Origin: Roseivirga sp.
GTDB lineage: Bacteria; Bacteroidota; Bacteroidia; Cytophagales; Cyclobacteriaceae
Direction of reading: 5' to 3'
Assembly (NCBI GenBank): GCA_029262895.1
Contig: JAJCYM010000099.1
Coordinates: forward strand, 1 to 64,000
Length of the DNA: 64,000 bases
Positions within the stretch are counted from its first letter, which is position 1, and each line of letters begins with the position of its first letter. Shown here piece after piece: positions 1 through 64,000 of the stretch. The position numbers were made by a program, and so were the translations under genes. A model generated the notes under the pieces. It searched no databases, was not told the DNA's origin, and worked only from the letters and a program-made list of their open reading frames with translations.

Positions 1-1552
1 ATCAGGAGTAAGTGGAAACAAAAAATTCATTTATATTTTCTCTGTAGTCGGGGTTTTACTCCTGTTGTTGGCTTGTATCAACTACGTGAATTCTTCTACC
101 GCCAAGTCACTTACTCGTCTTAAGGAAGTGGGCGTTCGAAAAGTGGTTGGTGCGAGTAAAGGTCATGTTAGGCTGCAATTTCTGATTGAAACAGGCTTTT
201 TTGTTTTGTTGGCCGTCATAATCGGTGCAGGACTGGCAGAATACTTTTTGCCAACTATGAATGAATTGACAGGCAAGTCTCTAAGCCTCGAGTACTTCTC
301 AGATCCATTCATACTGAGTTTTTTAATTCTGATTGTTCCGGGAGTTACCCTTATGGCTGGCCTTTATCCGGCATTTTTTGTTAGCCGATTTAAGACACTA
401 AAAATATTGAAAGGAGAAGTGCATGGTGGAAAGGCTGCATTCAGAAAATACCTCGTGGTATTTCAATTGATCACCACCTTAATGCTGCTTTTTGGAACCC
501 AAATTATCAGCAGACAGATCGATTTCTTTATGGATGCTGAAGTAGGTATGGATCCGGATGGTATTGTTTCGGCTTTCGTTCCTCAGGGAAAAAAATATGA
601 GGTGGTCAAAGAAATTGTAGCGAAGATACCGGGAGTTGAGGCAGTCACTGCCTCTCCGTTACCAGGTGTTTTTGGCACAAAAATGCCGGTTGAATGGAAG
701 GTCAATAATGAAGACCAAAAAATCACCTTGTACTATACACCGGCAGCAATGAATGTGGTGAACACCATGGGGATAGAAATTATTCAAGGAAGGGATTTTG
801 TGGCAGACAGTCAAGAAGACAAACAATCGAGTATTCTGATTGGAGAGTCAGCGGCCGGGGCTCTCGGTTTTGAAAACCCCTTAGGGCAGCAAATCAAGGT
901 TTATAATGATCAATTTGAGATGGTCAACCGTACCATTATTGGCGTTTTTAAGGACCCACAATTTAACCTTAAAAGTGAGCCATTGATGAGGGTTATTTTT
1001 CCCAGTGAGCGTTTTTTGAGCCGTGTAAATATCAAGCTGGATAATTCTGACAGAGCAGAAACTATGGCCAGAATTACAGATGCCTGGGATGAAGTACAGC
1101 CGGAAGCACCGTTCCAATACAGCATGATGGAAGATCAGATAGAGGCCAATTACGAGAAAGAGCAGAAATTTGGAAGGATTATTCAATATTTCTCTTGGAT
1201 AGCCATCCTGATTGCGGCCTTGGGATTATTTGGCCTGAGTGTTTTTACAATTGTGCAGAAGTACAAGGAAATAGGCATTAGAAAAGTATTGGGTGCGTCT
1301 GTTGGTGGCCTGGTATTCAAATTTTTGAAAGGCTACTTTATCTTAATCGCTATTGCCTCTCTTGTCGCAATTCCAACTGCCTATTATCTGATGGACGGCT
1401 GGTTATCGGATTTTGCCAATAGGATTCAGATAGGAGTAGTTGTGTTTGCATTGGGTATTGGGGCTGCTGTATTTATCGTGGTCTTGACTGTGGGCTACCA
1501 ATCGATTCGGGCTGCCCTTTCAAACCCCGTATCAATCTTAAGAGACGAATAA
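1..1552 (+). CDS. Duplicated FtsX/MacB-type permease, 5'-truncated by window edge (array member 1)
   Basis: The reading frame is already open at base 2, so the gene begins upstream; a TTG at 65 is internal. About 516 C-terminal residues are visible, starting at the first helix of the first FtsX domain, so roughly 280 residues are missing by comparison with the downstream paralogues. The cytoplasmic signature KEVGVRKVVGAS follows the first helix and is repeated as KEIGIRKVLGAS near the C-terminus; a second periplasmic domain lies between. The tail is NPVSILRDE. Family knowledge: FtsX-fold subunits of type VII ABC systems couple a cytosolic ATPase to periplasmic work rather than forming a classical channel. 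It resembles array member 11 (INYVN, then SL-R-KE-G-RKV-GA) more than its direct neighbours. Substrate unknown. Confidence 0.9.
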   Translation, partial: SGVSGNKKFIYIFSVVGVLLLLLACINYVNSSTAKSLTRLKEVGVRKVVGASKGHVRLQFLIETGFFVLLAVIIGAGLAEYFLPTMNELTGKSLSLEYFSDPFILSFLILIVPGVTLMAGLYPAFFVSRFKTLKILKGEVHGGKAAFRKYLVVFQLITTLMLLFGTQIISRQIDFFMDAEVGMDPDGIVSAFVPQGKKYEVVKEIVAKIPGVEAVTASPLPGVFGTKMPVEWKVNNEDQKITLYYTPAAMNVVNTMGIEIIQGRDFVADSQEDKQSSILIGESAAGALGFENPLGQQIKVYNDQFEMVNRTIIGVFKDPQFNLKSEPLMRVIFPSERFLSRVNIKLDNSDRAETMARITDAWDEVQPEAPFQYSMMEDQIEANYEKEQKFGRIIQYFSWIAILIAALGLFGLSVFTIVQKYKEIGIRKVLGASVGGLVFKFLKGYFILIAIASLVAIPTAYYLMDGWLSDFANRIQIGVVVFALGIGAAVFIVVLTVGYQSIRAALSNPVSILRDE

Positions 1553-1573
1553 AGAAATCATAAATTTTTGGTT

Positions 1574-3961
1574 ATGGTCAAGAATTATTTTAAACCATTA
1601 TTAAGAAGCTTTAAGCGAAAGAAGGCCTTTACTTTAATTAATGTTGGAGGCTTAACATTGGGTATCACGTGTAGCCTGATCATGTTTCTCATTGTGAAAC
1701 ATGAATTGAGTTACGACAACTACCATGAAAATGGGGATAGACTCTATAGAATTACTACAACAAGTACTTTTGACGGTAACACCAGTTATAGAATAGGAGT
1801 GCCATGGCCCTTGCCCAAGGCAGTGAAAGAAGATATTGTTGGCCTTGATGATATTACTTTTTTCAAGCATTCCAGATTTGGGAGGTTTACCATTATTAAC
1901 TCATCAGGTGATGAGCGATTTTTTGATGAAAACCCAGGGGTGGTTCATGCACAACCGAGTTTCTTTCAAATGTTTGATTGGGAATGGCTTGAAGGTGATA
2001 TGGCTAGTGCCCTGGCCGAACCAAATACGGTGGTTTTAGATACGGAAAATGCTGAAAAGTTCTTTCCTGGAGAATCGCCATTGGGTAAGGTGATAAAGTT
2101 CAACAATCAGGTTGACCTTAAGGTCACTGGCTTGGTAAAACAACGGCCTAAAACCACAGATTTCCCATTTGAAATATTTATCTCTATGGCGACTATTGAG
2201 AACAATCAAGACAGAACTCAATGGGGAAGCACAGCAAGCGATGATCGCTGCTATGTTATGCTAAATTCCGGTGTTACTCCGGAATCCATCAATGCTCAAT
2301 TTCCGGATTTTGTAACCAAACATTTTGGCGAAAAAAGCACCAACGAGATCAAGATTCAGTCTCTATCAGAAGTTCATTTTGATGAGCAATATGGTAATAT
2401 GAATTTTCGCAGCATCAGCAAGAGCCTGCTATACGTGCTTTCGGCAGTATGCGTTTTTATGGTCATTACCGCCTGTTTCAATTTTATCAACATGTCAACC
2501 GCTATGGCGATCAAACGCGCCAAAGAGGTGGGTATTAGAAAGGTTTTAGGAAGTACCAGGAAACAACTGGTATCCAGTTTTCTTCTGGAAACAGGCCTGA
2601 TAACCCTGCTTTCCATAGTGATTTCACTGGCAATTACGGAACGCCTTTTGCCTACGGTTGTGAATGACCTAACAGATTTGGACTTGACATTGGCCCTCCT
2701 TAGTGACGGCCAATTGTTGCTTTATCTGGGAGGGTTAATCGTTTTTGTCACTGCTTTGGCTGGACTATATCCCGCCTGGATTATTTCAGCCTTTAGACCT
2801 GCTCAGGTCCTGCGGGGAGTGGTGGGCAACCGCGATGGAAGCAAAATGAGTTTGCGCAGAGTCCTGGTTACCTTTCAATTCGCATTGTCACAAGTATTTA
2901 TTTTCGGAACCCTCATTGCGCTTTGGCAAATGCAATACGTAAGAACCGCAGACCTCGGTTATGATAGAGAGTGGATTGTTTATCTCAGCCTGCCTCCAAG
3001 TGGAAATGAAGATTTGAATTTTTGGCGAGGAGAAATAGCGGCCAATAGCCTGATCACCAGTCATTCTTTTGCACAAAACCCGCCTTTTTCCGGTTCCAGC
3101 TCAAGTACCAATGCGCTGTTCGAACTTGAAGACGGACCGCATAACATCACTTCTTTTTTGAAACCAGCAGATAGTAAGTATTTTGAAACTTATGGTCTCC
3201 AAATTATTGCGGGTGAGGGGCTAATGGATTCAGAAACGAGGAGCGGCTATGTGATCAATGAAGCTTTCCTCAAAAAAATGGGACTTGAACCTGAAGAGGC
3301 TCTGGGGCATATAATCAGTATTGGAGGACAAAAGGCCCCAATTTCTGGAGTAGTAAAAGATTTTCATACTACTACATTAAAGGAGAAAATTCGGCCAGTA
3401 GCCATTTTCAATCAGCCAGGGAGTTACAGAACACTAGCGGTCAAATTTCAGGCGGGATCTGCTGACGAAGTTTTGCAAGGTTTGGAGGATAGTTGGGATA
3501 AGGTATACTCCGAGCATGATATTAGGTATACATTTTTTGATGAGTACATCGGGCGTTTTTATGCGAAGGAGAAAAAATTCTCCCGTATGCTAAGCACTTT
3601 TGCCGGAATAGCAATTTTCATTTGCTGCTTAGGTCTCTATGGCCTAGTCTCCTATATGGCCAATCAAAAGACCAAGGAAATCGGAATTAGAAAAGTGCTG
3701 GGTGCTACTATTCGTAGTATCATGGGCTCATTCTCCATGGAATTTGTCCGGCTTGTTATTCTCGCATTTTTGGTAGCCGCACCACTGGCTTATTACGGAA
3801 TGGAGGGGTGGCTCAGTGATTTCGAATATAGAATCACAATTGGCCCGGGCATATTTATACTGGGTATTGTGGCTTCTCTGATTATTACATTAATTACCAC
3901 AGGTTATCGGTCTTTTAAAGCCGCACGTTCAAACCCGGTTGATTCACTGAGAAGCGAGTAA
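1574..3961 (+). CDS. Duplicated FtsX/MacB-type permease (array member 2)
   Basis: 795 residues from ATG 1574; an in-frame TTG six bases earlier is a less likely start, since the ATG gives the N-terminus MVKNYF that matches the paralogues. Layout: helix 1 at about 18-41 with FTLIN-GGLTLGI, periplasmic MacB_PCD-like domain to about 280, helices near 282-305, 335-355 and 378-398 (FtsX domain 1), helix near 432-452, second periplasmic domain to about 670, then helices near 675-695, 721-741 and 758-778 (FtsX domain 2). KEVGIRKVLGS lies near residue 315 and KEIGIRKVLGA near 700. The tail is NPVDSLRSE. It is closest to member 3 (shared FKR-KAFTLIN and LSY-NYH motifs). It starts 21 bases after member 1 and is followed by the hairpin pair at 3989-4046, so it probably ends a transcription unit. 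Confidence 0.92.
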   Translation: MVKNYFKPLLRSFKRKKAFTLINVGGLTLGITCSLIMFLIVKHELSYDNYHENGDRLYRITTTSTFDGNTSYRIGVPWPLPKAVKEDIVGLDDITFFKHSRFGRFTIINSSGDERFFDENPGVVHAQPSFFQMFDWEWLEGDMASALAEPNTVVLDTENAEKFFPGESPLGKVIKFNNQVDLKVTGLVKQRPKTTDFPFEIFISMATIENNQDRTQWGSTASDDRCYVMLNSGVTPESINAQFPDFVTKHFGEKSTNEIKIQSLSEVHFDEQYGNMNFRSISKSLLYVLSAVCVFMVITACFNFINMSTAMAIKRAKEVGIRKVLGSTRKQLVSSFLLETGLITLLSIVISLAITERLLPTVVNDLTDLDLTLALLSDGQLLLYLGGLIVFVTALAGLYPAWIISAFRPAQVLRGVVGNRDGSKMSLRRVLVTFQFALSQVFIFGTLIALWQMQYVRTADLGYDREWIVYLSLPPSGNEDLNFWRGEIAANSLITSHSFAQNPPFSGSSSSTNALFELEDGPHNITSFLKPADSKYFETYGLQIIAGEGLMDSETRSGYVINEAFLKKMGLEPEEALGHIISIGGQKAPISGVVKDFHTTTLKEKIRPVAIFNQPGSYRTLAVKFQAGSADEVLQGLEDSWDKVYSEHDIRYTFFDEYIGRFYAKEKKFSRMLSTFAGIAIFICCLGLYGLVSYMANQKTKEIGIRKVLGATIRSIMGSFSMEFVRLVILAFLVAAPLAYYGMEGWLSDFEYRITIGPGIFILGIVASLIITLITTGYRSFKAARSNPVDSLRSE

Positions 3962-3988
3962 TTTCGCATTAAAACTGTATTAAAAACA

Positions 3989-4046
3989 AACACTTCGGTG
4001 TTGTAAAAACAAACGATTTCTAGAGCCTAGAAATCGTTTGTTTTTT
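3989..4046 (+). terminator. Tandem hairpins ending with a strong intrinsic terminator
   Basis: A short stem of five pairs closed by a TTCG tetraloop (3989-4002) is followed by a perfect 19-bp stem (4005-4023 with 4027-4045) around a three-base loop. The long stem ends in a T run on the plus strand and begins with an A run, so it could act in both directions. It lies just after array member 2 and 111 bases before member 3. Confidence 0.8.
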
Positions 4047-4080
4047 ATAAGTGTCAGGTAAACAATAAGTTACAACTTTG

Positions 4081-4117
4081 GCACTCTAATTGGAAACAGA
4101 GTGCGAAGCACTCGCAC
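4081..4117 (+). promoter_or_regulatory. Structured leader with mutually exclusive stems
   Basis: Bases 4081-4087 can pair with 4098-4104 (7 bp). The same right-hand arm can instead pair with 4108-4113 (6 bp, 3-base loop), and 4101-4105 can pair with 4113-4117. The alternatives share bases and so exclude each other. The segment lies 40-76 bases before the start of the nine-gene permease operon. A CAACTTTG at 4073-4080 is a poor -7 candidate with no TTG at the right distance. A regulatory role is inferred from position and pairing only. Confidence 0.35.
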
Positions 4118-4156
4118 ATTAAGGGGGGTGTTACGAACAAAATAAAAAAACAACAC

Positions 4157-6550
4157 ATGCTCAAAAACTATCTGATCGTACTCTTCAGAAACTTCAAGCG
4201 AAACAAAGCTTTCACGCTAATCAATATCAGTGGTCTAACACTCGGTATCACTTGTAGTCTCATCATGTTCCTTATAGTCAAAGAGGAACTCAGTTTTAAC
4301 AAGTATCACTCAAACCTTGACTCTATTTATCGAATTGGTCATATCGATATAGTAGATGGACAGGAATATACACAAGGTGGTGTTCCAATGGTCATGGATG
4401 CTGCAGTGGAAGAAGAAATTGTGGGTGTCAAAGAGTCAACACTTGTCTCCCATGAGATGTATGGTTTGGTGTCTATTGAAAAACCTTCAGGAGAAATTAA
4501 ATATTATGAGGAGAACCCCGAACTCGTTTATGTAGAGCAAAACTTCTTTGACGTATTCGACTGGGAGGTCATTGAAGGAAGTCTGAAAGACAATTTTAGT
4601 GAGCCCAACATAGGGGCACTCAATCAAACATTGGCAGCTAAGTATTTTCCCGGAGAATCGGCCATTGGTAAGGTGGTTAGGCTAAATAAGAAACTCGATT
4701 TTAAAGTAGTGGCGGTGGTAGAAGATGCACCGGATAATTCAGACTTTCCTTTTGGCTTTTTTATGACCATGGCCACCAAATTAGCCAATGAAGATGTGGG
4801 TCGATGGGGTAGTATCAGTAGTAATAACGTGCTCTTTGTTCAGTTAGAAAAAGGAGCTGATGCCGCACAGGTAGAAGCGCAATTTCCCGATTTTGTAAAG
4901 CGCCATTGGGACAATGAAGATCCGGAATGGAGGAGCTTTGTGTTATCACCTCTTGGCGACTATCACTTCGATGAGCGTTTTGGTACTTTCGGAACGAGTT
5001 CTTCTAAACAAATGCTCTGGGCGTATGCCTTGATAGGCGCTTTTCTGATTGTCACAGCTTGTTTCAACTTCATCAACATGTCGACAGCAATGGCAGTGAA
5101 AAGGGCCAAAGAAGTAGGCATGCGTAAGGTTTTGGGAAGCAGTCGCAAGCAACTGATAACCAGGTTTCTTGGAGAAACATTTTTCATTACCCTTATTTCT
5201 ATTTTACTCTCTATGGGGCTTACAGAACGGCTTTTACCCCTGGTTATCAATGAGTTTGTTGAACTCAATATTGCTTTTCAACCCCTTCAGGATTTATCGT
5301 TGCTGACATTTCTGATTTCCATTTTGGTTAGTGTAACTCTGCTTGCGGGCTTTTACCCGGCTATTGTGCTTTCGAGTGCCAAACCAATATACGCCCTTAA
5401 AGGAGCGATGGACAAAAGAGGTAATGGTATGGGGCTGCGAAGAGTCCTGGTTGTGTTCCAGTTTTTTCTGTGCCAATTACTGATTTTCGGTACAATTGTG
5501 ATGGTCCGACAAATGGATTTTTTTAGATCTGTGGATATGGGCTACGACAAAGATTGGGTTTTGACCATTAACATGCCGGAAGGAGATGTAGAGAGTCAGA
5601 ATAGGTGGGAAGCTGACATTAAGCAATTACCCGGAGTAGCCTCATACTCCTTCAATTCCAAACCACCATTTTCCGGATCGATTAGTGGCACTAATGCATT
5701 TTATAATAACTCTGATACATCCAGACTGGAGCTCAATGTGCAATACAAATCAGTTGATCAGGGTTATCTGGATACTTATGGTTTACGACTTATAGCGGGA
5801 GAATGGCTACCGGATAGAGACACAATAGCCCACTATGTGGTCAATCAATCAGCGGTTAAAAAGATGGGTATTAAAGATCCTAATGATGCAATAGGCGAGA
5901 TTATTAATATGTGGGGATTGAAGTATCCGATTGTAGGTGTGGTAGAAGATTTTCATGCCATCACACTCTCCTCCCAGATTGAGCCGATGATCCTTTGTAG
6001 CAACAAGCCCAGGTATGAGACCTTGGGCCTCAAAGTGAATGCCGCCAGTGCTGAACAGGTGATTTCTTCTCTTGAAGATACCTGGTACAATATTCACGAG
6101 GAGTATGAGTTCGATTATGTTTTTCTGGATGAGAATATAGAGGCCTATTATGAAACTGAAAAGAAAATGTCCCAGATGTTGACCGTATTTGCCGGCATAG
6201 CGATTTTTATTGGCTGCTTGGGGCTCTATGGTCTGGTGGCTTTTATGGCCAATCAGCGGGCTAAGGAAATTGGTATCAGAAAAGTGCTGGGTGCGTCTGT
6301 AGCGAACATCGTTAAGGGGTTCTCCTGGGAATTCACCAAGTTGGTAATTATTGCCTTTTTGATTGCAGCACCACTCGGTTATTTCGGAATCGGTACCTGG
6401 TTGGATCAATATGCTTATCGAATCACAGTAGGACCTGCCATCTTTCTATTTAGCATAGGAGCCTCCTTGCTGATTGCTTTTATAACTACAGGCTATCGCT
6501 CCGGCAAGGCCGCTGTGGCAAACCCAGTCAACTCCCTTAGAGACGAATAG
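4157..6550 (+). CDS. Duplicated FtsX/MacB-type permease (array member 3, first gene of nine-gene operon)
   Basis: 797 residues from ATG 4157 (MLKNYLIVLFRNFKRNK). It has the same two-repeat layout as its neighbours: one N-terminal helix, periplasmic domain, three-helix FtsX domain with KEVGMRKVLGSSRK near residue 314, helix and second periplasmic domain, and second FtsX domain with KEIGIRKVLGAS near 701. The tail is NPVNSLRDE. Member 2 is its closest relative along the whole length, which suggests recent tandem duplication. It is the first gene after the terminator and structured leader, and member 4 begins one base after its stop codon, so it should be the promoter-proximal gene of the long operon. 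No ATP-binding motif is present. Confidence 0.92.
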   Translation: MLKNYLIVLFRNFKRNKAFTLINISGLTLGITCSLIMFLIVKEELSFNKYHSNLDSIYRIGHIDIVDGQEYTQGGVPMVMDAAVEEEIVGVKESTLVSHEMYGLVSIEKPSGEIKYYEENPELVYVEQNFFDVFDWEVIEGSLKDNFSEPNIGALNQTLAAKYFPGESAIGKVVRLNKKLDFKVVAVVEDAPDNSDFPFGFFMTMATKLANEDVGRWGSISSNNVLFVQLEKGADAAQVEAQFPDFVKRHWDNEDPEWRSFVLSPLGDYHFDERFGTFGTSSSKQMLWAYALIGAFLIVTACFNFINMSTAMAVKRAKEVGMRKVLGSSRKQLITRFLGETFFITLISILLSMGLTERLLPLVINEFVELNIAFQPLQDLSLLTFLISILVSVTLLAGFYPAIVLSSAKPIYALKGAMDKRGNGMGLRRVLVVFQFFLCQLLIFGTIVMVRQMDFFRSVDMGYDKDWVLTINMPEGDVESQNRWEADIKQLPGVASYSFNSKPPFSGSISGTNAFYNNSDTSRLELNVQYKSVDQGYLDTYGLRLIAGEWLPDRDTIAHYVVNQSAVKKMGIKDPNDAIGEIINMWGLKYPIVGVVEDFHAITLSSQIEPMILCSNKPRYETLGLKVNAASAEQVISSLEDTWYNIHEEYEFDYVFLDENIEAYYETEKKMSQMLTVFAGIAIFIGCLGLYGLVAFMANQRAKEIGIRKVLGASVANIVKGFSWEFTKLVIIAFLIAAPLGYFGIGTWLDQYAYRITVGPAIFLFSIGASLLIAFITTGYRSGKAAVANPVNSLRDE

Positions 6551-6551
6551 C

Positions 6552-8948
6552 ATGTTCAGAAACTACTTCAAAACTACGTTTAGAAAACTAATTAAAGATA
6601 AGCGGTATACGCTGATCAATATTGCGGGGCTGTCAACTGGCTTGATTCTGTTTCTCACCATAGCACTCTATGTGCAGAGAGAGCTTAATGTAGATAAACA
6701 TCAGCCTGATTGGGAGAACATCTATAGGGTGAACGCTGCATATACTAGCAGTGAGGGGAATACTGATGTTTACGCAGTTACTTATCAACCCCTGGCCGAA
6801 GCCATGGAGAGTGATTTGCCTGAGATTGAAGCGGCAACCAACTTCTTTTCACCTGCGGCCCAGCTTTCGTTTCGATCAGACGATCAAATGCTCTCCATTG
6901 ACAATACACTAATCTATTACACCGCTAATTCCTTTTTTGAAGTCTTTACACATGATTGGGTGGATCAGGGGCAGCTATTAAATGCGCCAAATACCGTGGT
7001 TATTTCAGACAAGCTTGCTGCCAGATTTTTTGGTAAAGAAGACGCAATAGGCCAAACCCTGACTTATGAGGATCCACAACAAACGTTGACCCTAACGGTG
7101 TCAGGAATATTTAAATCTACCCAGGCACCGAGCCATATTGCTTATGAAATGCTTATTAGTGACGAATCAAGCATTAACTTTTGGAGGCAAGGCTTAGCGG
7201 ATAACTGGAACTTACAGTATGTCTATACCTATTTCAAAGTCGCCAACCGCACTAGTACAATGGCTCTTAATGAAAAGTTAGGAATCATAAGAGAGAAGTA
7301 TCAGGCGGAAGGGGATAGGCTGGCTTATCAGGCGCAACCCCTGGGCAACATTTATTGGAATGCCACATTTTTTGAACCCGGTGTTAACGGGAATATTTCT
7401 TATATCTACGTTTTCGGCACATTTGCCTTAGTGGTTCTCCTTCTGGCCGGAGTAAACTTCATCAATCTGATGACAGCGCGCTCTATTAGAAGGTCAAAAG
7501 AAGTGGCGATAAGAAAAATAGTAGGCGCCAACAAACGGGGTTTGATCTTTCAATATCTCCTTGAGTCCATAGCCCTGGCCATGATTTCGATGGTTGTGGC
7601 TGGCGTAAGTGTGGAGCGATTGATTCCGGTCATCAATGCGAACTTTGATCTTCAGATTGCCTTTAATCTCTTTGACAATGGTGCACTATTGATCATGGTA
7701 GTCTTGGTGCCCTTGGTTTTGGGTTTCGTTTCTGGAATCTATCCAGCTTTGGTGCTATCGTCATTCAAGGCCAACAATATACTTCAAGGTAAGGCCAGCT
7801 GGAATTTCTCTGGAAATCAGTTGAGAAAGGGGCTCTTATTGTTCCAATTTCTGATTTCAATCTTGGTGATTTCTGGTGTAATGGTGATCAATCAGCAAAT
7901 GAATTTTATAAAAAATCAGGGACTTGGTTTTACGGAGGACCCCATTGTTGTACTGCCAAGGATAAGCAACAATTCAAATTACCTGATGCGCCTTGAACTA
8001 CAGGATGAACCGGGCATCCAGGGCATTGCCTCGCTTTCGAGTATCCCAGGCTACAGAGATCCCAGAGGAAGAAATATAAAGGAAAATGGGACCACAGGCG
8101 ATGGCATAAATGCCAATGGCATTTGGGTTTCAGAAGAATATGCAGAGATCATCGATATTGAATTCCTGGCAGGTAGAAATTTCACCATTGACGATCAGGA
8201 AAACACGGTGATTTTAAACGAGAAGGCCGTAACAGACCTGGGCTGGGAAATTGAAAACGCACTTGGAAAACGCATTGTAATGACCGGCAGAGATGGTTTT
8301 GATCCAACAACCTATGAAGTGCTGGGCGTGATTGAAGACTATAACTATCAATCGATGTATGAGCAGGTGGCGCCTTTATTTCTGCGAAATAACAGCAAAT
8401 CAAGAAGTGGGGGAGACGCCTCAATAGTGAAAATATCCAAGGCCAGATTTGAGGAAAGTCTGGCGGCTATTCAGAATGTCTGGACGGACATCGAGAAGGC
8501 GCAGGCCTTTGATTATTATTTCCTTGATGATGCGCTTAACGAAGTATATCAAAAGGAGATGAAACTTTCGAAAACCGTTAATTATGTTTCAGGCATATCG
8601 ATCTTGATTTGCTTCCTGGGGTTATTCGGACTGGTTTCACTTACACTAGAATCACGCAGAAAAGAAATCGGAATTCGCCAGGTGCTGGGAGCTTCAGGCA
8701 AGACCATTGCGAGGTTGCTTTCTTCTTCCTACACAAGAATCATCGGGCTGAGTATAGTCATAGGCGCTCCAATTTCTTATTACCTGCTTGATCAATGGTT
8801 GTCTAATTTCGCCTACCGCGTTGACTATTCCTTCACAATCTATTTTGCTGTTGGGCTCGGAACCTTACTGCTCAGTATAGTTTTAGTGGGATCACAGTCC
8901 ATCCACGCTTCGAAAACAAATCCTGTTGAATCCTTAAGAGAAGATTAA
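6552..8948 (+). CDS. Duplicated FtsX/MacB-type permease (array member 4)
   Basis: 798 residues from ATG 6552, one base after the stop of member 3. N-terminal helix at about 20-42, first FtsX domain with KEVAIRKIVGANKR near residue 311, second with KEIGIRQVLGASGK near 703; in this copy Gln replaces the usual Lys of RKVLGA. Tail NPVESLRED. The sequence before the first FtsX signature, NFINLMTARSIRR, differs from the NFINMSTAMA of members 2-3, so this is a separate subfamily. Its stop codon shares one base with the next ATG (TAATG), indicating translational coupling. Confidence 0.92.
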   Translation: MFRNYFKTTFRKLIKDKRYTLINIAGLSTGLILFLTIALYVQRELNVDKHQPDWENIYRVNAAYTSSEGNTDVYAVTYQPLAEAMESDLPEIEAATNFFSPAAQLSFRSDDQMLSIDNTLIYYTANSFFEVFTHDWVDQGQLLNAPNTVVISDKLAARFFGKEDAIGQTLTYEDPQQTLTLTVSGIFKSTQAPSHIAYEMLISDESSINFWRQGLADNWNLQYVYTYFKVANRTSTMALNEKLGIIREKYQAEGDRLAYQAQPLGNIYWNATFFEPGVNGNISYIYVFGTFALVVLLLAGVNFINLMTARSIRRSKEVAIRKIVGANKRGLIFQYLLESIALAMISMVVAGVSVERLIPVINANFDLQIAFNLFDNGALLIMVVLVPLVLGFVSGIYPALVLSSFKANNILQGKASWNFSGNQLRKGLLLFQFLISILVISGVMVINQQMNFIKNQGLGFTEDPIVVLPRISNNSNYLMRLELQDEPGIQGIASLSSIPGYRDPRGRNIKENGTTGDGINANGIWVSEEYAEIIDIEFLAGRNFTIDDQENTVILNEKAVTDLGWEIENALGKRIVMTGRDGFDPTTYEVLGVIEDYNYQSMYEQVAPLFLRNNSKSRSGGDASIVKISKARFEESLAAIQNVWTDIEKAQAFDYYFLDDALNEVYQKEMKLSKTVNYVSGISILICFLGLFGLVSLTLESRRKEIGIRQVLGASGKTIARLLSSSYTRIIGLSIVIGAPISYYLLDQWLSNFAYRVDYSFTIYFAVGLGTLLLSIVLVGSQSIHASKTNPVESLRED

Positions 8949-11389
8949 TGTTTAGAAACAACCTCAAACTCGCCATTAGAAACATGCTTAAGCAGCGGAT
9001 GTATACGCTGCTTAATGTGCTGGGGCTCGGAGTTGGCATGGCTTCCTGTCTGATCATTTCATTTTATGTAAGTGAGGAAACCAGCTATGAAACATTCTAC
9101 CAGGAATATGATCAGGTTTACCGGCTAACTACCTACTGGAAACAGGAAGAAGGAGAAGAGCATTATGCAACCACTCCGCCACCCTTAGGACCCATGTTAT
9201 TGGATCAGGCTCCTGAGATAGAAGCCATGGTAAGGATGAATACTGGCAGTGACCTTACCATGAGGGCTGACCATAACTTTGAAAGACCTTTTAGAGAGAC
9301 CAACGCCTGGTCCGTAGATCGTAGCTTCTTCCAGGTATTCGACTATGGTTTTATCCGTGGGGATTATGAGTCTTTATTTACCAAGCCAAGGACGATTGTA
9401 ATGCCTAAATCCACTGCCATTCGATATTTTGGGCAAGAGGCTTATGATCAGGGAAATATAGTTGGAAGACACCTTGGTGGAGGAGGCGATGGAGGTACTC
9501 AATGGGAAATTGTTGGGGTAATGGAAGATCAGCCTCGGAATTCTCACTTTCAATTTGACATGTTGCTTTCAAGGGAAGACCCGGAAGCACTGAATATACC
9601 CAATTGGGGCTGGAATAATTTTCACACCTACGTCAAACTAAGAGACAACAGCCCAGAAAGAATCAAGTCAGTTGAAACCACATTAGAACAAATTGTAGCC
9701 ACCCATGCGGTATCAAATTCAGGAGTTACTCTTGAATTTCTAAGAGAGAAGGGCTTGGAGTGGAAATACACTTTACAACCTATTGCAGATATTCATTTGA
9801 CCTCTTCACTATTGCATGAAATGAGGCCTAAAGGGAATCGGATGTATGTAAACTCGCTGATTGCCGTGGCCATTTTTATCATTGTGCTGGCCTGCGTCAA
9901 TTTTGTAAACCTCTCCACGGCCAAATCGAGTATACGCGCTAAAGAAATAGGTGTTAAAAAGGTTTTGGGTTCTGGTCGAAACAGCTTGATTTATCAGTTT
10001 TTGTTAGAATCTCTGCTATTCTCATTTTTAGCGTTGCTCCTGGCCTTTGGCTTAGCAGAGGGAATGGTGATTATACTGGAAAACACCTTTCAGTGGCAAC
10101 TAAATACAGCAATTCTCGACAGTCCTATAAATTGGTTGGTCATTTTGGGAGTCACCACCTCCATTGGATTGATGGCTGGCATCTATCCTGCGCTCTATCT
10201 GACAAGCTTTAGACCTATTGCTGTGTTGAAAGGGAATTTGACACATGCTTCATCAAAAGGACCGCTAAGGAATTTGCTTGTAGGGTTTCAGTTTGTGGTG
10301 TCCATTGCCCTAATAATTTCCGCTTTGGTGATTAAACAGCAAGTGGAATATACCAGAAGTAAAGACCTTGGCTTCGACAAGGAGAATGTGCTGGTCATCC
10401 AAAATGATCGGGAGATCGATGATAGGAGAGAAGAATTTAAAACTTTTCTGACTAAGGAATCCGGGATTCAAGGAGTCTCCTTTGCCACAGGCCTGCCGGG
10501 TCAACTGAGATATGCCCGCAGAGATTTTACAGTGGATGGCAATGATTTCAGCATGGGTATCAACTGGTATCAGGCAGATGATAGCTACCTCCAAACCATG
10601 GACTTGAAACTAGCCGAGGGAAGAGCTTTTGATAAAACTGTGGCCACAGAAAGCAACTCACTTTGGCTGAATGAACAGGCTGCTAAAGAGCTGGGACTTA
10701 CAGACCCTGTTGGCACATTTCTTACCATAAACAAGGGACAAAATGATGAGAAAAGAGTTCAGGTGATCGGAATACTAAAAGACTTTAACCTGGAATCTTT
10801 CGACAAGCAAATTCAACCTTTAGCTATAGAATATTTGAATGATTTTAGGTTTAAAGACTATATAGCTATTCGGGTTCAATCAAATGATCTGTCTGGAGCC
10901 ATTGAGAAAGTAGAAGCGGCTTGGAAGGAGTTCGAACCAAATGTTCCTCTGGTTTATAGCTTTCTTGATAAAGACTTTGATCGCCTGTTTAAATCGGAGC
11001 AGCAGCTAAGTAAAATATTTAGTGCTTTCACCATTCTGGCCATTTTCATTGCCTCTTTAGGGTTGTTTGGTTTGGCTTCGTATGTCAACGAGCAGCGCAC
11101 TAAAGAAATTGGAATTCGGAAGGTGCTTGGTGCATCTTTTGGATCCATATTGCTGCTGCTGTACAAGGATTATTTCAGACTGATCCTGATCTCTTTTACC
11201 ATAGCCGGAGCACTCTCATTTTATTTTATGAAAGACTGGTTGCAAAGCTTTGTATACCGGATTAACATGGAAGCGACCCCATTTATTATGGCACTCTTAG
11301 GTTCCATAATTCTGGCTGTGGTCACCATTGGCTATCAGTCTGTAAAGGCTGCTTATAGAAACCCGGTAGACACGTTAAAATCGGAATAA
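8948..11389 (+). CDS. Duplicated FtsX/MacB-type permease (array member 5)
   Basis: 813 residues; its ATG overlaps the preceding stop codon by one base. First FtsX signature KEIGVKKVLGSGRN near residue 331, second KEIGIRKVLGASFG near 717. Tail NPVDTLKSE. The first periplasmic domain contains a glycine-rich loop (GRHLGGGGDGGTQ, near residues 173-185) not seen in the other copies and is correspondingly longer. The next gene starts one base after the stop. The cytosolic signatures are conserved, so ATPase docking is probably intact; the cargo is unknown. Confidence 0.92.
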   Translation: MFRNNLKLAIRNMLKQRMYTLLNVLGLGVGMASCLIISFYVSEETSYETFYQEYDQVYRLTTYWKQEEGEEHYATTPPPLGPMLLDQAPEIEAMVRMNTGSDLTMRADHNFERPFRETNAWSVDRSFFQVFDYGFIRGDYESLFTKPRTIVMPKSTAIRYFGQEAYDQGNIVGRHLGGGGDGGTQWEIVGVMEDQPRNSHFQFDMLLSREDPEALNIPNWGWNNFHTYVKLRDNSPERIKSVETTLEQIVATHAVSNSGVTLEFLREKGLEWKYTLQPIADIHLTSSLLHEMRPKGNRMYVNSLIAVAIFIIVLACVNFVNLSTAKSSIRAKEIGVKKVLGSGRNSLIYQFLLESLLFSFLALLLAFGLAEGMVIILENTFQWQLNTAILDSPINWLVILGVTTSIGLMAGIYPALYLTSFRPIAVLKGNLTHASSKGPLRNLLVGFQFVVSIALIISALVIKQQVEYTRSKDLGFDKENVLVIQNDREIDDRREEFKTFLTKESGIQGVSFATGLPGQLRYARRDFTVDGNDFSMGINWYQADDSYLQTMDLKLAEGRAFDKTVATESNSLWLNEQAAKELGLTDPVGTFLTINKGQNDEKRVQVIGILKDFNLESFDKQIQPLAIEYLNDFRFKDYIAIRVQSNDLSGAIEKVEAAWKEFEPNVPLVYSFLDKDFDRLFKSEQQLSKIFSAFTILAIFIASLGLFGLASYVNEQRTKEIGIRKVLGASFGSILLLLYKDYFRLILISFTIAGALSFYFMKDWLQSFVYRINMEATPFIMALLGSIILAVVTIGYQSVKAAYRNPVDTLKSE

Positions 11390-11390
11390 T

Positions 11391-13778
11391 ATGTGGCGTC
11401 ATTTCTTGAAATTGGCAATAAGAAACATCTCCAGAAAGGGGCTATTCTCACTGCTTAATATTGGCGGTTTGTGCATAGGCTTAGCTTCATTTATGGTGAT
11501 TATGCTCTATGTCTTTCAGGAAAGTAATTATGAAAAGGGCTTTTCAAAAGAGGCCCGGACTTACAGGTTGTATACCCAAATGTTCGATGGTTCTGCAATG
11601 GCGACTTCTTCTTCAAACCTTCAGATAGTGATGGAAGAACTTTCCGAGGTTGAATCTTCCACTTCAATGACAAGGGTTCCCCCTCTTAAAACTTTGACAA
11701 TTCGCGAGAAGAGTCACTCTGTTGAAAATTACTTTTTTACCGACAACAACTTCCTCAAAGTTTTTGACTATCAGTTTTCTGTCGGGAATAAGGAATTGGC
11801 ACTAAACAGTCCCTATAGTGCCATACTCACAGAGGACGAGGCATTCAGGCTCTTCGGTAAAAAGGATGTTTTGAATGAGTCTATCACTCTGGACAAAGAA
11901 CAGTATGTCGTCACTGGGGTTTTAAAACCAACAATATTTAAATCACACCTGGAATTTGAGGCTTTGCTCATAAAAGGAACACCTGTCAAATATGATATAA
12001 AGCGGTGGGTAGGCGGTGGTCCAACATACACCTACGTCACGTTGGGAAGGAATGTCACAGCTGATCAGTTAAATAGCCGTCTGGATGAAATGGTGGAGAA
12101 GTATTATTTCCCAGGATTGAAAGCAGTCTTGCCTATTCGGGAGGGCTTTACTTTCGAGGATTGGATTACCAGAGGAAATATTGTAAGGAGCTATGCCCAA
12201 CCTATCGGTGACATTTATTTAAAGTCAAACCTGACGATTGAAATTAAGTCAGGGGGCAATAGAAAAACGGTCATGACCTTTGCTCTGATCGCAGTAATCA
12301 TCTTGGTTATTTCCTGTGCCAATTTCATTAACCTCTCAACAGCCAGAGCCTCTGATAGGGCCAAAGAACTTGGCGTTAGAAAAGTAATTGGTTCAACCAG
12401 AAAGGTGATTGTGACCCAATTGCTAATAGAATCAATGGGGGTAGTAGTCTGCGCAGGGATTCTTGCCCTTGGTTTGACTGAGCTGAGCTTGAAAATCGTG
12501 AATGGATTGTTTGATGGTTTCATTTCAATTTCTCTTATCAGTACTCCCGTTGTTATTTTGCCTTTAATAGCTATCATATTAATAGTAGGCCTGGTGTCTG
12601 GGTTGTATCCTGCATTTTACCTTTCCTCCTTTAAAGCTACCTCTCTTTTGAAAGGACAAAGGGTTCGGGGGTTCAAAGGGGCTGGGGCTGCACAAATATT
12701 CAGGAATCTATTGGTGATAGTTCAATTTTCCCTGTCAGCAATATTGATCATCGGGGCCATTTTTATTTCCGGTCAACTGCGACTCCTAAGGAACATTGAT
12801 TTGGGATTCGAAGAGCAAGATGTTCTGGTTGTTGAGGACTTATATAAATTGGGAAATCAAGCATCCTCATTTGTGCAGGAGGTACGTAAAAAAGGATTTG
12901 TCCGAGAAGCAGGTATCCTCAACAGACTACCTGGAGAAGGAGGCTCCCCTTTCAAAAGAAATATGAGTTCCTCCGATGGCCAGCAATTTTCTGTGGACGA
13001 GATTTCAGGAGATACTGAAATGTTTAATGCCCTTGGCGTAGAATTAATTGCAGGTCGAACCTTTTCAGACTCTCTGACTACGGATAAGAACAAATTGGTT
13101 TTAAATGAGACCGCAGCGGCTTTGCTTGTAGGAGCAATGCCGGTTGGCCAAATGCTGAGAGGGCAGGAGATAATCGGAGTGGTCAAAGACTTTCATTTTG
13201 AGTCTTTGAGGAATAGGATTGGTCCCGTCATTTTTAAATTCAATAGTCGCTATGGGAAGTTGGCAATCAAAATGCCGCTAAATCCTGAAAACATTCAAAG
13301 TATTGAAGAGACATGGAATCAATTTTCTCAAGCCCCACTCAATCGTTCCTTTCTTCAAGACAATTATGACAGAATATTGGCCACTGAATCCAGAATTGGG
13401 AATGTCTTTGGCTTATTTACAGGCCTGGCAATATTCATTTCCTGTTTGGGCATCTATGGCTTAACACTTTTTGCTGCTGACCAGCGCGCCAAAGAATTCG
13501 GCATTCGCAAGGTGCTGGGTGCTAACGTGTCCAATATCATTCGCTTATTGATTGCAAATTTCTTTGGCCTTGTTGGGATCGCACTTCTTGTTGCGGTTCC
13601 TGTCTCTATTTGGGGCATTAACAAATGGCTTGAAGATTTCGCTTATCGCATCGATTTGGATGTGTTCACCTTCATTTTCGGGGCCTTAATTATCACGTTA
13701 ATCGTGATTTTAACAGTCTTTCATCAATCCTATAAATCAGCAGTTAGAAATCCAGTAGAAACTCTTAAATCTGAATAA
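11391..13778 (+). CDS. Duplicated FtsX/MacB-type permease (array member 6)
   Basis: 795 residues (MWRHFLKLAIRNISRKGL). First FtsX signature KELGVRKVIGSTRK near residue 321, preceded by CANFINLSTARAS; second KEFGIRKVLGANVS near 698. Tail NPVETLKSE. It has the ESNYEKGF motif after the first helix that marks members 6-8. Its middle (DLGFEEQDVLVV, and IGVVKDFHFESLR in the second periplasmic domain) is closely matched by member 8, although member 7 lies between them. Gaps of one base on both sides place it inside the operon. Confidence 0.92.
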   Translation: MWRHFLKLAIRNISRKGLFSLLNIGGLCIGLASFMVIMLYVFQESNYEKGFSKEARTYRLYTQMFDGSAMATSSSNLQIVMEELSEVESSTSMTRVPPLKTLTIREKSHSVENYFFTDNNFLKVFDYQFSVGNKELALNSPYSAILTEDEAFRLFGKKDVLNESITLDKEQYVVTGVLKPTIFKSHLEFEALLIKGTPVKYDIKRWVGGGPTYTYVTLGRNVTADQLNSRLDEMVEKYYFPGLKAVLPIREGFTFEDWITRGNIVRSYAQPIGDIYLKSNLTIEIKSGGNRKTVMTFALIAVIILVISCANFINLSTARASDRAKELGVRKVIGSTRKVIVTQLLIESMGVVVCAGILALGLTELSLKIVNGLFDGFISISLISTPVVILPLIAIILIVGLVSGLYPAFYLSSFKATSLLKGQRVRGFKGAGAAQIFRNLLVIVQFSLSAILIIGAIFISGQLRLLRNIDLGFEEQDVLVVEDLYKLGNQASSFVQEVRKKGFVREAGILNRLPGEGGSPFKRNMSSSDGQQFSVDEISGDTEMFNALGVELIAGRTFSDSLTTDKNKLVLNETAAALLVGAMPVGQMLRGQEIIGVVKDFHFESLRNRIGPVIFKFNSRYGKLAIKMPLNPENIQSIEETWNQFSQAPLNRSFLQDNYDRILATESRIGNVFGLFTGLAIFISCLGIYGLTLFAADQRAKEFGIRKVLGANVSNIIRLLIANFFGLVGIALLVAVPVSIWGINKWLEDFAYRIDLDVFTFIFGALIITLIVILTVFHQSYKSAVRNPVETLKSE

Positions 13779-13779
13779 A

Positions 13780-16158
13780 ATGGTACGTCATTTCCTCAAA
13801 GTAGCAATTAGAAATATTTATAAGAAAGGACTCTTTTCGGTGCTTAATATTGCCGGGTTGAGTATTGGTATCTCGGCCTTTTTGGTGATTGTATTATATG
13901 TATTTCAAGAAACATCTTTTGAAAAGGGATTTGAAAGATGGGAGGACACTTACCGCATTGAAGAGCATTTTGTAAGCATGGGTGAGGTGGCCTGGACTAC
14001 TCCGAACCTGCAATTTTTCCTGAACGAGATTCCAGAGATTGAGGCGTATAGTCGGTTGGCCGTAGATTTTGGAATGGAGGTTATAAAGGATGATGCGCTG
14101 TTCAAGACAGATCAGACGGTTTGGACAGACAACTCCTTCTTTAATGTTTTCGACTATAAGATCATTGCGGGAAACCCCGATGCTCCACTGATGGGGCCTG
14201 GCTCTATGGTAATTACTAGAAACATGGCGGAGCGCCTTTTCGGTAGAACCGATGTAGTAGGAGAGCAGATAGAAATAAAAAAGAATGGTGTATTTCTGGT
14301 GGCAGCCGTGGTCGAAAATCCTTTGATCAAATCTCATTTAGATTTTGACCTTTTAGTGCATAGGCAGGACGCAGAAGCATTTGATGCCAACGGATGGTAC
14401 AACATTGGAGGTTATACCTACGCTAAGTTAGCTAACGGCACTTCTCAAGAGGTTTTCAATCAGAAATTGAGAGATCTGAACGAACGCAACCTTTATCCCA
14501 ATGCTTTTCTGCCCGTAACTGATATGTCATTTGAGGAATGGCAGGAGCATGACAATCGCATTAGTTTTATGTCCAAGCCGATTTCCAGGATATACCTTGA
14601 TTCCAATCTACAATTTGAAATAGGAGCCGGAGGAGACAAACAGACCCTGGTTACACTTTCCATAATCGCTCTGTTCATCCTGGTAATTGCAAGCATCAAT
14701 TTTATGAATCTGACCACGGCCAGATCTTCAGGTCGCACTAAAGAAATCGGGATGCGCAAGGTGCTTGGCTCCAGAAGATGGGGGTTGATCATTCAATTCC
14801 TGTCTGAATCATTATTGATTACGCTCATAGCTACAATTATAGCGGCTGGTTTGACCGAGGTGATTATTTTTCAGGTAAATCAACAATTTGGAGACGCGAT
14901 TGGGCTGTCATTGCTGAAATACCCCTCGTTGCTGATCAATATAGGGATAGGAGTTGTTTTGCTTGGTGTCATATCTGGTCTTTACCCGGCTTTCTATCTC
15001 TCCTCGGCCAAGGTGATCCCTCTTTTAAAAGGAATGAAACTGGCCAGAGTGCTCAACCTGAATTTGGCTAAAGGCCTGAGAAATGGGTTGGTTATGGTTC
15101 AGTTTACCCTTTCCACTGCCTTGATTATCGCAACATTGTTCATCCAGGATCAACTGACATTCCTGAAAAATAAGGATGTGGGTTTTGATCAGGAACAGGT
15201 ACTGGTGATTACCAATGCCAATGAGCTGGGAAATGATAAACTGGCCTTTAAAAACGAGCTGCTACAAGTTCCGGGAATTCAAAGTGCTTCTTACGCACAA
15301 CGAGTACCTGGTGATCATTTCAATGGTGTACAATCCATCATGTTGGACGCAAACAATACCTTGGTCATGTCAACATTCACCAACGACCTGGATTACTATA
15401 ACACCTTGGGTCTTGAAATGTCGGCAGGAGACTGGTTTTCACCAGACCTTGTTAAGACAGACTCAAATATTGTTGTCAATGAGGCGGCTATTAATAGTAT
15501 CGGCCTAGAAGATCCGGTGGGCAAGACAATCGGTAACTACTATACGATTGTCGGAGTAGTAAAAGATTTCAACTATGGTTCTTATAAGGAGCCTATTGGC
15601 CCCGCATTTTTTAACTATTCCGAAACTAAGGGCAACCGAATGGTGGTACGCCTTGATACCAAAGAAATGCCAATTGAAGAAATAAATCAGGTCTGGCAGA
15701 AGTTTGCCGCGGATGCCATGGACACTCATTGGTTGGAGAGGAATTTTGAGGAACTGCTGGTTAAGGAAGACCAAATGGGGAGTGCAGTAACTATTTTCAC
15801 TGTCCTGGCCATTGTGGTCTCGTGTTTTGGCCTCTTTGGTTTGGCCGCCTTTACTGCCGATCAAAGACTCCAGGAATTTGGAATCCGCAAGGTACTCGGA
15901 GCCTCAGTGGTGGATATTGTTAGAGTATTCAGCTACGATTTTATGCGAGTCATCGGCATTGCATTTTTGATTTCCATCCCTCTGTCTATTTGGGGAGTGA
16001 ACCAATGGCTCCAGGGCTTTGCGGATCGGATATCTCTTTCGGTTGGCGTATTCATTTTGGCGGGTATTCTCGCAATCGGCATTGCGTTCGCAACTATACT
16101 ATTTCAATCCATCAAAACCGGAAGATTGAATCCGGTAGATACAATTAAAAACGAATAG
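13780..16158 (+). CDS. Duplicated FtsX/MacB-type permease (array member 7)
   Basis: 792 residues, one base after member 6 and two before member 8. First FtsX signature KEIGMRKVLGSRRW near residue 320; second QEFGIRKVLGASVV near 697. Tail LNPVDTIKNE. The last 100 residues match member 8 at 93 of 100 positions, whereas the N-terminal and periplasmic parts of the two proteins are clearly more different. This points to gene conversion or unequal crossing-over limited to the second FtsX domain. Confidence 0.92.
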   Translation: MVRHFLKVAIRNIYKKGLFSVLNIAGLSIGISAFLVIVLYVFQETSFEKGFERWEDTYRIEEHFVSMGEVAWTTPNLQFFLNEIPEIEAYSRLAVDFGMEVIKDDALFKTDQTVWTDNSFFNVFDYKIIAGNPDAPLMGPGSMVITRNMAERLFGRTDVVGEQIEIKKNGVFLVAAVVENPLIKSHLDFDLLVHRQDAEAFDANGWYNIGGYTYAKLANGTSQEVFNQKLRDLNERNLYPNAFLPVTDMSFEEWQEHDNRISFMSKPISRIYLDSNLQFEIGAGGDKQTLVTLSIIALFILVIASINFMNLTTARSSGRTKEIGMRKVLGSRRWGLIIQFLSESLLITLIATIIAAGLTEVIIFQVNQQFGDAIGLSLLKYPSLLINIGIGVVLLGVISGLYPAFYLSSAKVIPLLKGMKLARVLNLNLAKGLRNGLVMVQFTLSTALIIATLFIQDQLTFLKNKDVGFDQEQVLVITNANELGNDKLAFKNELLQVPGIQSASYAQRVPGDHFNGVQSIMLDANNTLVMSTFTNDLDYYNTLGLEMSAGDWFSPDLVKTDSNIVVNEAAINSIGLEDPVGKTIGNYYTIVGVVKDFNYGSYKEPIGPAFFNYSETKGNRMVVRLDTKEMPIEEINQVWQKFAADAMDTHWLERNFEELLVKEDQMGSAVTIFTVLAIVVSCFGLFGLAAFTADQRLQEFGIRKVLGASVVDIVRVFSYDFMRVIGIAFLISIPLSIWGVNQWLQGFADRISLSVGVFILAGILAIGIAFATILFQSIKTGRLNPVDTIKNE

Positions 16159-16160
16159 CT

Positions 16161-18539
16161 ATGTTGAAGCACTCATTGATAATTGCACTAAGAAACCTGC
16201 GAAAGGGGAATAGTATTACAATTCTAAATATTGTAGGACTAACTCTGGGTCTGGCCTGTTCTATGGTTATAGGCCTTTATGTTGTTCAGGAGCTGTCTTA
16301 TGAAAAAGGCTTTTCTAAATCTGACCGCACCTATAGAGTAAGTACTCGCTTCTTTGGAAGCTACAATGCCACTTCTTCTCAAAACTTAGCCTCTGTATTA
16401 TCTGAACAGCCCGAATTTGAAGTTGCCACCAAGTTAAGCAAGGTCTTCAATGGTACTGTCACACTTGAAGGCAAGTCCTTCATCGCGAACAACTATTATG
16501 CGATCGATAGCAGTTTTAACAATGTCTTTGACTATGAGTTATTATATGGAGTAAGAGGGGCAGCCTTTAAAAATGAAAATTCTTTAATACTAACTACAGA
16601 AGAGGCAGAAAGACTATTTGGCAGGCACGATGTGGTCGGTGAGTTCTTATTGGTCAATGATGTCAAATCGGAGGTTACGGGTGTTTTGAAACCTTCATTC
16701 TACAAAAGCCATTTGGAATTTAGGGCTTTGCAAGTAAGAAAAACCAGCCCCTATGATGATTTTTTTTGGAGGGTTCTTGGTAACCATACTTATGCAGTAA
16801 CCTATAAGAATGTCAATCAAGAACAAGTTGAAAATCGTTTAGACCAGATAAGAGAAGACTATCTCTTTCCAAGTTTAAGCAAGATGGTCACGCAAAACAC
16901 CTTGGAAGAGTGGCTCGAAAACCCAACCAAAGGTCCGGACCTTTCTTCTCAGCGAATTGCAGACATACACCTTGGGCCTAGAAAAGTCAGAGAATTAGCG
17001 AAAGGAGGTAACAGAAATGCTGTCCTCGCATTTGCCATTATTGCGCTGTTTATACTCGTCATTTCCTGTGCCAATTTTATTAATCTGTCCACGGCCAAAG
17101 CCTCCGAGCGGACTAAAGAATTGGGAGTGAAAAAAGTGTTAGGAACCTCTAGACGTGTGCTTATTATACAGATTTTGGGTGAATCAGTATTGCATACAGT
17201 TTTTGCCGGTATCTGTGCGCTTGGTCTTACAGAGTTGGCATTAACACTGATGCAGAGTTACTTTCCTGATTTCATAACGCTATCTATTTCTCAGTATCCT
17301 ATCATGATTCTGGTTTTGATAGCTGCCGTAGTGATGGTAGGTGTTTTTGCCGGAATGTACCCAGCCTGGTACTTGTCTTCATTTAAAATCAATGCCTTGT
17401 TAAAAGGACAAAAGATTAAGGGCTTTTCTGGAGCCAATGCGGCTGGCTGGTTCAGAAATATACTAGTATTAGCGCAATTCACTCTTTCTGCAACTTTGAT
17501 CATTGGAGCCATATTTATCCTCCGTCAGATTGATCATTTACAAAAAATGGATTTAGGTTTTAATGACGAAAATGTCTTAGTCATTAATAACGCTTTTGAT
17601 CTGGGTGAGAGAGGCGCTGATATTCCCGCGTTCTTAAATGAAATCGAGAGACTGTCCTTTGTGGAAAATACCGCTACTTTTTTTCGCATACCAGGCCATC
17701 AGGATGGAGCGGTAAAAACCTTGCAGGAGTTGTCAAACGGAAAGGAGCTGTATTTTGATCATATTGATGGGAGCAGTGATTTGATTGAAATGTTAGGTAT
17801 AAAGCTTCTGTACGGCAGGTTGATGTCAGATTCCTTAGAATCAGATCAGGACGCTATCATAATTAATGAAGCTGCTGCTGCGCACTTTGAGGGGTCAAAT
17901 GTAATTGGTTCGAAAGTCGGGGATAGGGTGGTGATTGGTGTTGTAGAAGACTTTCACTTTGAATCACTGCGAACAGAGGTTGGTCCGGCAAGTATCCAAA
18001 TAAGTGAGAACAGAATAAAAATAGGGATTAGGATGCCCTTAACACAAGCCAATATTTCTGAGGTTAGTGACAAATGGCATACATTTCAGTCGAAGCCTTT
18101 AGACTATGGTACGCTATCTGAAAACTATGGTGGATTACTGAATAAAGAAAGACAAATCGGTGCAGCGTTTACTCTATTTACCGTCTTGGCCATTATTATT
18201 TCGTGCCTGGGCCTCTTTGGGTTGGCTGCCTTCGCAGCAGATCAAAGACTTAAGGAGTTTGGAATTCGCAAAGTACTCGGAGCTTCGGTAGTGGATATTG
18301 TAAGCGTATTCAGCTACGATTTTATGCGGATTATCGGCATTGCATTTTTGATTTCAATCCCTTTGTCCATTTGGGGAGTAAATCAATGGCTTCAGGGCTT
18401 TTCAGATCGAATATCCCTTTCCGTTGGGGTGTTTATTTTGGCCGGGGTTCTCGCCATTGGCATTGCCTTCGTAACTATTCTGTTTCAATCCATCAAAACC
18501 GGGAAATTGAATCCTGTAGATACTATTAAGAATGAATAA
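16161..18539 (+). CDS. Duplicated FtsX/MacB-type permease, mosaic (array member 8)
   Basis: 792 residues from ATG 16161. First FtsX signature KELGVKKVLGTSRR near residue 316; second KEFGIRKVLGASVV near 696. Tail LNPVDTIKNE. The body resembles member 6 (CANFINLSTA, DLGFNDENVLVI, IGVVEDFHFESLR), but from about 18170 onward it follows member 7 almost exactly, including long identical runs of DNA. It is best explained as a chimera of two neighbouring paralogues. The frame is intact, so it is probably functional. Confidence 0.92.
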   Translation: MLKHSLIIALRNLRKGNSITILNIVGLTLGLACSMVIGLYVVQELSYEKGFSKSDRTYRVSTRFFGSYNATSSQNLASVLSEQPEFEVATKLSKVFNGTVTLEGKSFIANNYYAIDSSFNNVFDYELLYGVRGAAFKNENSLILTTEEAERLFGRHDVVGEFLLVNDVKSEVTGVLKPSFYKSHLEFRALQVRKTSPYDDFFWRVLGNHTYAVTYKNVNQEQVENRLDQIREDYLFPSLSKMVTQNTLEEWLENPTKGPDLSSQRIADIHLGPRKVRELAKGGNRNAVLAFAIIALFILVISCANFINLSTAKASERTKELGVKKVLGTSRRVLIIQILGESVLHTVFAGICALGLTELALTLMQSYFPDFITLSISQYPIMILVLIAAVVMVGVFAGMYPAWYLSSFKINALLKGQKIKGFSGANAAGWFRNILVLAQFTLSATLIIGAIFILRQIDHLQKMDLGFNDENVLVINNAFDLGERGADIPAFLNEIERLSFVENTATFFRIPGHQDGAVKTLQELSNGKELYFDHIDGSSDLIEMLGIKLLYGRLMSDSLESDQDAIIINEAAAAHFEGSNVIGSKVGDRVVIGVVEDFHFESLRTEVGPASIQISENRIKIGIRMPLTQANISEVSDKWHTFQSKPLDYGTLSENYGGLLNKERQIGAAFTLFTVLAIIISCLGLFGLAAFAADQRLKEFGIRKVLGASVVDIVSVFSYDFMRIIGIAFLISIPLSIWGVNQWLQGFSDRISLSVGVFILAGVLAIGIAFVTILFQSIKTGKLNPVDTIKNE

Positions 18540-18551
18540 AAGAGAAATATA

Positions 18552-20999
18552 GTGATAAAACAGACCTTCAAATTTGCCTTCCGGACTTTTAGAAAAGCCC
18601 GGTTTTTGCATATTCTTAATGTCTTAGGACTTACGCTTGGATTAAGTGTTTTCTTTTTGGTCTCACTTTATATCTACCAAGAAAAGAGTTACGAAAGAGG
18701 ATTTAAAAAGAGGGATAGAATTTATCAGGTCAGCCATACCATGCTTGGGATCAAGTTTGGGATGGGGGCGGCCAATTTACCCTACGTGCTTCATGAGACA
18801 CCAGAAGTAACAGAATTCACCAGTTTCTCCAAACGCGCAAGAACGATAAACTGGGATGATAAGGAAAAAACGGCCAGCGTAATGACCGTAGACTCTTCCT
18901 TTTTAAAAGTATTTGATTTCGAGCTACTCATTGGAGACCCTGAAACGGTTTTGGATGAGTCTAACTTTGCTGTGATAAGTGAGCAAAAGGCACTGGATTT
19001 CTTCGGCACTAAGGATGTTTTGGGAAAATTAATTAAGATAACAGAGTATACCCGCGATAGTTCATTTCAGATTCCGGCAATTATTAATGGGGTGAGTAAA
19101 ACCCCTCGTTTCAAAACGCAATTGAGTTTTGATCTCCTAGTATCTCGGCAAAGGCCCGTCAAAGAACTCGTCCTTGATGGTTGGCAAAATTCAAGCGTAT
19201 TTAATTACATCGTTGCCGCGCCAAATACAGCGGAGGCAACGCTAGACAAAAGGCTTTTTGATCTAAGCTATAAATACATATACCCAAAGACTGCGCCTGG
19301 CTCTAACTTCACCGAAGAAGAATGGAGAGCACATGGGCTCTACACCGGCTTTTATGTTGAATCACTGTCGGCATTGAGGATGAGTTCAGATACAAATAGT
19401 AATCTTATGCCACCGTTAAACACTGGACAGCTGCAGACACTTTCTATCATTGCGCTGGCAGCACTTATTATTTCGGTTTTCAACTTTATCAACATCTCTA
19501 CTGCCCGTGCATCAATGAGAATGAAAGAGGTAGGGGTGAAGCGTATTATGGGCTCCTCCAAAAAAATGCTTGCCTTTCAATTTATGCTGGAATCATTTTT
19601 ATTAATTCTAGTGGCGTCACTGGTTTCCCTTGCCATTGTAGAGGCCTTAGTTCAGCTTAAACCTGCCTCCATTGGCTTAGTGGTAGACTATTCGGTCTTG
19701 CATTCCCAAGAATGGGTTTTGGGCTTAGTTGCCTTTGTTTTATTGCTCACATTTTTAGCAGGCATCTATCCTGCGGTTTATCTCTCGAGTGGCAAACTGG
19801 TTTCTATTCTGAAAAATGGAGGATCCAAAAACAGTTTTAGCATTCTGAATGCTGCTGCACTGAGAAGATTCGCGACTGTGCTACAATTTGTCTGTTCGAT
19901 AGGCTTGATTACTGCCGTAATCACCATGTTTTTGCAAGTAGATCATTTGAGAACAAGAGATATTGGATATGATGGTGGTAGCGTATTGGTGATTGACAAC
20001 ACCTACCTGTTAAAGCAGGCTAAAAACACCTTCAAAAATGAGCTACTCAGGTTGTCCTCTGTAAGCTCTGCCGCTTATTCAAGCAGGTTGCCAAGTGCCA
20101 CAGCGCTGGAAAGGCCTAATTCCACCAAAGTGAATGATAGTACGGAGATCAACTTCACCTTCTTTGAAGTGGACGATTCCTTCTTTGATGTAATGTCAAT
20201 GGAATTTTCAGCAGGTAAGTCATTCGCTGAAACGGGTATAGACAAAACTGAATTATCGAACGAGACCAAGTCTGAAACCACGGTGTTTTTTCCAGTGGTA
20301 ATCAATGAAGTAGCAGCAAAGCTGATGGGACTGGATAATCCCGTTGGACAAACTTTTATGAAGCAAGGCCTGATAGTAGGTGTAGTAAATGATTTTGTCT
20401 TTAGTGATCTGCGACAAGAAGTCGGACCGGTGATGCTAACCAGAAAAAACAGAAATGGTTCATCGAGTTACAGTTTCCCATTGGTAGTTAAAACAAATGA
20501 TGGACTTTCAGCAATTGACGAGATAGAAAAAGTATGGTCAAAGTTTTCAGAAAAGGAACTCAAGTACCACTTGTTGGAGACCAACTACGCCAACCTTTTA
20601 AGGATAGAATTACAAGGTTTTAGATCCGTATTGATCTTCTCTATTATTGCCGTTCTCATATCATGTTTGGGACTATTGGGTCTGGCAATATTCACTATTG
20701 ATCAGCGAACGCATGAATTTGGCATAAGAAAGGTATTAGGAGCCTCAATTTCAGATATTATGACTTTGTTCGGAAGTGGCTTTGCTAAGTTGATGGCGGT
20801 GGCCTTTCTTTTTGCGCTCCCAATTTCAATTGTATTCATGCAAAACTGGTTGTCGAATTATGCGGATAGAATCAATTTGGATGCTTGGATTTTTATTTTA
20901 ACTGCCGGAATTATTAGTGTAATAGTTGCAGGAACCATTCTTTTCCAATCCTTGAAAGCTGGTCGTCTTAACCCAGTGGAAACCCTTAGAAACGAATAA
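18552..20999 (+). CDS. Duplicated FtsX/MacB-type permease (array member 9)
   Basis: 815 residues from GTG 18552; this start gives MIKQTFKFAFRTFRK, which aligns with the ATG-initiated N-terminus of member 10, and no ATG fits better. First FtsX signature KEVGVKRIMGSSKK near residue 323, where Lys-Arg-Ile replaces the usual Arg-Lys-Val; second HEFGIRKVLGASIS near 719. Tail LNPVETLRNE. With member 10 it forms a distinct subfamily (LNV-GLTLGLSVFFLVSLY, LAGIYPA-YLSSGK). It follows member 8 after 12 bases. Confidence 0.91.
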   Translation: MIKQTFKFAFRTFRKARFLHILNVLGLTLGLSVFFLVSLYIYQEKSYERGFKKRDRIYQVSHTMLGIKFGMGAANLPYVLHETPEVTEFTSFSKRARTINWDDKEKTASVMTVDSSFLKVFDFELLIGDPETVLDESNFAVISEQKALDFFGTKDVLGKLIKITEYTRDSSFQIPAIINGVSKTPRFKTQLSFDLLVSRQRPVKELVLDGWQNSSVFNYIVAAPNTAEATLDKRLFDLSYKYIYPKTAPGSNFTEEEWRAHGLYTGFYVESLSALRMSSDTNSNLMPPLNTGQLQTLSIIALAALIISVFNFINISTARASMRMKEVGVKRIMGSSKKMLAFQFMLESFLLILVASLVSLAIVEALVQLKPASIGLVVDYSVLHSQEWVLGLVAFVLLLTFLAGIYPAVYLSSGKLVSILKNGGSKNSFSILNAAALRRFATVLQFVCSIGLITAVITMFLQVDHLRTRDIGYDGGSVLVIDNTYLLKQAKNTFKNELLRLSSVSSAAYSSRLPSATALERPNSTKVNDSTEINFTFFEVDDSFFDVMSMEFSAGKSFAETGIDKTELSNETKSETTVFFPVVINEVAAKLMGLDNPVGQTFMKQGLIVGVVNDFVFSDLRQEVGPVMLTRKNRNGSSSYSFPLVVKTNDGLSAIDEIEKVWSKFSEKELKYHLLETNYANLLRIELQGFRSVLIFSIIAVLISCLGLLGLAIFTIDQRTHEFGIRKVLGASISDIMTLFGSGFAKLMAVAFLFALPISIVFMQNWLSNYADRINLDAWIFILTAGIISVIVAGTILFQSLKAGRLNPVETLRNE

Positions 21000-21010
21000 A
21001 ATTCGACTTT

Positions 21011-23455
21011 ATGTTCAATCAAATTCTCAAGTTTGCATTTAGGAGTTTCAGGAAATCTGCCTTGTTACATTTTTTGAATGTAGTCGGACTAACGCTAGGC
21101 CTATCCGTATTTTTCTTGGTCTCACTATATGTTTATCAGGAGAACAGCTATGAAAGTGACTTCAGTCATAAGGAGCGAATTTTCCAAATAAGTGGCGTGT
21201 CGAATGGAGTTGGAGAAATAGCCTATGCCACTCCCAATTTGGCTTTTGCACAGGATGAAATTCCTGAGATAGATGCCATAACAGTTTTTTCGTTGTGGGG
21301 CGCAGGTCAAGGACTTAGAGTCGGGGAATCAGAGCCAATTACGATGAAAATCATTTCCGCAGATTCCTCTTTTTTAAGCGTATTTGACTTTGAGATTATA
21401 GCAGGAATAAGAGAAAGTGCTTTGACTAACCCTAACTCAATCGTAATAACGGACAAAGGGGCATTAAAGGCATTTGGTACGGTTGACGTGCTGGGTAAAA
21501 CGGTTGAATTGAGAGATGTGCCATATACTATTGAGGCAGTTATTCGAAGCCCACACTTTAAAACCCAGCTTGATTTTGAGGTGTTGTTGCCAAAGAAGCA
21601 TCAGGAATATCAGGTCAAATTGTGGAGGTCAGTCAACGTGATAGTCTATGTTAGAACCAATGCTAATTCGAGTCAGGAACAATTGGATGAAAGCTTATTG
21701 AGAGTGAGCCTACGGCATGTTTATCCTCAGGTAACTGGGGAGAGCGTGAACATAATGGGTACAGAAGAATGGCGAAAAGATGCCAGGTACAGTGGCTTTT
21801 TCTCCGAATCGATTCACCAGTTAAGGATGAGTTCAGATACCCGATTTAATCCAATGCCAAGAGCCAATCGAAGCCAGTTGAACACGATGAGCATTGTTGG
21901 TTTAGCTGCCTTAATCATGTCAATGATTAACTTCATTAACCTCTCCACGGCAAAAGCCTCAGCCAGATTTAAGGAAGTGGGGGTTAAACGTATTTTGGGT
22001 TCTTCCAAAGTATGGCTTATCAGTCAATTTTTATTTGAAGCATTTATTTTGATTTCCTTCTCGGCCTTGTTAGCCTTGGGATTGGTGGAACTGGTGATCC
22101 AGGTGGGGCCAGGTTATCTGAATTCTTTTATTGAATATTCAATCCTACACTCTGCTCAATGGATATGGGGCTTGATACTGTCTATTTGTGCACTCTCTCT
22201 TTTAGCCGGAATTTATCCGGCTCTATATCTTTCAAGCGGTAAGTCTATCGCCCTGCTCAAAAAAGGGGAGGCTAAAAACATGTTCAGTATTTTAAATGCA
22301 AAGGGCTTTAGAAAAGGTGCTATTGTCCTTCAGTTCGTTTGTTCGATTGGTCTGATTGCTGGAGTAATTGTGATGTTTCAACAAATGGATTTCTTGAAAA
22401 ACAGAGATTTGGGCTATGAGGATGAGTATGTGTTTTCTACCGCAGGAATGAGTCTTTTAGTTAACCCTATCGATAAGAGCAGTTCTTTTGAAACATTTAA
22501 GAATGAGCTTTTGAAAATACCCTCCATTAAAGAAATCGGTTTTTCATTTCGAGTGCCTTTGGATAATGCCAATTATATTCCTTTTTCCATAAAAACTTCA
22601 GATTCCACCAATCACGATTTTGTTGTTATAAGTGCGGATGTTGGCTTCATAGATTTGATGGAGTTTAAGCTTGTGGAGGGAAGGATGTTCGATGAAAAGG
22701 CAGTTCAAAGGGTAAACACAGAAGATGGAAAAAGCCTGATTAGGCCTGTCGTGATTAATGAGATGGCAGCGCAGGCAATGGGTTTTGAAAATCCTGTTGG
22801 AGAAGTCATTGCCAATAAATATGAAGTTGTGGGCGTGTTACAGGACTTTTTCTTTGACGATCTGAGAAAGAAAGTCGATCCGATTATAATATATAATGGG
22901 ACAGATCATACCCACAGCAACCTGGTTGTAAAGGCCGATAACATGGGTGCCACCATGGCCCAAATAGAGACGATTTGGTCGGGATTAATCTGGCCGGGTT
23001 ATGGAGCATCATCATTGAGCTGGAATACGCTGGAATCGCGTTACGCCAAGTTGGTTCAGGGAGAGAATGACAGTTTTCGTCTGGTCTTGTTGTTTTCCAT
23101 TCTTGCTGTTATCATTTCTTGTTTAGGGCTTCTTGGACTTGCCGTATTTACTGTCGATCAGCGCATTCATGAATTTGGTATAAGGAAGGTGCTGGGGGCA
23201 TCTGTCACAGATATTATGCACTTGTTTAGTTTAGATTTTGTAAAACTGCTGGCCGTTGCCTTTGTGGTGGCTGTTCCTGTTGCAGTCTATGCCATGCAAA
23301 ACTGGCTAGATGGATTTGCCAACCGTGTCAGTCTTTCTGCCTATGTTTTTGTGATCACAGGAATGGTGACCGTCATTCTCGTTTTGGCTACGATTCTCTT
23401 CCAATCCTTGAAAGCTGGTCGGCTCAATCCGGTAGAAACCCTTAGAAATGAATAA
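21011..23455 (+). CDS. Duplicated FtsX/MacB-type permease (array member 10)
   Basis: 814 residues from ATG 21011. First FtsX signature KEVGVKRILGSSKV near residue 320; second HEFGIRKVLGASVT near 718. Tail LNPVETLRNE, identical to member 9. The pair is similar over its whole length, with the best match in the helices, the cytosolic loops and the SIL-N-G spacer; the periplasmic domains have drifted more. This fits a recent tandem duplication followed by divergence of the outward-facing parts. Gaps of 11 bases on both sides. Confidence 0.92.
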   Translation: MFNQILKFAFRSFRKSALLHFLNVVGLTLGLSVFFLVSLYVYQENSYESDFSHKERIFQISGVSNGVGEIAYATPNLAFAQDEIPEIDAITVFSLWGAGQGLRVGESEPITMKIISADSSFLSVFDFEIIAGIRESALTNPNSIVITDKGALKAFGTVDVLGKTVELRDVPYTIEAVIRSPHFKTQLDFEVLLPKKHQEYQVKLWRSVNVIVYVRTNANSSQEQLDESLLRVSLRHVYPQVTGESVNIMGTEEWRKDARYSGFFSESIHQLRMSSDTRFNPMPRANRSQLNTMSIVGLAALIMSMINFINLSTAKASARFKEVGVKRILGSSKVWLISQFLFEAFILISFSALLALGLVELVIQVGPGYLNSFIEYSILHSAQWIWGLILSICALSLLAGIYPALYLSSGKSIALLKKGEAKNMFSILNAKGFRKGAIVLQFVCSIGLIAGVIVMFQQMDFLKNRDLGYEDEYVFSTAGMSLLVNPIDKSSSFETFKNELLKIPSIKEIGFSFRVPLDNANYIPFSIKTSDSTNHDFVVISADVGFIDLMEFKLVEGRMFDEKAVQRVNTEDGKSLIRPVVINEMAAQAMGFENPVGEVIANKYEVVGVLQDFFFDDLRKKVDPIIIYNGTDHTHSNLVVKADNMGATMAQIETIWSGLIWPGYGASSLSWNTLESRYAKLVQGENDSFRLVLLFSILAVIISCLGLLGLAVFTVDQRIHEFGIRKVLGASVTDIMHLFSLDFVKLLAVAFVVAVPVAVYAMQNWLDGFANRVSLSAYVFVITGMVTVILVLATILFQSLKAGRLNPVETLRNE

Positions 23456-23466
23456 ACCTTAAAGCT

Positions 23467-25842
23467 ATGTTTAGAAACAACCTTAAACTCGTTTTCAGAA
23501 GACTCAGAAAAGAGCGGCTATTTACCTTTGTAAATACTTTGGGGTTAACCGTTGGGCTAACCGCTTTTCTTCTGATCGCGCTCTACGTGCGTGATGAGTT
23601 GAGTTTTGATAAGTTCCATAGTGATGTAGATAAGATATATCGATTGACTCAATATAAAGAGGGAAGTGACGTAAGGGGTGGTTCGGTACCAGTTGACTTT
23701 ATTGAATTTGTCAGACAAGATTTGCCACAGGTAGAGTCACATGTAAGAATTAATAAAGGCAGTTTGACGAACCTGATTTCCACGAAGGAGTCGTCATTCT
23801 ATTCAGGAGGAGTAATCCTCTCCGAGTCAACTTTTTTTAGTTTTTTCGATTTTGAGCTGCTTGACGGAAACCGTGATTTTGTCCTTTCACAGCCTCGAAG
23901 TGTAGTACTCACTGAGAGCTTTGCGAAAAAATTGTTTGGCAGGACGGATGTGATTGGTGAGGAGTTGGTATTCAACAAAAACGAAAAGTTTGAGGTGACC
24001 GGAATAAGTTCCGACCCTCCAAAGAATAGCTCTATCCAGTTTGAGTTAGTGGCATTGGCAGACGAATTGATGTTTGAAAACACCTTTGATAAAGGCTATA
24101 TGCGGAATATTGAGACATTCTTAAAGTTGCCAGAATTAAGTGAATTGAAATCGATCGAAGGGGAGATTAATGATGGAATCAGACAAAAGCCTAATTACTT
24201 CAAAGTGATGGGGGATAATCTGTACGGGCTTATGCCATTCACAGATCAGCGGCTCCATTCCAAGTTTGAACGTGACAGATTGGAGACAAATGATGCTAAA
24301 TACGTTTTGCTCTTTTCCGGAATTGGGCTGGTTATTTTATTACTCGCAATAATCAATTATGTCAACCTTGTTACCGCCCAATCATTACGGAGAGTAAAAG
24401 AAATAGGCCTCAGGAAAGTGATTGGTGCGAAGAGAGGACAGTTGATCCAGTTTCAGATGCTGGAATCAGTGATGATAACCGTGATTTCGGTAGTACTTTC
24501 TTTTGCCATTGCGGAAAGGCTTATGCCTACGTTTAATGAGATATTAAATAAGGAAGTTATTCTGGACTATATGAGCCTTGATTTTATCGCTTGGGTACTG
24601 ATAGCCGGAGTTCTATTTGGAGTTCTGGCAGGCCTATACCCAGCTTACTTAATCACCCGAGTTGGTGCTTTATCCTTGATCTCAAGGTCATCTGGATCTA
24701 AAAATGGCAAAGGTTATTTCAGAAAATTTCTTGTACTGATCCAATTCACGGTCTCTGCTTGTTTGATAATTGTATTGGCAATCATGTCAAACCAAATGAA
24801 TTTTCTAAACCAGAATAAACTTGGCTTTGACAAAGATCATCTTATTTCTATTCCTCTATATCCAGATGGGGTAAATACTGCTGCTGCTTTAAAATCTGAA
24901 TTGAAGAAAATCAAAGGAGTGGAATCCGTATCACAGACCACTTGGAAATTTGGTGGTGGAACCCAAACTGGTAGATATGCTGAGCTTCCCAACGAAAACC
25001 GAGAGGTTGCTGGAGCATTTGTTGATTTGGTAAATGCAGATGAAGATTTCATGAAAACGATGAAACTCAAAATTATAGCTACATCTGAGAACTATGATCC
25101 TGGCAATCTCTTGGATAACCAGGTTATCATTAACCAGTCTCTAATCAAGGCATTTGGCTGGACAGATGATGTCATTGGGAAAAAGGTATATGAATCTCGT
25201 GGCAGAAGTAAAGAAATAGCGGCCATTATAGAAGATTTTCACACCTACTCTATGAAGGAAGAGATTAACCCGCTGGTCATTGAGGCCTATTCATCTGACC
25301 GATTTGGAAGTGAAAGCTTGATGTTGAAGCTAGGGGGTATAGAAAATAACGAGGTCATTAATCAAATCGCTTTGACATACAAATCTCTAACAGAAAGACC
25401 ATTTGACTATTATTATTTAGATGATCGTGTAGAATCATACTATAAGCAGGAACAAGGCCAGTTTAAACTTTTCCAAATATTCTCATCGCTTGCCTTAATA
25501 ATCTCATTACTAGGATTGATAGCCTTGACCATTTATATGGTTGAGCAGCGGAGAAAAGAGGTGAGCATTAGAAAAATTCTCGGAGCTTCCCTCGAAGCAC
25601 TAATGTTAATGTTGAACAAGGAATATACAAGTCTTGTGATTTTGGCCTTCCTAATTGCCTCTCCAATTGCTTTTCACTCCATGCAAGATTGGCTTACCGA
25701 CTTTAAATATCGGATCGATATAAGTCCATTGTTGTTTGTAGGTAGTTTCATGGCCTTTCTAGCCTTAAGTTGGTTTGTGACTCTGTTTCAATCTCTTAAG
25801 GTCTCTCGAGAAAATCCTGCTGATGTTTTGAGAGAGGAATGA
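23467..25842 (+). CDS. Duplicated FtsX/MacB-type permease (array member 11, last of operon)
   Basis: 791 residues from ATG 23467. First FtsX signature KEIGLRKVIGAKRG near residue 311, preceded by INYVNLVTAQSLRR; second KEVSIRKILGASLE near 698. Tail NPADVLREE, the only copy with Ala instead of Val in the NPV motif. It is more like the truncated member 1 than like members 2-10, so the array starts and ends (as seen here) with the same subfamily. Its stop lies 15 bases before the 3' end of a convergent minus-strand gene, and I see no clear terminator hairpin in that gap. Confidence 0.92.
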   Translation: MFRNNLKLVFRRLRKERLFTFVNTLGLTVGLTAFLLIALYVRDELSFDKFHSDVDKIYRLTQYKEGSDVRGGSVPVDFIEFVRQDLPQVESHVRINKGSLTNLISTKESSFYSGGVILSESTFFSFFDFELLDGNRDFVLSQPRSVVLTESFAKKLFGRTDVIGEELVFNKNEKFEVTGISSDPPKNSSIQFELVALADELMFENTFDKGYMRNIETFLKLPELSELKSIEGEINDGIRQKPNYFKVMGDNLYGLMPFTDQRLHSKFERDRLETNDAKYVLLFSGIGLVILLLAIINYVNLVTAQSLRRVKEIGLRKVIGAKRGQLIQFQMLESVMITVISVVLSFAIAERLMPTFNEILNKEVILDYMSLDFIAWVLIAGVLFGVLAGLYPAYLITRVGALSLISRSSGSKNGKGYFRKFLVLIQFTVSACLIIVLAIMSNQMNFLNQNKLGFDKDHLISIPLYPDGVNTAAALKSELKKIKGVESVSQTTWKFGGGTQTGRYAELPNENREVAGAFVDLVNADEDFMKTMKLKIIATSENYDPGNLLDNQVIINQSLIKAFGWTDDVIGKKVYESRGRSKEIAAIIEDFHTYSMKEEINPLVIEAYSSDRFGSESLMLKLGGIENNEVINQIALTYKSLTERPFDYYYLDDRVESYYKQEQGQFKLFQIFSSLALIISLLGLIALTIYMVEQRRKEVSIRKILGASLEALMLMLNKEYTSLVILAFLIASPIAFHSMQDWLTDFKYRIDISPLLFVGSFMAFLALSWFVTLFQSLKVSRENPADVLREE

Positions 25843-25857
25843 CCAGAAACTCAGCAG

Positions 25858-26343
25858 TTAAAAATCAAATTTTAACTCAAATGGATCTCCATAGATTGAC
25901 TCATATTTGATGAGAACGCTAATCCCAAATGGTTTGCGGTCTGCATCCTCCACACGTCTAAGGGACAAGTAGTCAATCACTTTTTCTACGGCTATAGGAG
26001 AGTTATTTCCAATATTAACAGAACCTAGTCTGATAGCTTTAATTCCCGCAGCTTCAAGCACCGCATCCCAGTGAGTATAGGTCTTATTGTCATAAGAATA
26101 TTCAATTGATTTGACGATGGCAGGTCCAATACCTTCATTGGACAAAATAATGACCCATTTATTTTCATTTTCCCATCCGGTGAAAAAATCTAAATAGGGT
26201 TTGACGGTCAATCGATTATGCTCTCTGGCTATTTCCAGGTGTTTTTCGGAGATTCTGCCCTGCCAAACTGAAACAACCACCGCTGAAACAGCAATAATGA
26301 CAACAGCAAAATGAGAGAGTTTTTCGGTTCGAGGAAGTGCCAT
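25858..26343 (-). CDS. Membrane-anchored protein of unknown function
   Basis: 161 residues from ATG (MALPRTEKLSHF). One N-terminal helix at about 10-26 is followed by VWQGRIS, a short polar/coiled stretch and HNRLTVKPYL, then a globular, probably beta-rich domain ending in IKYESIYGDPFELKFDF. Helix position suggests a membrane anchor; topology is not certain. It is a paralogue of the next gene at 26393-26890: both share RTEK-SHFAVV, SVWQGR, HNRLTVKPY, LSN-G-GPAI and the closing Y-SIY motif. No known domain recognised. Confidence 0.8.
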   Translation of the reverse strand: MALPRTEKLSHFAVVIIAVSAVVVSVWQGRISEKHLEIAREHNRLTVKPYLDFFTGWENENKWVIILSNEGIGPAIVKSIEYSYDNKTYTHWDAVLEAAGIKAIRLGSVNIGNNSPIAVEKVIDYLSLRRVEDADRKPFGISVLIKYESIYGDPFELKFDF

Positions 26344-26392
26344 GGTTAAATGCGATTTGAGATTAAATTAAGAAAGGACTAAGACTTCTATA

Positions 26393-26890
26393 TCAGAAAG
26401 TCACCTTAATTTCAAATTCCTCCTCGTAGATGGACTGGTAAACGATGCGAAGAGTAATCCGATCTTCAGGTTTATAATCTTTAATTGTAATCAAAGATTG
26501 ACTTCTTCCGGCCGCAAAGACATCTTCAGGATCGAAATTGGAAGCCTGTCTCATTTGCCTTTCGATACCTAAGGCAGCCAATGCTGCATTCCAATGGGGT
26601 TGAGGATTTCCGTCAACCGACAACTCAAACGCTTTAATAATTGCAGGACCATAACCCTGATTTGACAAGATTAACTGAGAAAGTCCCTTGTCTGAGTCAG
26701 TTGTTGACGTGAAATTGAAATAGGGCTTAACTGTTAGTCGGTTATGTTGACGGGTAAGCTCCAACTGCTCTTGTGTGAGATCTAGTGCCTGCTTTGACAT
26801 TCTTCCTTGCCATACAGATACAGCGACAGCAGATGTTGCTATAACAACTACAGCAAAATGAGATATCTTCTCAGTCCTTGACATTGACAT
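26393..26890 (-). CDS. Membrane-anchored protein of unknown function, paralogue of 25858-26343
   Basis: 165 residues from ATG 26890 (MSMSRTEKISHF), chosen because this N-terminus matches its paralogue; the frame stays open 23 codons further upstream. One helix near 12-28, then a heptad-like stretch (QALDLTQEQLELTRQHN) that is longer than in the paralogue, then the same C-terminal domain (LTVKPYFNF, LSNQGYGPAI, VYQSIYEEEF). The two genes are 49 bases apart in the same direction and look like a tandem duplication. Function unknown. Confidence 0.8.
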   Translation of the reverse strand: MSMSRTEKISHFAVVVIATSAVAVSVWQGRMSKQALDLTQEQLELTRQHNRLTVKPYFNFTSTTDSDKGLSQLILSNQGYGPAIIKAFELSVDGNPQPHWNAALAALGIERQMRQASNFDPEDVFAAGRSQSLITIKDYKPEDRITLRIVYQSIYEEEFEIKVTF

Positions 26891-27109
26891 AAAATGTAAA
26901 TTTAAGAGTGATGACTGAATTCGAATATAAATGAAATTGCATAAAAATGATCGAGGCACGAAAATTTTGCAGGCAGCCCCTCGATTTAGCCGTTAATCAT
27001 GTACCGCACAGATAGGCATGGTTTCTAGTGCTGAATAATTATACCAGATTAGCAACCGTCACTTGTTAATCACTCCTTACGCCTTATCACCACAAACTCA
27101 GGTCTCGTG

Positions 27110-27400
27110 CTAATCTTTATATTCTTCTGCACCCGGACCTTTCCTAAACATCTTTTCGAAAGCCTTGCTCATTTCGTCAATAGCGGTTTTCAGGTGATGC
27201 TTGGCTTCTTCAATCTTAGGCTCGTTTTTATCTCGAAAGTCAACCATTTTTTTCTCAAGCTTATCGCGCTCCTTTTTTAGCTTTTCGATAGGCTCTTTCA
27301 TTTCCTCTCTGACATCGGCAGAGGCATGCTTGGCTTTTTCAATAAGCTGTTCAATTTTCTCGCCTAAATCCTTAAATAATTTCTCTGCTTCTCCGGCCAT
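27110..27400 (-). CDS. Small charged coiled-coil protein
   Basis: 96 residues, dominated by Lys and Glu with continuous heptad-like spacing (EKLFKDLGEKIEQLIEKAK, EKLKKERDKLEKKMVDF). No signal peptide, no transmembrane helix, no cysteine. Probably a soluble helical protein; similar small proteins in Bacteroidota are annotated as hypothetical or as histone/phasin-like, but no motif fixes a function. It is divergent from the LytTR gene, with 39 bases between the two start codons, so they may share a control region. Confidence 0.75.
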   Translation of the reverse strand: MAGEAEKLFKDLGEKIEQLIEKAKHASADVREEMKEPIEKLKKERDKLEKKMVDFRDKNEPKIEEAKHHLKTAIDEMSKAFEKMFRKGPGAEEYKD

Positions 27401-27439
27401 ATTTTGTGTAGATTGTGTAAACGAATTTACGGTTTATAA

Positions 27440-28297
27440 ATGGTAAAGTTAAGGCATATGCACTTTTCGGATGTCGGAAAAATTGAGATCAATCAACGCA
27501 TGATTGCCTGGTCTTTTATTGTGTTCCTGACAATTGGCCTGTTGCTGTTTGTTCCTGATCTGATTTATATCAGGACTCATCAAATTGACTATCCCATTTA
27601 CAAGGGCCTGTTGAGCAACTTAATCAAGTTCACCTCCATTGCCTTATTGATTCCCTTGCTGTTCTCTTGTCTGAATAGACTAAATACACAGAATTTAGTC
27701 ATTAGGGTAATGTTTTTCCTCCTGCTTCTTTTGGGCTTTATTTTAGGTCATTTAATACTGAATGAATTCATTCAGAAGTTGGCAGGATTTAGGCCTCCTG
27801 GAAAAACTCTGATGCAATTAGTTGAGTATGCTTCTCTTCGAGGTTTGGAGGCTCAATTTTTTTCTTTTACGCTGCCGGTTTTGGGTTGGTATTTGGTGCT
27901 GAGAATAAAAATTGAAAAGGGGGATGCCACCCTTGGAACGAAGCCGATTTTGGATGAGCCACTCAATGAAATCTTAGTCAAGAACAATGGCAAGAGTTAT
28001 TGGGTGCAACTGGCTAACGTTTCGCATCTTGAATCAAATGACTATTATATTAACCTTCATCAGCCTAACAACCGTGTAGACTTGATCAGGAGAAGCATGA
28101 ATGAAGTTGAAAAACAGATGCCTCCTTATTTTATGCGTATCCATCGTTCGCATATTATCAATATGCACTTTGTTGAGGGCATTCAACGAGAGAAATCAGG
28201 AGGCAGCAGAGTCCTCATGAAGGATGGCAAGAGGCTGCCGATTAGCCGTAGCAGATATCAATCTGTGAAGAAGAGATTGATTTCTCGGAATTTTTAG
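27440..28297 (+). CDS. Membrane-bound LytTR-type transcriptional regulator
   Basis: 285 residues from ATG 27440; a second ATG at 27458 is also possible. Four hydrophobic segments (about 22-44, 63-80, 89-108, 138-155) precede a C-terminal LytTR DNA-binding domain (about 175-285) with VSHLESNDYYINLH, MRIHRSHIINMHFV and LPISRSRYQSVKKRL. Family knowledge: LytTR domains bind DNA through a beta fold and usually sit on response regulators; here the receiver is replaced by a membrane domain, as in many Bacteroidota one-component regulators. No histidine kinase is adjacent. Targets are unknown; the divergent coiled-coil gene is a candidate. Confidence 0.88.
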   Translation: MVKLRHMHFSDVGKIEINQRMIAWSFIVFLTIGLLLFVPDLIYIRTHQIDYPIYKGLLSNLIKFTSIALLIPLLFSCLNRLNTQNLVIRVMFFLLLLLGFILGHLILNEFIQKLAGFRPPGKTLMQLVEYASLRGLEAQFFSFTLPVLGWYLVLRIKIEKGDATLGTKPILDEPLNEILVKNNGKSYWVQLANVSHLESNDYYINLHQPNNRVDLIRRSMNEVEKQMPPYFMRIHRSHIINMHFVEGIQREKSGGSRVLMKDGKRLPISRSRYQSVKKRLISRNF

Positions 28298-28391
28298 GTT
28301 GCCAACGACTGCAAAAAAAGAACCATTCACTTCTTTCTTTCTTTTCTGTTGATTGGATTTGCGTCCGTACCGTAGAACTCTGGAAAAACTT

Positions 28392-29378
28392 ATGAAACGA
28401 ATTTTGCCCGTAATCCTTCTGTCGTTCACATTTCTTTTTGATGCCAAAGGACAAGACCTGATACTCCAATTGGATCGACATCACTCAAGCCTGAACTTTT
28501 CTGTTGGCTACTTGGGTCTTATGAAACAGAAAGGCAGCTTTGATAACTTTGATTGTACTGTGATTTATGATGAAGTGCTGGCCATGCCTAAATCCGTGAC
28601 TCTAGTAGCAGGTATGGGTAGCATCGATACCAACAATCGAATTAGGGATAGTCATTTGAAAAGCGCTGACTTTTTGAATGTCGAGGAATTTCCAAAGGCC
28701 ATTTTTCAAAGTGACCATATTGAAGCCAAGGGTAATAGGCAATTTGCAGTTGAGGGCAGACTGAGTTTAAATGGAAAAGAAAAGTTGATCAGGTTTAATC
28801 TGGAGCAGGAATACAAGCTGACCACCGATAGATCAAAAAGCAGAAGGGTAGGTTTTGTTGGGAGCATCGAAATCAACCGAAAAGACTTTGGTATAGAAGG
28901 GGGTAATGCGCACAATTCCAGGTTCAATGTGAAGGATCAGATAATCGGAGATGTGGTACACATGTCGTTTAGCATCCAAAGTATGCTTGCCATTGGCACT
29001 GATTGGCCTCCGGCAGTTACCATGTTGGCAGAATTAGAAAGGAATGGGGTAGAGGAGGTTATTAAAAAATTTGGTGAAGCTCTGAGGAAGTTTGAATCTG
29101 ACCCTTCTTCAGCCACAGGAGCACAGGGAACACAGGCCATTGCTTTAATGGAGTTGGCGAATGTCCTGGCACACACGAATAGGAAGGATGATTCTATAGC
29201 CCTGTTAGAAAAACTTGACAACTATGAAAACCGAATGACCCTGAAAGGGAAGATGATTTTACTGGAGGCTTATGCCCGAAAAGGGGATAAAATCAAGGCC
29301 TTTGAAATGATCAATAAGTTAAGTGTCTATCAACCATTTAATCCTCTGGTGATGGAGATTAGCCGGATGCTGAAATAA
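28392..29378 (+). CDS. Exported YceI-like protein with C-terminal helical extension
   Basis: 328 residues from ATG 28392 (MKRILPVILLSFTFLF), chosen because it gives a signal peptide ending near DAKGQ. Residues about 20-200 resemble the YceI lipocalin-like fold: HHSSLNFSVGYLGLMKQKGSF, SIDTNNRIRDSHLKSADFLN and RKDFGIEGG match family landmarks. The remaining 130 residues are helical with TPR-like character (ANVLAHTNRKDDSIALLEKL, LLEAYARKGDKIKAFEMI). Typical YceI proteins are about 190 residues, so the C-terminal part is an added domain. YceI proteins bind isoprenoid-like lipids in the periplasm; that activity is inferred. It converges on the TPR gene with three bases between. Confidence 0.8.
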   Translation: MKRILPVILLSFTFLFDAKGQDLILQLDRHHSSLNFSVGYLGLMKQKGSFDNFDCTVIYDEVLAMPKSVTLVAGMGSIDTNNRIRDSHLKSADFLNVEEFPKAIFQSDHIEAKGNRQFAVEGRLSLNGKEKLIRFNLEQEYKLTTDRSKSRRVGFVGSIEINRKDFGIEGGNAHNSRFNVKDQIIGDVVHMSFSIQSMLAIGTDWPPAVTMLAELERNGVEEVIKKFGEALRKFESDPSSATGAQGTQAIALMELANVLAHTNRKDDSIALLEKLDNYENRMTLKGKMILLEAYARKGDKIKAFEMINKLSVYQPFNPLVMEISRMLK

Positions 29379-29381
29379 AGA

Positions 29382-30698
29382 CTAATTGCTTGACCTGGTT
29401 TTAAGAGTGGCAGTGCGATTGATCCAGCAACCTACAGTCAATTTATCACCCTCTTTGCGGTTTTGTTCAAAGGCCTGGCTTATCGTAGGGAATTGTTCTT
29501 GGGCCGAGGCCATTCCTTTCTTATCTCCAGCCTTTTGGTAGGCCTCATAAGCCAATAGAAAAATGGCTCGGTCATCTATTTGGCTTTTGGATTGTTTGCA
29601 GTCATCAAAACTACCCATATACAAATTGCCAATCAGGCCATAGGCGGTAGCGCTTAGGGCCGGATTCTTCTCAGCTACCTTTAGCGCTGCATCTCTGGAT
29701 TTAGCCTTTTCACCGTTAACCGAAAACGTCCTTGCCATACTTAAGTAAGTACGTGCTTTAAGTGTATCCTGATCTTGCAATGAAATGGTTTTCAAAAAAT
29801 ACTGTTCCGCCAGCTCAAAATTCTTTTGCAAAGCATAAGTATTAGCGATCATGTTGGCGATAGGGGCGGTGGGCTCATTTTTATTGATCACCTCGGCAGC
29901 TTTCAAAAAAAAGTCCTCACTTGAGCACTTTCCTGATAGCCCAAGCTGAAGTATCTTTTTGGCCATGTTCAGATCATCCGGGTTTTTCAAAAATTCAGGA
30001 TATAGCTTGGTGGCGATAAACTCGCAGTTTACATCAACGGCAGAGGTCAGCATTTGATCCACGACTTGTTTGTTTCGCTCGAGTCTCTTCCGGTCACCTC
30101 CCTTGCTCAGTTTTTGTTCAATGGCTAAACCGACTTTGGTGTAGGCGTCCAGCACGTCATTTTCAGATACTGTTTTAGGGCCGAGGAAAATCCTACGATA
30201 AACATCCATATAAGCCACCAGATTGTTGTTGATGAGCACCTCAGGTTTTTCAAAGGCCCGATCAAAGGCTGCTTTCATCTTGGAATATTTTGACCTGTCA
30301 GTTTTGTAATATTTATAGTACCTGTAGGCGAGGTTGTTGATTTCTCGGTCAGTCAATTCGTAGCGTTGGTCTTTCAATTCATAGGCCAGAAACATTGAAT
30401 CAAGATAGACCTGCTTTTTTGCGGCATCCGCCTCTATTGCATACAGCTCTTCATAGGCTTTGTAAGCATTGACGTAAAGGCCATCATATAAATCCGGTGT
30501 GTTGATCAAGAGCCAGTTGATGGCATCAGCAGCCAGCCTGTACCTTTTGACCATTATTTCGTCAACGGACCTGGCAAAGCGCCTTCTGGCCTCGGCTGCA
30601 AGTTCAACATCAGGAGGTAGGTTTAATTCTGGTTGCTGCGAAAAGCAAGACGCACTTAGTAACAAGCCCAGTATCAGGGTTAAAATTCGGTTTTTCAT
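29382..30698 (-). CDS. Exported TPR-like protein (paralogue pair, copy 1)
   Basis: 438 residues with signal peptide MKNRILTLILGLLLSASCFS. The mature part is mostly alpha-helical with tetratricopeptide-like repeats (e.g. NTYALQKNFELAEQYFLKTI, LSMARTFSVNGEKAKSRDAA). A C-terminal block contains GNLYMGSFDDCK, SQIDDRAIFLLAY and FPTISQAFEQN, shared almost word for word with the gene at 30798-32102. Probably periplasmic or surface-associated. No enzyme motif; TPR folds usually mediate protein-protein contacts. A -7 box lies at 30718-30725. Confidence 0.82.
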   Translation of the reverse strand: MKNRILTLILGLLLSASCFSQQPELNLPPDVELAAEARRRFARSVDEIMVKRYRLAADAINWLLINTPDLYDGLYVNAYKAYEELYAIEADAAKKQVYLDSMFLAYELKDQRYELTDREINNLAYRYYKYYKTDRSKYSKMKAAFDRAFEKPEVLINNNLVAYMDVYRRIFLGPKTVSENDVLDAYTKVGLAIEQKLSKGGDRKRLERNKQVVDQMLTSAVDVNCEFIATKLYPEFLKNPDDLNMAKKILQLGLSGKCSSEDFFLKAAEVINKNEPTAPIANMIANTYALQKNFELAEQYFLKTISLQDQDTLKARTYLSMARTFSVNGEKAKSRDAALKVAEKNPALSATAYGLIGNLYMGSFDDCKQSKSQIDDRAIFLLAYEAYQKAGDKKGMASAQEQFPTISQAFEQNRKEGDKLTVGCWINRTATLKTRSSN

Positions 30699-30717
30699 GA
30701 ATCGTAATTTCTCGGTG

Positions 30718-30725
30718 CAAAACTA
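30718..30725 (-). promoter_or_regulatory. Candidate Bacteroidota promoter -7 box
   Basis: On the minus strand this reads TAGTTTTG, a full match to TAnnTTTG. TTA stands 20 bases upstream where TTG is expected. It lies 20 bases before the ATG at 30698. Confidence 0.4.
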
Positions 30726-30797
30726 CGTTTTGTACCTGATTGTTTTAAGCTAGACGATTATGAAATCTTTAAGTTTAACCTGCCCTGTTAAATAATG

Positions 30798-32102
30798 TTA
30801 TTTGCGGGTTCTGAGGGTAGTAGACCTTTGAATCCAGCAATTGACCTTGAGAGCACTACCTTCATCCAAGTTCTTTTCAAATCGTTGACCGACAGTTGGA
30901 AATTGTTCCATGGCAGCGGCCATACCTTTCTGGTTGTTGGCTTTTTTGTACATGTCATAGGCCAGCATAAAAATGGCCCTGTCGTCAATCTGACTTGCCT
31001 CTTTTTTGCAATCATCAAAGCTCCCCATATAGAGGTTACCGATAAAGGTATAGGCTTCAGCCTCTCTTGTTTTGTCTAATTCTGCCACCTTCATAGCAGC
31101 ATCACGAGATTTGGCTTTTTGCCCCTCAACGCCATAGACGTTAGCCATTTTCATTTGGAGTGCTGCCTTTTTCTCAGGGTTTTCGGAAACGTTGAAAGCT
31201 TCCTCATACCATTCAATAGCCAGGGGATAATCACCAACCTTCGCGTGCGTGTCCCCAATCAGAGTAGCCATGCCCTCTTCGCGCTCAATATTCCAGATGG
31301 TGATAGCAGTTTTAATAAAGTATGGACTCTCTGTACACTTGTTATCAAGTATCAATGAAAACACACGTTTTGCCCAATTGAGATTTGGGCTTTCATCATA
31401 TTTTGGGCCAAATCGCTCGTCTATTGTGCCACAATCCATAGGCCCATCACCTATTAGCTTTGAGAGCAAAGAATTGATGGCAACTCTATAGCTATCCAAT
31501 TTTGCCTTGTCAACTCCTGCTTTCTCTTTTATTGTGATTACATCAACGATTTGTTGATGTGTGTCAAAAGCTTTCTCAATACTCACTTCAGCACCATATT
31601 TCTTTGATTGACTCAGCATAAACATATAGGAGACAATGTTGTTGTTGATCACTTTTTCTGGAGTTTCATAAGCAGCTTCATAGGCTTTTAAAGCATCCTC
31701 AATTTTACCCGGGGCGCTTCGAAAGTATTTAAAGTATTTAAATGCCAGATTGTTTTTCTCACGGACTGAGAGATTGAATGCATCTGCCTTTAATTGATAA
31801 GTAATTAACATTGAATCAAGAAGCATAGCCTGGCGCGTCTTGTCGGCTTCACCCGCAGCCAATTGTTCGTAAGCCTTATAGGCATTGATATATATGCCTG
31901 GTGTATAGTTAGGTACTTCGGTCATTAACCAATGCAGTGATTTAACCGCTTCTGCATAGTTTTTCTGCTGCATATCATCAGATGACATCACAAACCTATT
32001 TTCCGCTTTTTTTCTTAGTTCAGGATTCTCAGGGTGGTTAATCTGAGCATCTAGTGTGTTCAGAAATAGACAAGAAAGCAGGACCAAAATAAGCTTTTTC
32101 AT
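30798..32102 (-). CDS. Exported TPR-like protein (paralogue pair, copy 2)
   Basis: 434 residues with a signal peptide (MKKLILVLLSCLFLNTLDAQ). Same architecture as the downstream copy: helical repeats (LIGDTHAKVGDYPLAIEWYE, KMANVYGVEGQKAKSRDAAM) and the C-terminal block with GNLYMGSFDDCK, SQIDDRAIFMLAY and FPTVGQRFEKN. The two genes are 99 bases apart and each has its own promoter candidate. The C-terminal block is better conserved than the N-terminal half, so it may be the functional core. Function unknown. Confidence 0.82.
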   Translation of the reverse strand: MKKLILVLLSCLFLNTLDAQINHPENPELRKKAENRFVMSSDDMQQKNYAEAVKSLHWLMTEVPNYTPGIYINAYKAYEQLAAGEADKTRQAMLLDSMLITYQLKADAFNLSVREKNNLAFKYFKYFRSAPGKIEDALKAYEAAYETPEKVINNNIVSYMFMLSQSKKYGAEVSIEKAFDTHQQIVDVITIKEKAGVDKAKLDSYRVAINSLLSKLIGDGPMDCGTIDERFGPKYDESPNLNWAKRVFSLILDNKCTESPYFIKTAITIWNIEREEGMATLIGDTHAKVGDYPLAIEWYEEAFNVSENPEKKAALQMKMANVYGVEGQKAKSRDAAMKVAELDKTREAEAYTFIGNLYMGSFDDCKKEASQIDDRAIFMLAYDMYKKANNQKGMAAAMEQFPTVGQRFEKNLDEGSALKVNCWIQRSTTLRTRK

Positions 32103-32136
32103 AGCGATTTGAGTTTAAGGCATGGTTAATCACTAG

Positions 32137-32167
32137 CCAAGTTAAGCAGCTTGGCTTGTATAACCAA
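32137..32167 (-). promoter_or_regulatory. Candidate Bacteroidota promoter
   Basis: On the minus strand TTG (32165-32167) is followed after exactly 20 bases by TAACTTGG (32137-32144), seven of eight matches to TAnnTTTG. It sits 35 bases before the start of the TPR-like gene at 32102. Confidence 0.45.
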
Positions 32168-32339
32168 AAGCTTAGTTAGCTATCTGTCTTTATGACAATT
32201 CGAAAGAGTAGTTGCAGAAAATGTGCCAAAGTGATTTTTATACATGACAAACCTGATAGGTCGTACACATCCAAAATCTGGCTGTTGGTCATTAAAATCT
32301 GTCTTTAAGTGCCAAAAAGAGAACAATTTGATTTGAATT

Positions 32340-33968
32340 TTAACTACTGAAGAGTGGTCTAAATTCAAACTTATCCCCATCAAAAAGTCCAAGGTCACTT
32401 AGCTTGACAGAAGGGATTACCAGGAGTGCCATAAAAGAAAGAGTCATAAAGGGAGAGAGCAAAGTGCTACCCATTTTCTTTGAAAGTGCATCAATGTTAG
32501 AATAGGACTTGGCCACGGCATAACCATCCTCGGCAGACATGATTCCTGCTACCGGCAAAGGGACAATTTGAGATTCATAGGAAGAGACAGCACTGACACC
32601 TCCTTGTACCTCGATGACCATGTTCACTGCCTTGACCAACGAAGTGTCATCTGTACCAACAGCAATGATATTATGACTGTCATGCCCTACACAAGATGCC
32701 AGTGCACCCTCTTGCAGATTAAAATTTTTGATAAAGGCCACCGCAGGAGGAGCTGATTGATATCGGTTGATGACAATCACTTTGAGCACGTCATTTTCCA
32801 AGTCGGAAATCGCATTGCCATTTATGTCTGTTTTCACTGGGAACTGCAGGCAGTTGGTGATCAGTTGTCCATCAAGGGCTTCTATCACATTTACCCTTGA
32901 ACCAGTGGCTTTAACTTGAATGTCAGTAGTGGAGATGGGCTGGCAGTCAAAGTTATTGATAACGGCATTTTCAATGCTAGCAATAAGTGTTTGGCCATTT
33001 TGCGCTACCAGTTCACCGTTAATATAGGTTGACTCAACCTTGAATTCTTCAAGATTGTTAACGACAATAAAATCTGCCTGATCTCCTGGGTTTAGAGTGC
33101 CTACATCCAAATCGTAATGGTCAACCGGGTTAATGCACGCGGCCCTCAAAACCTTAAAAAGGTCGATGTCTTTGGCAAGTGCACGTGTTACTAGCTGGTT
33201 GATATGGCCTTCGGCTAAGTTATCCGGATGCTTATCGTCTGAGCAGAACATGATCATGTCCGGGTAATCATGAAGCAGATCAATCAAAGCTTCGAAGTTC
33301 TTCGCAGCACTACCCTCACGGATGGCTATTTTCATTCCATGCTTAAGCTTATCCAATGCTTCTTCTTTGGTAAAGCACTCATGGTCAGTAGAAATTCCAG
33401 CCTTGATATAGTTTTCAGCCTGTTCACCCCTCAATCCGGGAGCATGGCCGTCTATGGGCTTGCCAAGTTTTTTGGCGATAGCTAGTTTTTCATAAACGAC
33501 AGGGTCGTTATAAAGCACGCCTGGCCAGTTCATCATTTCTGCCAGATATTTGACCTCCGGTTTCTTCAGTAGGTATTCGACCTCAGAAGGAGTGATTTCT
33601 GCACCGGCAGTCTCAAAAGTGGTGGCTGGAACACAGGATGGAGCTCCGAAATTGAACTTGAAGTTGACCTGCTTCCCGTTTTCTATCATATATTCAACTC
33701 CCTCAACACCGAGCACATTCCCTATTTCGTGGGGGTCGGAAACAGTAGAGACCGTGCCATGCACTACAGCAAGCCTGGCAAATTCAGAAGGTACCAGCAT
33801 AGAACTTTCTATGTGCACATGGGCATCGATAAAACCGGGAAGTAAATATTGATCCTCAACACCATCTTTTTCCTGGATGCTTAAAATTTTGTCATTTTCA
33901 AAAGTGACTTCCCCTTTGAAAATGCGTTTGTTGCGTATATCAATAATGTTTCCAGTAATCTGCTTCAT
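32340..33968 (-). CDS. ade: Adenine deaminase
   Basis: 542 residues, the usual size of the AdeC/Ade family. It converts adenine to hypoxanthine and ammonia in purine salvage, in the cytoplasm. Amidohydrolase landmarks: GFIDAHVHIESS near residue 43-54 (metal-binding HxH), STVSDPHEIGNVLG, GHAPGL, STDHECF and CSDDKHPDN (metal-binding Asp). The C-terminal domain keeps CVGHDSHNIIAVGTDD and ends with LSFMALLVIPSVKLSDLGLF, both typical. No operon partner: 237 bases separate it from the upstream start of the TPR gene, and the next minus-strand gene ends at 34105. Confidence 0.95.
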   Translation of the reverse strand: MKQITGNIIDIRNKRIFKGEVTFENDKILSIQEKDGVEDQYLLPGFIDAHVHIESSMLVPSEFARLAVVHGTVSTVSDPHEIGNVLGVEGVEYMIENGKQVNFKFNFGAPSCVPATTFETAGAEITPSEVEYLLKKPEVKYLAEMMNWPGVLYNDPVVYEKLAIAKKLGKPIDGHAPGLRGEQAENYIKAGISTDHECFTKEEALDKLKHGMKIAIREGSAAKNFEALIDLLHDYPDMIMFCSDDKHPDNLAEGHINQLVTRALAKDIDLFKVLRAACINPVDHYDLDVGTLNPGDQADFIVVNNLEEFKVESTYINGELVAQNGQTLIASIENAVINNFDCQPISTTDIQVKATGSRVNVIEALDGQLITNCLQFPVKTDINGNAISDLENDVLKVIVINRYQSAPPAVAFIKNFNLQEGALASCVGHDSHNIIAVGTDDTSLVKAVNMVIEVQGGVSAVSSYESQIVPLPVAGIMSAEDGYAVAKSYSNIDALSKKMGSTLLSPFMTLSFMALLVIPSVKLSDLGLFDGDKFEFRPLFSS

Positions 33969-34104
33969 GTTGATTCAAACTAAGCATAAGAATACTAGAA
34001 TTTCTAGCCCGTCCTTGAAATCCTTTCATGTATTATCCGAGTAAGGTAGCAACCGAGGGGGTTCCATACGAGTGACTACAATCGGCTCTGGAGAACAGAA
34101 GGTC

Positions 34105-35115
34105 TTAGTTTAAGGCTCTGAATGTCTTTTCAAGAAGCAGTTTGGTTTTTTTGATGCCCTCATCTTCAGAGAGTTCACTTCCTTCATACTCAATGCCGAT
34201 ATGACCCTTGAAACCGGAGTCCTTGATAATTTTCAAAATTCTTAAGTAATCCGAATTTGTTTCATTGCCGTTGTCATCAAAGTTGAGAGATTTAGCGCTG
34301 ACGGCCTTTGCATAAGGCATTAGTTCTTCAATACCCTTATACCTATCGTATTCATTAGTGCAGCCAGCTGGGCCATTTTCAATGCAGAAATTGCCGAAAT
34401 CAGGTAAGGTTCCAACATTCTCCATCCCCACAGATTGTATCACATTGGCCAACCATGAACCATCTGAAGAATAACCCCCATGGTTTTCTACCACAATATT
34501 GATTCCCTGCTGCTTTCCATACTCTCCAAGTTTCTTTAATCCAGCTATGGCATTCTCAGCAACTTCCTCGGCCGATCCCTTACCTGCAGCGTTAACGCGA
34601 ATGGTGTGTGCGCCCAGGAATTTTGCCAGATCTACCCATTTGTAGTGCTTTTCTACCGCTGCATTACGTGCTTCAACATCCGCATCTCCCAAATCCCCGA
34701 GCAGGTCGCACATAATTAATCCCACTTCTACACCGGCATCCTTACAATTTTGTTTGAAACGCTCCCAATAGGCCCTGTCATCAACTTTTCCAAAATAGAA
34801 GGTGTTGACCAATTCGATCGAGTTGACCCCATAGGCTGCAGCTTCTTGGGGAAAGTTTATCGGATCTTCTCCTTCAGCAATTGCCTCGTCTGGCCTTTCC
34901 ATTAGGGTCTCCAGAAACCAATCAAATCCACCCCTGGCCGGTATATCACCAAAGTATTTTTTATGTAAAGACCATTGGGCCAATGAGATTTGAAAATCCG
35001 GAGGTTGCTCCACCACTTTATCGCTTTCTGAAGATTTTTCTTTTCCTGAATTGCATGAAGCCAGGAAGAAAATAGAGCCCACAAAAAGGGTTAACACAGC
35101 ATGATTTAGTTTCAT
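34105..35115 (-). CDS. Lipoprotein with sugar-phosphate isomerase/epimerase-like TIM barrel
   Basis: 336 residues. The signal sequence ends in the lipobox LASC (about residues 18-21), so it should be lipid-anchored and face the periplasm. The rest is an AP-endonuclease-2/xylose-isomerase-like barrel: QWSLHKK near the start, GVNSIELVNTFYF, GAHTIRVNAAG, VVENHGGYSSD, LPDFGNFC and HIGIEYEGSEL supply the usual Glu/Asp/His metal ligands. Such proteins act on sugars and polyols (isomerases, epimerases, keto-sugar metabolism); the exact substrate cannot be read. No sugar gene is adjacent. Confidence 0.85.
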   Translation of the reverse strand: MKLNHAVLTLFVGSIFFLASCNSGKEKSSESDKVVEQPPDFQISLAQWSLHKKYFGDIPARGGFDWFLETLMERPDEAIAEGEDPINFPQEAAAYGVNSIELVNTFYFGKVDDRAYWERFKQNCKDAGVEVGLIMCDLLGDLGDADVEARNAAVEKHYKWVDLAKFLGAHTIRVNAAGKGSAEEVAENAIAGLKKLGEYGKQQGINIVVENHGGYSSDGSWLANVIQSVGMENVGTLPDFGNFCIENGPAGCTNEYDRYKGIEELMPYAKAVSAKSLNFDDNGNETNSDYLRILKIIKDSGFKGHIGIEYEGSELSEDEGIKKTKLLLEKTFRALN

Positions 35116-35266
35116 AGAGATAGGATGTTGACGGTAGATTGAGGAAAGTTCAGTAAAAGATAAACAAGAACCAAGATTTGAGTAAGCAAGCCAATCAGTG
35201 CTTTACCTCCTTACCAAATTCTCAAATAAATTCCCAATGTCTAAGAAGGTCTTGTCGAACAAGCCT

Positions 35267-35274
35267 TATTTTTG
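35267..35274 (+). promoter_or_regulatory. Candidate -7 box for cmk
   Basis: TATTTTTG matches TAnnTTTG fully and lies 13 bases before the cmk ATG. No TTG stands at the expected -33 distance, so support is partial. Confidence 0.3.
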
Positions 35275-35287
35275 TGAAAATTTTCGA

Positions 35288-35989
35288 ATGAAGAAAATCA
35301 ATATCGCCATTGATGGTTATTCGGGTTGTGGAAAAAGTAGCACAGCAAAAGCGCTAGCCAAACGCCTCCAATATAAATTTATTGACTCGGGGGCCATGTA
35401 TAGGGCAGTGACCCTTTATTTTTTGCAGCATCAAGTTGACTTGGAAAATGAAAGTGACGTGGCTAAGGCCCTATCTGATATTAGCATTGATTTCAAGTTG
35501 AATGCGGATGCCGGAAAAAATGAGACCTTTCTCAATGGGCAAAACGTGGAGGACGAAATTCGGAAAATGTACGTTTCGGAAATGGTGAGTCCGGTTTCAG
35601 CTATTAAAGCAGTTAGGGTGGCCATGGTTTCACAACAGCAGGAAATGGGAAATTCCAGAGGAGTTATCATGGAAGGCCGGGATATTGGCTCAGTTGTATT
35701 TCCTGATGCGGAGCTTAAAATATTTTTGACCGCCTCAGATGAAGCCAGGGCCATGAGGCGGCATCTGGAACTTAAAGAGAAAGGGGAAGAGGTTTCTATC
35801 GAAGAGATTATAGCCAACCTTAGATCGAGAGATGCCCAAGACACCACAAGAAAGGAAAGTCCGTTGATCAAGGTAAAAGATGCCATTGAAATTGATACAT
35901 CTGACATTAAACTTGAAGAACAAGTGCAACTTGTGTTAGATTTGGCTATTGAAAAGATAGAGGCTGTTGAAAACGAAGAAGTGAACTAA
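35288..35989 (+). CDS. cmk: Cytidylate kinase
   Basis: 233 residues from ATG 35288 (MKKINIAIDGYSGCGKSST); 30 upstream in-frame codons lack similarity and overlap the promoter candidate. The enzyme phosphorylates CMP/dCMP with ATP. P-loop GYSGCGKSS near residue 10-18, FIDSGAMYRAVTLYFL, EGRDIGSVVFPDAELKIF, LTASDEARAMRR and RDAQDTTRKESPL are typical for the bacterial type-1 family. ispH follows three bases after the stop, so the two are co-transcribed. Confidence 0.95.
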   Translation: MKKINIAIDGYSGCGKSSTAKALAKRLQYKFIDSGAMYRAVTLYFLQHQVDLENESDVAKALSDISIDFKLNADAGKNETFLNGQNVEDEIRKMYVSEMVSPVSAIKAVRVAMVSQQQEMGNSRGVIMEGRDIGSVVFPDAELKIFLTASDEARAMRRHLELKEKGEEVSIEEIIANLRSRDAQDTTRKESPLIKVKDAIEIDTSDIKLEEQVQLVLDLAIEKIEAVENEEVN

Positions 35990-35992
35990 GTC

Positions 35993-36886
35993 ATGGAGGT
36001 AACGATTGATGAAAATTCCGGCTATTGCTTTGGCGTTGAGTTCGCCATTCAAATGGCGGAAGATGAATTGAAGGAGGGCGAGCTTTATTGTCTTGGAGAT
36101 ATTGTCCATAACGGCATGGAGGTAAAGCGCCTCAACGAAAAAGGGCTTCAGATTATTGATCGTGACGATCTAAAGACACTCAAAAACTCCAAGGTCCTGA
36201 TCCGTGCTCACGGTGAGCCCCCAGAGACCTACAAAACAGCTATTGAAAATAATATTGAACTTGTAGATGCCTCATGTCCTGTGGTGCTTAAACTTCAAAA
36301 CAGGGTAAAAGTGGCCTATGATAAAGTCAAAAAGATTGACGGACAAATAGTCATTTATGGCAAACCGGGGCATGCTGAAGTCATAGGTCTTACCGGCCAG
36401 ACTAGAGATGATGCCATTGTTGTTATGAACGATGAGGACTTAGAGAAAATCGATTTTTCCATGCCCGTAACCCTTTTTAGCCAAACAACCAAAAGCACCA
36501 AAGGCTTTTATCGCATCCGTGAAATGATCGAATCTCGAATCAGAGCAGCCAGGGGAGAGTTCGAGGAAATTGACTTCAATTCAAATGACAGTATCTGTCG
36601 CCAGGTTTCCAATCGAGAGCCACAGCTTATGCGTTTTTCCAACCTCAATGATGTAATCATTTTCGTAAGCGGAAAGAAAAGCTCAAATGGCAAGGCGCTA
36701 TATGGGGTTTGTAAACAAGAGAATCCAAGGAGTTACTTTGTTGAAAATGAGACGGAAGTAGATTCTAAATGGTTTAATAAGGGAGATAAAGTAGGGATTT
36801 GCGGAGCTACATCCACCCCCATGTGGCTAATGAAAAATGTCGCCAACCACATAGAAGAGTTGGATTCAGATTTGGCTTTTGTCTAA
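35993..36886 (+). CDS. ispH: 4-hydroxy-3-methylbut-2-enyl diphosphate reductase
   Basis: 297 residues from ATG 35993. Last step of the MEP pathway, producing IPP and DMAPP with a [4Fe-4S] cluster. Cluster cysteines are visible at about 12 (GYCFGVEFAI), 95 (DASCPVVLKL) and 202 (SICRQVSNREPQ); substrate-binding His at 39 (DIVHNGMEV), 73 (RAHGEPP) and 127 with Glu129 (GKPGHAEV). GATSTPMWLM near the C-terminus is also family-typical. Translationally close to cmk. Confidence 0.96.
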   Translation: MEVTIDENSGYCFGVEFAIQMAEDELKEGELYCLGDIVHNGMEVKRLNEKGLQIIDRDDLKTLKNSKVLIRAHGEPPETYKTAIENNIELVDASCPVVLKLQNRVKVAYDKVKKIDGQIVIYGKPGHAEVIGLTGQTRDDAIVVMNDEDLEKIDFSMPVTLFSQTTKSTKGFYRIREMIESRIRAARGEFEEIDFNSNDSICRQVSNREPQLMRFSNLNDVIIFVSGKKSSNGKALYGVCKQENPRSYFVENETEVDSKWFNKGDKVGICGATSTPMWLMKNVANHIEELDSDLAFV

Positions 36887-36990
36887 GTTTTTTAAACCTT
36901 CGCGCAGAACAAAAAAAGACCCGCTTCAAAAGGGGATAATTCAAGGCAAAGTAAAGGCAAATTCCACCTTTTTATTGAGTAGAAATTTGT

Positions 36991-36998
36991 TAATTTTG
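36991..36998 (+). promoter_or_regulatory. Candidate -7 box for the nqr operon
   Basis: TAATTTTG matches TAnnTTTG completely and lies 41 bases before the nqrA ATG. The -33 position has no TTG, so it is a partial match. Confidence 0.35.
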
Positions 36999-37039
36999 CC
37001 ACGTTTTAAATCAACCTTTTGATTCGTAACTAAAAGAGT

Positions 37040-38407
37040 ATGTCTAAGATTGTAAAGCTCAAAAAAGGCTTTGACATTAATCTCGCAGGTAAGGCAGAAA
37101 AAAGAATCGCTGATTCCCCCCAACCGGAAACATTCGCTATTAAACCCCCCAATTTTATTGGCATGGCCAGGCCCAAGTTACTTGTGGCTGAAGGTGATAA
37201 TGTGAAAGCTGGAACTCCGGTATTGTACAATAAGATGCAGGAGCATGTTATGTACTGTGCTCCGGTGAGTGGAGAAGTGGTCGAAATAAAGCGAGGAGCC
37301 AAGCGAAAAATTCTTGAAATAAAGATTTTAGCTGATAAAGAAATGGAATACGAGGCCTTTCCGGCTCACAATGTCTCAGACCTGGCAAACCTAAACAGGG
37401 ATCAGGCTCAGGAGATAATGTTGAAGGGAGGCGTGTGGCCAAACATCCTGCAAAGACCTTACGGCATAGTGGCCAACGAGAATGATACGCCAAAGGCCAT
37501 TTTTGTTTCAACCTTTGACACTCATCCTCTGGCAATGGATAATGCCTACGCATTGAAAGGGGATGACAGCAACTTTCAGGCAGGGATAGACATTCTAAAA
37601 AAATTCACCAATGGTAAGATTCACCTCAACCATGACCTTAATGGCGAGGTGTCTTCAGTTTTTGGTAATGTTCAAAATGTTCAGCACAACAAATTTTCCG
37701 GGCCTCATCCGGTAGGTAATGTTGGTGTGCAGATTCATCACCTTGACCCGATTAACAAGGGTGAGGTGGCTTGGACTATTTCACCTTTTGGGGTAGCGCA
37801 AATCGGAAAGCTCTTCTTGACTGGGAAACATGATGCTTCAAAATTGGTGGCACTGGCTGGTTCAGAAGTGGAAAATCCTCAGCACTACAAAACTTACACA
37901 GGAGCTTGCATCAACAAAATGGTGGATGGCAATGTGAAGGGAGACAATGTCAGATATGTATCAGGCAATGTTCTGACCGGGGAGAAAGTCGAGTCCGATG
38001 GATACTTGAATTACTACGACAATATGGTCACCGTGATTCCAGAAGGTGACTATGAAGAAGCTTTTGGCTGGATTTTACCCACATCCAAGAGGCTTAGTTT
38101 CCATAGAGCATTTGGTTTGATGTCATTTATGAATGGTGCAAACAAAGAGTATGTACTTGACACAAATCAGCGAGGGGAGAAAAGAGCCTTCGTAATGACC
38201 GGAGCATTCGAAAAGGTGGTCCCTATGGACATCTACTTCGACTACTTGTTCAAAGCGATTCTTTCAGAGGATTTCGATAATATGGAAGCACTTGGCATCT
38301 ATGAAGTTGTGGAAGAAGATATCGCACTTTGCGAGTTTATTGATGTTTCCAAGCATGACCTTCAAGACATTTTGAGAGAAGGTTTGAACTTAATTCAAAC
38401 CAGTTAA
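37040..38407 (+). CDS. nqrA: Na+-translocating NADH-quinone reductase subunit A
   Basis: 455 residues from ATG 37040. Peripheral cytoplasmic subunit of the sodium-pumping NQR complex. The N-terminus KLKKGFDINLAGKAE, PPNFIGMARPKLLVAEGD and the interior GPHPVGNVGVQIHHLDPI are characteristic of NqrA. It is the first gene of the nqr cluster, 153 bases after ispH, with its own promoter candidate; nqrB follows after 13 bases. Confidence 0.96.
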   Translation: MSKIVKLKKGFDINLAGKAEKRIADSPQPETFAIKPPNFIGMARPKLLVAEGDNVKAGTPVLYNKMQEHVMYCAPVSGEVVEIKRGAKRKILEIKILADKEMEYEAFPAHNVSDLANLNRDQAQEIMLKGGVWPNILQRPYGIVANENDTPKAIFVSTFDTHPLAMDNAYALKGDDSNFQAGIDILKKFTNGKIHLNHDLNGEVSSVFGNVQNVQHNKFSGPHPVGNVGVQIHHLDPINKGEVAWTISPFGVAQIGKLFLTGKHDASKLVALAGSEVENPQHYKTYTGACINKMVDGNVKGDNVRYVSGNVLTGEKVESDGYLNYYDNMVTVIPEGDYEEAFGWILPTSKRLSFHRAFGLMSFMNGANKEYVLDTNQRGEKRAFVMTGAFEKVVPMDIYFDYLFKAILSEDFDNMEALGIYEVVEEDIALCEFIDVSKHDLQDILREGLNLIQTS

Positions 38408-38420
38408 TTGAAGAGTTGAT

Positions 38421-39620
38421 ATGAAATTTGTTCAAAAGCAATTTGATAAAATTAAACCACTCTTCGAAAAAGGAGGGAAGTTTGAAAAATTCCACCCAAT
38501 CTATGAAGGCAACAGGACATTGTTCTTTGCGCCAAAGATTGTAACCGGAAGCAAAGGGGTTCAGGTCAGAGATGGCATTGACCTTAAGAGAATGATGATG
38601 ACCGTGATCATCGCCATGGTACCATGTTTACTGTTTGGCATGTGGAACGTTGGTCATCAATACTTCCTGGCCACAGGAGTTGAAGCAAGTCTTTTAGACA
38701 AAGTAGGCATTGGAGCGATGAAGGTTGTTCCAATTATCGCGGTATCTTATATAGTAGGGCTTACCATAGAGTTTGCCATTTGTGTGATTCGCCAACATGA
38801 TGTGAATGAAGGATTCCTTGTAACAGGGATGCTTATTCCATTGGTACTACCACCAACACTTCCATTATGGCAAGTGGGTTTGGCAACAGCATTCGCAGTA
38901 ATCATTGGTAAAGAAGTGTTTGGAGGCACGGGAATGAATATTTTGAATGTAGCCTTAACGGCCAGGGCATTCCTTTACTTTGCCTATCCATCTCAAATCT
39001 CTGGAGAGATTTGGACTTACCTCGGGGATAAGGTGCCCGTTGATGGCTACTCCGGAGCCACCAGCCTGGCATTGGCAGTAGAGGCATCTAATGAAGGTGT
39101 TCAAGTGGTTGACAAACTGGCCCAGACCAATACAGTTATAGGGGGAGATTTCTTTAGTCTCTCGAATATGTTCTTTGGATTTATCCCTGGCTCAATTGGA
39201 GAAACTTCAACCTTGGCTGCGCTAATTGGTGGTGCGATTCTAATTGCCACTGGTGTTGGCAGCTGGAAAATTATAGTAAGTGTCTTTGGGGGAGCATTTC
39301 TGACAGGAATGTTGATGAATGCCACCGCAGTTAATACGTATATGGAATTGCCACCTGAATATCATATGGTGATAGGAGGTTTGGCTTTTGGGGCCGTTTT
39401 TATGGCAACTGATCCGGTTTCTGCTGCTCCAACTGAACGGGGGACATGGATTTATGGATTTATGATTGGAGTATTAACCATTGTCATAAGGGTGTTTAAC
39501 CCGGCTTATCCGGAAGGAATAATGCTGGCGATTCTCTTTATGAATGTGTTTGCACCTTTGATCGATTACTATGTAGTACAAGGAAACAAGAAAAGGAGGT
39601 TAGCCCGTGCAACAGTCTAA
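38421..39620 (+). CDS. nqrB: Na+-translocating NADH-quinone reductase subunit B
   Basis: 399 residues. Integral membrane subunit related to RnfD, with many helices. The flavinylation motif GYSGATSL places the covalent FMN on Thr at about 214. GLTIEFAICVIRQHDVNEGF, GKEVFGGTGMNILNVALTAR and ATDPVSAAPTERG are family landmarks. Its last 14 bases overlap the nqrC start, which supports coupled translation. Confidence 0.96.
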   Translation: MKFVQKQFDKIKPLFEKGGKFEKFHPIYEGNRTLFFAPKIVTGSKGVQVRDGIDLKRMMMTVIIAMVPCLLFGMWNVGHQYFLATGVEASLLDKVGIGAMKVVPIIAVSYIVGLTIEFAICVIRQHDVNEGFLVTGMLIPLVLPPTLPLWQVGLATAFAVIIGKEVFGGTGMNILNVALTARAFLYFAYPSQISGEIWTYLGDKVPVDGYSGATSLALAVEASNEGVQVVDKLAQTNTVIGGDFFSLSNMFFGFIPGSIGETSTLAALIGGAILIATGVGSWKIIVSVFGGAFLTGMLMNATAVNTYMELPPEYHMVIGGLAFGAVFMATDPVSAAPTERGTWIYGFMIGVLTIVIRVFNPAYPEGIMLAILFMNVFAPLIDYYVVQGNKKRRLARATV

Positions 39621-40377
39621 TACATACATTATCGTTTTTTCGGTGATTCTCACCACCGTTTTGGCCCTATTACTCTCGGGGGTTTCTCAGGTGTTGGGAC
39701 CAAAGCAAAAAGAGGCTCAGGATTTGGATACCAAGAAGCAAATTCTGGGAGCTGTGATGCCAATGGCCGACATCAAAAAGATGGAACCAGCGGCTATACT
39801 TGACTTGTACAGCAAGGTAATCACCGCTGAGGTGGCCGACTACCAAGGCAATCTGATTACCACTAACGAAAAGGGTGGTCCTATGGTAGCTGAAGAGGTT
39901 AACATTGAGAAGAATTACAAAAAATCACCGGAAGAGAGGCAATACCCGGTTTTTAAGTATCACCAGGCAGGCCAGCAGAACAACGTAGAGGCGTACATTG
40001 TACCAGTCTATGGAGCAGGCCTTTGGGATGCCATTTGGGGCTTTCTGGCCTTGGAAACAGATTTGAATGGGATCAAGGGAATTACATTTTCTCACAAAGG
40101 GGAAACACCAGGATTAGGAGCAAGAATCACTGAAGGACCTGTGCAGGCAAGGTTTGCAGGAAAGACTTTTGTAGACGGTAATGGCAATATTGTGGAGCTT
40201 CAAATGGTAAAGGGAGAAAACACCCCGGAGTCAAAATTGGGACCTCACAAAATTGATGGCTTGTCAGGCGCCACGCTTACGGCCAATGGAGTCAATGACA
40301 TGTTGAATAACTATTACGGTTATTATCAAAACTACTTTGATAAACACGTAAGAACAGGCGCAATGGCCAATAATTAG
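39607..40377 (+). CDS. nqrC: Na+-translocating NADH-quinone reductase subunit C
   Basis: 256 residues from GTG 39607, which overlaps the end of nqrB; MQQSNTYIIVFSVILTTVLA is the expected single N-terminal helix. The periplasmic FMN-binding domain carries DGLSGATLTANGV with the flavin-accepting Thr near 223, and SHKGETPGLGARI is typical. Flavin attachment needs ApbE, which is not in this window. Confidence 0.95.
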   Translation: MQQSNTYIIVFSVILTTVLALLLSGVSQVLGPKQKEAQDLDTKKQILGAVMPMADIKKMEPAAILDLYSKVITAEVADYQGNLITTNEKGGPMVAEEVNIEKNYKKSPEERQYPVFKYHQAGQQNNVEAYIVPVYGAGLWDAIWGFLALETDLNGIKGITFSHKGETPGLGARITEGPVQARFAGKTFVDGNGNIVELQMVKGENTPESKLGPHKIDGLSGATLTANGVNDMLNNYYGYYQNYFDKHVRTGAMANN

Positions 40378-40396
40378 AAACTATCAACAAAAAGCG

Positions 40397-41062
40397 ATGA
40401 GTACAGAAACTTTAGAAGCACCGATAGTCAAAGAAAGGGAACCACTTCTCTCCAAGCGAAGGAAAAAATTTGTCACCGACCCGCTGAGTGATGACAACCC
40501 GATTACAATACAGGTGTTGGGTATTTGTTCAGCACTAGCCGTAACCACCCAAATGAAACCGACTTTCGTAATGGCGATTTCGGTGATTTTTGTGATGGTT
40601 TTCTCAAACTTGACCATCTCGTTGATGAGAAACTTAGTTCCCACTCGAGTGAGAATTATTGTTCAATTGGCTATTGTAGCAACGTTAGTAACGTTAGTAA
40701 ACGAAGTGCTCAAAGCCTATGCCTTTGATATGTATAAGGAGCTATCAGTTTTCATAGGATTGATTATTACGAACTGTATTGTGATGGGTCGACTTGAGGC
40801 TTTTGCCTTGGGTAACAAACCTTATGATTCAGTACTTGACGGACTTGGAAGTGGCCTGGGTTACTCCTGGATTATTTTGGCCGTGGCCTTCTTCAGAGAG
40901 ATTTGGGGATCGGGCAAAGTATTCGGCTATCCCGTTTTCGAAAAATTGGGAATGGAAGGAGTGGCCTTGAATGGCTTGATGGTTTCACCGGTAGGTGCAT
41001 TCATTGTGCTCGGTGTAATTATCTGGGTACAGCGCACAAAAACGGGTTACGTAGAACACTAA
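40397..41062 (+). CDS. nqrD: Na+-translocating NADH-quinone reductase subunit D
   Basis: 221 residues from ATG 40397. Membrane subunit with six helices. The two cysteines that share an iron-sulfur centre with NqrE are present: LGICSALAVTT (about 44) and TNCIVMGRLEAFAL (about 127). The N-terminal polar tail is somewhat longer than in proteobacterial NqrD. Confidence 0.95.
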   Translation: MSTETLEAPIVKEREPLLSKRRKKFVTDPLSDDNPITIQVLGICSALAVTTQMKPTFVMAISVIFVMVFSNLTISLMRNLVPTRVRIIVQLAIVATLVTLVNEVLKAYAFDMYKELSVFIGLIITNCIVMGRLEAFALGNKPYDSVLDGLGSGLGYSWIILAVAFFREIWGSGKVFGYPVFEKLGMEGVALNGLMVSPVGAFIVLGVIIWVQRTKTGYVEH

Positions 41063-41074
41063 AACTTAAGCAAC

Positions 41075-41686
41075 ATGGATTTATTAAACTTAGGTATTAA
41101 ATCAATCTTTATCGAGAACATGGTATTCGCCTACTTCTTGGGTATGTGTTCTTTCCTGGCTGTCTCTAAAAAGGTATCTACTGCCTTTGGGTTGGGACTT
41201 GCTGTAATCTTTGTATTGACTATTACGGTGCCAATGAATTGGCTCTTGAATGAATATGTGTTGAACGAAGGAGCACTTACCTGGTTAGGGCCACAATTCG
41301 CAGAAATCGACTTGACCTTCCTTCGCTTTATCATGTTTATCGCGATCATCGCAGCCATGGTGCAGTTAGTGGAAATGATCGTAGAGAAAGTATCCCCGTC
41401 ACTATACGGATCATTGGGTATCTTCTTGCCATTGATTGCGGTAAACTGTGCAATCCTCGGGTCATCTTTATTTATGGCACAAAGAGATTATACCATTGCT
41501 GAGTCTACTGTTTTTGGGTTTGGCTCAGGCTTCGGTTTCTTCCTCGCTATTATAGCACTTGCTGCAATTAGGGAGAAATTAAGATATTCCAATGTACCTG
41601 ACGGACTTAAGGGTTTGGGCATTACCATGTTTATCACCGGCCTGATGGGCATAGCCTTTATGAGCTTTATGGGGATATCTATCTAG
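41075..41686 (+). CDS. nqrE: Na+-translocating NADH-quinone reductase subunit E
   Basis: 203 residues. Membrane subunit and inverted-topology partner of NqrD. Cysteines at about 25 ([13 protein letters not shown]) and 125 ([13 protein letters not shown]) complete the intramembrane Fe-S site. It is the last nqr gene in the window: the expected nqrF (ferredoxin/FAD subunit that oxidises NADH) is not downstream, and a terminator follows at 41732. Confidence 0.95.
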
Positions 41687-41731
41687 GGATAGGATATAGG
41701 AAGTAAGAATTACGAAGTACGAAATAGGAAG

Positions 41732-41757
41732 CCCGCTCAGCGATGAGTGGGTTTTTT
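41732..41757 (+). terminator. Intrinsic terminator of the nqr operon
   Basis: Arms 41732-41738 and 41745-41751 form a 7-bp stem with one G-T pair, followed by six T residues. It lies 46 bases after the nqrE stop. The DNA between contains heptamer-like repeats around CGAAGTA (41701-41729). Confidence 0.75.
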
Positions 41758-41818
41758 GTTGCTTGCTAGTCCTTCAAGCGGGGGACAGGTTCGGAGGGAA
41801 AACCCGATTTAGAATGTT

Positions 41819-41843
41819 ATTCCTGCTAAAGGAATCTCAATAA
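41819..41843. repeat. REP-like hairpin, copy 1
   Basis: ATTCCT and AGGAAT form a 6-bp stem around five bases, followed by CTCAATAA. The sequence plan matches the copy at 42512. Confidence 0.4.
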
Positions 41844-41877
41844 AAGGTTTATAAGGTTTAGAGTTGACCCATGAATA

Positions 41878-42390
41878 TTAATAAGCCTGACTATACGGCT
41901 TGCCAAAGTTCTCTTTTAATCGCTGCATGACATTCATATTCATTTGATTGTCATTGTTTTGTAAAGAGTCCAGATACTTGTCAAAAGTGGCCACATCCTT
42001 TTTGATAAAGGCAATAGAGCCACCTACATAGTAGTTCCAAGCCCTCTTTCCGGGACTTTCGGCAACATCATCATAATAACACTGTTCAAAGAACTTGATC
42101 GCATTGTCATTGTCGTTTTTCATGCCATAGATTTGGCCGAGGTGCCAGCGAAGGCTTTGTTCAGGAGCCTTATTTTTCTCAATGTAATCGTGAAGCAAGC
42201 GAACCTGCAGATCATGATCATCTCGATACTTTCGCCAACCCTCATTTTGAGTTTGATCAAACTCCTTGTAAGTCATTTGCATAAGCTTTTCATATTCACC
42301 TTCAGGAAGCTTGCTTAGGACTTCATCTTTTGGAGAACTACAAGCACTTGTAATGGCTAAAATGAGTAGGGCAATTAGATTTTTCTTCAT
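41878..42390 (-). CDS. Small TPR-like lipoprotein of unknown function
   Basis: 170 residues from ATG 42390 (MKKNLIALLILAITSACSS), chosen because the lipobox TSAC follows directly; ten codons further upstream are open but unlikely. The mature part is helical: MQMTYKEFDQTQNEGWRKYR, LRWHLGQIYGMKNDNDNAIK and AWNYYVGGSIAFIKKDVATF resemble a pair of TPR units. A REP-like hairpin stands on each side of the gene. No function can be assigned. Confidence 0.78.
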   Translation of the reverse strand: MKKNLIALLILAITSACSSPKDEVLSKLPEGEYEKLMQMTYKEFDQTQNEGWRKYRDDHDLQVRLLHDYIEKNKAPEQSLRWHLGQIYGMKNDNDNAIKFFEQCYYDDVAESPGKRAWNYYVGGSIAFIKKDVATFDKYLDSLQNNDNQMNMNVMQRLKENFGKPYSQAY

Positions 42391-42494
42391 GGTTTTTGTT
42401 GAGTGACAAATGAAGGGCACATACTAAATGTCTGTTACGGTTGAATAGGCCAGAGGTGTCAAGGGATGTGATATTTAACCAATTTTTAACTTCT

Positions 42495-42508
42495 GTGCTA
42501 TTTAGCAC
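42495..42508. repeat. Short perfect palindrome
   Basis: GTGCTA and TAGCAC with a two-base spacer. It adjoins the REP-like hairpin at 42512. Could be an operator or part of the repeat. Confidence 0.3.
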
Positions 42509-42511
42509 GTC

Positions 42512-42538
42512 ATTCCCACGAATTGGGAATCTCCATAA
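42512..42538. repeat. REP-like hairpin, copy 2
   Basis: ATTCCCA and TGGGAAT form a perfect 7-bp stem around five bases, followed by CTCCATAA. Same plan as 41819-41843. A further GTCATTCC half-element lies near 42620. The intergenic region also holds a CCCCAACCCCGCGGGAGAGG stretch near 42572 that looks like another repeat family. Confidence 0.4.
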
Positions 42539-42648
42539 TTATTGTAGGTGCTTTTGGTTTAAGGAAATGTCCACCCCAACCCCGCGGGAGAGGTCCAGAG
42601 GTAGAGCTTAGTTGAACCGTCATTCCTATTTCAAACCTCTAACCGGGT

Positions 42649-43344
42649 TTAATAGAAAAGCATATTCCCTTCGGGGTCTTTGACTTCAGCCTTTCCAGAG
42701 ACTCCTAATGCAGCCAAACCGGGAGCATTTTCTGGGGCTGGTGAAAGCGAGGCGTCACCTATGAGCTCAAGTAACCATCGGTCGTTTTTCATGAGCCTTA
42801 TAAATAAATTTCGTTGAGGGAAGTCGAGATTAAATTGCTCCTCAAAGCCAAGTTCCTTTTCATACCATGCCTTGGTAGCTTCAAAGTCTTTGGCCATGAC
42901 TGAAAAAAAGTAAGGGCTCAGCGTTAAGGAACCGGGATCCTCAAAGAGTTGGACGCGATTGCCATCAGAGTCTAAAGTTACAAGGCTTCTTTGTTTTAAA
43001 TTGTCATCGAAAAAGGGTTCTCCCCGGAATGAGACGCGATTGGATTGCATGGTCGAATAGATTTCGTCAAGCTGGTTGGTACTAAAACCTATTTTGAAAA
43101 AACCTGTTGTGCGCCCTTCAGGAGTAGGAACGCTGGTTGAAGAGAATACAATTTCAAAGCTTTCTCCCAAAACTTTAAGCTCATTCGGGATTGCACTTCT
43201 TTCCAGCCCTAGGTTTTGAGAATACCATTGAATCAATTGTTCAGGATTATTCGATCGAATGTGAAAGGTGGTAATTGGCTCTTTTTCGTTGGGGGTACAG
43301 GAGCATAGACAAGCAATAATAAAAATGGGTATTAGCGATTTCAT
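42649..43344 (-). CDS. Lipoprotein with two glyoxalase/VOC-type domains
   Basis: 231 residues. The signal peptide ends in lipobox CLCSC (about residues 12-16). Two beta-alpha-beta-beta-beta modules follow: about 25-120 (TTFHIRSNNPEQLIQWYSQ, LVTLDSDGNRVQLFEDPG) and about 128-231 (FSVMAKDFEATKAWYEKELG, ending EVKDPEGNMLFY). VOC folds include glyoxalases, dioxygenases and antibiotic-binding proteins; metal-ligand residues are not clear enough to name an activity. Secretion is uncommon for this fold. Monocistronic by position. Confidence 0.8.
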   Translation of the reverse strand: MKSLIPIFIIACLCSCTPNEKEPITTFHIRSNNPEQLIQWYSQNLGLERSAIPNELKVLGESFEIVFSSTSVPTPEGRTTGFFKIGFSTNQLDEIYSTMQSNRVSFRGEPFFDDNLKQRSLVTLDSDGNRVQLFEDPGSLTLSPYFFSVMAKDFEATKAWYEKELGFEEQFNLDFPQRNLFIRLMKNDRWLLELIGDASLSPAPENAPGLAALGVSGKAEVKDPEGNMLFY

Positions 43345-43411
43345 AATTTAGACGTGGCTTGTTTGAATGACGTCAATTGATAAGATATGTTCCTGGCCTC
43401 AATTCTGGAAT

Positions 43412-43429
43412 TGCTTTCGACAGAAAGCA
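43412..43429. repeat. Perfect 7-bp inverted repeat in intergenic DNA
   Basis: TGCTTTC and GAAAGCA around a four-base spacer, in the divergent region between the VOC lipoprotein and the S41 peptidase. No T run follows, so an operator is more likely than a terminator. Confidence 0.3.
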
Positions 43430-43573
43430 GCACTTTGGGGCTAAACGCTACATTTATTAATTCATATTGCTCTAATGATTGTCAACCTGGGGCTCTGTCG
43501 GTAAATCGGAGGGTTTAATCGAAATACTAAGATCGAAGTGATCTATGTTGAGCATTCAAACGTAGACTAGAAT

Positions 43574-44947
43574 ATGCAAATCAAAAGATTGTTCATTGGG
43601 CTGTTTATGGGACTTTCGGTAGGCCTTAATGCTCAAGAGCACACCATCTCGGTCGAAGCACAATTGAAAGACTTACAACGCCTAAAATCGGACTTTGAAA
43701 AATACCACTCTGGACTGTATCGCTATACCTCTTCTGACTCAATGGAGTTATTTTTTGAGCAGGCAAAACAAAGGGTAAAGGAACGACCGAATGTGGATTT
43801 CTTTGCTGAGGTGACCTGGCTATTGAATAAGGTAAAGTGCGGACATACACGTGGGTCTTTGCCACAAAATGTCAACAATGATTTTAAGGAAAGTCAATTC
43901 TTCTTGCCACTGTCTGTAAAATATTTGGGAGAGCAACTTTATATCGCTGATGCCTACACCGAAGAGGGTAATCTTAAAAAAGGAGAACAGATTTTATCCA
44001 TCAATGGTAAACCCATAGAAGAAATTACTCGGATGATATTTGCACATCATTCATCAGATGGAAATATCAATACGAGCAAATACCGAAAGACCGAGCGTGA
44101 TTTTAGCTATTACTATCAGCTATACATCGAAAGAAATGCACAGCTCTATCAACTGGAAGTAAGAGGACTTAATGGGATTCTTCGCAATGTCTCAGTAACT
44201 GGAGAAGATTGGCGGTCCATGCTGCGCATGCAATCTCAATCCATTAGAAAACCATATTTATCGCTGGAATTCAAAACAGGCCATGCACTAATGACCATCA
44301 GAACCTTTGGAAGCGGAACGATAAGGAGTGCCGGCCAGGATTTTTACAACTTTCTTGAAGAAAGCTTTGCCGAGTTAAAGAAAAAAGGGACGAAGAATCT
44401 CATTCTGGATTTAAGAGGAAACGGGGGAGGAGATGATAATTATGGAGCCACATTGGTTGCCTATTTCGCTAAATCAGCTTTTAGATATTTTGATAGAATA
44501 GAAGTCACAGATGCCTATTCCGGTTATGGGAATGTATCAAGAGCTGGCAAGAGAAACTTAATGACCAGCCATAAGGGATTAGAAGAATGGCAACCACAAG
44601 AAAATCGCTTTGATGGCAATGTCTATGTACTTATTGATGGATGGAGCTTTTCAACCTGTGCTGACGTGGCAACCGTATTGCACCACAATGGCTGGGCTAC
44701 CTTTATCGGGGAAGAAACCGGTGGAGGTTATGATGGCAATACCAGCGGCAACACGCATAGGCTAACTTTACCGAATTCCAGGATTAGGGTAAACGTACCT
44801 ATGTGGATGTACACCACCGCCAACATTGGTCATCAGTATTATGGACGGGGAGCCCTACCTGATTTTCCCCTTTACCAATCTCCTCAGGACTTGATAGAGA
44901 ACAAAGATGTTGCCATGGAGAAAGCCCTGGGGATGATTCGTAAGTGA
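43574..44947 (+). CDS. Exported S41-family peptidase
   Basis: 457 residues from ATG 43574 with a signal peptide (MQIKRLFIGLFMGLSVGLNA). A helical N-terminal region and a PDZ-like part (about 110-160, GEQILSINGKPIEEITRM) precede the S41 core: LILDLRGNGGGDD, YVLIDGWSFSTCADVATVL with the predicted catalytic Ser, and FIGEETGGGYDGNTSG. S41 enzymes are C-terminal-processing (tail-specific) proteases of the periplasm or surface. Transcribed alone, convergent with the M16 peptidase gene. Confidence 0.88.
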   Translation: MQIKRLFIGLFMGLSVGLNAQEHTISVEAQLKDLQRLKSDFEKYHSGLYRYTSSDSMELFFEQAKQRVKERPNVDFFAEVTWLLNKVKCGHTRGSLPQNVNNDFKESQFFLPLSVKYLGEQLYIADAYTEEGNLKKGEQILSINGKPIEEITRMIFAHHSSDGNINTSKYRKTERDFSYYYQLYIERNAQLYQLEVRGLNGILRNVSVTGEDWRSMLRMQSQSIRKPYLSLEFKTGHALMTIRTFGSGTIRSAGQDFYNFLEESFAELKKKGTKNLILDLRGNGGGDDNYGATLVAYFAKSAFRYFDRIEVTDAYSGYGNVSRAGKRNLMTSHKGLEEWQPQENRFDGNVYVLIDGWSFSTCADVATVLHHNGWATFIGEETGGGYDGNTSGNTHRLTLPNSRIRVNVPMWMYTTANIGHQYYGRGALPDFPLYQSPQDLIENKDVAMEKALGMIRK

Positions 44948-44974
44948 TTCATTCCCAATACCTGTATCAAATTA

Positions 44975-44998
44975 AGGGCTCTCTTTTGAGACGGCCCT
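44975..44998. terminator. Hairpin between convergent genes
   Basis: Nine pairs with a two-base bulge (44975-44983 with 44988-44998) in the 62-base gap between the convergent S41 and M16 peptidase genes. A clear T run is lacking in both directions, so terminator function is only likely by position. Confidence 0.35.
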
Positions 44999-45009
44999 AT
45001 CGTTTTGAA

Positions 45010-47847
45010 TTATCGCTCGGGTGATGACTTGTCATTGATTAAAATAGGGTTTCCGAAGCCCAGGTCTTTCAATCTCTGCATTTGAGTTTTTGCATCGCCT
45101 ACCACCAACCAAATCATCTTGTTCGGATCAAGATACTTTCCTGCAAGGTTTTGAATTTCCTCGACTGTCATGTTCTTCACAATCTCTTCTCTGTCTTTCA
45201 CATAATCATACTTCCATCCGTAGGTGCTGATATTTCGCAGCATACTCAGTTTGGAAAAGCCCGTTTCGAAGGCCCTCGCGTTACTTTTGATTAAGAAACC
45301 TTTGGTCACATCCAAATCCTGTTCCGTATAGTCACTTCCATAATTCGCGACAATATCTTTGACCAATTGCGCTGATTCATAAGTGACATTAGACCTAACA
45401 CCGCTGGAAATGGTGAAGGATCCTGTATTCTTTGATCCTGAAAACCCGGAACCAATTCCGTAGGTATATCCTTTTCCCTCCCTCAGTTGCTGAGTAAGTT
45501 GAGAGGCGAATCCTCCACCTCCCAGAATGTAATTCATCACTGTGGCCGGGTAGTAGTCTTCATCCGTAGCCGCAAGAGCAGGATATCCAAACCTGAGGAC
45601 TGACTGGCTTGCATTTGGTACGTCATAAAAGTAGACCTGAGATTTCTGAGGAGGAGCCGGAGCCGTAACTTTAGGTATCGATACGGGTTTCGATTCCCAT
45701 TGACTATTGAGGTCGCTGAGCGAACTGATCACTTCTGACTCTGAAATGTCCCCGACAACATGCATTGTGGCTATTGAAGGAGAGAAATTGGCCTCGTAAT
45801 AATTCTTCAGATCATCCAGGGTAATTGTGTTGACCGTGGCTTCCGAGCCTAATATATTTTGGGAAAGAATGTTATCCTTTCCATAAATCAAAAGGTTGTA
45901 AGCATTGCCGGCTATAGCGTTCGGATTGGCTTCTTGTTGCCGAATACTGCTAATCACGCTTTGTTTGATCAATTGAAATTCTTTTTGATCCCATCGAGGT
46001 TCAAGAACGATTTCTTCCACTAAATCAAGTGTTTTGAGATAATTTCTGGCCAGCGTATTCCCGGAAATGGTAATGCTCTCTCTGCCCGCATTGACATTGA
46101 TAGAAGCACCTAATTGCTGGATGGCCTCTTCCAACTCCACGGGTGTTTTGTTCTTTGTGCCTTGGGTCATTAATCTACCGACAAGGTTGGCTACACCTAC
46201 TTTGTTGGGATCATCAAGCAAAAGCCCGCCTTCCAGTACAATGTTGAATTGGACCAATGGCACCTCTGAGTTTTCAATGCCATAGACCCTTAAACCATTG
46301 CTCAATTTGTCTTCCCAAACATCAGGAATGCTAACTTCAGGTGCATCACCGTATTCCGGCTCAATGGTTCTGTCAAAGGAAGATGGCGTTCTTTCGTATG
46401 AAGCCTGAATTGAGGCATCGAAGCTTTCTTCAGCACCTTGAATGATTTTTTCTTCCACCACCTCAGCGAGGGTAGAACCCTCAAGCGCTTGTTCCAATCG
46501 CCCACGAGGTACAAAACTGGTAGCGATAAAATTCTTTCCCTTGATGTATTTTTCATAGACATTCATGACATCATCCGTGGTTACGCTCAGAATGTTCTCT
46601 ACATCCTGCTGCACAAAGCCAGGGTTGTTGGCGAAAATGTTGTACTGGGCAAGCTGAAACCCTTTACCTAGAACACTACTTAGTCCATTATAAAAAGCAG
46701 TTTCCTGGCCTGCTTTTATCCGATCAAGATCTTTTTGTGGAATGCCTTCTGCTTCGAACTTAGCAAAAGCCTCATCAATTGCCGTGGCTACTTCATCAAG
46801 ATCTTTGTCTGCAAACGCCCTTACAGCAAGTTGTAGTTGCCCTGCAATTTCTGAGGTACGATTGAACATTCGGGCATTCGAGGTCAGTTGCTTGTCTTCC
46901 ACCAATACCTTGTAAAACGGAGCGTTCTTGCCCCTGGTCAAATATCCTGAAAGCACATTCAGGGCATAAGAATCCTTGTGATAAAGCTCCACCGTTGGCC
47001 AAACCATGGTGAGCTCAGGTACACGAGCAAAATTGTCTTCATGATGTAGTTTTACAATTTCAGTCACACTTCCCGGCTGTGGCGATACAGTTCCTACACT
47101 TTCTCCTCTTGGAATCTCGTCAAAGTATTTTTTGACCAGCTCCTTTGTTTTTGCAGGATCAAAATCCCCGGCTACAACCAGCGTGACATTGTTGGGCACA
47201 TACCATCTTCTGAAGAATTCCTTTACATCAGCCAAGGTTGCATTCTGAAGGTCTTCCAGAGAGCCGATTACCTGCCAATTGTAAGGATGATCCTCCGGGT
47301 ATAAATGCTTGTCAATAACATAGCTGGTATGTCCATAGGGTCTATTGTTTACGCTTTGGCGTTTCTCATTTTTAACCACCTGCTTTTCCTTGGCCAATAC
47401 CGGATCGGTGACGGTATTGATAAACCAACCTAGCTTATCTGCCTCCGCCCAGAGCATCTTCTCCAGGGCATCTTTGGGTACGGTTTGAAAGTAGTTGGTT
47501 CGGTCTCTGCTGGTGGAGCCATTGGCTCCGGACCCACCTACACGGGCACTCATTTTATCCAGACCTCCCTTGCCTAGGTTTTCGGATTCTAAGAAGAGCA
47601 AATGCTCAAAAAGGTGTGCGAAGCCCGTTCTTCCTGTTTTTTCCCTGGCAGAGCCGACATGGGCGGTTAGGGCAACCGCAACAACAGGATCAGAATGGTC
47701 GGTGTGCAAAACAACTTCTAGTCCGTTGTCTAACGTGAATTTTTCATAGTCTACTTTAAGGTTAACTGCCTGTTCCTGTGAACTTGAGCATGCAGAAATT
47801 AAAAAGACGATTGCGCTGACGGATAATACCTTGAGTGAAGCTTTCAT
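45010..47847 (-). CDS. Lipoprotein M16-family zinc metallopeptidase (two-repeat)
   Basis: 945 residues with lipobox ISAC (about 17-20). The N-terminal M16 half holds the inverted zinc motif HLFEH at about 78-82 and downstream Glu-rich KQVVKNEKRQ; the C-terminal half (from about 500) is the non-catalytic M16 fold with the R/Y region LRFGYPALAATDED and GGGGFASQLTQQLREGKGYTYG. This is the pitrilysin/zinc-protease architecture in one chain, where the two halves close on a peptide. It should degrade peptides in the periplasm. A promoter candidate lies upstream at 47869-47899. Confidence 0.92.
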   Translation of the reverse strand: MKASLKVLSVSAIVFLISACSSSQEQAVNLKVDYEKFTLDNGLEVVLHTDHSDPVVAVALTAHVGSAREKTGRTGFAHLFEHLLFLESENLGKGGLDKMSARVGGSGANGSTSRDRTNYFQTVPKDALEKMLWAEADKLGWFINTVTDPVLAKEKQVVKNEKRQSVNNRPYGHTSYVIDKHLYPEDHPYNWQVIGSLEDLQNATLADVKEFFRRWYVPNNVTLVVAGDFDPAKTKELVKKYFDEIPRGESVGTVSPQPGSVTEIVKLHHEDNFARVPELTMVWPTVELYHKDSYALNVLSGYLTRGKNAPFYKVLVEDKQLTSNARMFNRTSEIAGQLQLAVRAFADKDLDEVATAIDEAFAKFEAEGIPQKDLDRIKAGQETAFYNGLSSVLGKGFQLAQYNIFANNPGFVQQDVENILSVTTDDVMNVYEKYIKGKNFIATSFVPRGRLEQALEGSTLAEVVEEKIIQGAEESFDASIQASYERTPSSFDRTIEPEYGDAPEVSIPDVWEDKLSNGLRVYGIENSEVPLVQFNIVLEGGLLLDDPNKVGVANLVGRLMTQGTKNKTPVELEEAIQQLGASINVNAGRESITISGNTLARNYLKTLDLVEEIVLEPRWDQKEFQLIKQSVISSIRQQEANPNAIAGNAYNLLIYGKDNILSQNILGSEATVNTITLDDLKNYYEANFSPSIATMHVVGDISESEVISSLSDLNSQWESKPVSIPKVTAPAPPQKSQVYFYDVPNASQSVLRFGYPALAATDEDYYPATVMNYILGGGGFASQLTQQLREGKGYTYGIGSGFSGSKNTGSFTISSGVRSNVTYESAQLVKDIVANYGSDYTEQDLDVTKGFLIKSNARAFETGFSKLSMLRNISTYGWKYDYVKDREEIVKNMTVEEIQNLAGKYLDPNKMIWLVVGDAKTQMQRLKDLGFGNPILINDKSSPER

Positions 47848-47868
47848 AATAGGTTTTCAATGAGAGCC

Positions 47869-47899
47869 CGAGTTTAGGGATTTATTGACTGCCTTGCAA
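47869..47899 (-). promoter_or_regulatory. Candidate promoter of the M16 peptidase gene
   Basis: On the minus strand TTG (47897-47899), 20 bases, then TAAACTCG (47869-47876), six of eight matches to TAnnTTTG. It ends 22 bases before the start codon. Confidence 0.35.
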
Positions 47900-47939
47900 C
47901 GGATTTGTTACCTAGAGGGGCAATTATTGGTTGAATAAG

Positions 47940-48845
47940 CTATCTGTCAGTCAGCTTCCCGAATGCAAGCTCTTTTGGGTAAATCAGATAGGCCAGATCA
48001 ACTTGCCATATTTGTTGGTCTATTTCGTAGAAGAAATACTTGCCATCGGGAGAAATGGTAGGGGTTAGCTCCCAAACATCTGCTTGGTTAATGGTGTCAA
48101 GTCTTCTTGGAACAGTCCAATCTCCTTCTTGATTGAAACTGATCCAAAGGTCGAGCGATTGATCCGAATGAATGTAGCGATTGAGTATGATAAATCGTTC
48201 CTGTGGGTCTATGGTCACATCGTTTTCTTCATGTTCTGAGCTAAGATTAGCAAGCCAAATAGGAGGAGAGTACTTACCGTTTTTATATGCTGACATATAG
48301 AGATCCATTCCACCCTTGCCTCCCGGGCGATTTGAATTGAAGTATAGGTTACCGTTTGCAGCTACGGAAGGGTAGGATTCATAGTACTCCGTGTTAATGG
48401 TTGAGACGTTGGTTGGCGATGACCATTGATCATTTGACCTTTCTACATACCAAATATCATGTAACAGATAGGCACCTGCTGAATCAGGGTGTGAACGCGA
48501 GTTGAAAAAGAGTCTCTTATCATCAGCGCTGATTACCGGATGATAGGCGTCAAGAAGCCCTACCACTTCAATCGGCTTGGGACTTGACCAACTTCCATTG
48601 TCAAAAGAATACTCGAAAATGCCGGCTGCCCTTCGCCCGTTGTCGAAGGTGTCGGCTTTTTGAAGTGAAGCGAAAAGAGATGTGCCATCCCCCGAGAATG
48701 CAATGCCATTACGTACTTGAATTTCGTTTGAGAAAAGGGTGGGAGATTCAAGCGGGATATCTGAATGATAAACCGGTGGTTCTTGTTTTATCTTGCATGC
48801 ACAGGCTGCTAAGAGGATTAGAATGATTTGCCAGTTTCTGATCAA
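47940..48845 (-). CDS. TolB/PD40-like beta-propeller lipoprotein
   Basis: 301 residues; the signal region ILLAACACKIKQ contains a lipobox. Repeated PD40/WD40-like blades follow: AFSGDGTSLFASLQ, ISADDKRLFFNSRSHPDS, VAANGNLYFNSNRPGGKGGM, IDPQERFIILNRY and ISPDGKYFFYE. FNSNRPGGKGGMDLY is typical of Bacteroidota PD40 proteins linked to OmpA or surface assemblies. Ligand unknown. It ends 92 bases upstream of the M16 gene start, in the same direction. Confidence 0.85.
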   Translation of the reverse strand: MIRNWQIILILLAACACKIKQEPPVYHSDIPLESPTLFSNEIQVRNGIAFSGDGTSLFASLQKADTFDNGRRAAGIFEYSFDNGSWSSPKPIEVVGLLDAYHPVISADDKRLFFNSRSHPDSAGAYLLHDIWYVERSNDQWSSPTNVSTINTEYYESYPSVAANGNLYFNSNRPGGKGGMDLYMSAYKNGKYSPPIWLANLSSEHEENDVTIDPQERFIILNRYIHSDQSLDLWISFNQEGDWTVPRRLDTINQADVWELTPTISPDGKYFFYEIDQQIWQVDLAYLIYPKELAFGKLTDR

Positions 48846-48877
48846 AATCAGGTTGATTTTAAGCTAAAGTAAGTTGA

Positions 48878-49483
48878 TTATCTATAATTCGGGATGTTTT
48901 TACCAAGAACAATATCTCTTTCACATAGTAGAAAACCACCTTTTTTCTTTAGAGATACTACTCCCGCCCCGCCTCGTTGATCATTGCGTCTGCGTTTCTC
49001 TTTGGTCAAAAAAGGATCATTTTCAAATTCATAGGCATCAAGCCAATATTCATTTTTATCAGGTTCTTTAACCGTGATATGGACGTGTGCCGGTTCGGGA
49101 CGGTTTGGATAGGAGGCTGGCTTGAAAGTATGAAAAGTGTATTGGCCAGTTTGGTCGGTCTTAATCCAGCCCCTCAAGTAGCCATGCCTTCGTGCCCATC
49201 CTTTTTCATTCCCTTTAGTAGGATAAACACCCCCCGTGTCAGTGTGGTAAACATAAAGAATTACATTCTTAGCCGGAGTCTTGCCATCAATCTGATAAAC
49301 TGTTCCGGTGATTATCATTTTATTTTGCGAATCAGCGAAATCGGGTAATGTGTCTATTGGAGAAAGCACCTTGTCACCGTATTCATAGATGGCTTCGCAC
49401 CCTTCACAGGCTCCTCCAACTTTCTGGCCTAAACTCTGAAAAGTAATTGAGAAAAAAACCAGGTAGATCAGTAAACGACTCAT
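48878..49483 (-). CDS. Exported intradiol ring-cleavage dioxygenase-like protein
   Basis: 201 residues with a signal peptide (MSRLLIYLVFFSITFQSLGQ). The C-terminal 140 residues match the intradiol dioxygenase fold: ITGTVYQIDGKTPAKNVILY, GVYPTKG, RGWIKTDQTGQYTFHTFKPA and PNRPEPAHVHITV. The four non-haem Fe(III) ligands can be placed at Tyr87, Tyr125, His133 and His135. Cytoplasmic catechol dioxygenases are larger and sit in aromatic-degradation operons; this one is small, secreted and alone, so its substrate is unknown. Confidence is high for the fold and moderate for activity. Confidence 0.85.
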   Translation of the reverse strand: MSRLLIYLVFFSITFQSLGQKVGGACEGCEAIYEYGDKVLSPIDTLPDFADSQNKMIITGTVYQIDGKTPAKNVILYVYHTDTGGVYPTKGNEKGWARRHGYLRGWIKTDQTGQYTFHTFKPASYPNRPEPAHVHITVKEPDKNEYWLDAYEFENDPFLTKEKRRRNDQRGGAGVVSLKKKGGFLLCERDIVLGKNIPNYR

Positions 49484-49576
49484 AGTTTGGTTCTTACGCG
49501 GTCATCAAGGTCTGGTTAGGCTAGATCGACAGACGACCGACTAGTAGCGATGTACGATGCTAAACTAGGCTAAAGA

Positions 49577-50206
49577 CTATTTTGGAAAGCTCTCGTTAGC
49601 AAGAACGCTTTCAATCTGGCTGGTATGTCTTTTCACATGCGCAATAGTGGTTAACAGAATCTGATGTAGATTTCGGACGGACCTAAAGTCTGTTTCATCA
49701 GGGATATTTCTAAAAGTGACCTGTTGTCTTAAGTCGGCTTTCATATTGCGGATCAACTCAATCATTTTGTCCCGGCTCCTGTCAAATGCCATAAGAGAAA
49801 GCTTCTTTGTAGGCCATCTGCCCAACGGAGTTACATTCCAGTCGGCCATACCCTTTTGCGGATTGGTGGCATATTCATTTACCTTTTCGTCATTTCCCAA
49901 GGTCTTTAGTGAATACTCTGGTCTCGGGGGCTGCATGGAAACAATCCGAACTTCCCGGTAATGCATATCCTCCTGTAATTGTAAATGTTCTATGATATAA
50001 CCGATGGACCAGCTGTCTTCATCAGGCTTAAAATTCCATTGTTCAAAACTCAGCCTATCCACCAGATCATGAATGACTTTTTTGGTCGACTCAAATTCAC
50101 TTATCAAATGAGCACGATCTTCTTCCGACCAAACCGGAAAGGCTTTATCATCCTGAGGGGTACAGGCCACAGCCAGCACAGTGAATAAGAGTAGCGCCTT
50201 TTTCAT
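49577..50206 (-). CDS. DinB-like lipoprotein
   Basis: 209 residues; the signal peptide ends in LAVAC (lipobox). The remainder resembles the DinB/YfiT four-helix bundle: WNFKPDEDSWSIGYIIEHL carries the first metal-binding His, HYREVR follows, and LLTTIAHVKRHTSQIESVL the last His pair. Members act as metal-dependent transferases or are uncharacterised. One base separates its 5' end from the upstream PPOX-fold gene, so the two form an operon. Confidence 0.82.
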   Translation of the reverse strand: MKKALLLFTVLAVACTPQDDKAFPVWSEEDRAHLISEFESTKKVIHDLVDRLSFEQWNFKPDEDSWSIGYIIEHLQLQEDMHYREVRIVSMQPPRPEYSLKTLGNDEKVNEYATNPQKGMADWNVTPLGRWPTKKLSLMAFDRSRDKMIELIRNMKADLRQQVTFRNIPDETDFRSVRNLHQILLTTIAHVKRHTSQIESVLANESFPK

Positions 50207-50207
50207 A

Positions 50208-50762
50208 TTATAAAGATAAGCCTTCTAGGATACCTGTGGGTTTTCCATCAATACTCTTTTCATTCTTATCTTTCCAATATTCCAATAGCTCAGCTTCGCT
50301 TTTCTTTTCGGTCCAATCTATCAGAATCTGGCGGTCTTTCTTATAGTCCATCAAGGGGACAGCAAATCCACATGAAGTCTGTGCCGAATCAAGTTTCATA
50401 TCAAAAATTTGACGTGCTCCAATTGTCGGAGTAAAATTGGCGTAAAGCTCTGACCACTCCTCGTCTTGCGAATGTATGGTTCTGGCCGTTCCATAAAGCC
50501 TTAAAATCAGGGGTTTGCCATCAAAGGCGCAGAACATGATGGTCATTCTATTCACTGCTTTGATATGGGCAGCTGTTTCATTACCACTTCCTGTGAGGTT
50601 GAGCCAAAGTATTCTGTTTCCGTTTAAAACTCGCAATGAATCCATTCCCTTTGGCGAGAGGTTGATACGACCATCCACATCTGCCGTGGCAACGAAAAAT
50701 ATTTTTTGCTCTTTAATAAAGGCTTGAAGATTGTCTGGAAGGGAAGCGTAAAATTTTGCCAT
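50208..50762 (-). CDS. Pyridoxamine 5'-phosphate oxidase-fold protein
   Basis: 184 residues, cytosolic. The N-terminal FFVATADVDGRINLSPKGM is typical of flavin- or F420-type split-barrel proteins; MTIMFCAFDGKPLILRLYGT continues the barrel, and the C-terminal part SCGFAVPLMDYKKDRQIL matches the PPOX-like family often annotated as pyridoxamine 5'-phosphate oxidase family protein. It is probably not the biosynthetic PdxH. Start of a two-gene operon with the DinB-like lipoprotein. Confidence 0.85.
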   Translation of the reverse strand: MAKFYASLPDNLQAFIKEQKIFFVATADVDGRINLSPKGMDSLRVLNGNRILWLNLTGSGNETAAHIKAVNRMTIMFCAFDGKPLILRLYGTARTIHSQDEEWSELYANFTPTIGARQIFDMKLDSAQTSCGFAVPLMDYKKDRQILIDWTEKKSEAELLEYWKDKNEKSIDGKPTGILEGLSL

Positions 50763-51068
50763 GAATAAGTATTTAGGAAGGAAGATAATAAAAGTCCTTT
50801 CTCAAAAATTGTCCGGCCTAGCGTAAAAAATCTTTGCGGACCCTATTCTTTTTCGAATGATTCCACTTCCTTCAAAGTTCATTTCTTTCAAGAGTCTTTG
50901 ATTGAGTCTGATACTAGCGTCAAGTTTTGAATTTTGTGCAGAACAGCACCGATAATTGTTATTTAAACCAAGTATTCTGTAGTCTACACTTTGTCCAGGT
51001 AAAAATTGTGTTTTATTGCCTGATTTTGAGAACTTTATCTCAGTAATACCTCAACTAAATATAGTCGT
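50763..51068. other. Intergenic region without a gene
   Basis: 306 bases between divergent genes. It contains the bactofilin promoter candidate at 50898-50929. No open frame of useful size, RNA gene or hairpin with a T run was seen. Confidence 0.6.
50898..50929 (+). promoter_or_regulatory. Candidate promoter of the bactofilin gene
   Basis: TTG (50898-50900), 21 bases, then AAGTTTTG (50922-50929), seven of eight matches to TAnnTTTG. It implies a leader of about 130 bases before the ATG at 51069. Confidence 0.3.
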
Positions 51069-51467
51069 ATGATGAGCCAGAGAAAACCGGATCAGGAGTC
51101 AAAATTGATCACATTGATTTCAAAAGAGACCAGACTCAAAGGAAAACTCAAAACCTCAGACGATGTGAGAATTGATGGACACTTTATAGGAGATATTGAA
51201 GTCACCGGTAAATTGGTCACCGGACCGGAGTCGTATATCAAAGGAACTGTCTCAGCTATTGATATTGTATTGGGAGGGGAATTAAAAGGAAATGCAAAAG
51301 GAGTTTGGTCCATTACCCTGCAACCGACAGCCAGTGTTAAGGGGGATCTCTCGACAGAAGAGCTTACTATTGAGCAAGGCGCTTTCTTTGATGGTAAGTC
51401 AAACATGACTCAGAAAGGGAAAGGTGTGATTGCCCCAGAAGAGACGCTGCACCTTCAGGAAGCTTAA
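51069..51467 (+). CDS. Bactofilin (polymer-forming cytoskeletal protein)
   Basis: 132 residues. The core, about 18-115, is the right-handed beta-helix of bactofilins: TRLKGKLKTSDDVRIDGHF, GDIEVTGKLVTGPESYIKG, DIVLGGELKGNAKG and SVKGDLSTEELTIEQGAFFD. Short polar tails flank the core, as expected. Bactofilins polymerise without nucleotide and position cell-wall or envelope factors. No M23 peptidase partner is adjacent. The ATG is followed by a second Met, and either could start. Confidence 0.93.
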   Translation: MMSQRKPDQESKLITLISKETRLKGKLKTSDDVRIDGHFIGDIEVTGKLVTGPESYIKGTVSAIDIVLGGELKGNAKGVWSITLQPTASVKGDLSTEELTIEQGAFFDGKSNMTQKGKGVIAPEETLHLQEA

Positions 51468-51486
51468 GGAACTTAAAAGATAAATT

Positions 51487-51520
51487 CCAAGCACCAAGCA
51501 CCAAGCACCAAGCACCAAAG
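51487..51520. repeat. Heptamer tandem repeat
   Basis: Four perfect copies of CCAAGCA (51487-51514) and a partial fifth. Degenerate AATTCCAAA-like words continue near 51581-51617. The block lies in the convergent gap between bactofilin and cytosine deaminase. Confidence 0.75.
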
Positions 51521-51651
51521 AACAAAACCGAATCTCTACGCTTATCTTTCTTTCGCTGAGGTACGAAGCGTCTCAAAAGGCAAATTTCAAAAAAAAGAAA
51601 ATTCCAAATCTCAAAACCACAGCTTGCGTTCTCAGTCTATGGTCTAATACT

Positions 51652-52098
51652 TCAAACCCCAATATCCTCATTCCATAGGTTAGGTTTTTCATCAATGAAT
51701 TTCTGCATTAATTGAAAGCTGGGTTCGTCATCCAGGATGGCTACTTCAACGCCTTTAGACTTTAACAATTCTTCTTCCCCCATAAAACTTCGATTTTCCC
51801 CAATAATCACACGAGGAATCCCGAATAAGAGGATTGTGCCAGAACACATGGGGCAGGGAGAGAGGGTAGTATAGAGAGTGCATTGGCTATAGACAGAAGC
51901 GGGCAGTCTTCCTGCATTTTCAAGGGCGTCCATTTCTCCGTGAAGAATGGCACTTCCGTTTTGTACACGCCTGTTGTGACCTCTCCCGATAATCTCCTCT
52001 CCGTGAACCAAGACCGAGCCGATAGGGATTCCACCTTCTTCATAGCCTTTTGCTGCTTCGTCATAAGCAGCTTGGTAAAACTCTTTTACTGTACCCAT
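51652..52098 (-). CDS. Cytosine deaminase, fungal (FCY1-like) zinc type
   Basis: 148 residues from ATG 52098 (MGTVKEFYQAAYDEAAKGY). Upstream in-frame codons reach into the terminator and lack similarity. CDA-fold zinc motif: His53-Glu55 in SAILHGEMDALENAGRL, and Cys82-Cys85 in TTLSPCPMCSGTI. GIPRVIIGEN and the closing KFIDEKPNLWNEDIG agree closely with the yeast cytosine deaminase as I recall it, more than with tRNA or guanine deaminases. It would convert cytosine to uracil (pyrimidine salvage). Typical bacterial CodA is an unrelated amidohydrolase. Confidence 0.85.
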   Translation of the reverse strand: MGTVKEFYQAAYDEAAKGYEEGGIPIGSVLVHGEEIIGRGHNRRVQNGSAILHGEMDALENAGRLPASVYSQCTLYTTLSPCPMCSGTILLFGIPRVIIGENRSFMGEEELLKSKGVEVAILDDEPSFQLMQKFIDEKPNLWNEDIGV

Positions 52099-52155
52099 TG
52101 ACTCAATATACAGTCTTGATAGGTAACAAGGAAAAAATCTTACTTGAGCGGATAT

Positions 52156-52183
52156 AAAAAGAGCCGACCTCGAAGAGGTCGGC
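52156..52183 (-). terminator. Intrinsic terminator (minus strand)
   Basis: A perfect 9-bp GC-rich stem (52163-52171 with 52175-52183) and a three-base loop; on the minus strand it is followed by a T run. It would end transcription from the 53087-52371 gene and lies just before the deaminase start. Confidence 0.8.
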
Positions 52184-52202
52184 CCTATAGGTAGTATAAA
52201 TG

Positions 52203-52361
52203 ATACCAATTCAATTATGAAATGGCGCGAATAGAAATTAGATTATTAGCGTTTGATTAAGGCGGAAAATGAGGGCATAGCATCGCTATGGCTGATTTTT
52301 TCAACGAAAAGCAAGCGATAAGAAATGATTTATATCCGTCAAGTTATACTTGATTTGGTAT
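52203..52361. mobile_element. 159-bp imperfect palindrome, MITE-like
   Basis: Terminal inverted repeats of 12 bases match at 11 (ATACCAATTCAA against TTGATTTGGTAT). Both arms remain loosely complementary further in, and an exact 6-bp hairpin (52276-52290, CATAGC/GCTATG) sits at the centre. It carries no gene. It separates the stop codon at 52371 from its terminator at 52156-52183, as expected for an insertion. Confidence 0.5.
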
Positions 52362-52370
52362 GAAAGGCCT

Positions 52371-53087
52371 TTAGTTCAAATTTTCAGGAGACAGACTATT
52401 GTATTCTTCAACATGGCTTGCAAAATTCTTGAATTTGGGGCGCCTGGTGGATTTTTTGATAAAGTCGGGACTGTCTCCAAACAATTGGCCAAAGTCTTTG
52501 ACGAATCCAGCTTTGCGTACAAAAATAGCTTGCTGATTGTCCTTGACCACGATATAGGAGCGATCCTCGCCACCCACTACTCTAATACCACCCAAACGGA
52601 TAGGCATGGTTTCATCGGCATTGGCATTATGGAATACTTTTATTCTTCCGCTAAAGCCTGGATTCAGTAGTTGCATCAAGGCATATTTCTCTTTCTTTCT
52701 TCTGGGTAAAAGTACCTGCTCATAGATTAACCATTCCCGGTTCACCAATTCGTTAAAGTTCACCTTGGAAAGCTCCTTGAGGCTCGAAGAATTTTCGGCA
52801 ACGGCTTCGACCTTACCAAAAAAGGAGGGTTGTATAGCGAACCTTTGGATTTTGGAAGCCTTGAATTTGTGCTTTTTCCCATAGCCATCAACCATGGATA
52901 GCTTTTTGATTCGATCAGGGCCTGTTACGGCTGACCTCAACTCCCCATAAATTACTTCATCTTCTGTGGTGACCACATAGGCGAGTTGACCGGAGAAAAA
53001 TGTTTCATAGGGAGCAAGGAACTCCTGCGCTCGACTTTCTATGACGAAGAAAGCCAGTAGCGAAAAAATTGTTATTAGTCTTTTCAT
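52371..53087 (-). CDS. Exported protein of unknown function
   Basis: 238 residues with a clear signal peptide (MKRLITIFSLLAFFVIESRA, Gln after the cleavage site). The mature part is basic and probably beta-rich (YVVTTEDEVIYGELRSAVTG, FHNANADETMPIRLGGIRVV). No cysteine-based motif, helix or known domain. Possibly a periplasmic or outer-membrane-associated protein. It is last in the minus-strand group that starts with the sigma factor, after a gap of 84 bases. Confidence 0.72.
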   Translation of the reverse strand: MKRLITIFSLLAFFVIESRAQEFLAPYETFFSGQLAYVVTTEDEVIYGELRSAVTGPDRIKKLSMVDGYGKKHKFKASKIQRFAIQPSFFGKVEAVAENSSSLKELSKVNFNELVNREWLIYEQVLLPRRKKEKYALMQLLNPGFSGRIKVFHNANADETMPIRLGGIRVVGGEDRSYIVVKDNQQAIFVRKAGFVKDFGQLFGDSPDFIKKSTRRPKFKNFASHVEEYNSLSPENLN

Positions 53088-53171
53088 TGTTGTGTTGTTT
53101 CCGCCTCACGTTCCAAGTATTATGCCAATTTTTTAAAGGAAGTATAGCGGATTCACACAACAATCTGATAA

Positions 53172-53666
53172 TCAAAGACCAAAAAAGAGTAGAGGGAATG
53201 AAATGGCCACTATAACTCCAACCATTCGCCAGTAGTAGTTGCTGATATGGAGTCCCGCCAGTACCAGTGCTTCATCTAGGGTGTGTATTTTGATACTTCC
53301 TTTTTTCTCCCATCCGGCAAATTGCATGGTGGTTCCGGACTGATCAAAGATTCGCCATCGTGTTTCCCATAGGTTGCTGAATTTCCATTGAGAAACCTTG
53401 CCTCTATATTCGATCCTAGCCTTTGGATACCAACAATAATACCTGATCTGCCCAACCGTTTGTTTCTCCTGAAGGTCAAAGATTTCTGTCTTAGGATTGA
53501 GATGACCATGGGTCGTAAAGCGGTATTTTTTGTTGTTAAGCTCGCCTATTGCTGATCGTGAGAATTCGCTGTCTTTCAAGTGTCCGATATGGTCGGTACC
53601 TGAGAAAAGCTGAAAGGTGCATTTGAAAATCCCTTTCTTCCATGTGATTTTGCTGTTCCTTTTCAT
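53172..53666 (-). CDS. Protein of unknown function with C-terminal membrane segment
   Basis: 164 residues from ATG 53666 (MKRNSKITWKKGIFKC); an upstream extension would overlap the previous gene. It is rich in aromatic and basic residues with alternating strand-like pattern (KKYRFTTHGHL, IRYYCWYPKARIEYRGK, WRIFDQSGTTMQFAGWEKKG), loosely recalling tubby/LURP-like beta barrels. A hydrophobic segment (VGVIVAISFPLLFFGL) ends the protein. It starts 11 bases after the stop of the four-helix protein, in the ECF operon. Confidence 0.72.
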   Translation of the reverse strand: MKRNSKITWKKGIFKCTFQLFSGTDHIGHLKDSEFSRSAIGELNNKKYRFTTHGHLNPKTEIFDLQEKQTVGQIRYYCWYPKARIEYRGKVSQWKFSNLWETRWRIFDQSGTTMQFAGWEKKGSIKIHTLDEALVLAGLHISNYYWRMVGVIVAISFPLLFFGL

Positions 53667-53676
53667 GTCGTATAGT

Positions 53677-54279
53677 TTAGAGTTGCTCCTCAAAATCGTC
53701 AAATGCTTTTTTCACAGTAGAGATATTACCCTTGTAAAAGCGAATAATTAAGTAGAGCACCAGGGGTATAAAAACGGCTGCCCCGATTAGTCCATAGAGC
53801 CCTGCTTTAGGATTCTCTATCAAGTCGATCTCCGTGAACATGCCAAAGGCTACAGGGAATAGAAAGATTGGACTGACGGCATTGATGATAATACTGATAC
53901 GCTTGTAAAACCCCAGGCTCTTTCTAAAAGCGTTGAAACGCTTGAGTGTTTCCTGGAAGCTGTTCTTGAATAAATTGATTTGCAATGCTTGTCGAATCAG
54001 TTTGATTCCAAATCCGATGGCAAAGCCTAAAATCATAATGGTTCCTATGCCACCAGTTACTTCGGCCCAATTTTCCAATCTGTTGAAGTTGCCAATGATT
54101 ACTATTAGCGCCACGGCTGTCATGATGACCCCAAAGCCTTCCATCATCACAATTCTTCTGAGTCTTGAGGTTGACTTTTCCTGAGTCATCTTTAATATGA
54201 TGTCACTGGTTAGTCTTTTTTGCTGCTCCAGTTGGTCATTCATTTCAGACCAGGCCAATTTCATTTCATCGAGGTCCAT
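53677..54279 (-). CDS. Four-helix membrane protein in ECF sigma operon (possible anti-sigma factor)
   Basis: 200 residues. A soluble N-terminal helix pair (MDLDEMKLAWSEMNDQLEQQ) is followed by membrane segments near 43-65, 76-95, 130-148 and 159-178 and an acidic end. It begins one base after the sigma-factor stop, the position usual for anti-sigma factors, and has a cytosolic N-terminal part followed by helices. No zinc anti-sigma motif (HxxxCxxC) is present, so the role is inferred from position only. Confidence 0.75.
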   Translation of the reverse strand: MDLDEMKLAWSEMNDQLEQQKRLTSDIILKMTQEKSTSRLRRIVMMEGFGVIMTAVALIVIIGNFNRLENWAEVTGGIGTIMILGFAIGFGIKLIRQALQINLFKNSFQETLKRFNAFRKSLGFYKRISIIINAVSPIFLFPVAFGMFTEIDLIENPKAGLYGLIGAAVFIPLVLYLIIRFYKGNISTVKKAFDDFEEQL

Positions 54280-54280
54280 T

Positions 54281-54766
54281 TCAGTTTTTTATTTGTTGTT
54301 TGAGCTTTGTTTTAATTCTCGAAATTTTGGTTCCTACATTTGAGATTGAAAGACCGGTAATCTGACTGATCTCCTCGTAAGATTTGTCCTCCAGAAAGAG
54401 AAGTATAATTGCTTTCTCCAACTGATTGAGCATTTTGATATGTGCATAAAGTACTTTCAATCTTTCCTCTAGTTCAGAATTATCCTGTTCGGTTAAGTTG
54501 AAAATTGACTGATCCAACGGTTCTAACACCTTATGCTTGGTTGCTTTGCGCATATGGGTGATAGCCGTATTCAGAGCAATGCGATACATCCAGGTACTCC
54601 ACTTTGAAGTGCCTTTGAATGAAGGATATGATTTCCAAAGCTGAAGTACCATTTCCTGATAGAGATCCTTGCGGGTTTCTATGTCATCGGTATAAATGGA
54701 GCTGACTTTGAAAAGTATGCCTTCGTTATCCTTAATCAGTTGAGTAAACTGTTCGGTTTGACTCAT
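54281..54766 (-). CDS. ECF-family RNA polymerase sigma factor
   Basis: 161 residues. Region 2 at about 25-75 (TRKDLYQEMVLQLWKSYPSF, WSTWMYRIALNTAITHMRK) and region 4 at about 105-158 (LEKAIILLFLEDKSYEEISQ, GLSISNVGTKISRIKTKLKQ) are clear. Directs RNA polymerase to its own promoter class, usually in response to envelope stress. It heads a minus-strand group with two membrane proteins and is likely controlled by the next gene product. 132 bases separate it from the end of the winged-helix gene. Confidence 0.93.
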   Translation of the reverse strand: MSQTEQFTQLIKDNEGILFKVSSIYTDDIETRKDLYQEMVLQLWKSYPSFKGTSKWSTWMYRIALNTAITHMRKATKHKVLEPLDQSIFNLTEQDNSELEERLKVLYAHIKMLNQLEKAIILLFLEDKSYEEISQITGLSISNVGTKISRIKTKLKQQIKN

Positions 54767-54898
54767 TCAACTTGTTTTGGTGGATTAGTCGTAGAAGGTC
54801 AGAAAAAATCACAACTGAACAGAAATTTTTTAAAAAAATAGTGAGTGGCTATGCTAATCAAGGGAAAAGAGAGGAGGAGCACTCACCACAAAATCCTT

Positions 54899-55363
54899 TC
54901 AAATCACGCAATAGGAGGCAATTATGAGCAGAATCATTAAGACCGTGGTCAGGATACCAGACACAAAATATTTCAGCTTCTTTGACGAATTTTTGACGGT
55001 CAAACTTTTGTTTATTCCTGGTTTTGGTGATGAAATGGGTGTTGCAGGACAAATCAATTGGTAGCCTTTGTTTCGTACCGTTCGGATGACCTTTCCATGT
55101 TCTTGTTCCTGAAGTAATTTTCGGATAATGGAAATACACCGATTCAGAGAATCATCAGAGACGATAACTTCAGACCAGATGACCTCAAACAATTCCTCCC
55201 TCGATACAATCCGATGATGTTTCCTTATAAGGTAAAACAACACTTGCATGACCTTATCTTCAATTTGGGTCACAGAACCATCGATGATCAATTCATTGGA
55301 GGCCGGGAGCACGGTGACGTTTCCGACCAGGTATGTCTTTTTTATGGTGGAATTATTCTTCAT
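54899..55363 (-). CDS. Tail-anchored winged-helix transcriptional regulator (CadC/ToxR-like)
   Basis: 154 residues. Residues about 8-105 form an OmpR/PhoB-type winged helix: LIIDGSVTQIEDKVMQVLFY, HHRIVSREELFEVIWSEV, DDSLNRCISIIRKLL and IRTVRNKGYQL. One C-terminal helix (about 131-152) then ends the protein, so there is almost no periplasmic part. Known CadC/ToxR regulators have a periplasmic sensor after this helix; here it is missing. It is divergent from the eight-helix protein at 55455, 91 bases between starts. Confidence 0.87.
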   Translation of the reverse strand: MKNNSTIKKTYLVGNVTVLPASNELIIDGSVTQIEDKVMQVLFYLIRKHHRIVSREELFEVIWSEVIVSDDSLNRCISIIRKLLQEQEHGKVIRTVRNKGYQLICPATPISSPKPGINKSLTVKNSSKKLKYFVSGILTTVLMILLIIASYCVI

Positions 55364-55454
55364 CTGTTAACATATCAGTTTCGCATCAGGTAACTGACCG
55401 AGCCACTATCTACTTTCAGGATGTTATTGCATACGATCAGACTTAGATTAAGAT

Positions 55455-56213
55455 ATGAATGTTACAAAGAAAGCAGAAAAGAACCTTGTGGTTTTGTTGA
55501 GCGCCTTTGCACTGTTATGGCGTATTTGGACCTGGTCATCCATAGATTTTCAATCAGTCCTAACAGAAGGACCGTCTGTCAATTTTACCATGATTCTTGG
55601 AATTATGGGCCTTTCGATTGTCATCTTAGGGTTTGCAGTCTACTGGAAATATAAGTCTGATATTGCCTTCGCATTCTTTCTCTATTGCTTTGCAATGGCC
55701 ATACATTGGGGAAGTCATCCGAAAAGTGAGGCAGTCGATCAAGATTTTCTATTGAGTCTGTACACCTATCTTTCTATATTTCTGGGAAGTTCAATTCTCC
55801 ATTTTTCAAGAATTTTCCCCGAATCCCGCCAACCTTCAAAACGAGGCCTTCTTTTGATATACATGCCAGGGATTATTGGGTTTGTCTTGTTGTTGGGGAC
55901 CTTTATCGAGATTAATTTTCAGGATATGCTGCTCATTGCAGAACCTCTTTTCGTGAATCTTTTTGCTCTGATAGGAGCAATAATCTTGTTTAGTAAATTC
56001 TTTAAGAGCTCAGCAAATCGAATCAACAAACGGGGGCTTGGCATAGTTTGTACTGGGATACTTTTGGCCAACCTTCCTTATACATTCTCTGAATTTATTC
56101 CTGCCTTAAATTTTGCTGGTTATACGGATGACTTGATTTATAGACTTCTCTTTGCTCTTCAACCCATTGCTTTCGCAATAGGGGTAGTTAAGGTATCCGT
56201 TCCAAAAGGTTGA
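55455..56213 (+). CDS. Eight-helix membrane protein of unknown function
   Basis: 252 residues from ATG 55455. Hydrophobic segments near 11-27, 44-64, 70-86, 97-118, 130-150, 155-180, 194-212 and 227-247; loops are short and no catalytic motif is seen. The arrangement recalls the membrane-sensor portions of bacterial histidine kinases without a kinase domain. Its divergent arrangement with the tail-anchored regulator suggests it could be the signal partner. This is inference. Confidence 0.75.
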   Translation: MNVTKKAEKNLVVLLSAFALLWRIWTWSSIDFQSVLTEGPSVNFTMILGIMGLSIVILGFAVYWKYKSDIAFAFFLYCFAMAIHWGSHPKSEAVDQDFLLSLYTYLSIFLGSSILHFSRIFPESRQPSKRGLLLIYMPGIIGFVLLLGTFIEINFQDMLLIAEPLFVNLFALIGAIILFSKFFKSSANRINKRGLGIVCTGILLANLPYTFSEFIPALNFAGYTDDLIYRLLFALQPIAFAIGVVKVSVPKG

Positions 56214-56228
56214 TGAGTTCTTAAGGAG

Positions 56229-56675
56229 TTATTTTTCCTTATCTAATTCAAAATCTTGGTGACAATCAAAGCAATGGAGTTCCTTTTTGTAGAAGGGCCC
56301 AGGAATACCGATTAAAAGAAGAAATGCTGCCCACCAGGAATTTGGTTTTTTGTTGATTGAAATATTGTCTGAACCGCAGTTAGGACAAATGCTCTGAGCA
56401 GGATCTGTTGTCTTTTTCTGTAAATGTTCTTTTGTAGCCTTGGCCTCATTATCGGTTATTAACCCTGCTTCCTCCAATAGCGGTAGAGAACTCTCAAGGT
56501 CACTTTCCATTATTTGAAGTTGTACCCCACCCATGGCGTTTGACAAGAAGTTATCCGTTTGAATGGTCAGCTCATTCTTCAGAAAGACTGGTATTCCTTC
56601 GGCTTCCAATCGGCTCTTGATTACATAGGCTTCTTGGGGATAAGTGAAAGTGGCTACAGTAATAAACTTACTCAT
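56229..56675 (-). CDS. DUF2007-type protein with C-terminal zinc ribbon
   Basis: 148 residues. Residues 1-75 match the DUF2007 ferredoxin-like fold (FTYPQEAYVIKSRLEAEGIP, VFLKNELT, GGVQLQIMESDLESSLPLL). The C-terminal third has two Cys pairs, CPNC and CFDC, that form a zinc ribbon, separated by a short hydrophobic segment (AAFLLLIGIPG). DUF2007 proteins are often annotated as putative signal-transducing; no activity is established. Nine bases after the ChaN-like gene, so co-transcribed. Confidence 0.83.
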   Translation of the reverse strand: MSKFITVATFTYPQEAYVIKSRLEAEGIPVFLKNELTIQTDNFLSNAMGGVQLQIMESDLESSLPLLEEAGLITDNEAKATKEHLQKKTTDPAQSICPNCGSDNISINKKPNSWWAAFLLLIGIPGPFYKKELHCFDCHQDFELDKEK

Positions 56676-56684
56676 GCGGAATAA

Positions 56685-57506
56685 TCAGTTTTTAGTCAGG
56701 TGCAATTCTCTTGCAGGGCGTGAGCCATGAATACTATCCATTTCGTAGATACCATCATAGTCAGGCAGGGCAGGATCAAAGGAAATACCTACTTCACCAG
56801 TACCTCTTCCTCCTAATTTGTGTACACCGCAGCCTTCACCACTTAAACATACCCAGGCCGAACCACCTGCATAGCTCTGTCTTAAAGAGACCACTTTTCC
56901 TTTTCCTAATTCTGCCAGAACACGAGTACCCATTCGTGTTCCACCTGGATTGACCCTATTGTGGAGGTTGCCCGTTAATACGGCAAAGAAATTGGACGGC
57001 CTCTTTTGCACTTCTGTCAAAATCCGGTCTGCCATTTCAAAATCGCGATCACTGGAGCTGGGTTTATCAATAAGAATTACATTGACAGGCTTACCACTCA
57101 GTTTCAGTAACCTCATAGCTTCAAGCAATTGTAGCATGGCTTGACTAGCCCTGCCATCTTGATATTGCCTTGCCCAAAAGTTTAAGCCCAATACCATGTT
57201 TCTGGCTGATTCTAAGTTCTCAGAATCGAGAAATAAATCTATTGCCTGTTGATCAACTCTGGGCAATTCAAGGCCTACTGTCACTTCCAAACCCTCACTC
57301 AGGGCATTACAAATCAATTGTTCTATGGCCTTGGGTGCTTCCACAGTACCATGCATTTCCCCCAACAATACTATTTGCCCAGGAAGCAGAAGTGAGTTGA
57401 GCCCTGGTATGGTTTTACAGTTGTTTGGGCTGCAACCGCTCAATATTAAAAAGCTGACTAAAAACGGAATGAGAACTGTTTTTTTCTCTCGAATGCATAT
57501 GCTCAT
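56685..57506 (-). CDS. ChaN/EreA-like lipoprotein of unknown function
   Basis: 273 residues from ATG 57506; the preceding in-frame TTG is not needed. The signal peptide ends in lipobox LSGC. The body shows VLLGEMHGTVEAPKAIEQL, GLELPRVDQQAIDLFL and FFAVLTGNLHNR, which resemble the haem-binding ChaN / erythromycin-esterase-like superfamily (Glu and His in GExHG, His in GNLHN). GGSAWVCLSGEGCGVHK near the end contains two Cys that may form a disulfide. Activity unknown. Confidence 0.7.
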   Translation of the reverse strand: MSICIREKKTVLIPFLVSFLILSGCSPNNCKTIPGLNSLLLPGQIVLLGEMHGTVEAPKAIEQLICNALSEGLEVTVGLELPRVDQQAIDLFLDSENLESARNMVLGLNFWARQYQDGRASQAMLQLLEAMRLLKLSGKPVNVILIDKPSSSDRDFEMADRILTEVQKRPSNFFAVLTGNLHNRVNPGGTRMGTRVLAELGKGKVVSLRQSYAGGSAWVCLSGEGCGVHKLGGRGTGEVGISFDPALPDYDGIYEMDSIHGSRPARELHLTKN

Positions 57507-57614
57507 GACCAAACTCTTGAGTTGACAGTTTTAGGTACGGCATATTTAATTCAATCTCAACCTTTTTAACCAAAAACATTGAAACGATCCACCTTTAAAC
57601 CAAAGTTCGATTAG

Positions 57615-59285
57615 TCATTTATTGCCGCCATATGCTTTCATCTTGTCCAACTGGTCCTTTGCATTTTTACCCGTAGGTCCATTAGGATCTAATTCCAATG
57701 CCTTTCCGTAATAAAGTGCCGCCTTTTTGAAATCTCTTTGGTTCATATAGGCCTCCGCAAGACTGTCCCAACCATTTGCAATTGTCGGGTATAGTTTGGT
57801 GTTGGTGGTGAAAATTGCAAGGGCAGTGGGGAAATCATTATTATTCATGAACTGATAACCCAGAGCATTCATTTCGTTGTTAATACCAATGAATTTGTTT
57901 TCGGGATTATCCTTAAAACTGAATGCCGTCAGCTCAGCTCCTTTATAGTCCTTTTGCTCGTATTTTGAGCGAATGACAGCCATGACATCCGGGACATTTG
58001 ATTTATAAGACAAAACGGCTTCGAGTACAGGGTCTTGGTTGGTTCGATAATCTTCAGAAGACATTTCCACATTGATTTCCGGAGCTGTCCAAAGACGCAT
58101 ATCCCGCGGATCATGGTTTTGCCACCATAGATAGGAGAGCCTGACATCTAGATTGCTAATAGGCAAGGTTTCTATTTGTACATCACCAAAGAAGTTCACA
58201 TTTTCAGCTGTAGGTTCACCAATGAAAGTGGTCTCGGTGTACTTTTCCAATTCGTTGACCAGATTCTGTGCAGCGGAGAAGGTAGACCTACCGATTATGG
58301 TAAAGAGCTTGCCTTTTTTATTGACCTTTGATTGGATCAGCCCAAGAATTACCGGTTTGTTCTTTTGGTTATTTCCACCGCTATTAACTCTCAAATCGAG
58401 AATAAATTTCTCAACTGGATTATTGTCCACGAAATCAAAAACACGCTTATAAAAGCTCGGGATATTTTCGCTGGGATCATCACGTATTTGACTTTGTCTA
58501 ACATATAGGGTTTTCGAGGCTTCCAGATATTTAAAGTGATAGGCCTTTTGGATATTCTCAATCCAAAGTGGTGTCTGATTGAGGTCACGACTAATCACCC
58601 ACTCATTTCCTCCAAAAACAAATCCATAGTAAGCAGGGATTTCAACTCCCTCTTTTACCGGAAAATTGATAGTAAATTGCTTGCCATCTTTTTCAAAACG
58701 TATGGGAACATTGGTTAAACTCTGACTTATGCCCTGGGCGTGAAGCACTTCAGGTATAGACAAATATTTGACACCATAGGATTTAAAGAATTGCTCATTT
58801 TCTATACTCACTACTGGCCTGATAGCATCCAATGCCTCATCAATAGATTTGGTCCCTATTTTAATCACCTTGGCACCTACAGCCTTCTCATAATCCTTGT
58901 GAATGCCTTGTACAAAGAGGCCATCACTGAATATGTAGAAGTTGATAGGGATTTTATGAAAACCTGTTTTGACAGCAGGCCCGTGCATACTAAATGCCAA
59001 GGGCATACCCGTATGGCCATACTTGAACATGGCCGCTAGTTTGGCAAATCCCACAATGATCTCATGACGCTCCAAGTTGGGTATGTCCTTTCTCAAGCTT
59101 GCTACAGCCGAGTCAAAATCTTGCTTCGTGACTCGATAGAAGAGGGGTTCGTATTTAGTGTGGACTAGTTTCTGAAAATAATCTAAATCTTGTCTCCACT
59201 GATCTGAGGAGAGTTTGGTTTGTGCTTGACTTGAAATGAATAAGGCACAACCTAGAAGAGTAAAAAGGTATTTCATTTTTGACAT
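57615..59285 (-). CDS. Exported S41-family peptidase with C-terminal TPR units
   Basis: 556 residues from ATG 59285 (MSKMKYLFTLLGCALFIS); ATG 59276 is equally possible, and a longer start would lack a proper signal peptide. The S41 core contains KFILDLRVNSGGNNQ, TIIGRSTFSAAQNLVNELE with the predicted catalytic Ser, and FIGEPTAENVNFFGD. The last 100 residues are TPR-like (GYQFMNNNDFPTALAIF, AEAYMNQRDFKKAALYYGKA). Probably periplasmic processing or surface protease. A 46-bp degenerate copy of its 5' coding region lies at 60188-60233. Confidence 0.88.
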   Translation of the reverse strand: MSKMKYLFTLLGCALFISSQAQTKLSSDQWRQDLDYFQKLVHTKYEPLFYRVTKQDFDSAVASLRKDIPNLERHEIIVGFAKLAAMFKYGHTGMPLAFSMHGPAVKTGFHKIPINFYIFSDGLFVQGIHKDYEKAVGAKVIKIGTKSIDEALDAIRPVVSIENEQFFKSYGVKYLSIPEVLHAQGISQSLTNVPIRFEKDGKQFTINFPVKEGVEIPAYYGFVFGGNEWVISRDLNQTPLWIENIQKAYHFKYLEASKTLYVRQSQIRDDPSENIPSFYKRVFDFVDNNPVEKFILDLRVNSGGNNQKNKPVILGLIQSKVNKKGKLFTIIGRSTFSAAQNLVNELEKYTETTFIGEPTAENVNFFGDVQIETLPISNLDVRLSYLWWQNHDPRDMRLWTAPEINVEMSSEDYRTNQDPVLEAVLSYKSNVPDVMAVIRSKYEQKDYKGAELTAFSFKDNPENKFIGINNEMNALGYQFMNNNDFPTALAIFTTNTKLYPTIANGWDSLAEAYMNQRDFKKAALYYGKALELDPNGPTGKNAKDQLDKMKAYGGNK

Positions 59286-59580
59286 TTGTTGTGTTGGATA
59301 ATTAGTCGACCAACCACGGTCGCCTTTCATTTTTCAAAGAATCGAATGTTCCTTGAAAATTGTCATAAAATGTATGTCCTTATTTAGTCCTTTTTTATTA
59401 GGTGAACGTTTGGAGTTCGGTGTTGATAGCTTGCTCTATATGTGTCAATACAGTTATGGAATAGTGGTCAACAGTAATAAGGTAAATTCCGTCAGAGTTG
59501 AATTTCCCAATAACTCTATCCTAAATTTATTTAGAATTGACTAGCTTAACCGTTTTGGTCGATCTTTCATCTTTTTCATC

Positions 59581-60180
59581 ATGAAACTCAAACATCTTTA
59601 TTCACTTTTGCTGCTTTCTACTGTTACTCTTTCCTCGATGGGACAAGAGTATCACTTAGGGTTAAGAGCGGGTTATAGTCAGGCCAATTTAGAGGCAGAT
59701 GACGAATCCGCATTTACTCTAAAAGCTCGCCAGGCTTTTACATTTGCCTTCACTCATAATCTCCGCTTTCGTCAATCTCCAATAGGTTTCTCCATAGAAA
59801 CAGGTTATGTCCTTAAGGGAGCGAGGATTAGTGATCCGGGAAATGACTATCGTCTTCAGTACATGAATTTCCCTGTATTGCTTGACATTTACCCAAGCGA
59901 AAATCTGCGTTTAAGTGTCGGTCCTGAGATTTCGTTTTTAGCTGATGCGAGAAACCGTACCACAGATAGCACCAGTGTTAATCTGAATAGCGTTTTTGAT
60001 AAACGCTGGGAGTTATCAGGAACGATTGGATTGAGTTATGCACTCGACTTTTTTGTGGATATAGGTGCTCGTTATACTCACGGATTTTCCAAATACGAGA
60101 ATTTGGATGCGATTCTTAACAGAAGGGAACAATACAATAGTTACTTTCAAATCTACTTTGGGATAAAGCTCGCCAACTGA
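59581..60180 (+). CDS. Outer-membrane beta-barrel protein (PorT-like)
   Basis: 199 residues from ATG 59581 with a signal peptide (MKLKHLYSLLLLSTVTLSS). Alternating amphipathic strands (YHLGLRAGYSQANL, FSIETGYVLKGAR, YMNFPVLLDIY, LRLSVGPEISFLAD, GLSYALDFFVDIGARYTHGF) and a terminal strand FQIYFGIKLAN ending in a polar Asn, as in Bacteroidota OMP_b-brl proteins. YMNFPVLL and GPEISFL are typical of the PorT family. Function not assigned. Confidence 0.87.
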   Translation: MKLKHLYSLLLLSTVTLSSMGQEYHLGLRAGYSQANLEADDESAFTLKARQAFTFAFTHNLRFRQSPIGFSIETGYVLKGARISDPGNDYRLQYMNFPVLLDIYPSENLRLSVGPEISFLADARNRTTDSTSVNLNSVFDKRWELSGTIGLSYALDFFVDIGARYTHGFSKYENLDAILNRREQYNSYFQIYFGIKLAN

Positions 60181-60187
60181 TTACCGG

Positions 60188-60233
60188 AAAATAATCTAAA
60201 CCTCGTCTCTATTGATTTGAGGAGAGATTGGTT
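60188..60233 (-). pseudogene. 46-bp relic of an S41 peptidase gene 5' region
   Basis: 40 of 46 bases match 59176-59221, inside the N-terminal coding part of the S41 peptidase gene, in the same orientation. The relic would read TNLSSNQ-stop-RRGLDYF against TKLSSDQWRQDLDYF in the intact gene. Five of six differences are transitions. It directly abuts the stop codon of the SnoaL-like gene. Confidence 0.7.
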
Positions 60234-60701
60234 TCACCAATACTCTAAAATTCGAGAAATCTGACCCTTTCTGATTTCAAAAAGGGTCATCTCTAATTTA
60301 CCGGCAATAGGACCATTCTCCCCTTTAGTCATGAAGCGTTTTTCTACAACGACCGCGTTGAGGCCGATGATCATGTTCTCCCTTTTAAAAGCTACAACTT
60401 TGCCATTGTAGCCTCCATTTTTTTGATTGTTCACGTATCCGTTGTACAAGTTTTCACGTGTGTAGGTGCCACCATATTTAGGGTGGACGTAAGTGAAATC
60501 CTCGGTGAACATCGCGAAAATTGCATCAATGTCTTCTACAGTAGACCCTGATTGAAAGACACTTAAATTGAGCGTATAGTATTGATCTATTATTGTTTTT
60601 AAGGAGTCTTTGTGGGCATCGGTAGCCTCCTGTGCATGGATGTAAACCGGGGTTATAAATAATGCGAAAATCAGAAAATGGGCGAGAATTGGCTTTTTCA
60701 T
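60234..60701 (-). CDS. Exported SnoaL/NTF2-like protein
   Basis: 155 residues with a signal peptide (MKKPILAHFLIFALFITPVY). One NTF2-like domain: IDQYYTLNLSVFQSG, DIDAIFAMFTEDFTYVHPKY and GGTYTRENLYNGYV, ending in KGQISRILEYW as typical for SnoaL-like members. The fold serves in enzymes, binding proteins and inhibitors; catalytic residues cannot be assigned. Its 3' end touches the S41 relic. Confidence 0.8.
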   Translation of the reverse strand: MKKPILAHFLIFALFITPVYIHAQEATDAHKDSLKTIIDQYYTLNLSVFQSGSTVEDIDAIFAMFTEDFTYVHPKYGGTYTRENLYNGYVNNQKNGGYNGKVVAFKRENMIIGLNAVVVEKRFMTKGENGPIAGKLEMTLFEIRKGQISRILEYW

Positions 60702-60823
60702 CTGTTGAATAACGCGAAACAGCCATGGAGGTTAGTCAAAAAATAAAGGTAATTTCTGGAACAAATAGGGGTTGGTTTGGAATTGGTTGTTTGTTTTGTA
60801 AGTCGTACTTTGAATTTTCGTAT

Positions 60824-61558
60824 ATGCGTAAGATAGCCATGCAGACCCTGAGAACTTCTTTAATGTGTCTTTCCTTGATTTTGATGGGGCATTCTATCGT
60901 CCTTGGACAAGAAAAGTATAACATTGGTGACTTTAGTTTGGAAGGCGATTTGGATGCCTGGTATGAATCAAAAAATCGTTCGGTTGGTTCGTTAGAGGCT
61001 GTAGGCACTTATTTGACCGTCTCAGCACCCTTCTTGTCTTTGAAAGATCAGTACATATCCAAGTATTGGGAACTCTCTAATATTTCATATCGTGGTCGTG
61101 TCTTCCACAACGTTGGCTTGGTATATGACACCTTTCTGGATGTTGTGTTCTTGAAGGATCCACTAAGGTCCTTCCCCATTAAAGTTCAACAGGATCACGT
61201 AGAATGGTTTGAGATCAAGGGTCATCATTTTGAAAGGGTTGAAGGACAGGAAGGATTTTACGAAGTGCTCTACAATGGTGATTCGCATACGCTTTTGAAA
61301 AAAGTGAGGATTGTAAAGAAAGGTGAAAGTTCTCACACAGAGGAGGCTTACTATGAAAGAACAAATAAGTACTTAATGAAGATGAATGGGCAGTTAAAGC
61401 CTGTACTCAAAAAATCATCTTTTATAAAATTGTTTCCCTCAAGGAAAGCGGATATCAATAATTATGTAAAAGCAAATCTGAGATCCAAGTTTAATAAGGA
61501 TCTTGACGCCTCTCTCATACAGTTGGCCGAACTCTGTGATGTGCGTTTGAAGCCTTAA
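60824..61558 (+). CDS. Exported protein of unknown function
   Basis: 244 residues from ATG 60824, chosen because MRKIAMQTLRTSLMCLSLIL is a signal peptide; the frame is open further upstream, and ATG 60839 is also possible. The mature part (KYNIGDFSLEGDLDAWYESK, YRGRVFHNVGLVYDTFLDVV, FYEVLYNGDSHTLLKKVRIV) is mixed alpha/beta and ends with helical RSKFNKDLDASLIQLAELC. Bacteroidota proteins of this kind are annotated as hypothetical. A weak TTG-N19-GTACTTTG pattern lies just before the ATG. Confidence 0.7.
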   Translation: MRKIAMQTLRTSLMCLSLILMGHSIVLGQEKYNIGDFSLEGDLDAWYESKNRSVGSLEAVGTYLTVSAPFLSLKDQYISKYWELSNISYRGRVFHNVGLVYDTFLDVVFLKDPLRSFPIKVQQDHVEWFEIKGHHFERVEGQEGFYEVLYNGDSHTLLKKVRIVKKGESSHTEEAYYERTNKYLMKMNGQLKPVLKKSSFIKLFPSRKADINNYVKANLRSKFNKDLDASLIQLAELCDVRLKP

Positions 61559-61885
61559 ACCTGAACTCTAATAATTTGGGGGTCGCTCTGATTTGGATTG
61601 AGCTAGCTGCCTTTCTTGACTGACTGCCTCATAAATCGAACTTATCCTAAATATCACGACTATTTATTTCTCCCAACCATTTATTTTTAACTGATTGATT
61701 GTCAGTAGTTAAAAAAATAAATTCACCATGAAATGAGACACTGATTGCCTATTCGTGAAGAGAGGTAATAAGGGGAAAGGGAGAATAAGTTGTCTTTTTC
61801 ATGAGACCGACAAAAGCTTAGTATTTAGCAACCAGAATACCCTCAGGGTGGTGTAGTGAACCAACGCTGAGTCAACCTTAGATCA
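61559..61885. other. Intergenic region without a gene
   Basis: 327 bases upstream of the TonB-dependent receptor gene. AT-rich with TATTTATT and TTTATTTTT runs (about 61660-61720) that could favour bending. No convincing TTG-N20-TAnnTTTG promoter, terminator or open frame was found. Confidence 0.55.
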
Positions 61886-64000
61886 ATGAAGAATCTGCTT
61901 TTCGTTCTCTTGTTATGCGTTACCCTAAGTGCCTACGCACAAGAGCCTTTAAAATTCTCCGGTAACTTCTCCAACCAACCGGTCCAGGAAGTTCTCCAAA
62001 AAATTGAATCCGATCTAAGCTTATATTTCTATTACTCTCCTCAATGGTTAGATTCCCTCGCGTTCAGTGGCGTTTTTAATGAAGCACCTGTCGCAGAGGT
62101 ATTAGACAAAGTTTTTGAAGGCACTGACCTGTTTTATTACAGGGCACAAACCAAGGTCTATCTCACCAAGGGTATTGACATTATCCAAACCCCTGAGATT
62201 GTAGGAGACCTGAAAATAGATAGCGTAGTTGTAAGCGAAAAACAACCTGTTGAGGTAGAGGAAGATACTGGTAAGGGTTTGATATTCACAAGAGAGTACC
62301 GTGAGAAGGCTGTGGTTGAAAATGACCTTGAGAACTACGTGTTTGAAATTGGCGATAGGACTGCATTTAAGCCAGGTGAGAACTCTACCATCGCGGGCTT
62401 TATTAGAGATAATGAAACAAATGAAGCAATAAAAGATGCCCTTATTTACACGAGTACTGAAGGAAATTCAACTGTTTCAACTGTTTCTTCTGCTGATGGC
62501 TTTTATTCTTTGTCCTTACCAAATGGCCAAAATGAATTGCAGGTGCAGTTTACCGGAAAGAAGAGAGCCAAAAGGAAAATTGTGCTCTTTTCGGATGGCA
62601 AACTGGACATTGGAATGGATGTGGATGTCATCGCCCTGAACGAAGTGATAGTAAGTGCCGCGCGAGAAAAAAGCTTGGAAAACCCTATAATGGGAATAGA
62701 AAAACTGAGCATAAGAGATGCTAAAGTGGTACCTGTAGTGTTAGGTGAAAGAGATATTCTGAAAGTAGCCACAACCTTTGCGGGAGTTCAAACTGTTGGC
62801 GAGGGAGCAGCAGGTTTTAATGTGAGAGGGGGGAAATCTGATCAGAACCTTTTTCTTCTCGATGGTGTCACAGTGTACAATGCGGCCCATTTTATGGGCT
62901 TCTTTTCGGTATTTAATTCTGATGCCTTAGAGGGACTGGAAATTCACAAGAGCAGCATTCCCACAAAGTATGGAGGCCGGCTTTCTTCCATTTTTGAAGT
63001 GACGTCCAAAAAGGGATCGAAAGAAAAACTTTCTGGAGAGGGCGGTATTTCACCCATTGCAGCAAGGTTAACGGTCGAAGTACCAGTTGTTCAGGACAAA
63101 GCTTCTTTGCTGGTGAGTGGCAGAACCACTTATTCCGATTGGGTACTAAATAGTGTCAAGAATGTGGACTTCAGAGAAAATAAGGTCTCTTTCTCAGACT
63201 TAATTTTAAGATATGACCATGACCTGAGTGGAAAGGACAACCTGAGTTTATCTGGTTATGCCAGTCAGGACGATTTCAGGCTCAATTCGGATACTTTGTT
63301 TTCCTTTTCGGATTTTGCGCATGTCAACACCTTAGCTTCAGCTAAATGGACACATGTGTTCAATGGCTCCTTTGATGGATCAATATCCGGTACTTACAGT
63401 AAATACGGGTATGAGTTTGAATCAACTCAATCTCCTCCCAATGCCTTTTTGCAAGATTTTGACATTGAAGAAATTGGGGCCAAGGCCGATTTCAATTACG
63501 GATTAAGAGATAGGCATGAATTCAACTTTGGTGTTGAGACCAAGCGTTACAAAATAAACCCGGGAAGCAAAATGCCATTAGGCCCCGAATCGATTATCGC
63601 CCCGAACATCTTAGATGAAGAACAGGGGCGGGAAAGTGCCTTTTACTTTTCAGATCAATTTACCGTAAGCCCTACGTTCAGCGTAAGTGCCGGAATCAGG
63701 TATAGCATTTATTCTGCTCTCGGACCAGGCTCTTCTTTTCTTTATCAAGAATCACTACCGAAAAACAGCGATTCAAGAATAGGCACGATTGATTATGCCA
63801 AGGGAGATGTTATTAAAACTTACCAGGGAGCTGAGTCACGCGTTTCAGCTAGTTACCTATTAGGGGAGTCCAGTTCTGTAAAAGCTAGCTACAGTAGAAC
63901 ACGCCAGTACATTCATGCACTTTCTAATACCGCATCAATTTCACCTACAGACATATGGAGGTTGTCTAACGAGCATATTCGGCCACAAATTGCTGATCAG
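61886..64000 (+). CDS. TonB-dependent outer-membrane receptor, 3'-truncated by window edge
   Basis: The frame runs from ATG 61886 to the window end without a stop, 705 codons. Signal peptide MKNLLFVLLLCVTLSAYAQ. Residues about 22-110 resemble an STN domain (NQPVQEVLQKIESDLSLYFY). A CarboxypepD_reg-like beta sandwich follows near 172-255 (TIAGFIRDNETNEAIKDALI). The plug contains VPVVLGERDILKVATTFAGV and GFNVRGGKSDQNLFLLDGV, then KYGGRLSSIFEVTSKKG; the rest is the start of the barrel. It imports or binds a substrate with TonB energy; substrate unknown. In Bacteroidota such receptors are commonly followed by a partner lipoprotein, which would lie outside the window. Confidence 0.92.
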   Translation, partial: MKNLLFVLLLCVTLSAYAQEPLKFSGNFSNQPVQEVLQKIESDLSLYFYYSPQWLDSLAFSGVFNEAPVAEVLDKVFEGTDLFYYRAQTKVYLTKGIDIIQTPEIVGDLKIDSVVVSEKQPVEVEEDTGKGLIFTREYREKAVVENDLENYVFEIGDRTAFKPGENSTIAGFIRDNETNEAIKDALIYTSTEGNSTVSTVSSADGFYSLSLPNGQNELQVQFTGKKRAKRKIVLFSDGKLDIGMDVDVIALNEVIVSAAREKSLENPIMGIEKLSIRDAKVVPVVLGERDILKVATTFAGVQTVGEGAAGFNVRGGKSDQNLFLLDGVTVYNAAHFMGFFSVFNSDALEGLEIHKSSIPTKYGGRLSSIFEVTSKKGSKEKLSGEGGISPIAARLTVEVPVVQDKASLLVSGRTTYSDWVLNSVKNVDFRENKVSFSDLILRYDHDLSGKDNLSLSGYASQDDFRLNSDTLFSFSDFAHVNTLASAKWTHVFNGSFDGSISGTYSKYGYEFESTQSPPNAFLQDFDIEEIGAKADFNYGLRDRHEFNFGVETKRYKINPGSKMPLGPESIIAPNILDEEQGRESAFYFSDQFTVSPTFSVSAGIRYSIYSALGPGSSFLYQESLPKNSDSRIGTIDYAKGDVIKTYQGAESRVSASYLLGESSSVKASYSRTRQYIHALSNTASISPTDIWRLSNEHIRPQIADQ

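Follow-up and report, generated by a model that had tools for sequence, protein, structure and literature searches.

The permease run and its gene content

The window, the 64,000-nucleotide stretch of Roseivirga sp. DNA that we analysed, opens with eleven same-strand open reading frames (ORFs) occupying bases 2 to 25842 of the + strand (Table 1). Ten encode complete permeases of 791-815 aa; the first, cut by base 1, retains only 516 C-terminal aa. Pfam matches to MacB_PCD and FtsX, over cut-off, were found in 10/10 proteins compared, which comprise every protein ahead of the last permease (23467-25842); that one has an FtsX-domain match, with TIGR03434 and NF038008 profile matches below their cut-offs. 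Spacing between the genes is -1 to 15 nt, the sole exception being 195 nt ahead of gene 4157, and besides these genes the run contains a single ORF of at least 150 aa, an antisense frame (5849-6409) within a permease. Searching the window with the MFP, ATPase, TolC, regulator and kinase of the genome's one permease-less MFP-ATPase-TolC operon (G000:C62:85857-89468, hereafter the C62 operon) and with the ATPase of contig C79 labelled nothing further, and PADLOC returned no match for the three proteins submitted. ORFs, Pfam and window searches thus agree with the preliminary description of eleven tandem two-repeat permeases that have no ATPase, adaptor or regulator inside the run. Permease 11 has a best match of 62-71% identity in 11 same-genus genomes, and permease 15 compared with genome contigs matched nine loci at 27-32% identity, all in Bacteroidota.

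Table 1. Features of the permease run and its intergenic region, in window coordinates
Feature	Position	Strand	Evidence
Permease 9, C-terminal part (profile 280-793)	2..1552	+	ORF, Pfam, NCBIfam, synteny
Permease 10, two-repeat MacB_PCD/FtsX; alternative TTG start 1568	1574..3961	+	ORF, Pfam, NCBIfam
195-nt intergenic region	3962..4156	+	Spacing, motif scans
Enhancer-like tandem repeat TGTATYAAAAACAAAC..TGTNNTRAAAACAAAC	3976..4014	+	Genome motif search
19-bp perfect hairpin then U run, terminator-like	4005..4045	+	Folding, -21.7 kcal/mol, z -6.65
Sigma54-like site TTGGCACTCTAATTGG	4078..4093	+	Canonical -24, non-canonical -12; strict rule unmet
Permease 11, conserved core member, structure modelled	4157..6550	+	Genus comparison, model
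Permease 12	6552..8948	+	ORF, Pfam, NCBIfam
Permease 13	8948..11389	+	ORF, Pfam, NCBIfam
Permease 14	11391..13778	+	ORF, Pfam, NCBIfam
Permease 15	13780..16158	+	ORF, Pfam, NCBIfam
Permease 16	16161..18539	+	ORF, Pfam, NCBIfam
Permease 17	18552..20999	+	ORF, Pfam, NCBIfam
Permease 18	21011..23455	+	ORF, Pfam
Permease 19, last of the bank	23467..25842	+	ORF, FtsX-domain match, NCBIfam

The permeases are single-chain, internally duplicated proteins, and each unit carries a coupling helix between its TM2 and TM3; across 116 permeases, no other 12-mers are as well conserved as these two helices. A regular expression for the coupling-helix motif matched in both halves of nine of the eleven window proteins and in the first half of the other two, whose second-half versions, taken from the alignment, are RTHEFGIRKVLGA and RIHEFGIRKVLGA. 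The model of permease 11 has eight long membrane-type helices, and the predicted fold of one member matched YbbP (Z 25.3, rmsd 9.7, 658 aligned), BceB (Z 21.0, rmsd 8.2, 471 aligned) and MacB (Z 17.0, rmsd 7.8, 353 aligned), as well as LolCDE. By their domain matches and, as modelled, their fold, the window permeases belong to the MacB/FtsX superfamily of type VII ABC permeases. An ADOP identity was not borne out, with TIGR03434 scores far below the curated cut-off of 622.3 bits (194-281 bits for nine full-length members, permeases 10-17 and 19, and 221.6 for the partial one). DarB (NF038008) scored 65.7-147.9 bits against a cut-off of 700 in the 10 proteins compared, and MacB (PRK10535) scored 22-61 bits against 966, with no ABC_tran match in the 10 proteins compared.

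The contig edge and the regulator pair

Contig C99 begins exactly where the window does, at base 1, so the assembly itself truncates the run. Contig C30 holds a divergent NtrC-type regulator and histidine kinase, eight permeases and the start of a split permease, and its last ORF (profile 1-253) is most likely the N-terminal part of permease 9; less than about 100 nt would then be missing between the two contigs. C99 was placed beside C30 through synteny and this split gene; k-mer overlap of contig ends found no neighbour for C99 among 12 ends. Counting the C30 half brings the total to about 19 permeases, and our best explanation as a whole, which we judge likely, has the window run making up the right-hand portion of bank A, whose roughly 19 permeases adjoin an NtrC-type two-component system. 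Looking upstream for an ATPase or PadR regulator, as had been suggested, yielded a regulator pair, of NtrC type, on C30; no C62- or C79-like ATPase ORF lies within bank A in any of eight genus genomes.

The divergent regulator adjoins bank A in 8/8 genus genomes and the kinase in 7/8; G008 has the regulator with no kinase within the stretch read. Contigs C93 and C5 carry both regulator and kinase, and on C41 the regulator is cut by the contig edge. Regulators beside banks are of the NtrC type. By hydropathy only, the N-terminus is hydrophobic in all six kinases examined, and five of them have two hydrophobic stretches about 5-10 residues apart, the second stretch of HK_G019 falling below threshold. 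Judged from hydropathy only, the kinases would cross the membrane twice with hardly any periplasmic loop between, which would suit permeases that act mainly as sensors, reporting ligands to the histidine kinase as BceB does to BceS, with transport secondary. The constancy of the regulator and kinase beside bank A and the pairs on C93 and C5 also favour such a role. Bce systems pair one transporter with one kinase, unlike the roughly 19 permeases per kinase here; the regulators are of NtrC type, and linked versions include an MFP and TolC, which favours export, so we consider a mainly sensory role unlikely. The precedent is BceAB-BceRS, an FtsX-type permease paired with a two-component system in which the kinase has no extracellular sensor (PMC7828314). 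It differs from the bank in that each transporter has its own ATPase; the regulator beside the bank is of NtrC type.

Putative regulatory elements of the bank

The 195-nt region ahead of permease 11 is likely an internal promoter region of the bank. Its tandem repeat has only one other match in the genome at up to 3 mismatches, C30:34593-34631, upstream of the bank's first gene, and may be the site of the regulator. At the same tolerance the repeat is absent at the C62 operon, so the bank and that operon are probably under different regulators. The hairpin overlaps the second half of the repeat and was not called by the consensus terminator scan, whose single call was 4101-4117 on the opposite strand.

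Under the strict sigma54 rule (GG-N10-GC) we found no site at bank A except one weak match (score 7) in G002, whereas the looser form TGGCA-N6-TTGG occurred in 5/8 first-gene regions and 6/7 core-gene regions of bank A. Strict scores of 9 were seen at C93 and ahead of the last gene of C41, against a window background of 0.28 such sites/kb, and in C62-type operons the best sigma54 scores (8-9 in 5/8) are oriented to the regulator, not the MFP. The C93 and C5 regions have no 11-base word in common with those of bank A. The bank may be under sigma54 control.

Candidate ATPases in the genome

An MFP-ATPase-TolC operon without permease and with divergent RR/HK was present in 8/8 genus genomes examined, and its ATPase occurs in exactly one copy (about 90% identity or more) in 12/12 genus genomes with permease-motif matches. 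Ranked by E-value, the closest NCBIfam families are DarC (NF038010; 164.8 bits, cut-off 450) for the C62 MFP and DarD (NF038007; 283.1 bits, cut-off 375) for the C62 ATPase, both scores being far below the cut-offs for membership. The genome encodes about eight LolD-class ATPases, and it is this number that would allow any of them (LolD, YbbA-like or FtsE) to serve each permease with no dedicated shared module. We regard this as very unlikely: the ATPases on C57 and C64 each have an FtsX-domain neighbour, that at C48:36231 adjoins a 778-aa protein, and a class matching at 46-48% does not track the permeases, since it is also present in G009, G014 and G017, all three without a permease-motif match.

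Identity to the respective G001/G005 matches is 92-98% for the C62 and C79 ATPases, versus 68-92% for five other LolD-class ATPases, and the C79 ATPase (C79:21981-22655) taken singly reaches 94-98%. A 51-56% ATPase class was found, by eye, in 12 permease-rich genus genomes and G016, and was absent, by eye at E 1e-65, from G009, G013-G015, G017 and G018. Because the C79 ATPase is equally conserved and, by eye, similarly distributed, the C62 ATPase need not be the only motor. The bank could instead use the C79-type ATPase or both, and since each permease has two unlike halves, its NBD dimer could be a C62/C79 heterodimer; a bank in G019, a MAG in another family, opens with a C62-type ATPase and ends with a C79-type one (65.9% identical to C79). 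We hold this alternative to be unlikely, as the C79 ATPase of G000 adjoins a single permease with no MFP in view, and among the linked loci read an ATPase scoring as C79-type stands beside a bank only in G019. Moreover, the two ATPase subunits bound by YbbP, the best fold match, are copies of the same protein (PMC12646458).

Co-occurrence and linkage of ATPase and permeases

Among 146 genomes of the order, the C62-type ATPase and the permeases were both present in 75 and both absent in 67, with permeases only in two, ATPase only in two (G091 and G149 have permease matches and no C62-type match). Co-occurrence holds within nine families (55/2/2/37), and the ATPase was found in all 41 genomes with at least 5 permease matches. 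In G013 and G015, with one permease each, the ATPase can be the permease's neighbour, which means that plain linkage explains part of the co-occurrence. A genome can have as few as 1 permease match or as many as 150 or more, and the gene count proposed earlier gave 3 to 5 ATPases of this class in each of those 41 genomes.

Outside the genus we read 19 C62-type ATPase loci, a non-random sample in which several of nine in one batch were chosen for known nearby permease matches: two-repeat permeases lay downstream on the same strand in 11/19 and an MFP upstream in 14/19, with no permease in view at five and a permease fragment only at one. G121 has the order MFP-ATPase-11 permeases, and G019 has MFP-ATPase-12 permeases-ATPase2-TolC with divergent RR/HK, uniting all tripartite exporter parts (MFP-ATPase-permease-OMF) in one linked locus. 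In the window's own genome the bank and the MFP, ATPase and TolC are on separate contigs. The accessory parts once thought missing thus exist: the regulator pair, adaptor and outer-membrane duct lie beyond the contig edge or are encoded elsewhere. Fully equipped clusters, which had been named as a refuting find, do occur in other families, and a functional description of one was not found. As far as linkage and co-occurrence go, it is very probably right that the ATPase serving the permeases is encoded outside the window and common to many of them. That they work without an ATPase, as passive or receptor-like proteins, would fit its absence from bank A but is extremely unlikely given this co-occurrence and linkage and given that the coupling helices of both halves are their best conserved parts.

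Comparison with known systems

Like the darobactin exporter DarB/DarC/DarD, the system combines a two-repeat permease, an MFP and a separate ATPase, but apparently with one ATPase for many permeases and NtrC-type regulators alongside. With MacAB-TolC it shares MacB_PCD and FtsX domains, the TM2-TM3 coupling helix and, in linked versions, MFP and TolC, whereas here the ATPase is on its own chain, two permease units are fused and there are dozens of permeases per genome. The best fold match, YbbP of E. coli YbbAP, is likewise a single duplicated permease of about 800 residues bearing two periplasmic domains, though it is only 13% identical and has two extra linking helices (PMC12646458). ADOPs, which characteristically have no adjacent ATPase gene, are the best-scoring NCBIfam family and are also tandem, as is bank A without adjacent ATPase in eight genus genomes; linked banks in other genomes do carry an ATPase.

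Several permeases share one common ATPase in ECF group II modules. MceG is likewise described as one ATPase for Mce1/Mce4 (PMC9947336), and FhuC in S. aureus as one ATPase for several permeases (PMC10147376). Those systems are importers with few partners, unlike the MacB-type permeases here with up to at least 150 motif matches per genome. Among titles and the starts of abstracts, weighted to open-access literature, we found no matching description of orphan or duplicated permeases, shared ATPases, or sigma54/two-component systems with FtsX/MacB in Bacteroidetes.

Proposed mechanism and significance

In our reading, the conserved DarD/LolD-like ATPase encoded in the C62 MFP-ATPase-TolC operon most likely powers the bank permeases in trans, and the permeases would dock to the same C62 adaptor and outer-membrane duct. 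One motor-adaptor-duct set would then serve many interchangeable permeases, whose individual periplasmic domains would each suit a particular ligand. The second conserved ATPase, on C79, may share the work. The probable arrangement, in our judgement, is an exporter resembling DarBCD/MacAB-TolC in which many permeases share one motor, adaptor and duct; linked layouts suggest a physical pairing of ATPase and permease, and the neighbouring MFP and TolC suggest export. By analogy with MacB, DarB and BceB, the ligands are perhaps toxic or signalling peptides, or lipids. A more elaborate, quite unlikely version is an ECF-like modular exporter with two unlike, highly conserved ATPases (C62-type on one permease half, C79-type on the other), one adaptor and duct, and more than 100 exchangeable permeases that would also sense ligands on behalf of short-loop kinases, which in turn would activate whole banks.

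MacB-type exporters are usually regarded as having one motor per permease. In this order the permease repertoire reaches at least 150 motif matches per genome, and the likely motor is one highly conserved copy. If the shared exporter is real, it would offer a natural system for how one ATPase couples to many permeases and would assign dozens of 'orphan' permeases in the order a partner, and the substrates of the banks would become testable by deletion of one ATPase or one kinase.

The permease run and its continuation

ORF calling confirmed the run of same-strand, two-repeat permeases in the preliminary description: eleven ORFs succeed one another on one strand, with both MacB_PCD and FtsX matched by 10/10 permeases searched in Pfam and FtsX matched by the eleventh. 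Compared with the first complete permease, the nine remaining complete members show 26-49% identity, and spacing between the ORFs is -1 to 15 nt, with the exception of 195 nt ahead of 4157. No ATPase, adaptor, or regulator was detected among these eleven ORFs, as had been claimed.

Contig C99, part of an assembly of 5.79 Mb and 102 contigs, begins at window base 1, and the run is cut off by the contig edge. In seven other genomes of the genus, the orthologous bank lies directly behind a divergent NtrC-type response regulator (~457 aa), which a histidine kinase (~450 aa) adjoins in 6/7; one gene separates the two in G012, and no kinase was present in the stretch read beside the G008 regulator. 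These banks hold 5 (G003), 7 (G001, G011, G012), 8 (G002), 15 (G005), and 17 (G008) permeases. The continuation sought beyond base 1 was found on contig C30, where an NtrC-type regulator with its kinase is followed by eight complete permeases and a ninth truncated by the contig end. On the profile, the truncated piece aligns with positions 1-253 and the window's first ORF with 280-793, which makes it most likely that both belong to a single gene interrupted by a short unread stretch; given a single split gene, bank A, the run shared between C30 and the window, most likely comprises 8 + 1 + 10 = 19 permeases. Accessory genes, previously described as lacking, do exist, with the regulator and kinase on C30 and an adaptor (MFP) and TolC on contig C62.

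Two small proteins to the right of the run each have a single N-terminal hydrophobic helix and no Pfam or NCBIfam match. Judged by first residues, similar ORFs flank bank A on the right in 7/8 genus genomes, as a pair in six of them and singly in G003, with none seen in the short flank fetched for G012. Further along, NqrA, alone Pfam-checked, and its downstream genes, which by their order presumably belong with it, apparently form a sodium-translocating NADH:quinone reductase operon.

Positions of features in the window and in other contigs of its genome
Feature	Contig	Position	Strand	Content
Permease run	window (C99)	2-25842		11 ORFs
Core permease gene	window (C99)	4157-6550
Repeat, window copy	window (C99)	3976-4014
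Hairpin	window (C99)	4005-4045		19 bp, U run
TGGCA-N6-TTGG site	window (C99)	4078-4093
Small proteins	window (C99)	25858-26343 and 26393-26959	-
NqrA and downstream genes	window (C99)	37040-41686	+
Bank A kinase	C30	31753-33108	-
Bank A regulator	C30	33211-34584	-
Repeat, C30 copy	C30	34593-34631
MFP-ATPase-TolC operon	C62	85857-89468
Second conserved ATPase and adjoining permease	C79	21981-25217
C93 bank	C93			17 permeases, one just 683 aa; regulator and kinase
C5 bank	C5			4 permeases; regulator and kinase
C41 bank	C41			10 permeases; regulator truncated at contig edge
C6	C6			regulator and two permeases, one truncated

Conservation, fold, and regulation

We compared 116 permeases from the read banks and one non-bank neighbor on C30, excluding the partial window gene. 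In the FastTree tree (local supports, two long branches flagged), bank A members of eight genomes interleave as orthologue groups, indicating that bank A predates these species and that its growth and loss were lineage-specific. The core gene clade has 8 rows, one per genome, with support 100, and C41 and C93 members cluster by bank in part. Conservation is highest in two 12-mers, the helix that follows TM2 in each half (KEIGIRKVLGAS and RAKEVGMRKVLG, at 3.3 and 3.0 bits vs ~1.3 bits in periplasmic domains); PMC5985334 places the major coupling helix of MacB at this position, and from their sequences the bank permeases appear ATPase-dependent. The best structure matches of the AlphaFold2 core permease model (pLDDT 85.8, pTM 0.79), among chains longer than one domain, were YbbP (Z 25.3, rmsd 9.7), BceB (21.0, 8.2), YtrF (17.5, 8.4), and MacB (17.0, 7.8), values indicating that the modeled fold agrees with these proteins but that its domains are arranged differently.

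Response_reg, Sigma54_activat, and HTH_8 domains are present in the C30, C93, and C62 regulators. Upstream of the bank A first gene, TGTATCAAAAACAAAC..TGTATTGAAAACAAAC is common to 8/8 genomes, and the same type of repeat precedes the core gene in 7/7 aligned genomes, G012 having only 20 nt there and being omitted. Allowing ≤3 mismatches, the repeat has exactly two matches genome-wide, and a reversed control gave none. TGGCA-N6-TTGG follows the repeat in 5/8 first-gene and 6/7 core regions, and its TTGGCAY form was found twice in the window vs 0.16 expected by chance; the bank A sites depart from the strict sigma54 rule. The hairpin and its U run suggest that bank A forms two transcription units under one regulator. 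Banks on C93, C5, and C41 share this regulator plan, and C31 and C80 likewise begin with such a regulator, truncated at the contig edge. A motif of its own, GTGTCACAATGAGAC, precedes both the first and the last gene of the C41 bank.

A probable shared ATPase outside the window

LolD-class ATPases of the genome were surveyed with TIGR02211, and neighborhoods were read for the top eight and two more. One operon on C62 encodes an MFP (HlyD_3, RND_mfp), an ATPase (ABC_tran), and the outer-membrane duct TolC (OEP), contains no permease, and is accompanied by a divergent NtrC regulator and kinase of its own. By E-value the MFP is closest to DarC and the ATPase to DarD, yet neither reaches the curated cut-off. 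This permease-less operon is kept in 8/8 genus genomes examined; the G008 version (G008:C8, L080, 7190-10109) has two tandem MFP genes ahead of the shared ATPase. One copy of the C62-type ATPase, at ~90% identity or more, occurs in 12/12 genus genomes with permease-motif matches, and G009, a genus member with an assembly of 2.6 Mb and 84% completeness, yielded neither a C62-type ATPase nor a motif match, and gave four weak whole-protein permease matches (best 2.4e-7). Identities to G001 and G005 are 91.6% and 97.0% for the C62 ATPase, 94.2% and 97.7% for the C79 ATPase, and 68-92% for five other LolD-class ATPases, one of which reaches 91.7%; the pieces fetched held no orthologue of the eighth (C48:36231). 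Conservation of this degree is compatible with a hub that has many partners, without proving one. The C79 ATPase adjoins one permease, and its type also ends the bank of G019, a genome outside the genus.

Across 146 genomes of the order, drawn evenly with completeness ≥90 asked, 77 had the N-terminal motif of the permeases (E 1e-10) and as many a C62-type ATPase (E 1e-80). Both were present in 75 and neither in 67, with the permease only in G091 and G149 and the ATPase only in G041 and G119, counts that treat species as if independent, which they are not. Best ATPase E-values listed were bimodal, with none between 1e-71 and 1e-81, and the listed genomes of nine families with both states divided 55/2/2/37 (both / one only, two each way / neither). 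In one-permease genomes, the ATPase may be a mere neighbor of the permease. Motif matches, not all verified permeases, ranged from 1 to at least 41 per genome in this sample and numbered at least 150 in each of four genus genomes (E 0.001). The 41 genomes with ≥5 matches have 3 to 5 ATPases matching C62 at E 1e-60 (read by eye), and the window's genome has 100 full-length permeases in 0.81 Mb of stretches chosen for matches.

Linked banks in other families

Outside the genus, we read 19 C62-type ATPase loci, in G013, G015, G016, G019, G020 (two), G021 (two), G022 (Fulvivirga lutimaris), G023 (Parapedobacter composti), G045, G058, G063, G082, G084, G121, G131, G158, and G160. The sample is non-random, several loci in one set of nine having been chosen for permease matches already placed near the ATPase. 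Two-repeat permeases lie downstream on the same strand at 11/19 loci, including G131, where a 137-aa ORF stands before them, and G082, where a first permease broken into two ORFs is succeeded by intact ones. At G021-C10 the permease lies upstream of the ATPase, an opposite-strand gene separates the two in G023, and G084 shows just a 138-aa fragment; none was in view at 5/19 (both G020 loci, G021-C1, G058 at a contig end, and G063). An MFP lies upstream of the ATPase at 14/19 loci, with a 122-aa ORF between in G082. The fullest locus, G019 (MAG JAJNDK010000001.1), opens with MFP and ATPase beside a divergent kinase and regulator, continues with 12 permeases, and closes with a second ATPase (65.9% identical to C79) and TolC. 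The G121 bank comprises 11 permeases behind MFP and ATPase, some of them separated by small called ORFs on the opposite strand. Long, loosely packed permease runs, with gaps mostly of ~100-400 nt and a few other ORFs, were also observed in another family (G016:C1 7048-7091 kb and 5439-5472 kb; L088-L090, L108-L110).

No description of such banks was found in the literature searched; related papers treat HAAS-PadR fused to FtsX/MacB proteins (PMC11237479), YbbAP (PMC12646458), tripartite pumps (PMC8277102), shared ATPases (PMC9947336 and PMC10147376), and BceAB (PMC7828314). A second permease class of ~870-900 aa occurs on contigs C89, C90, C36, C76, and C56 of the window's genome (L015, L016, L018, L070, L069, L071); one member carries an N-terminal permease prefix domain (NF038404), and adjacent ~110-aa ORFs may encode PadR-type regulators.

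Gene order and co-occurrence thus lend good support to the proposal that the bank permeases share an ATPase encoded outside the window; its physical side, the pairing of ATPase and permease, we infer, as we do the ligands of the bank and the direction of transport. Given the linked MFP-ATPase-permease loci of other families, the bank looks like an exporter component that has been parted from its motor in this genus.
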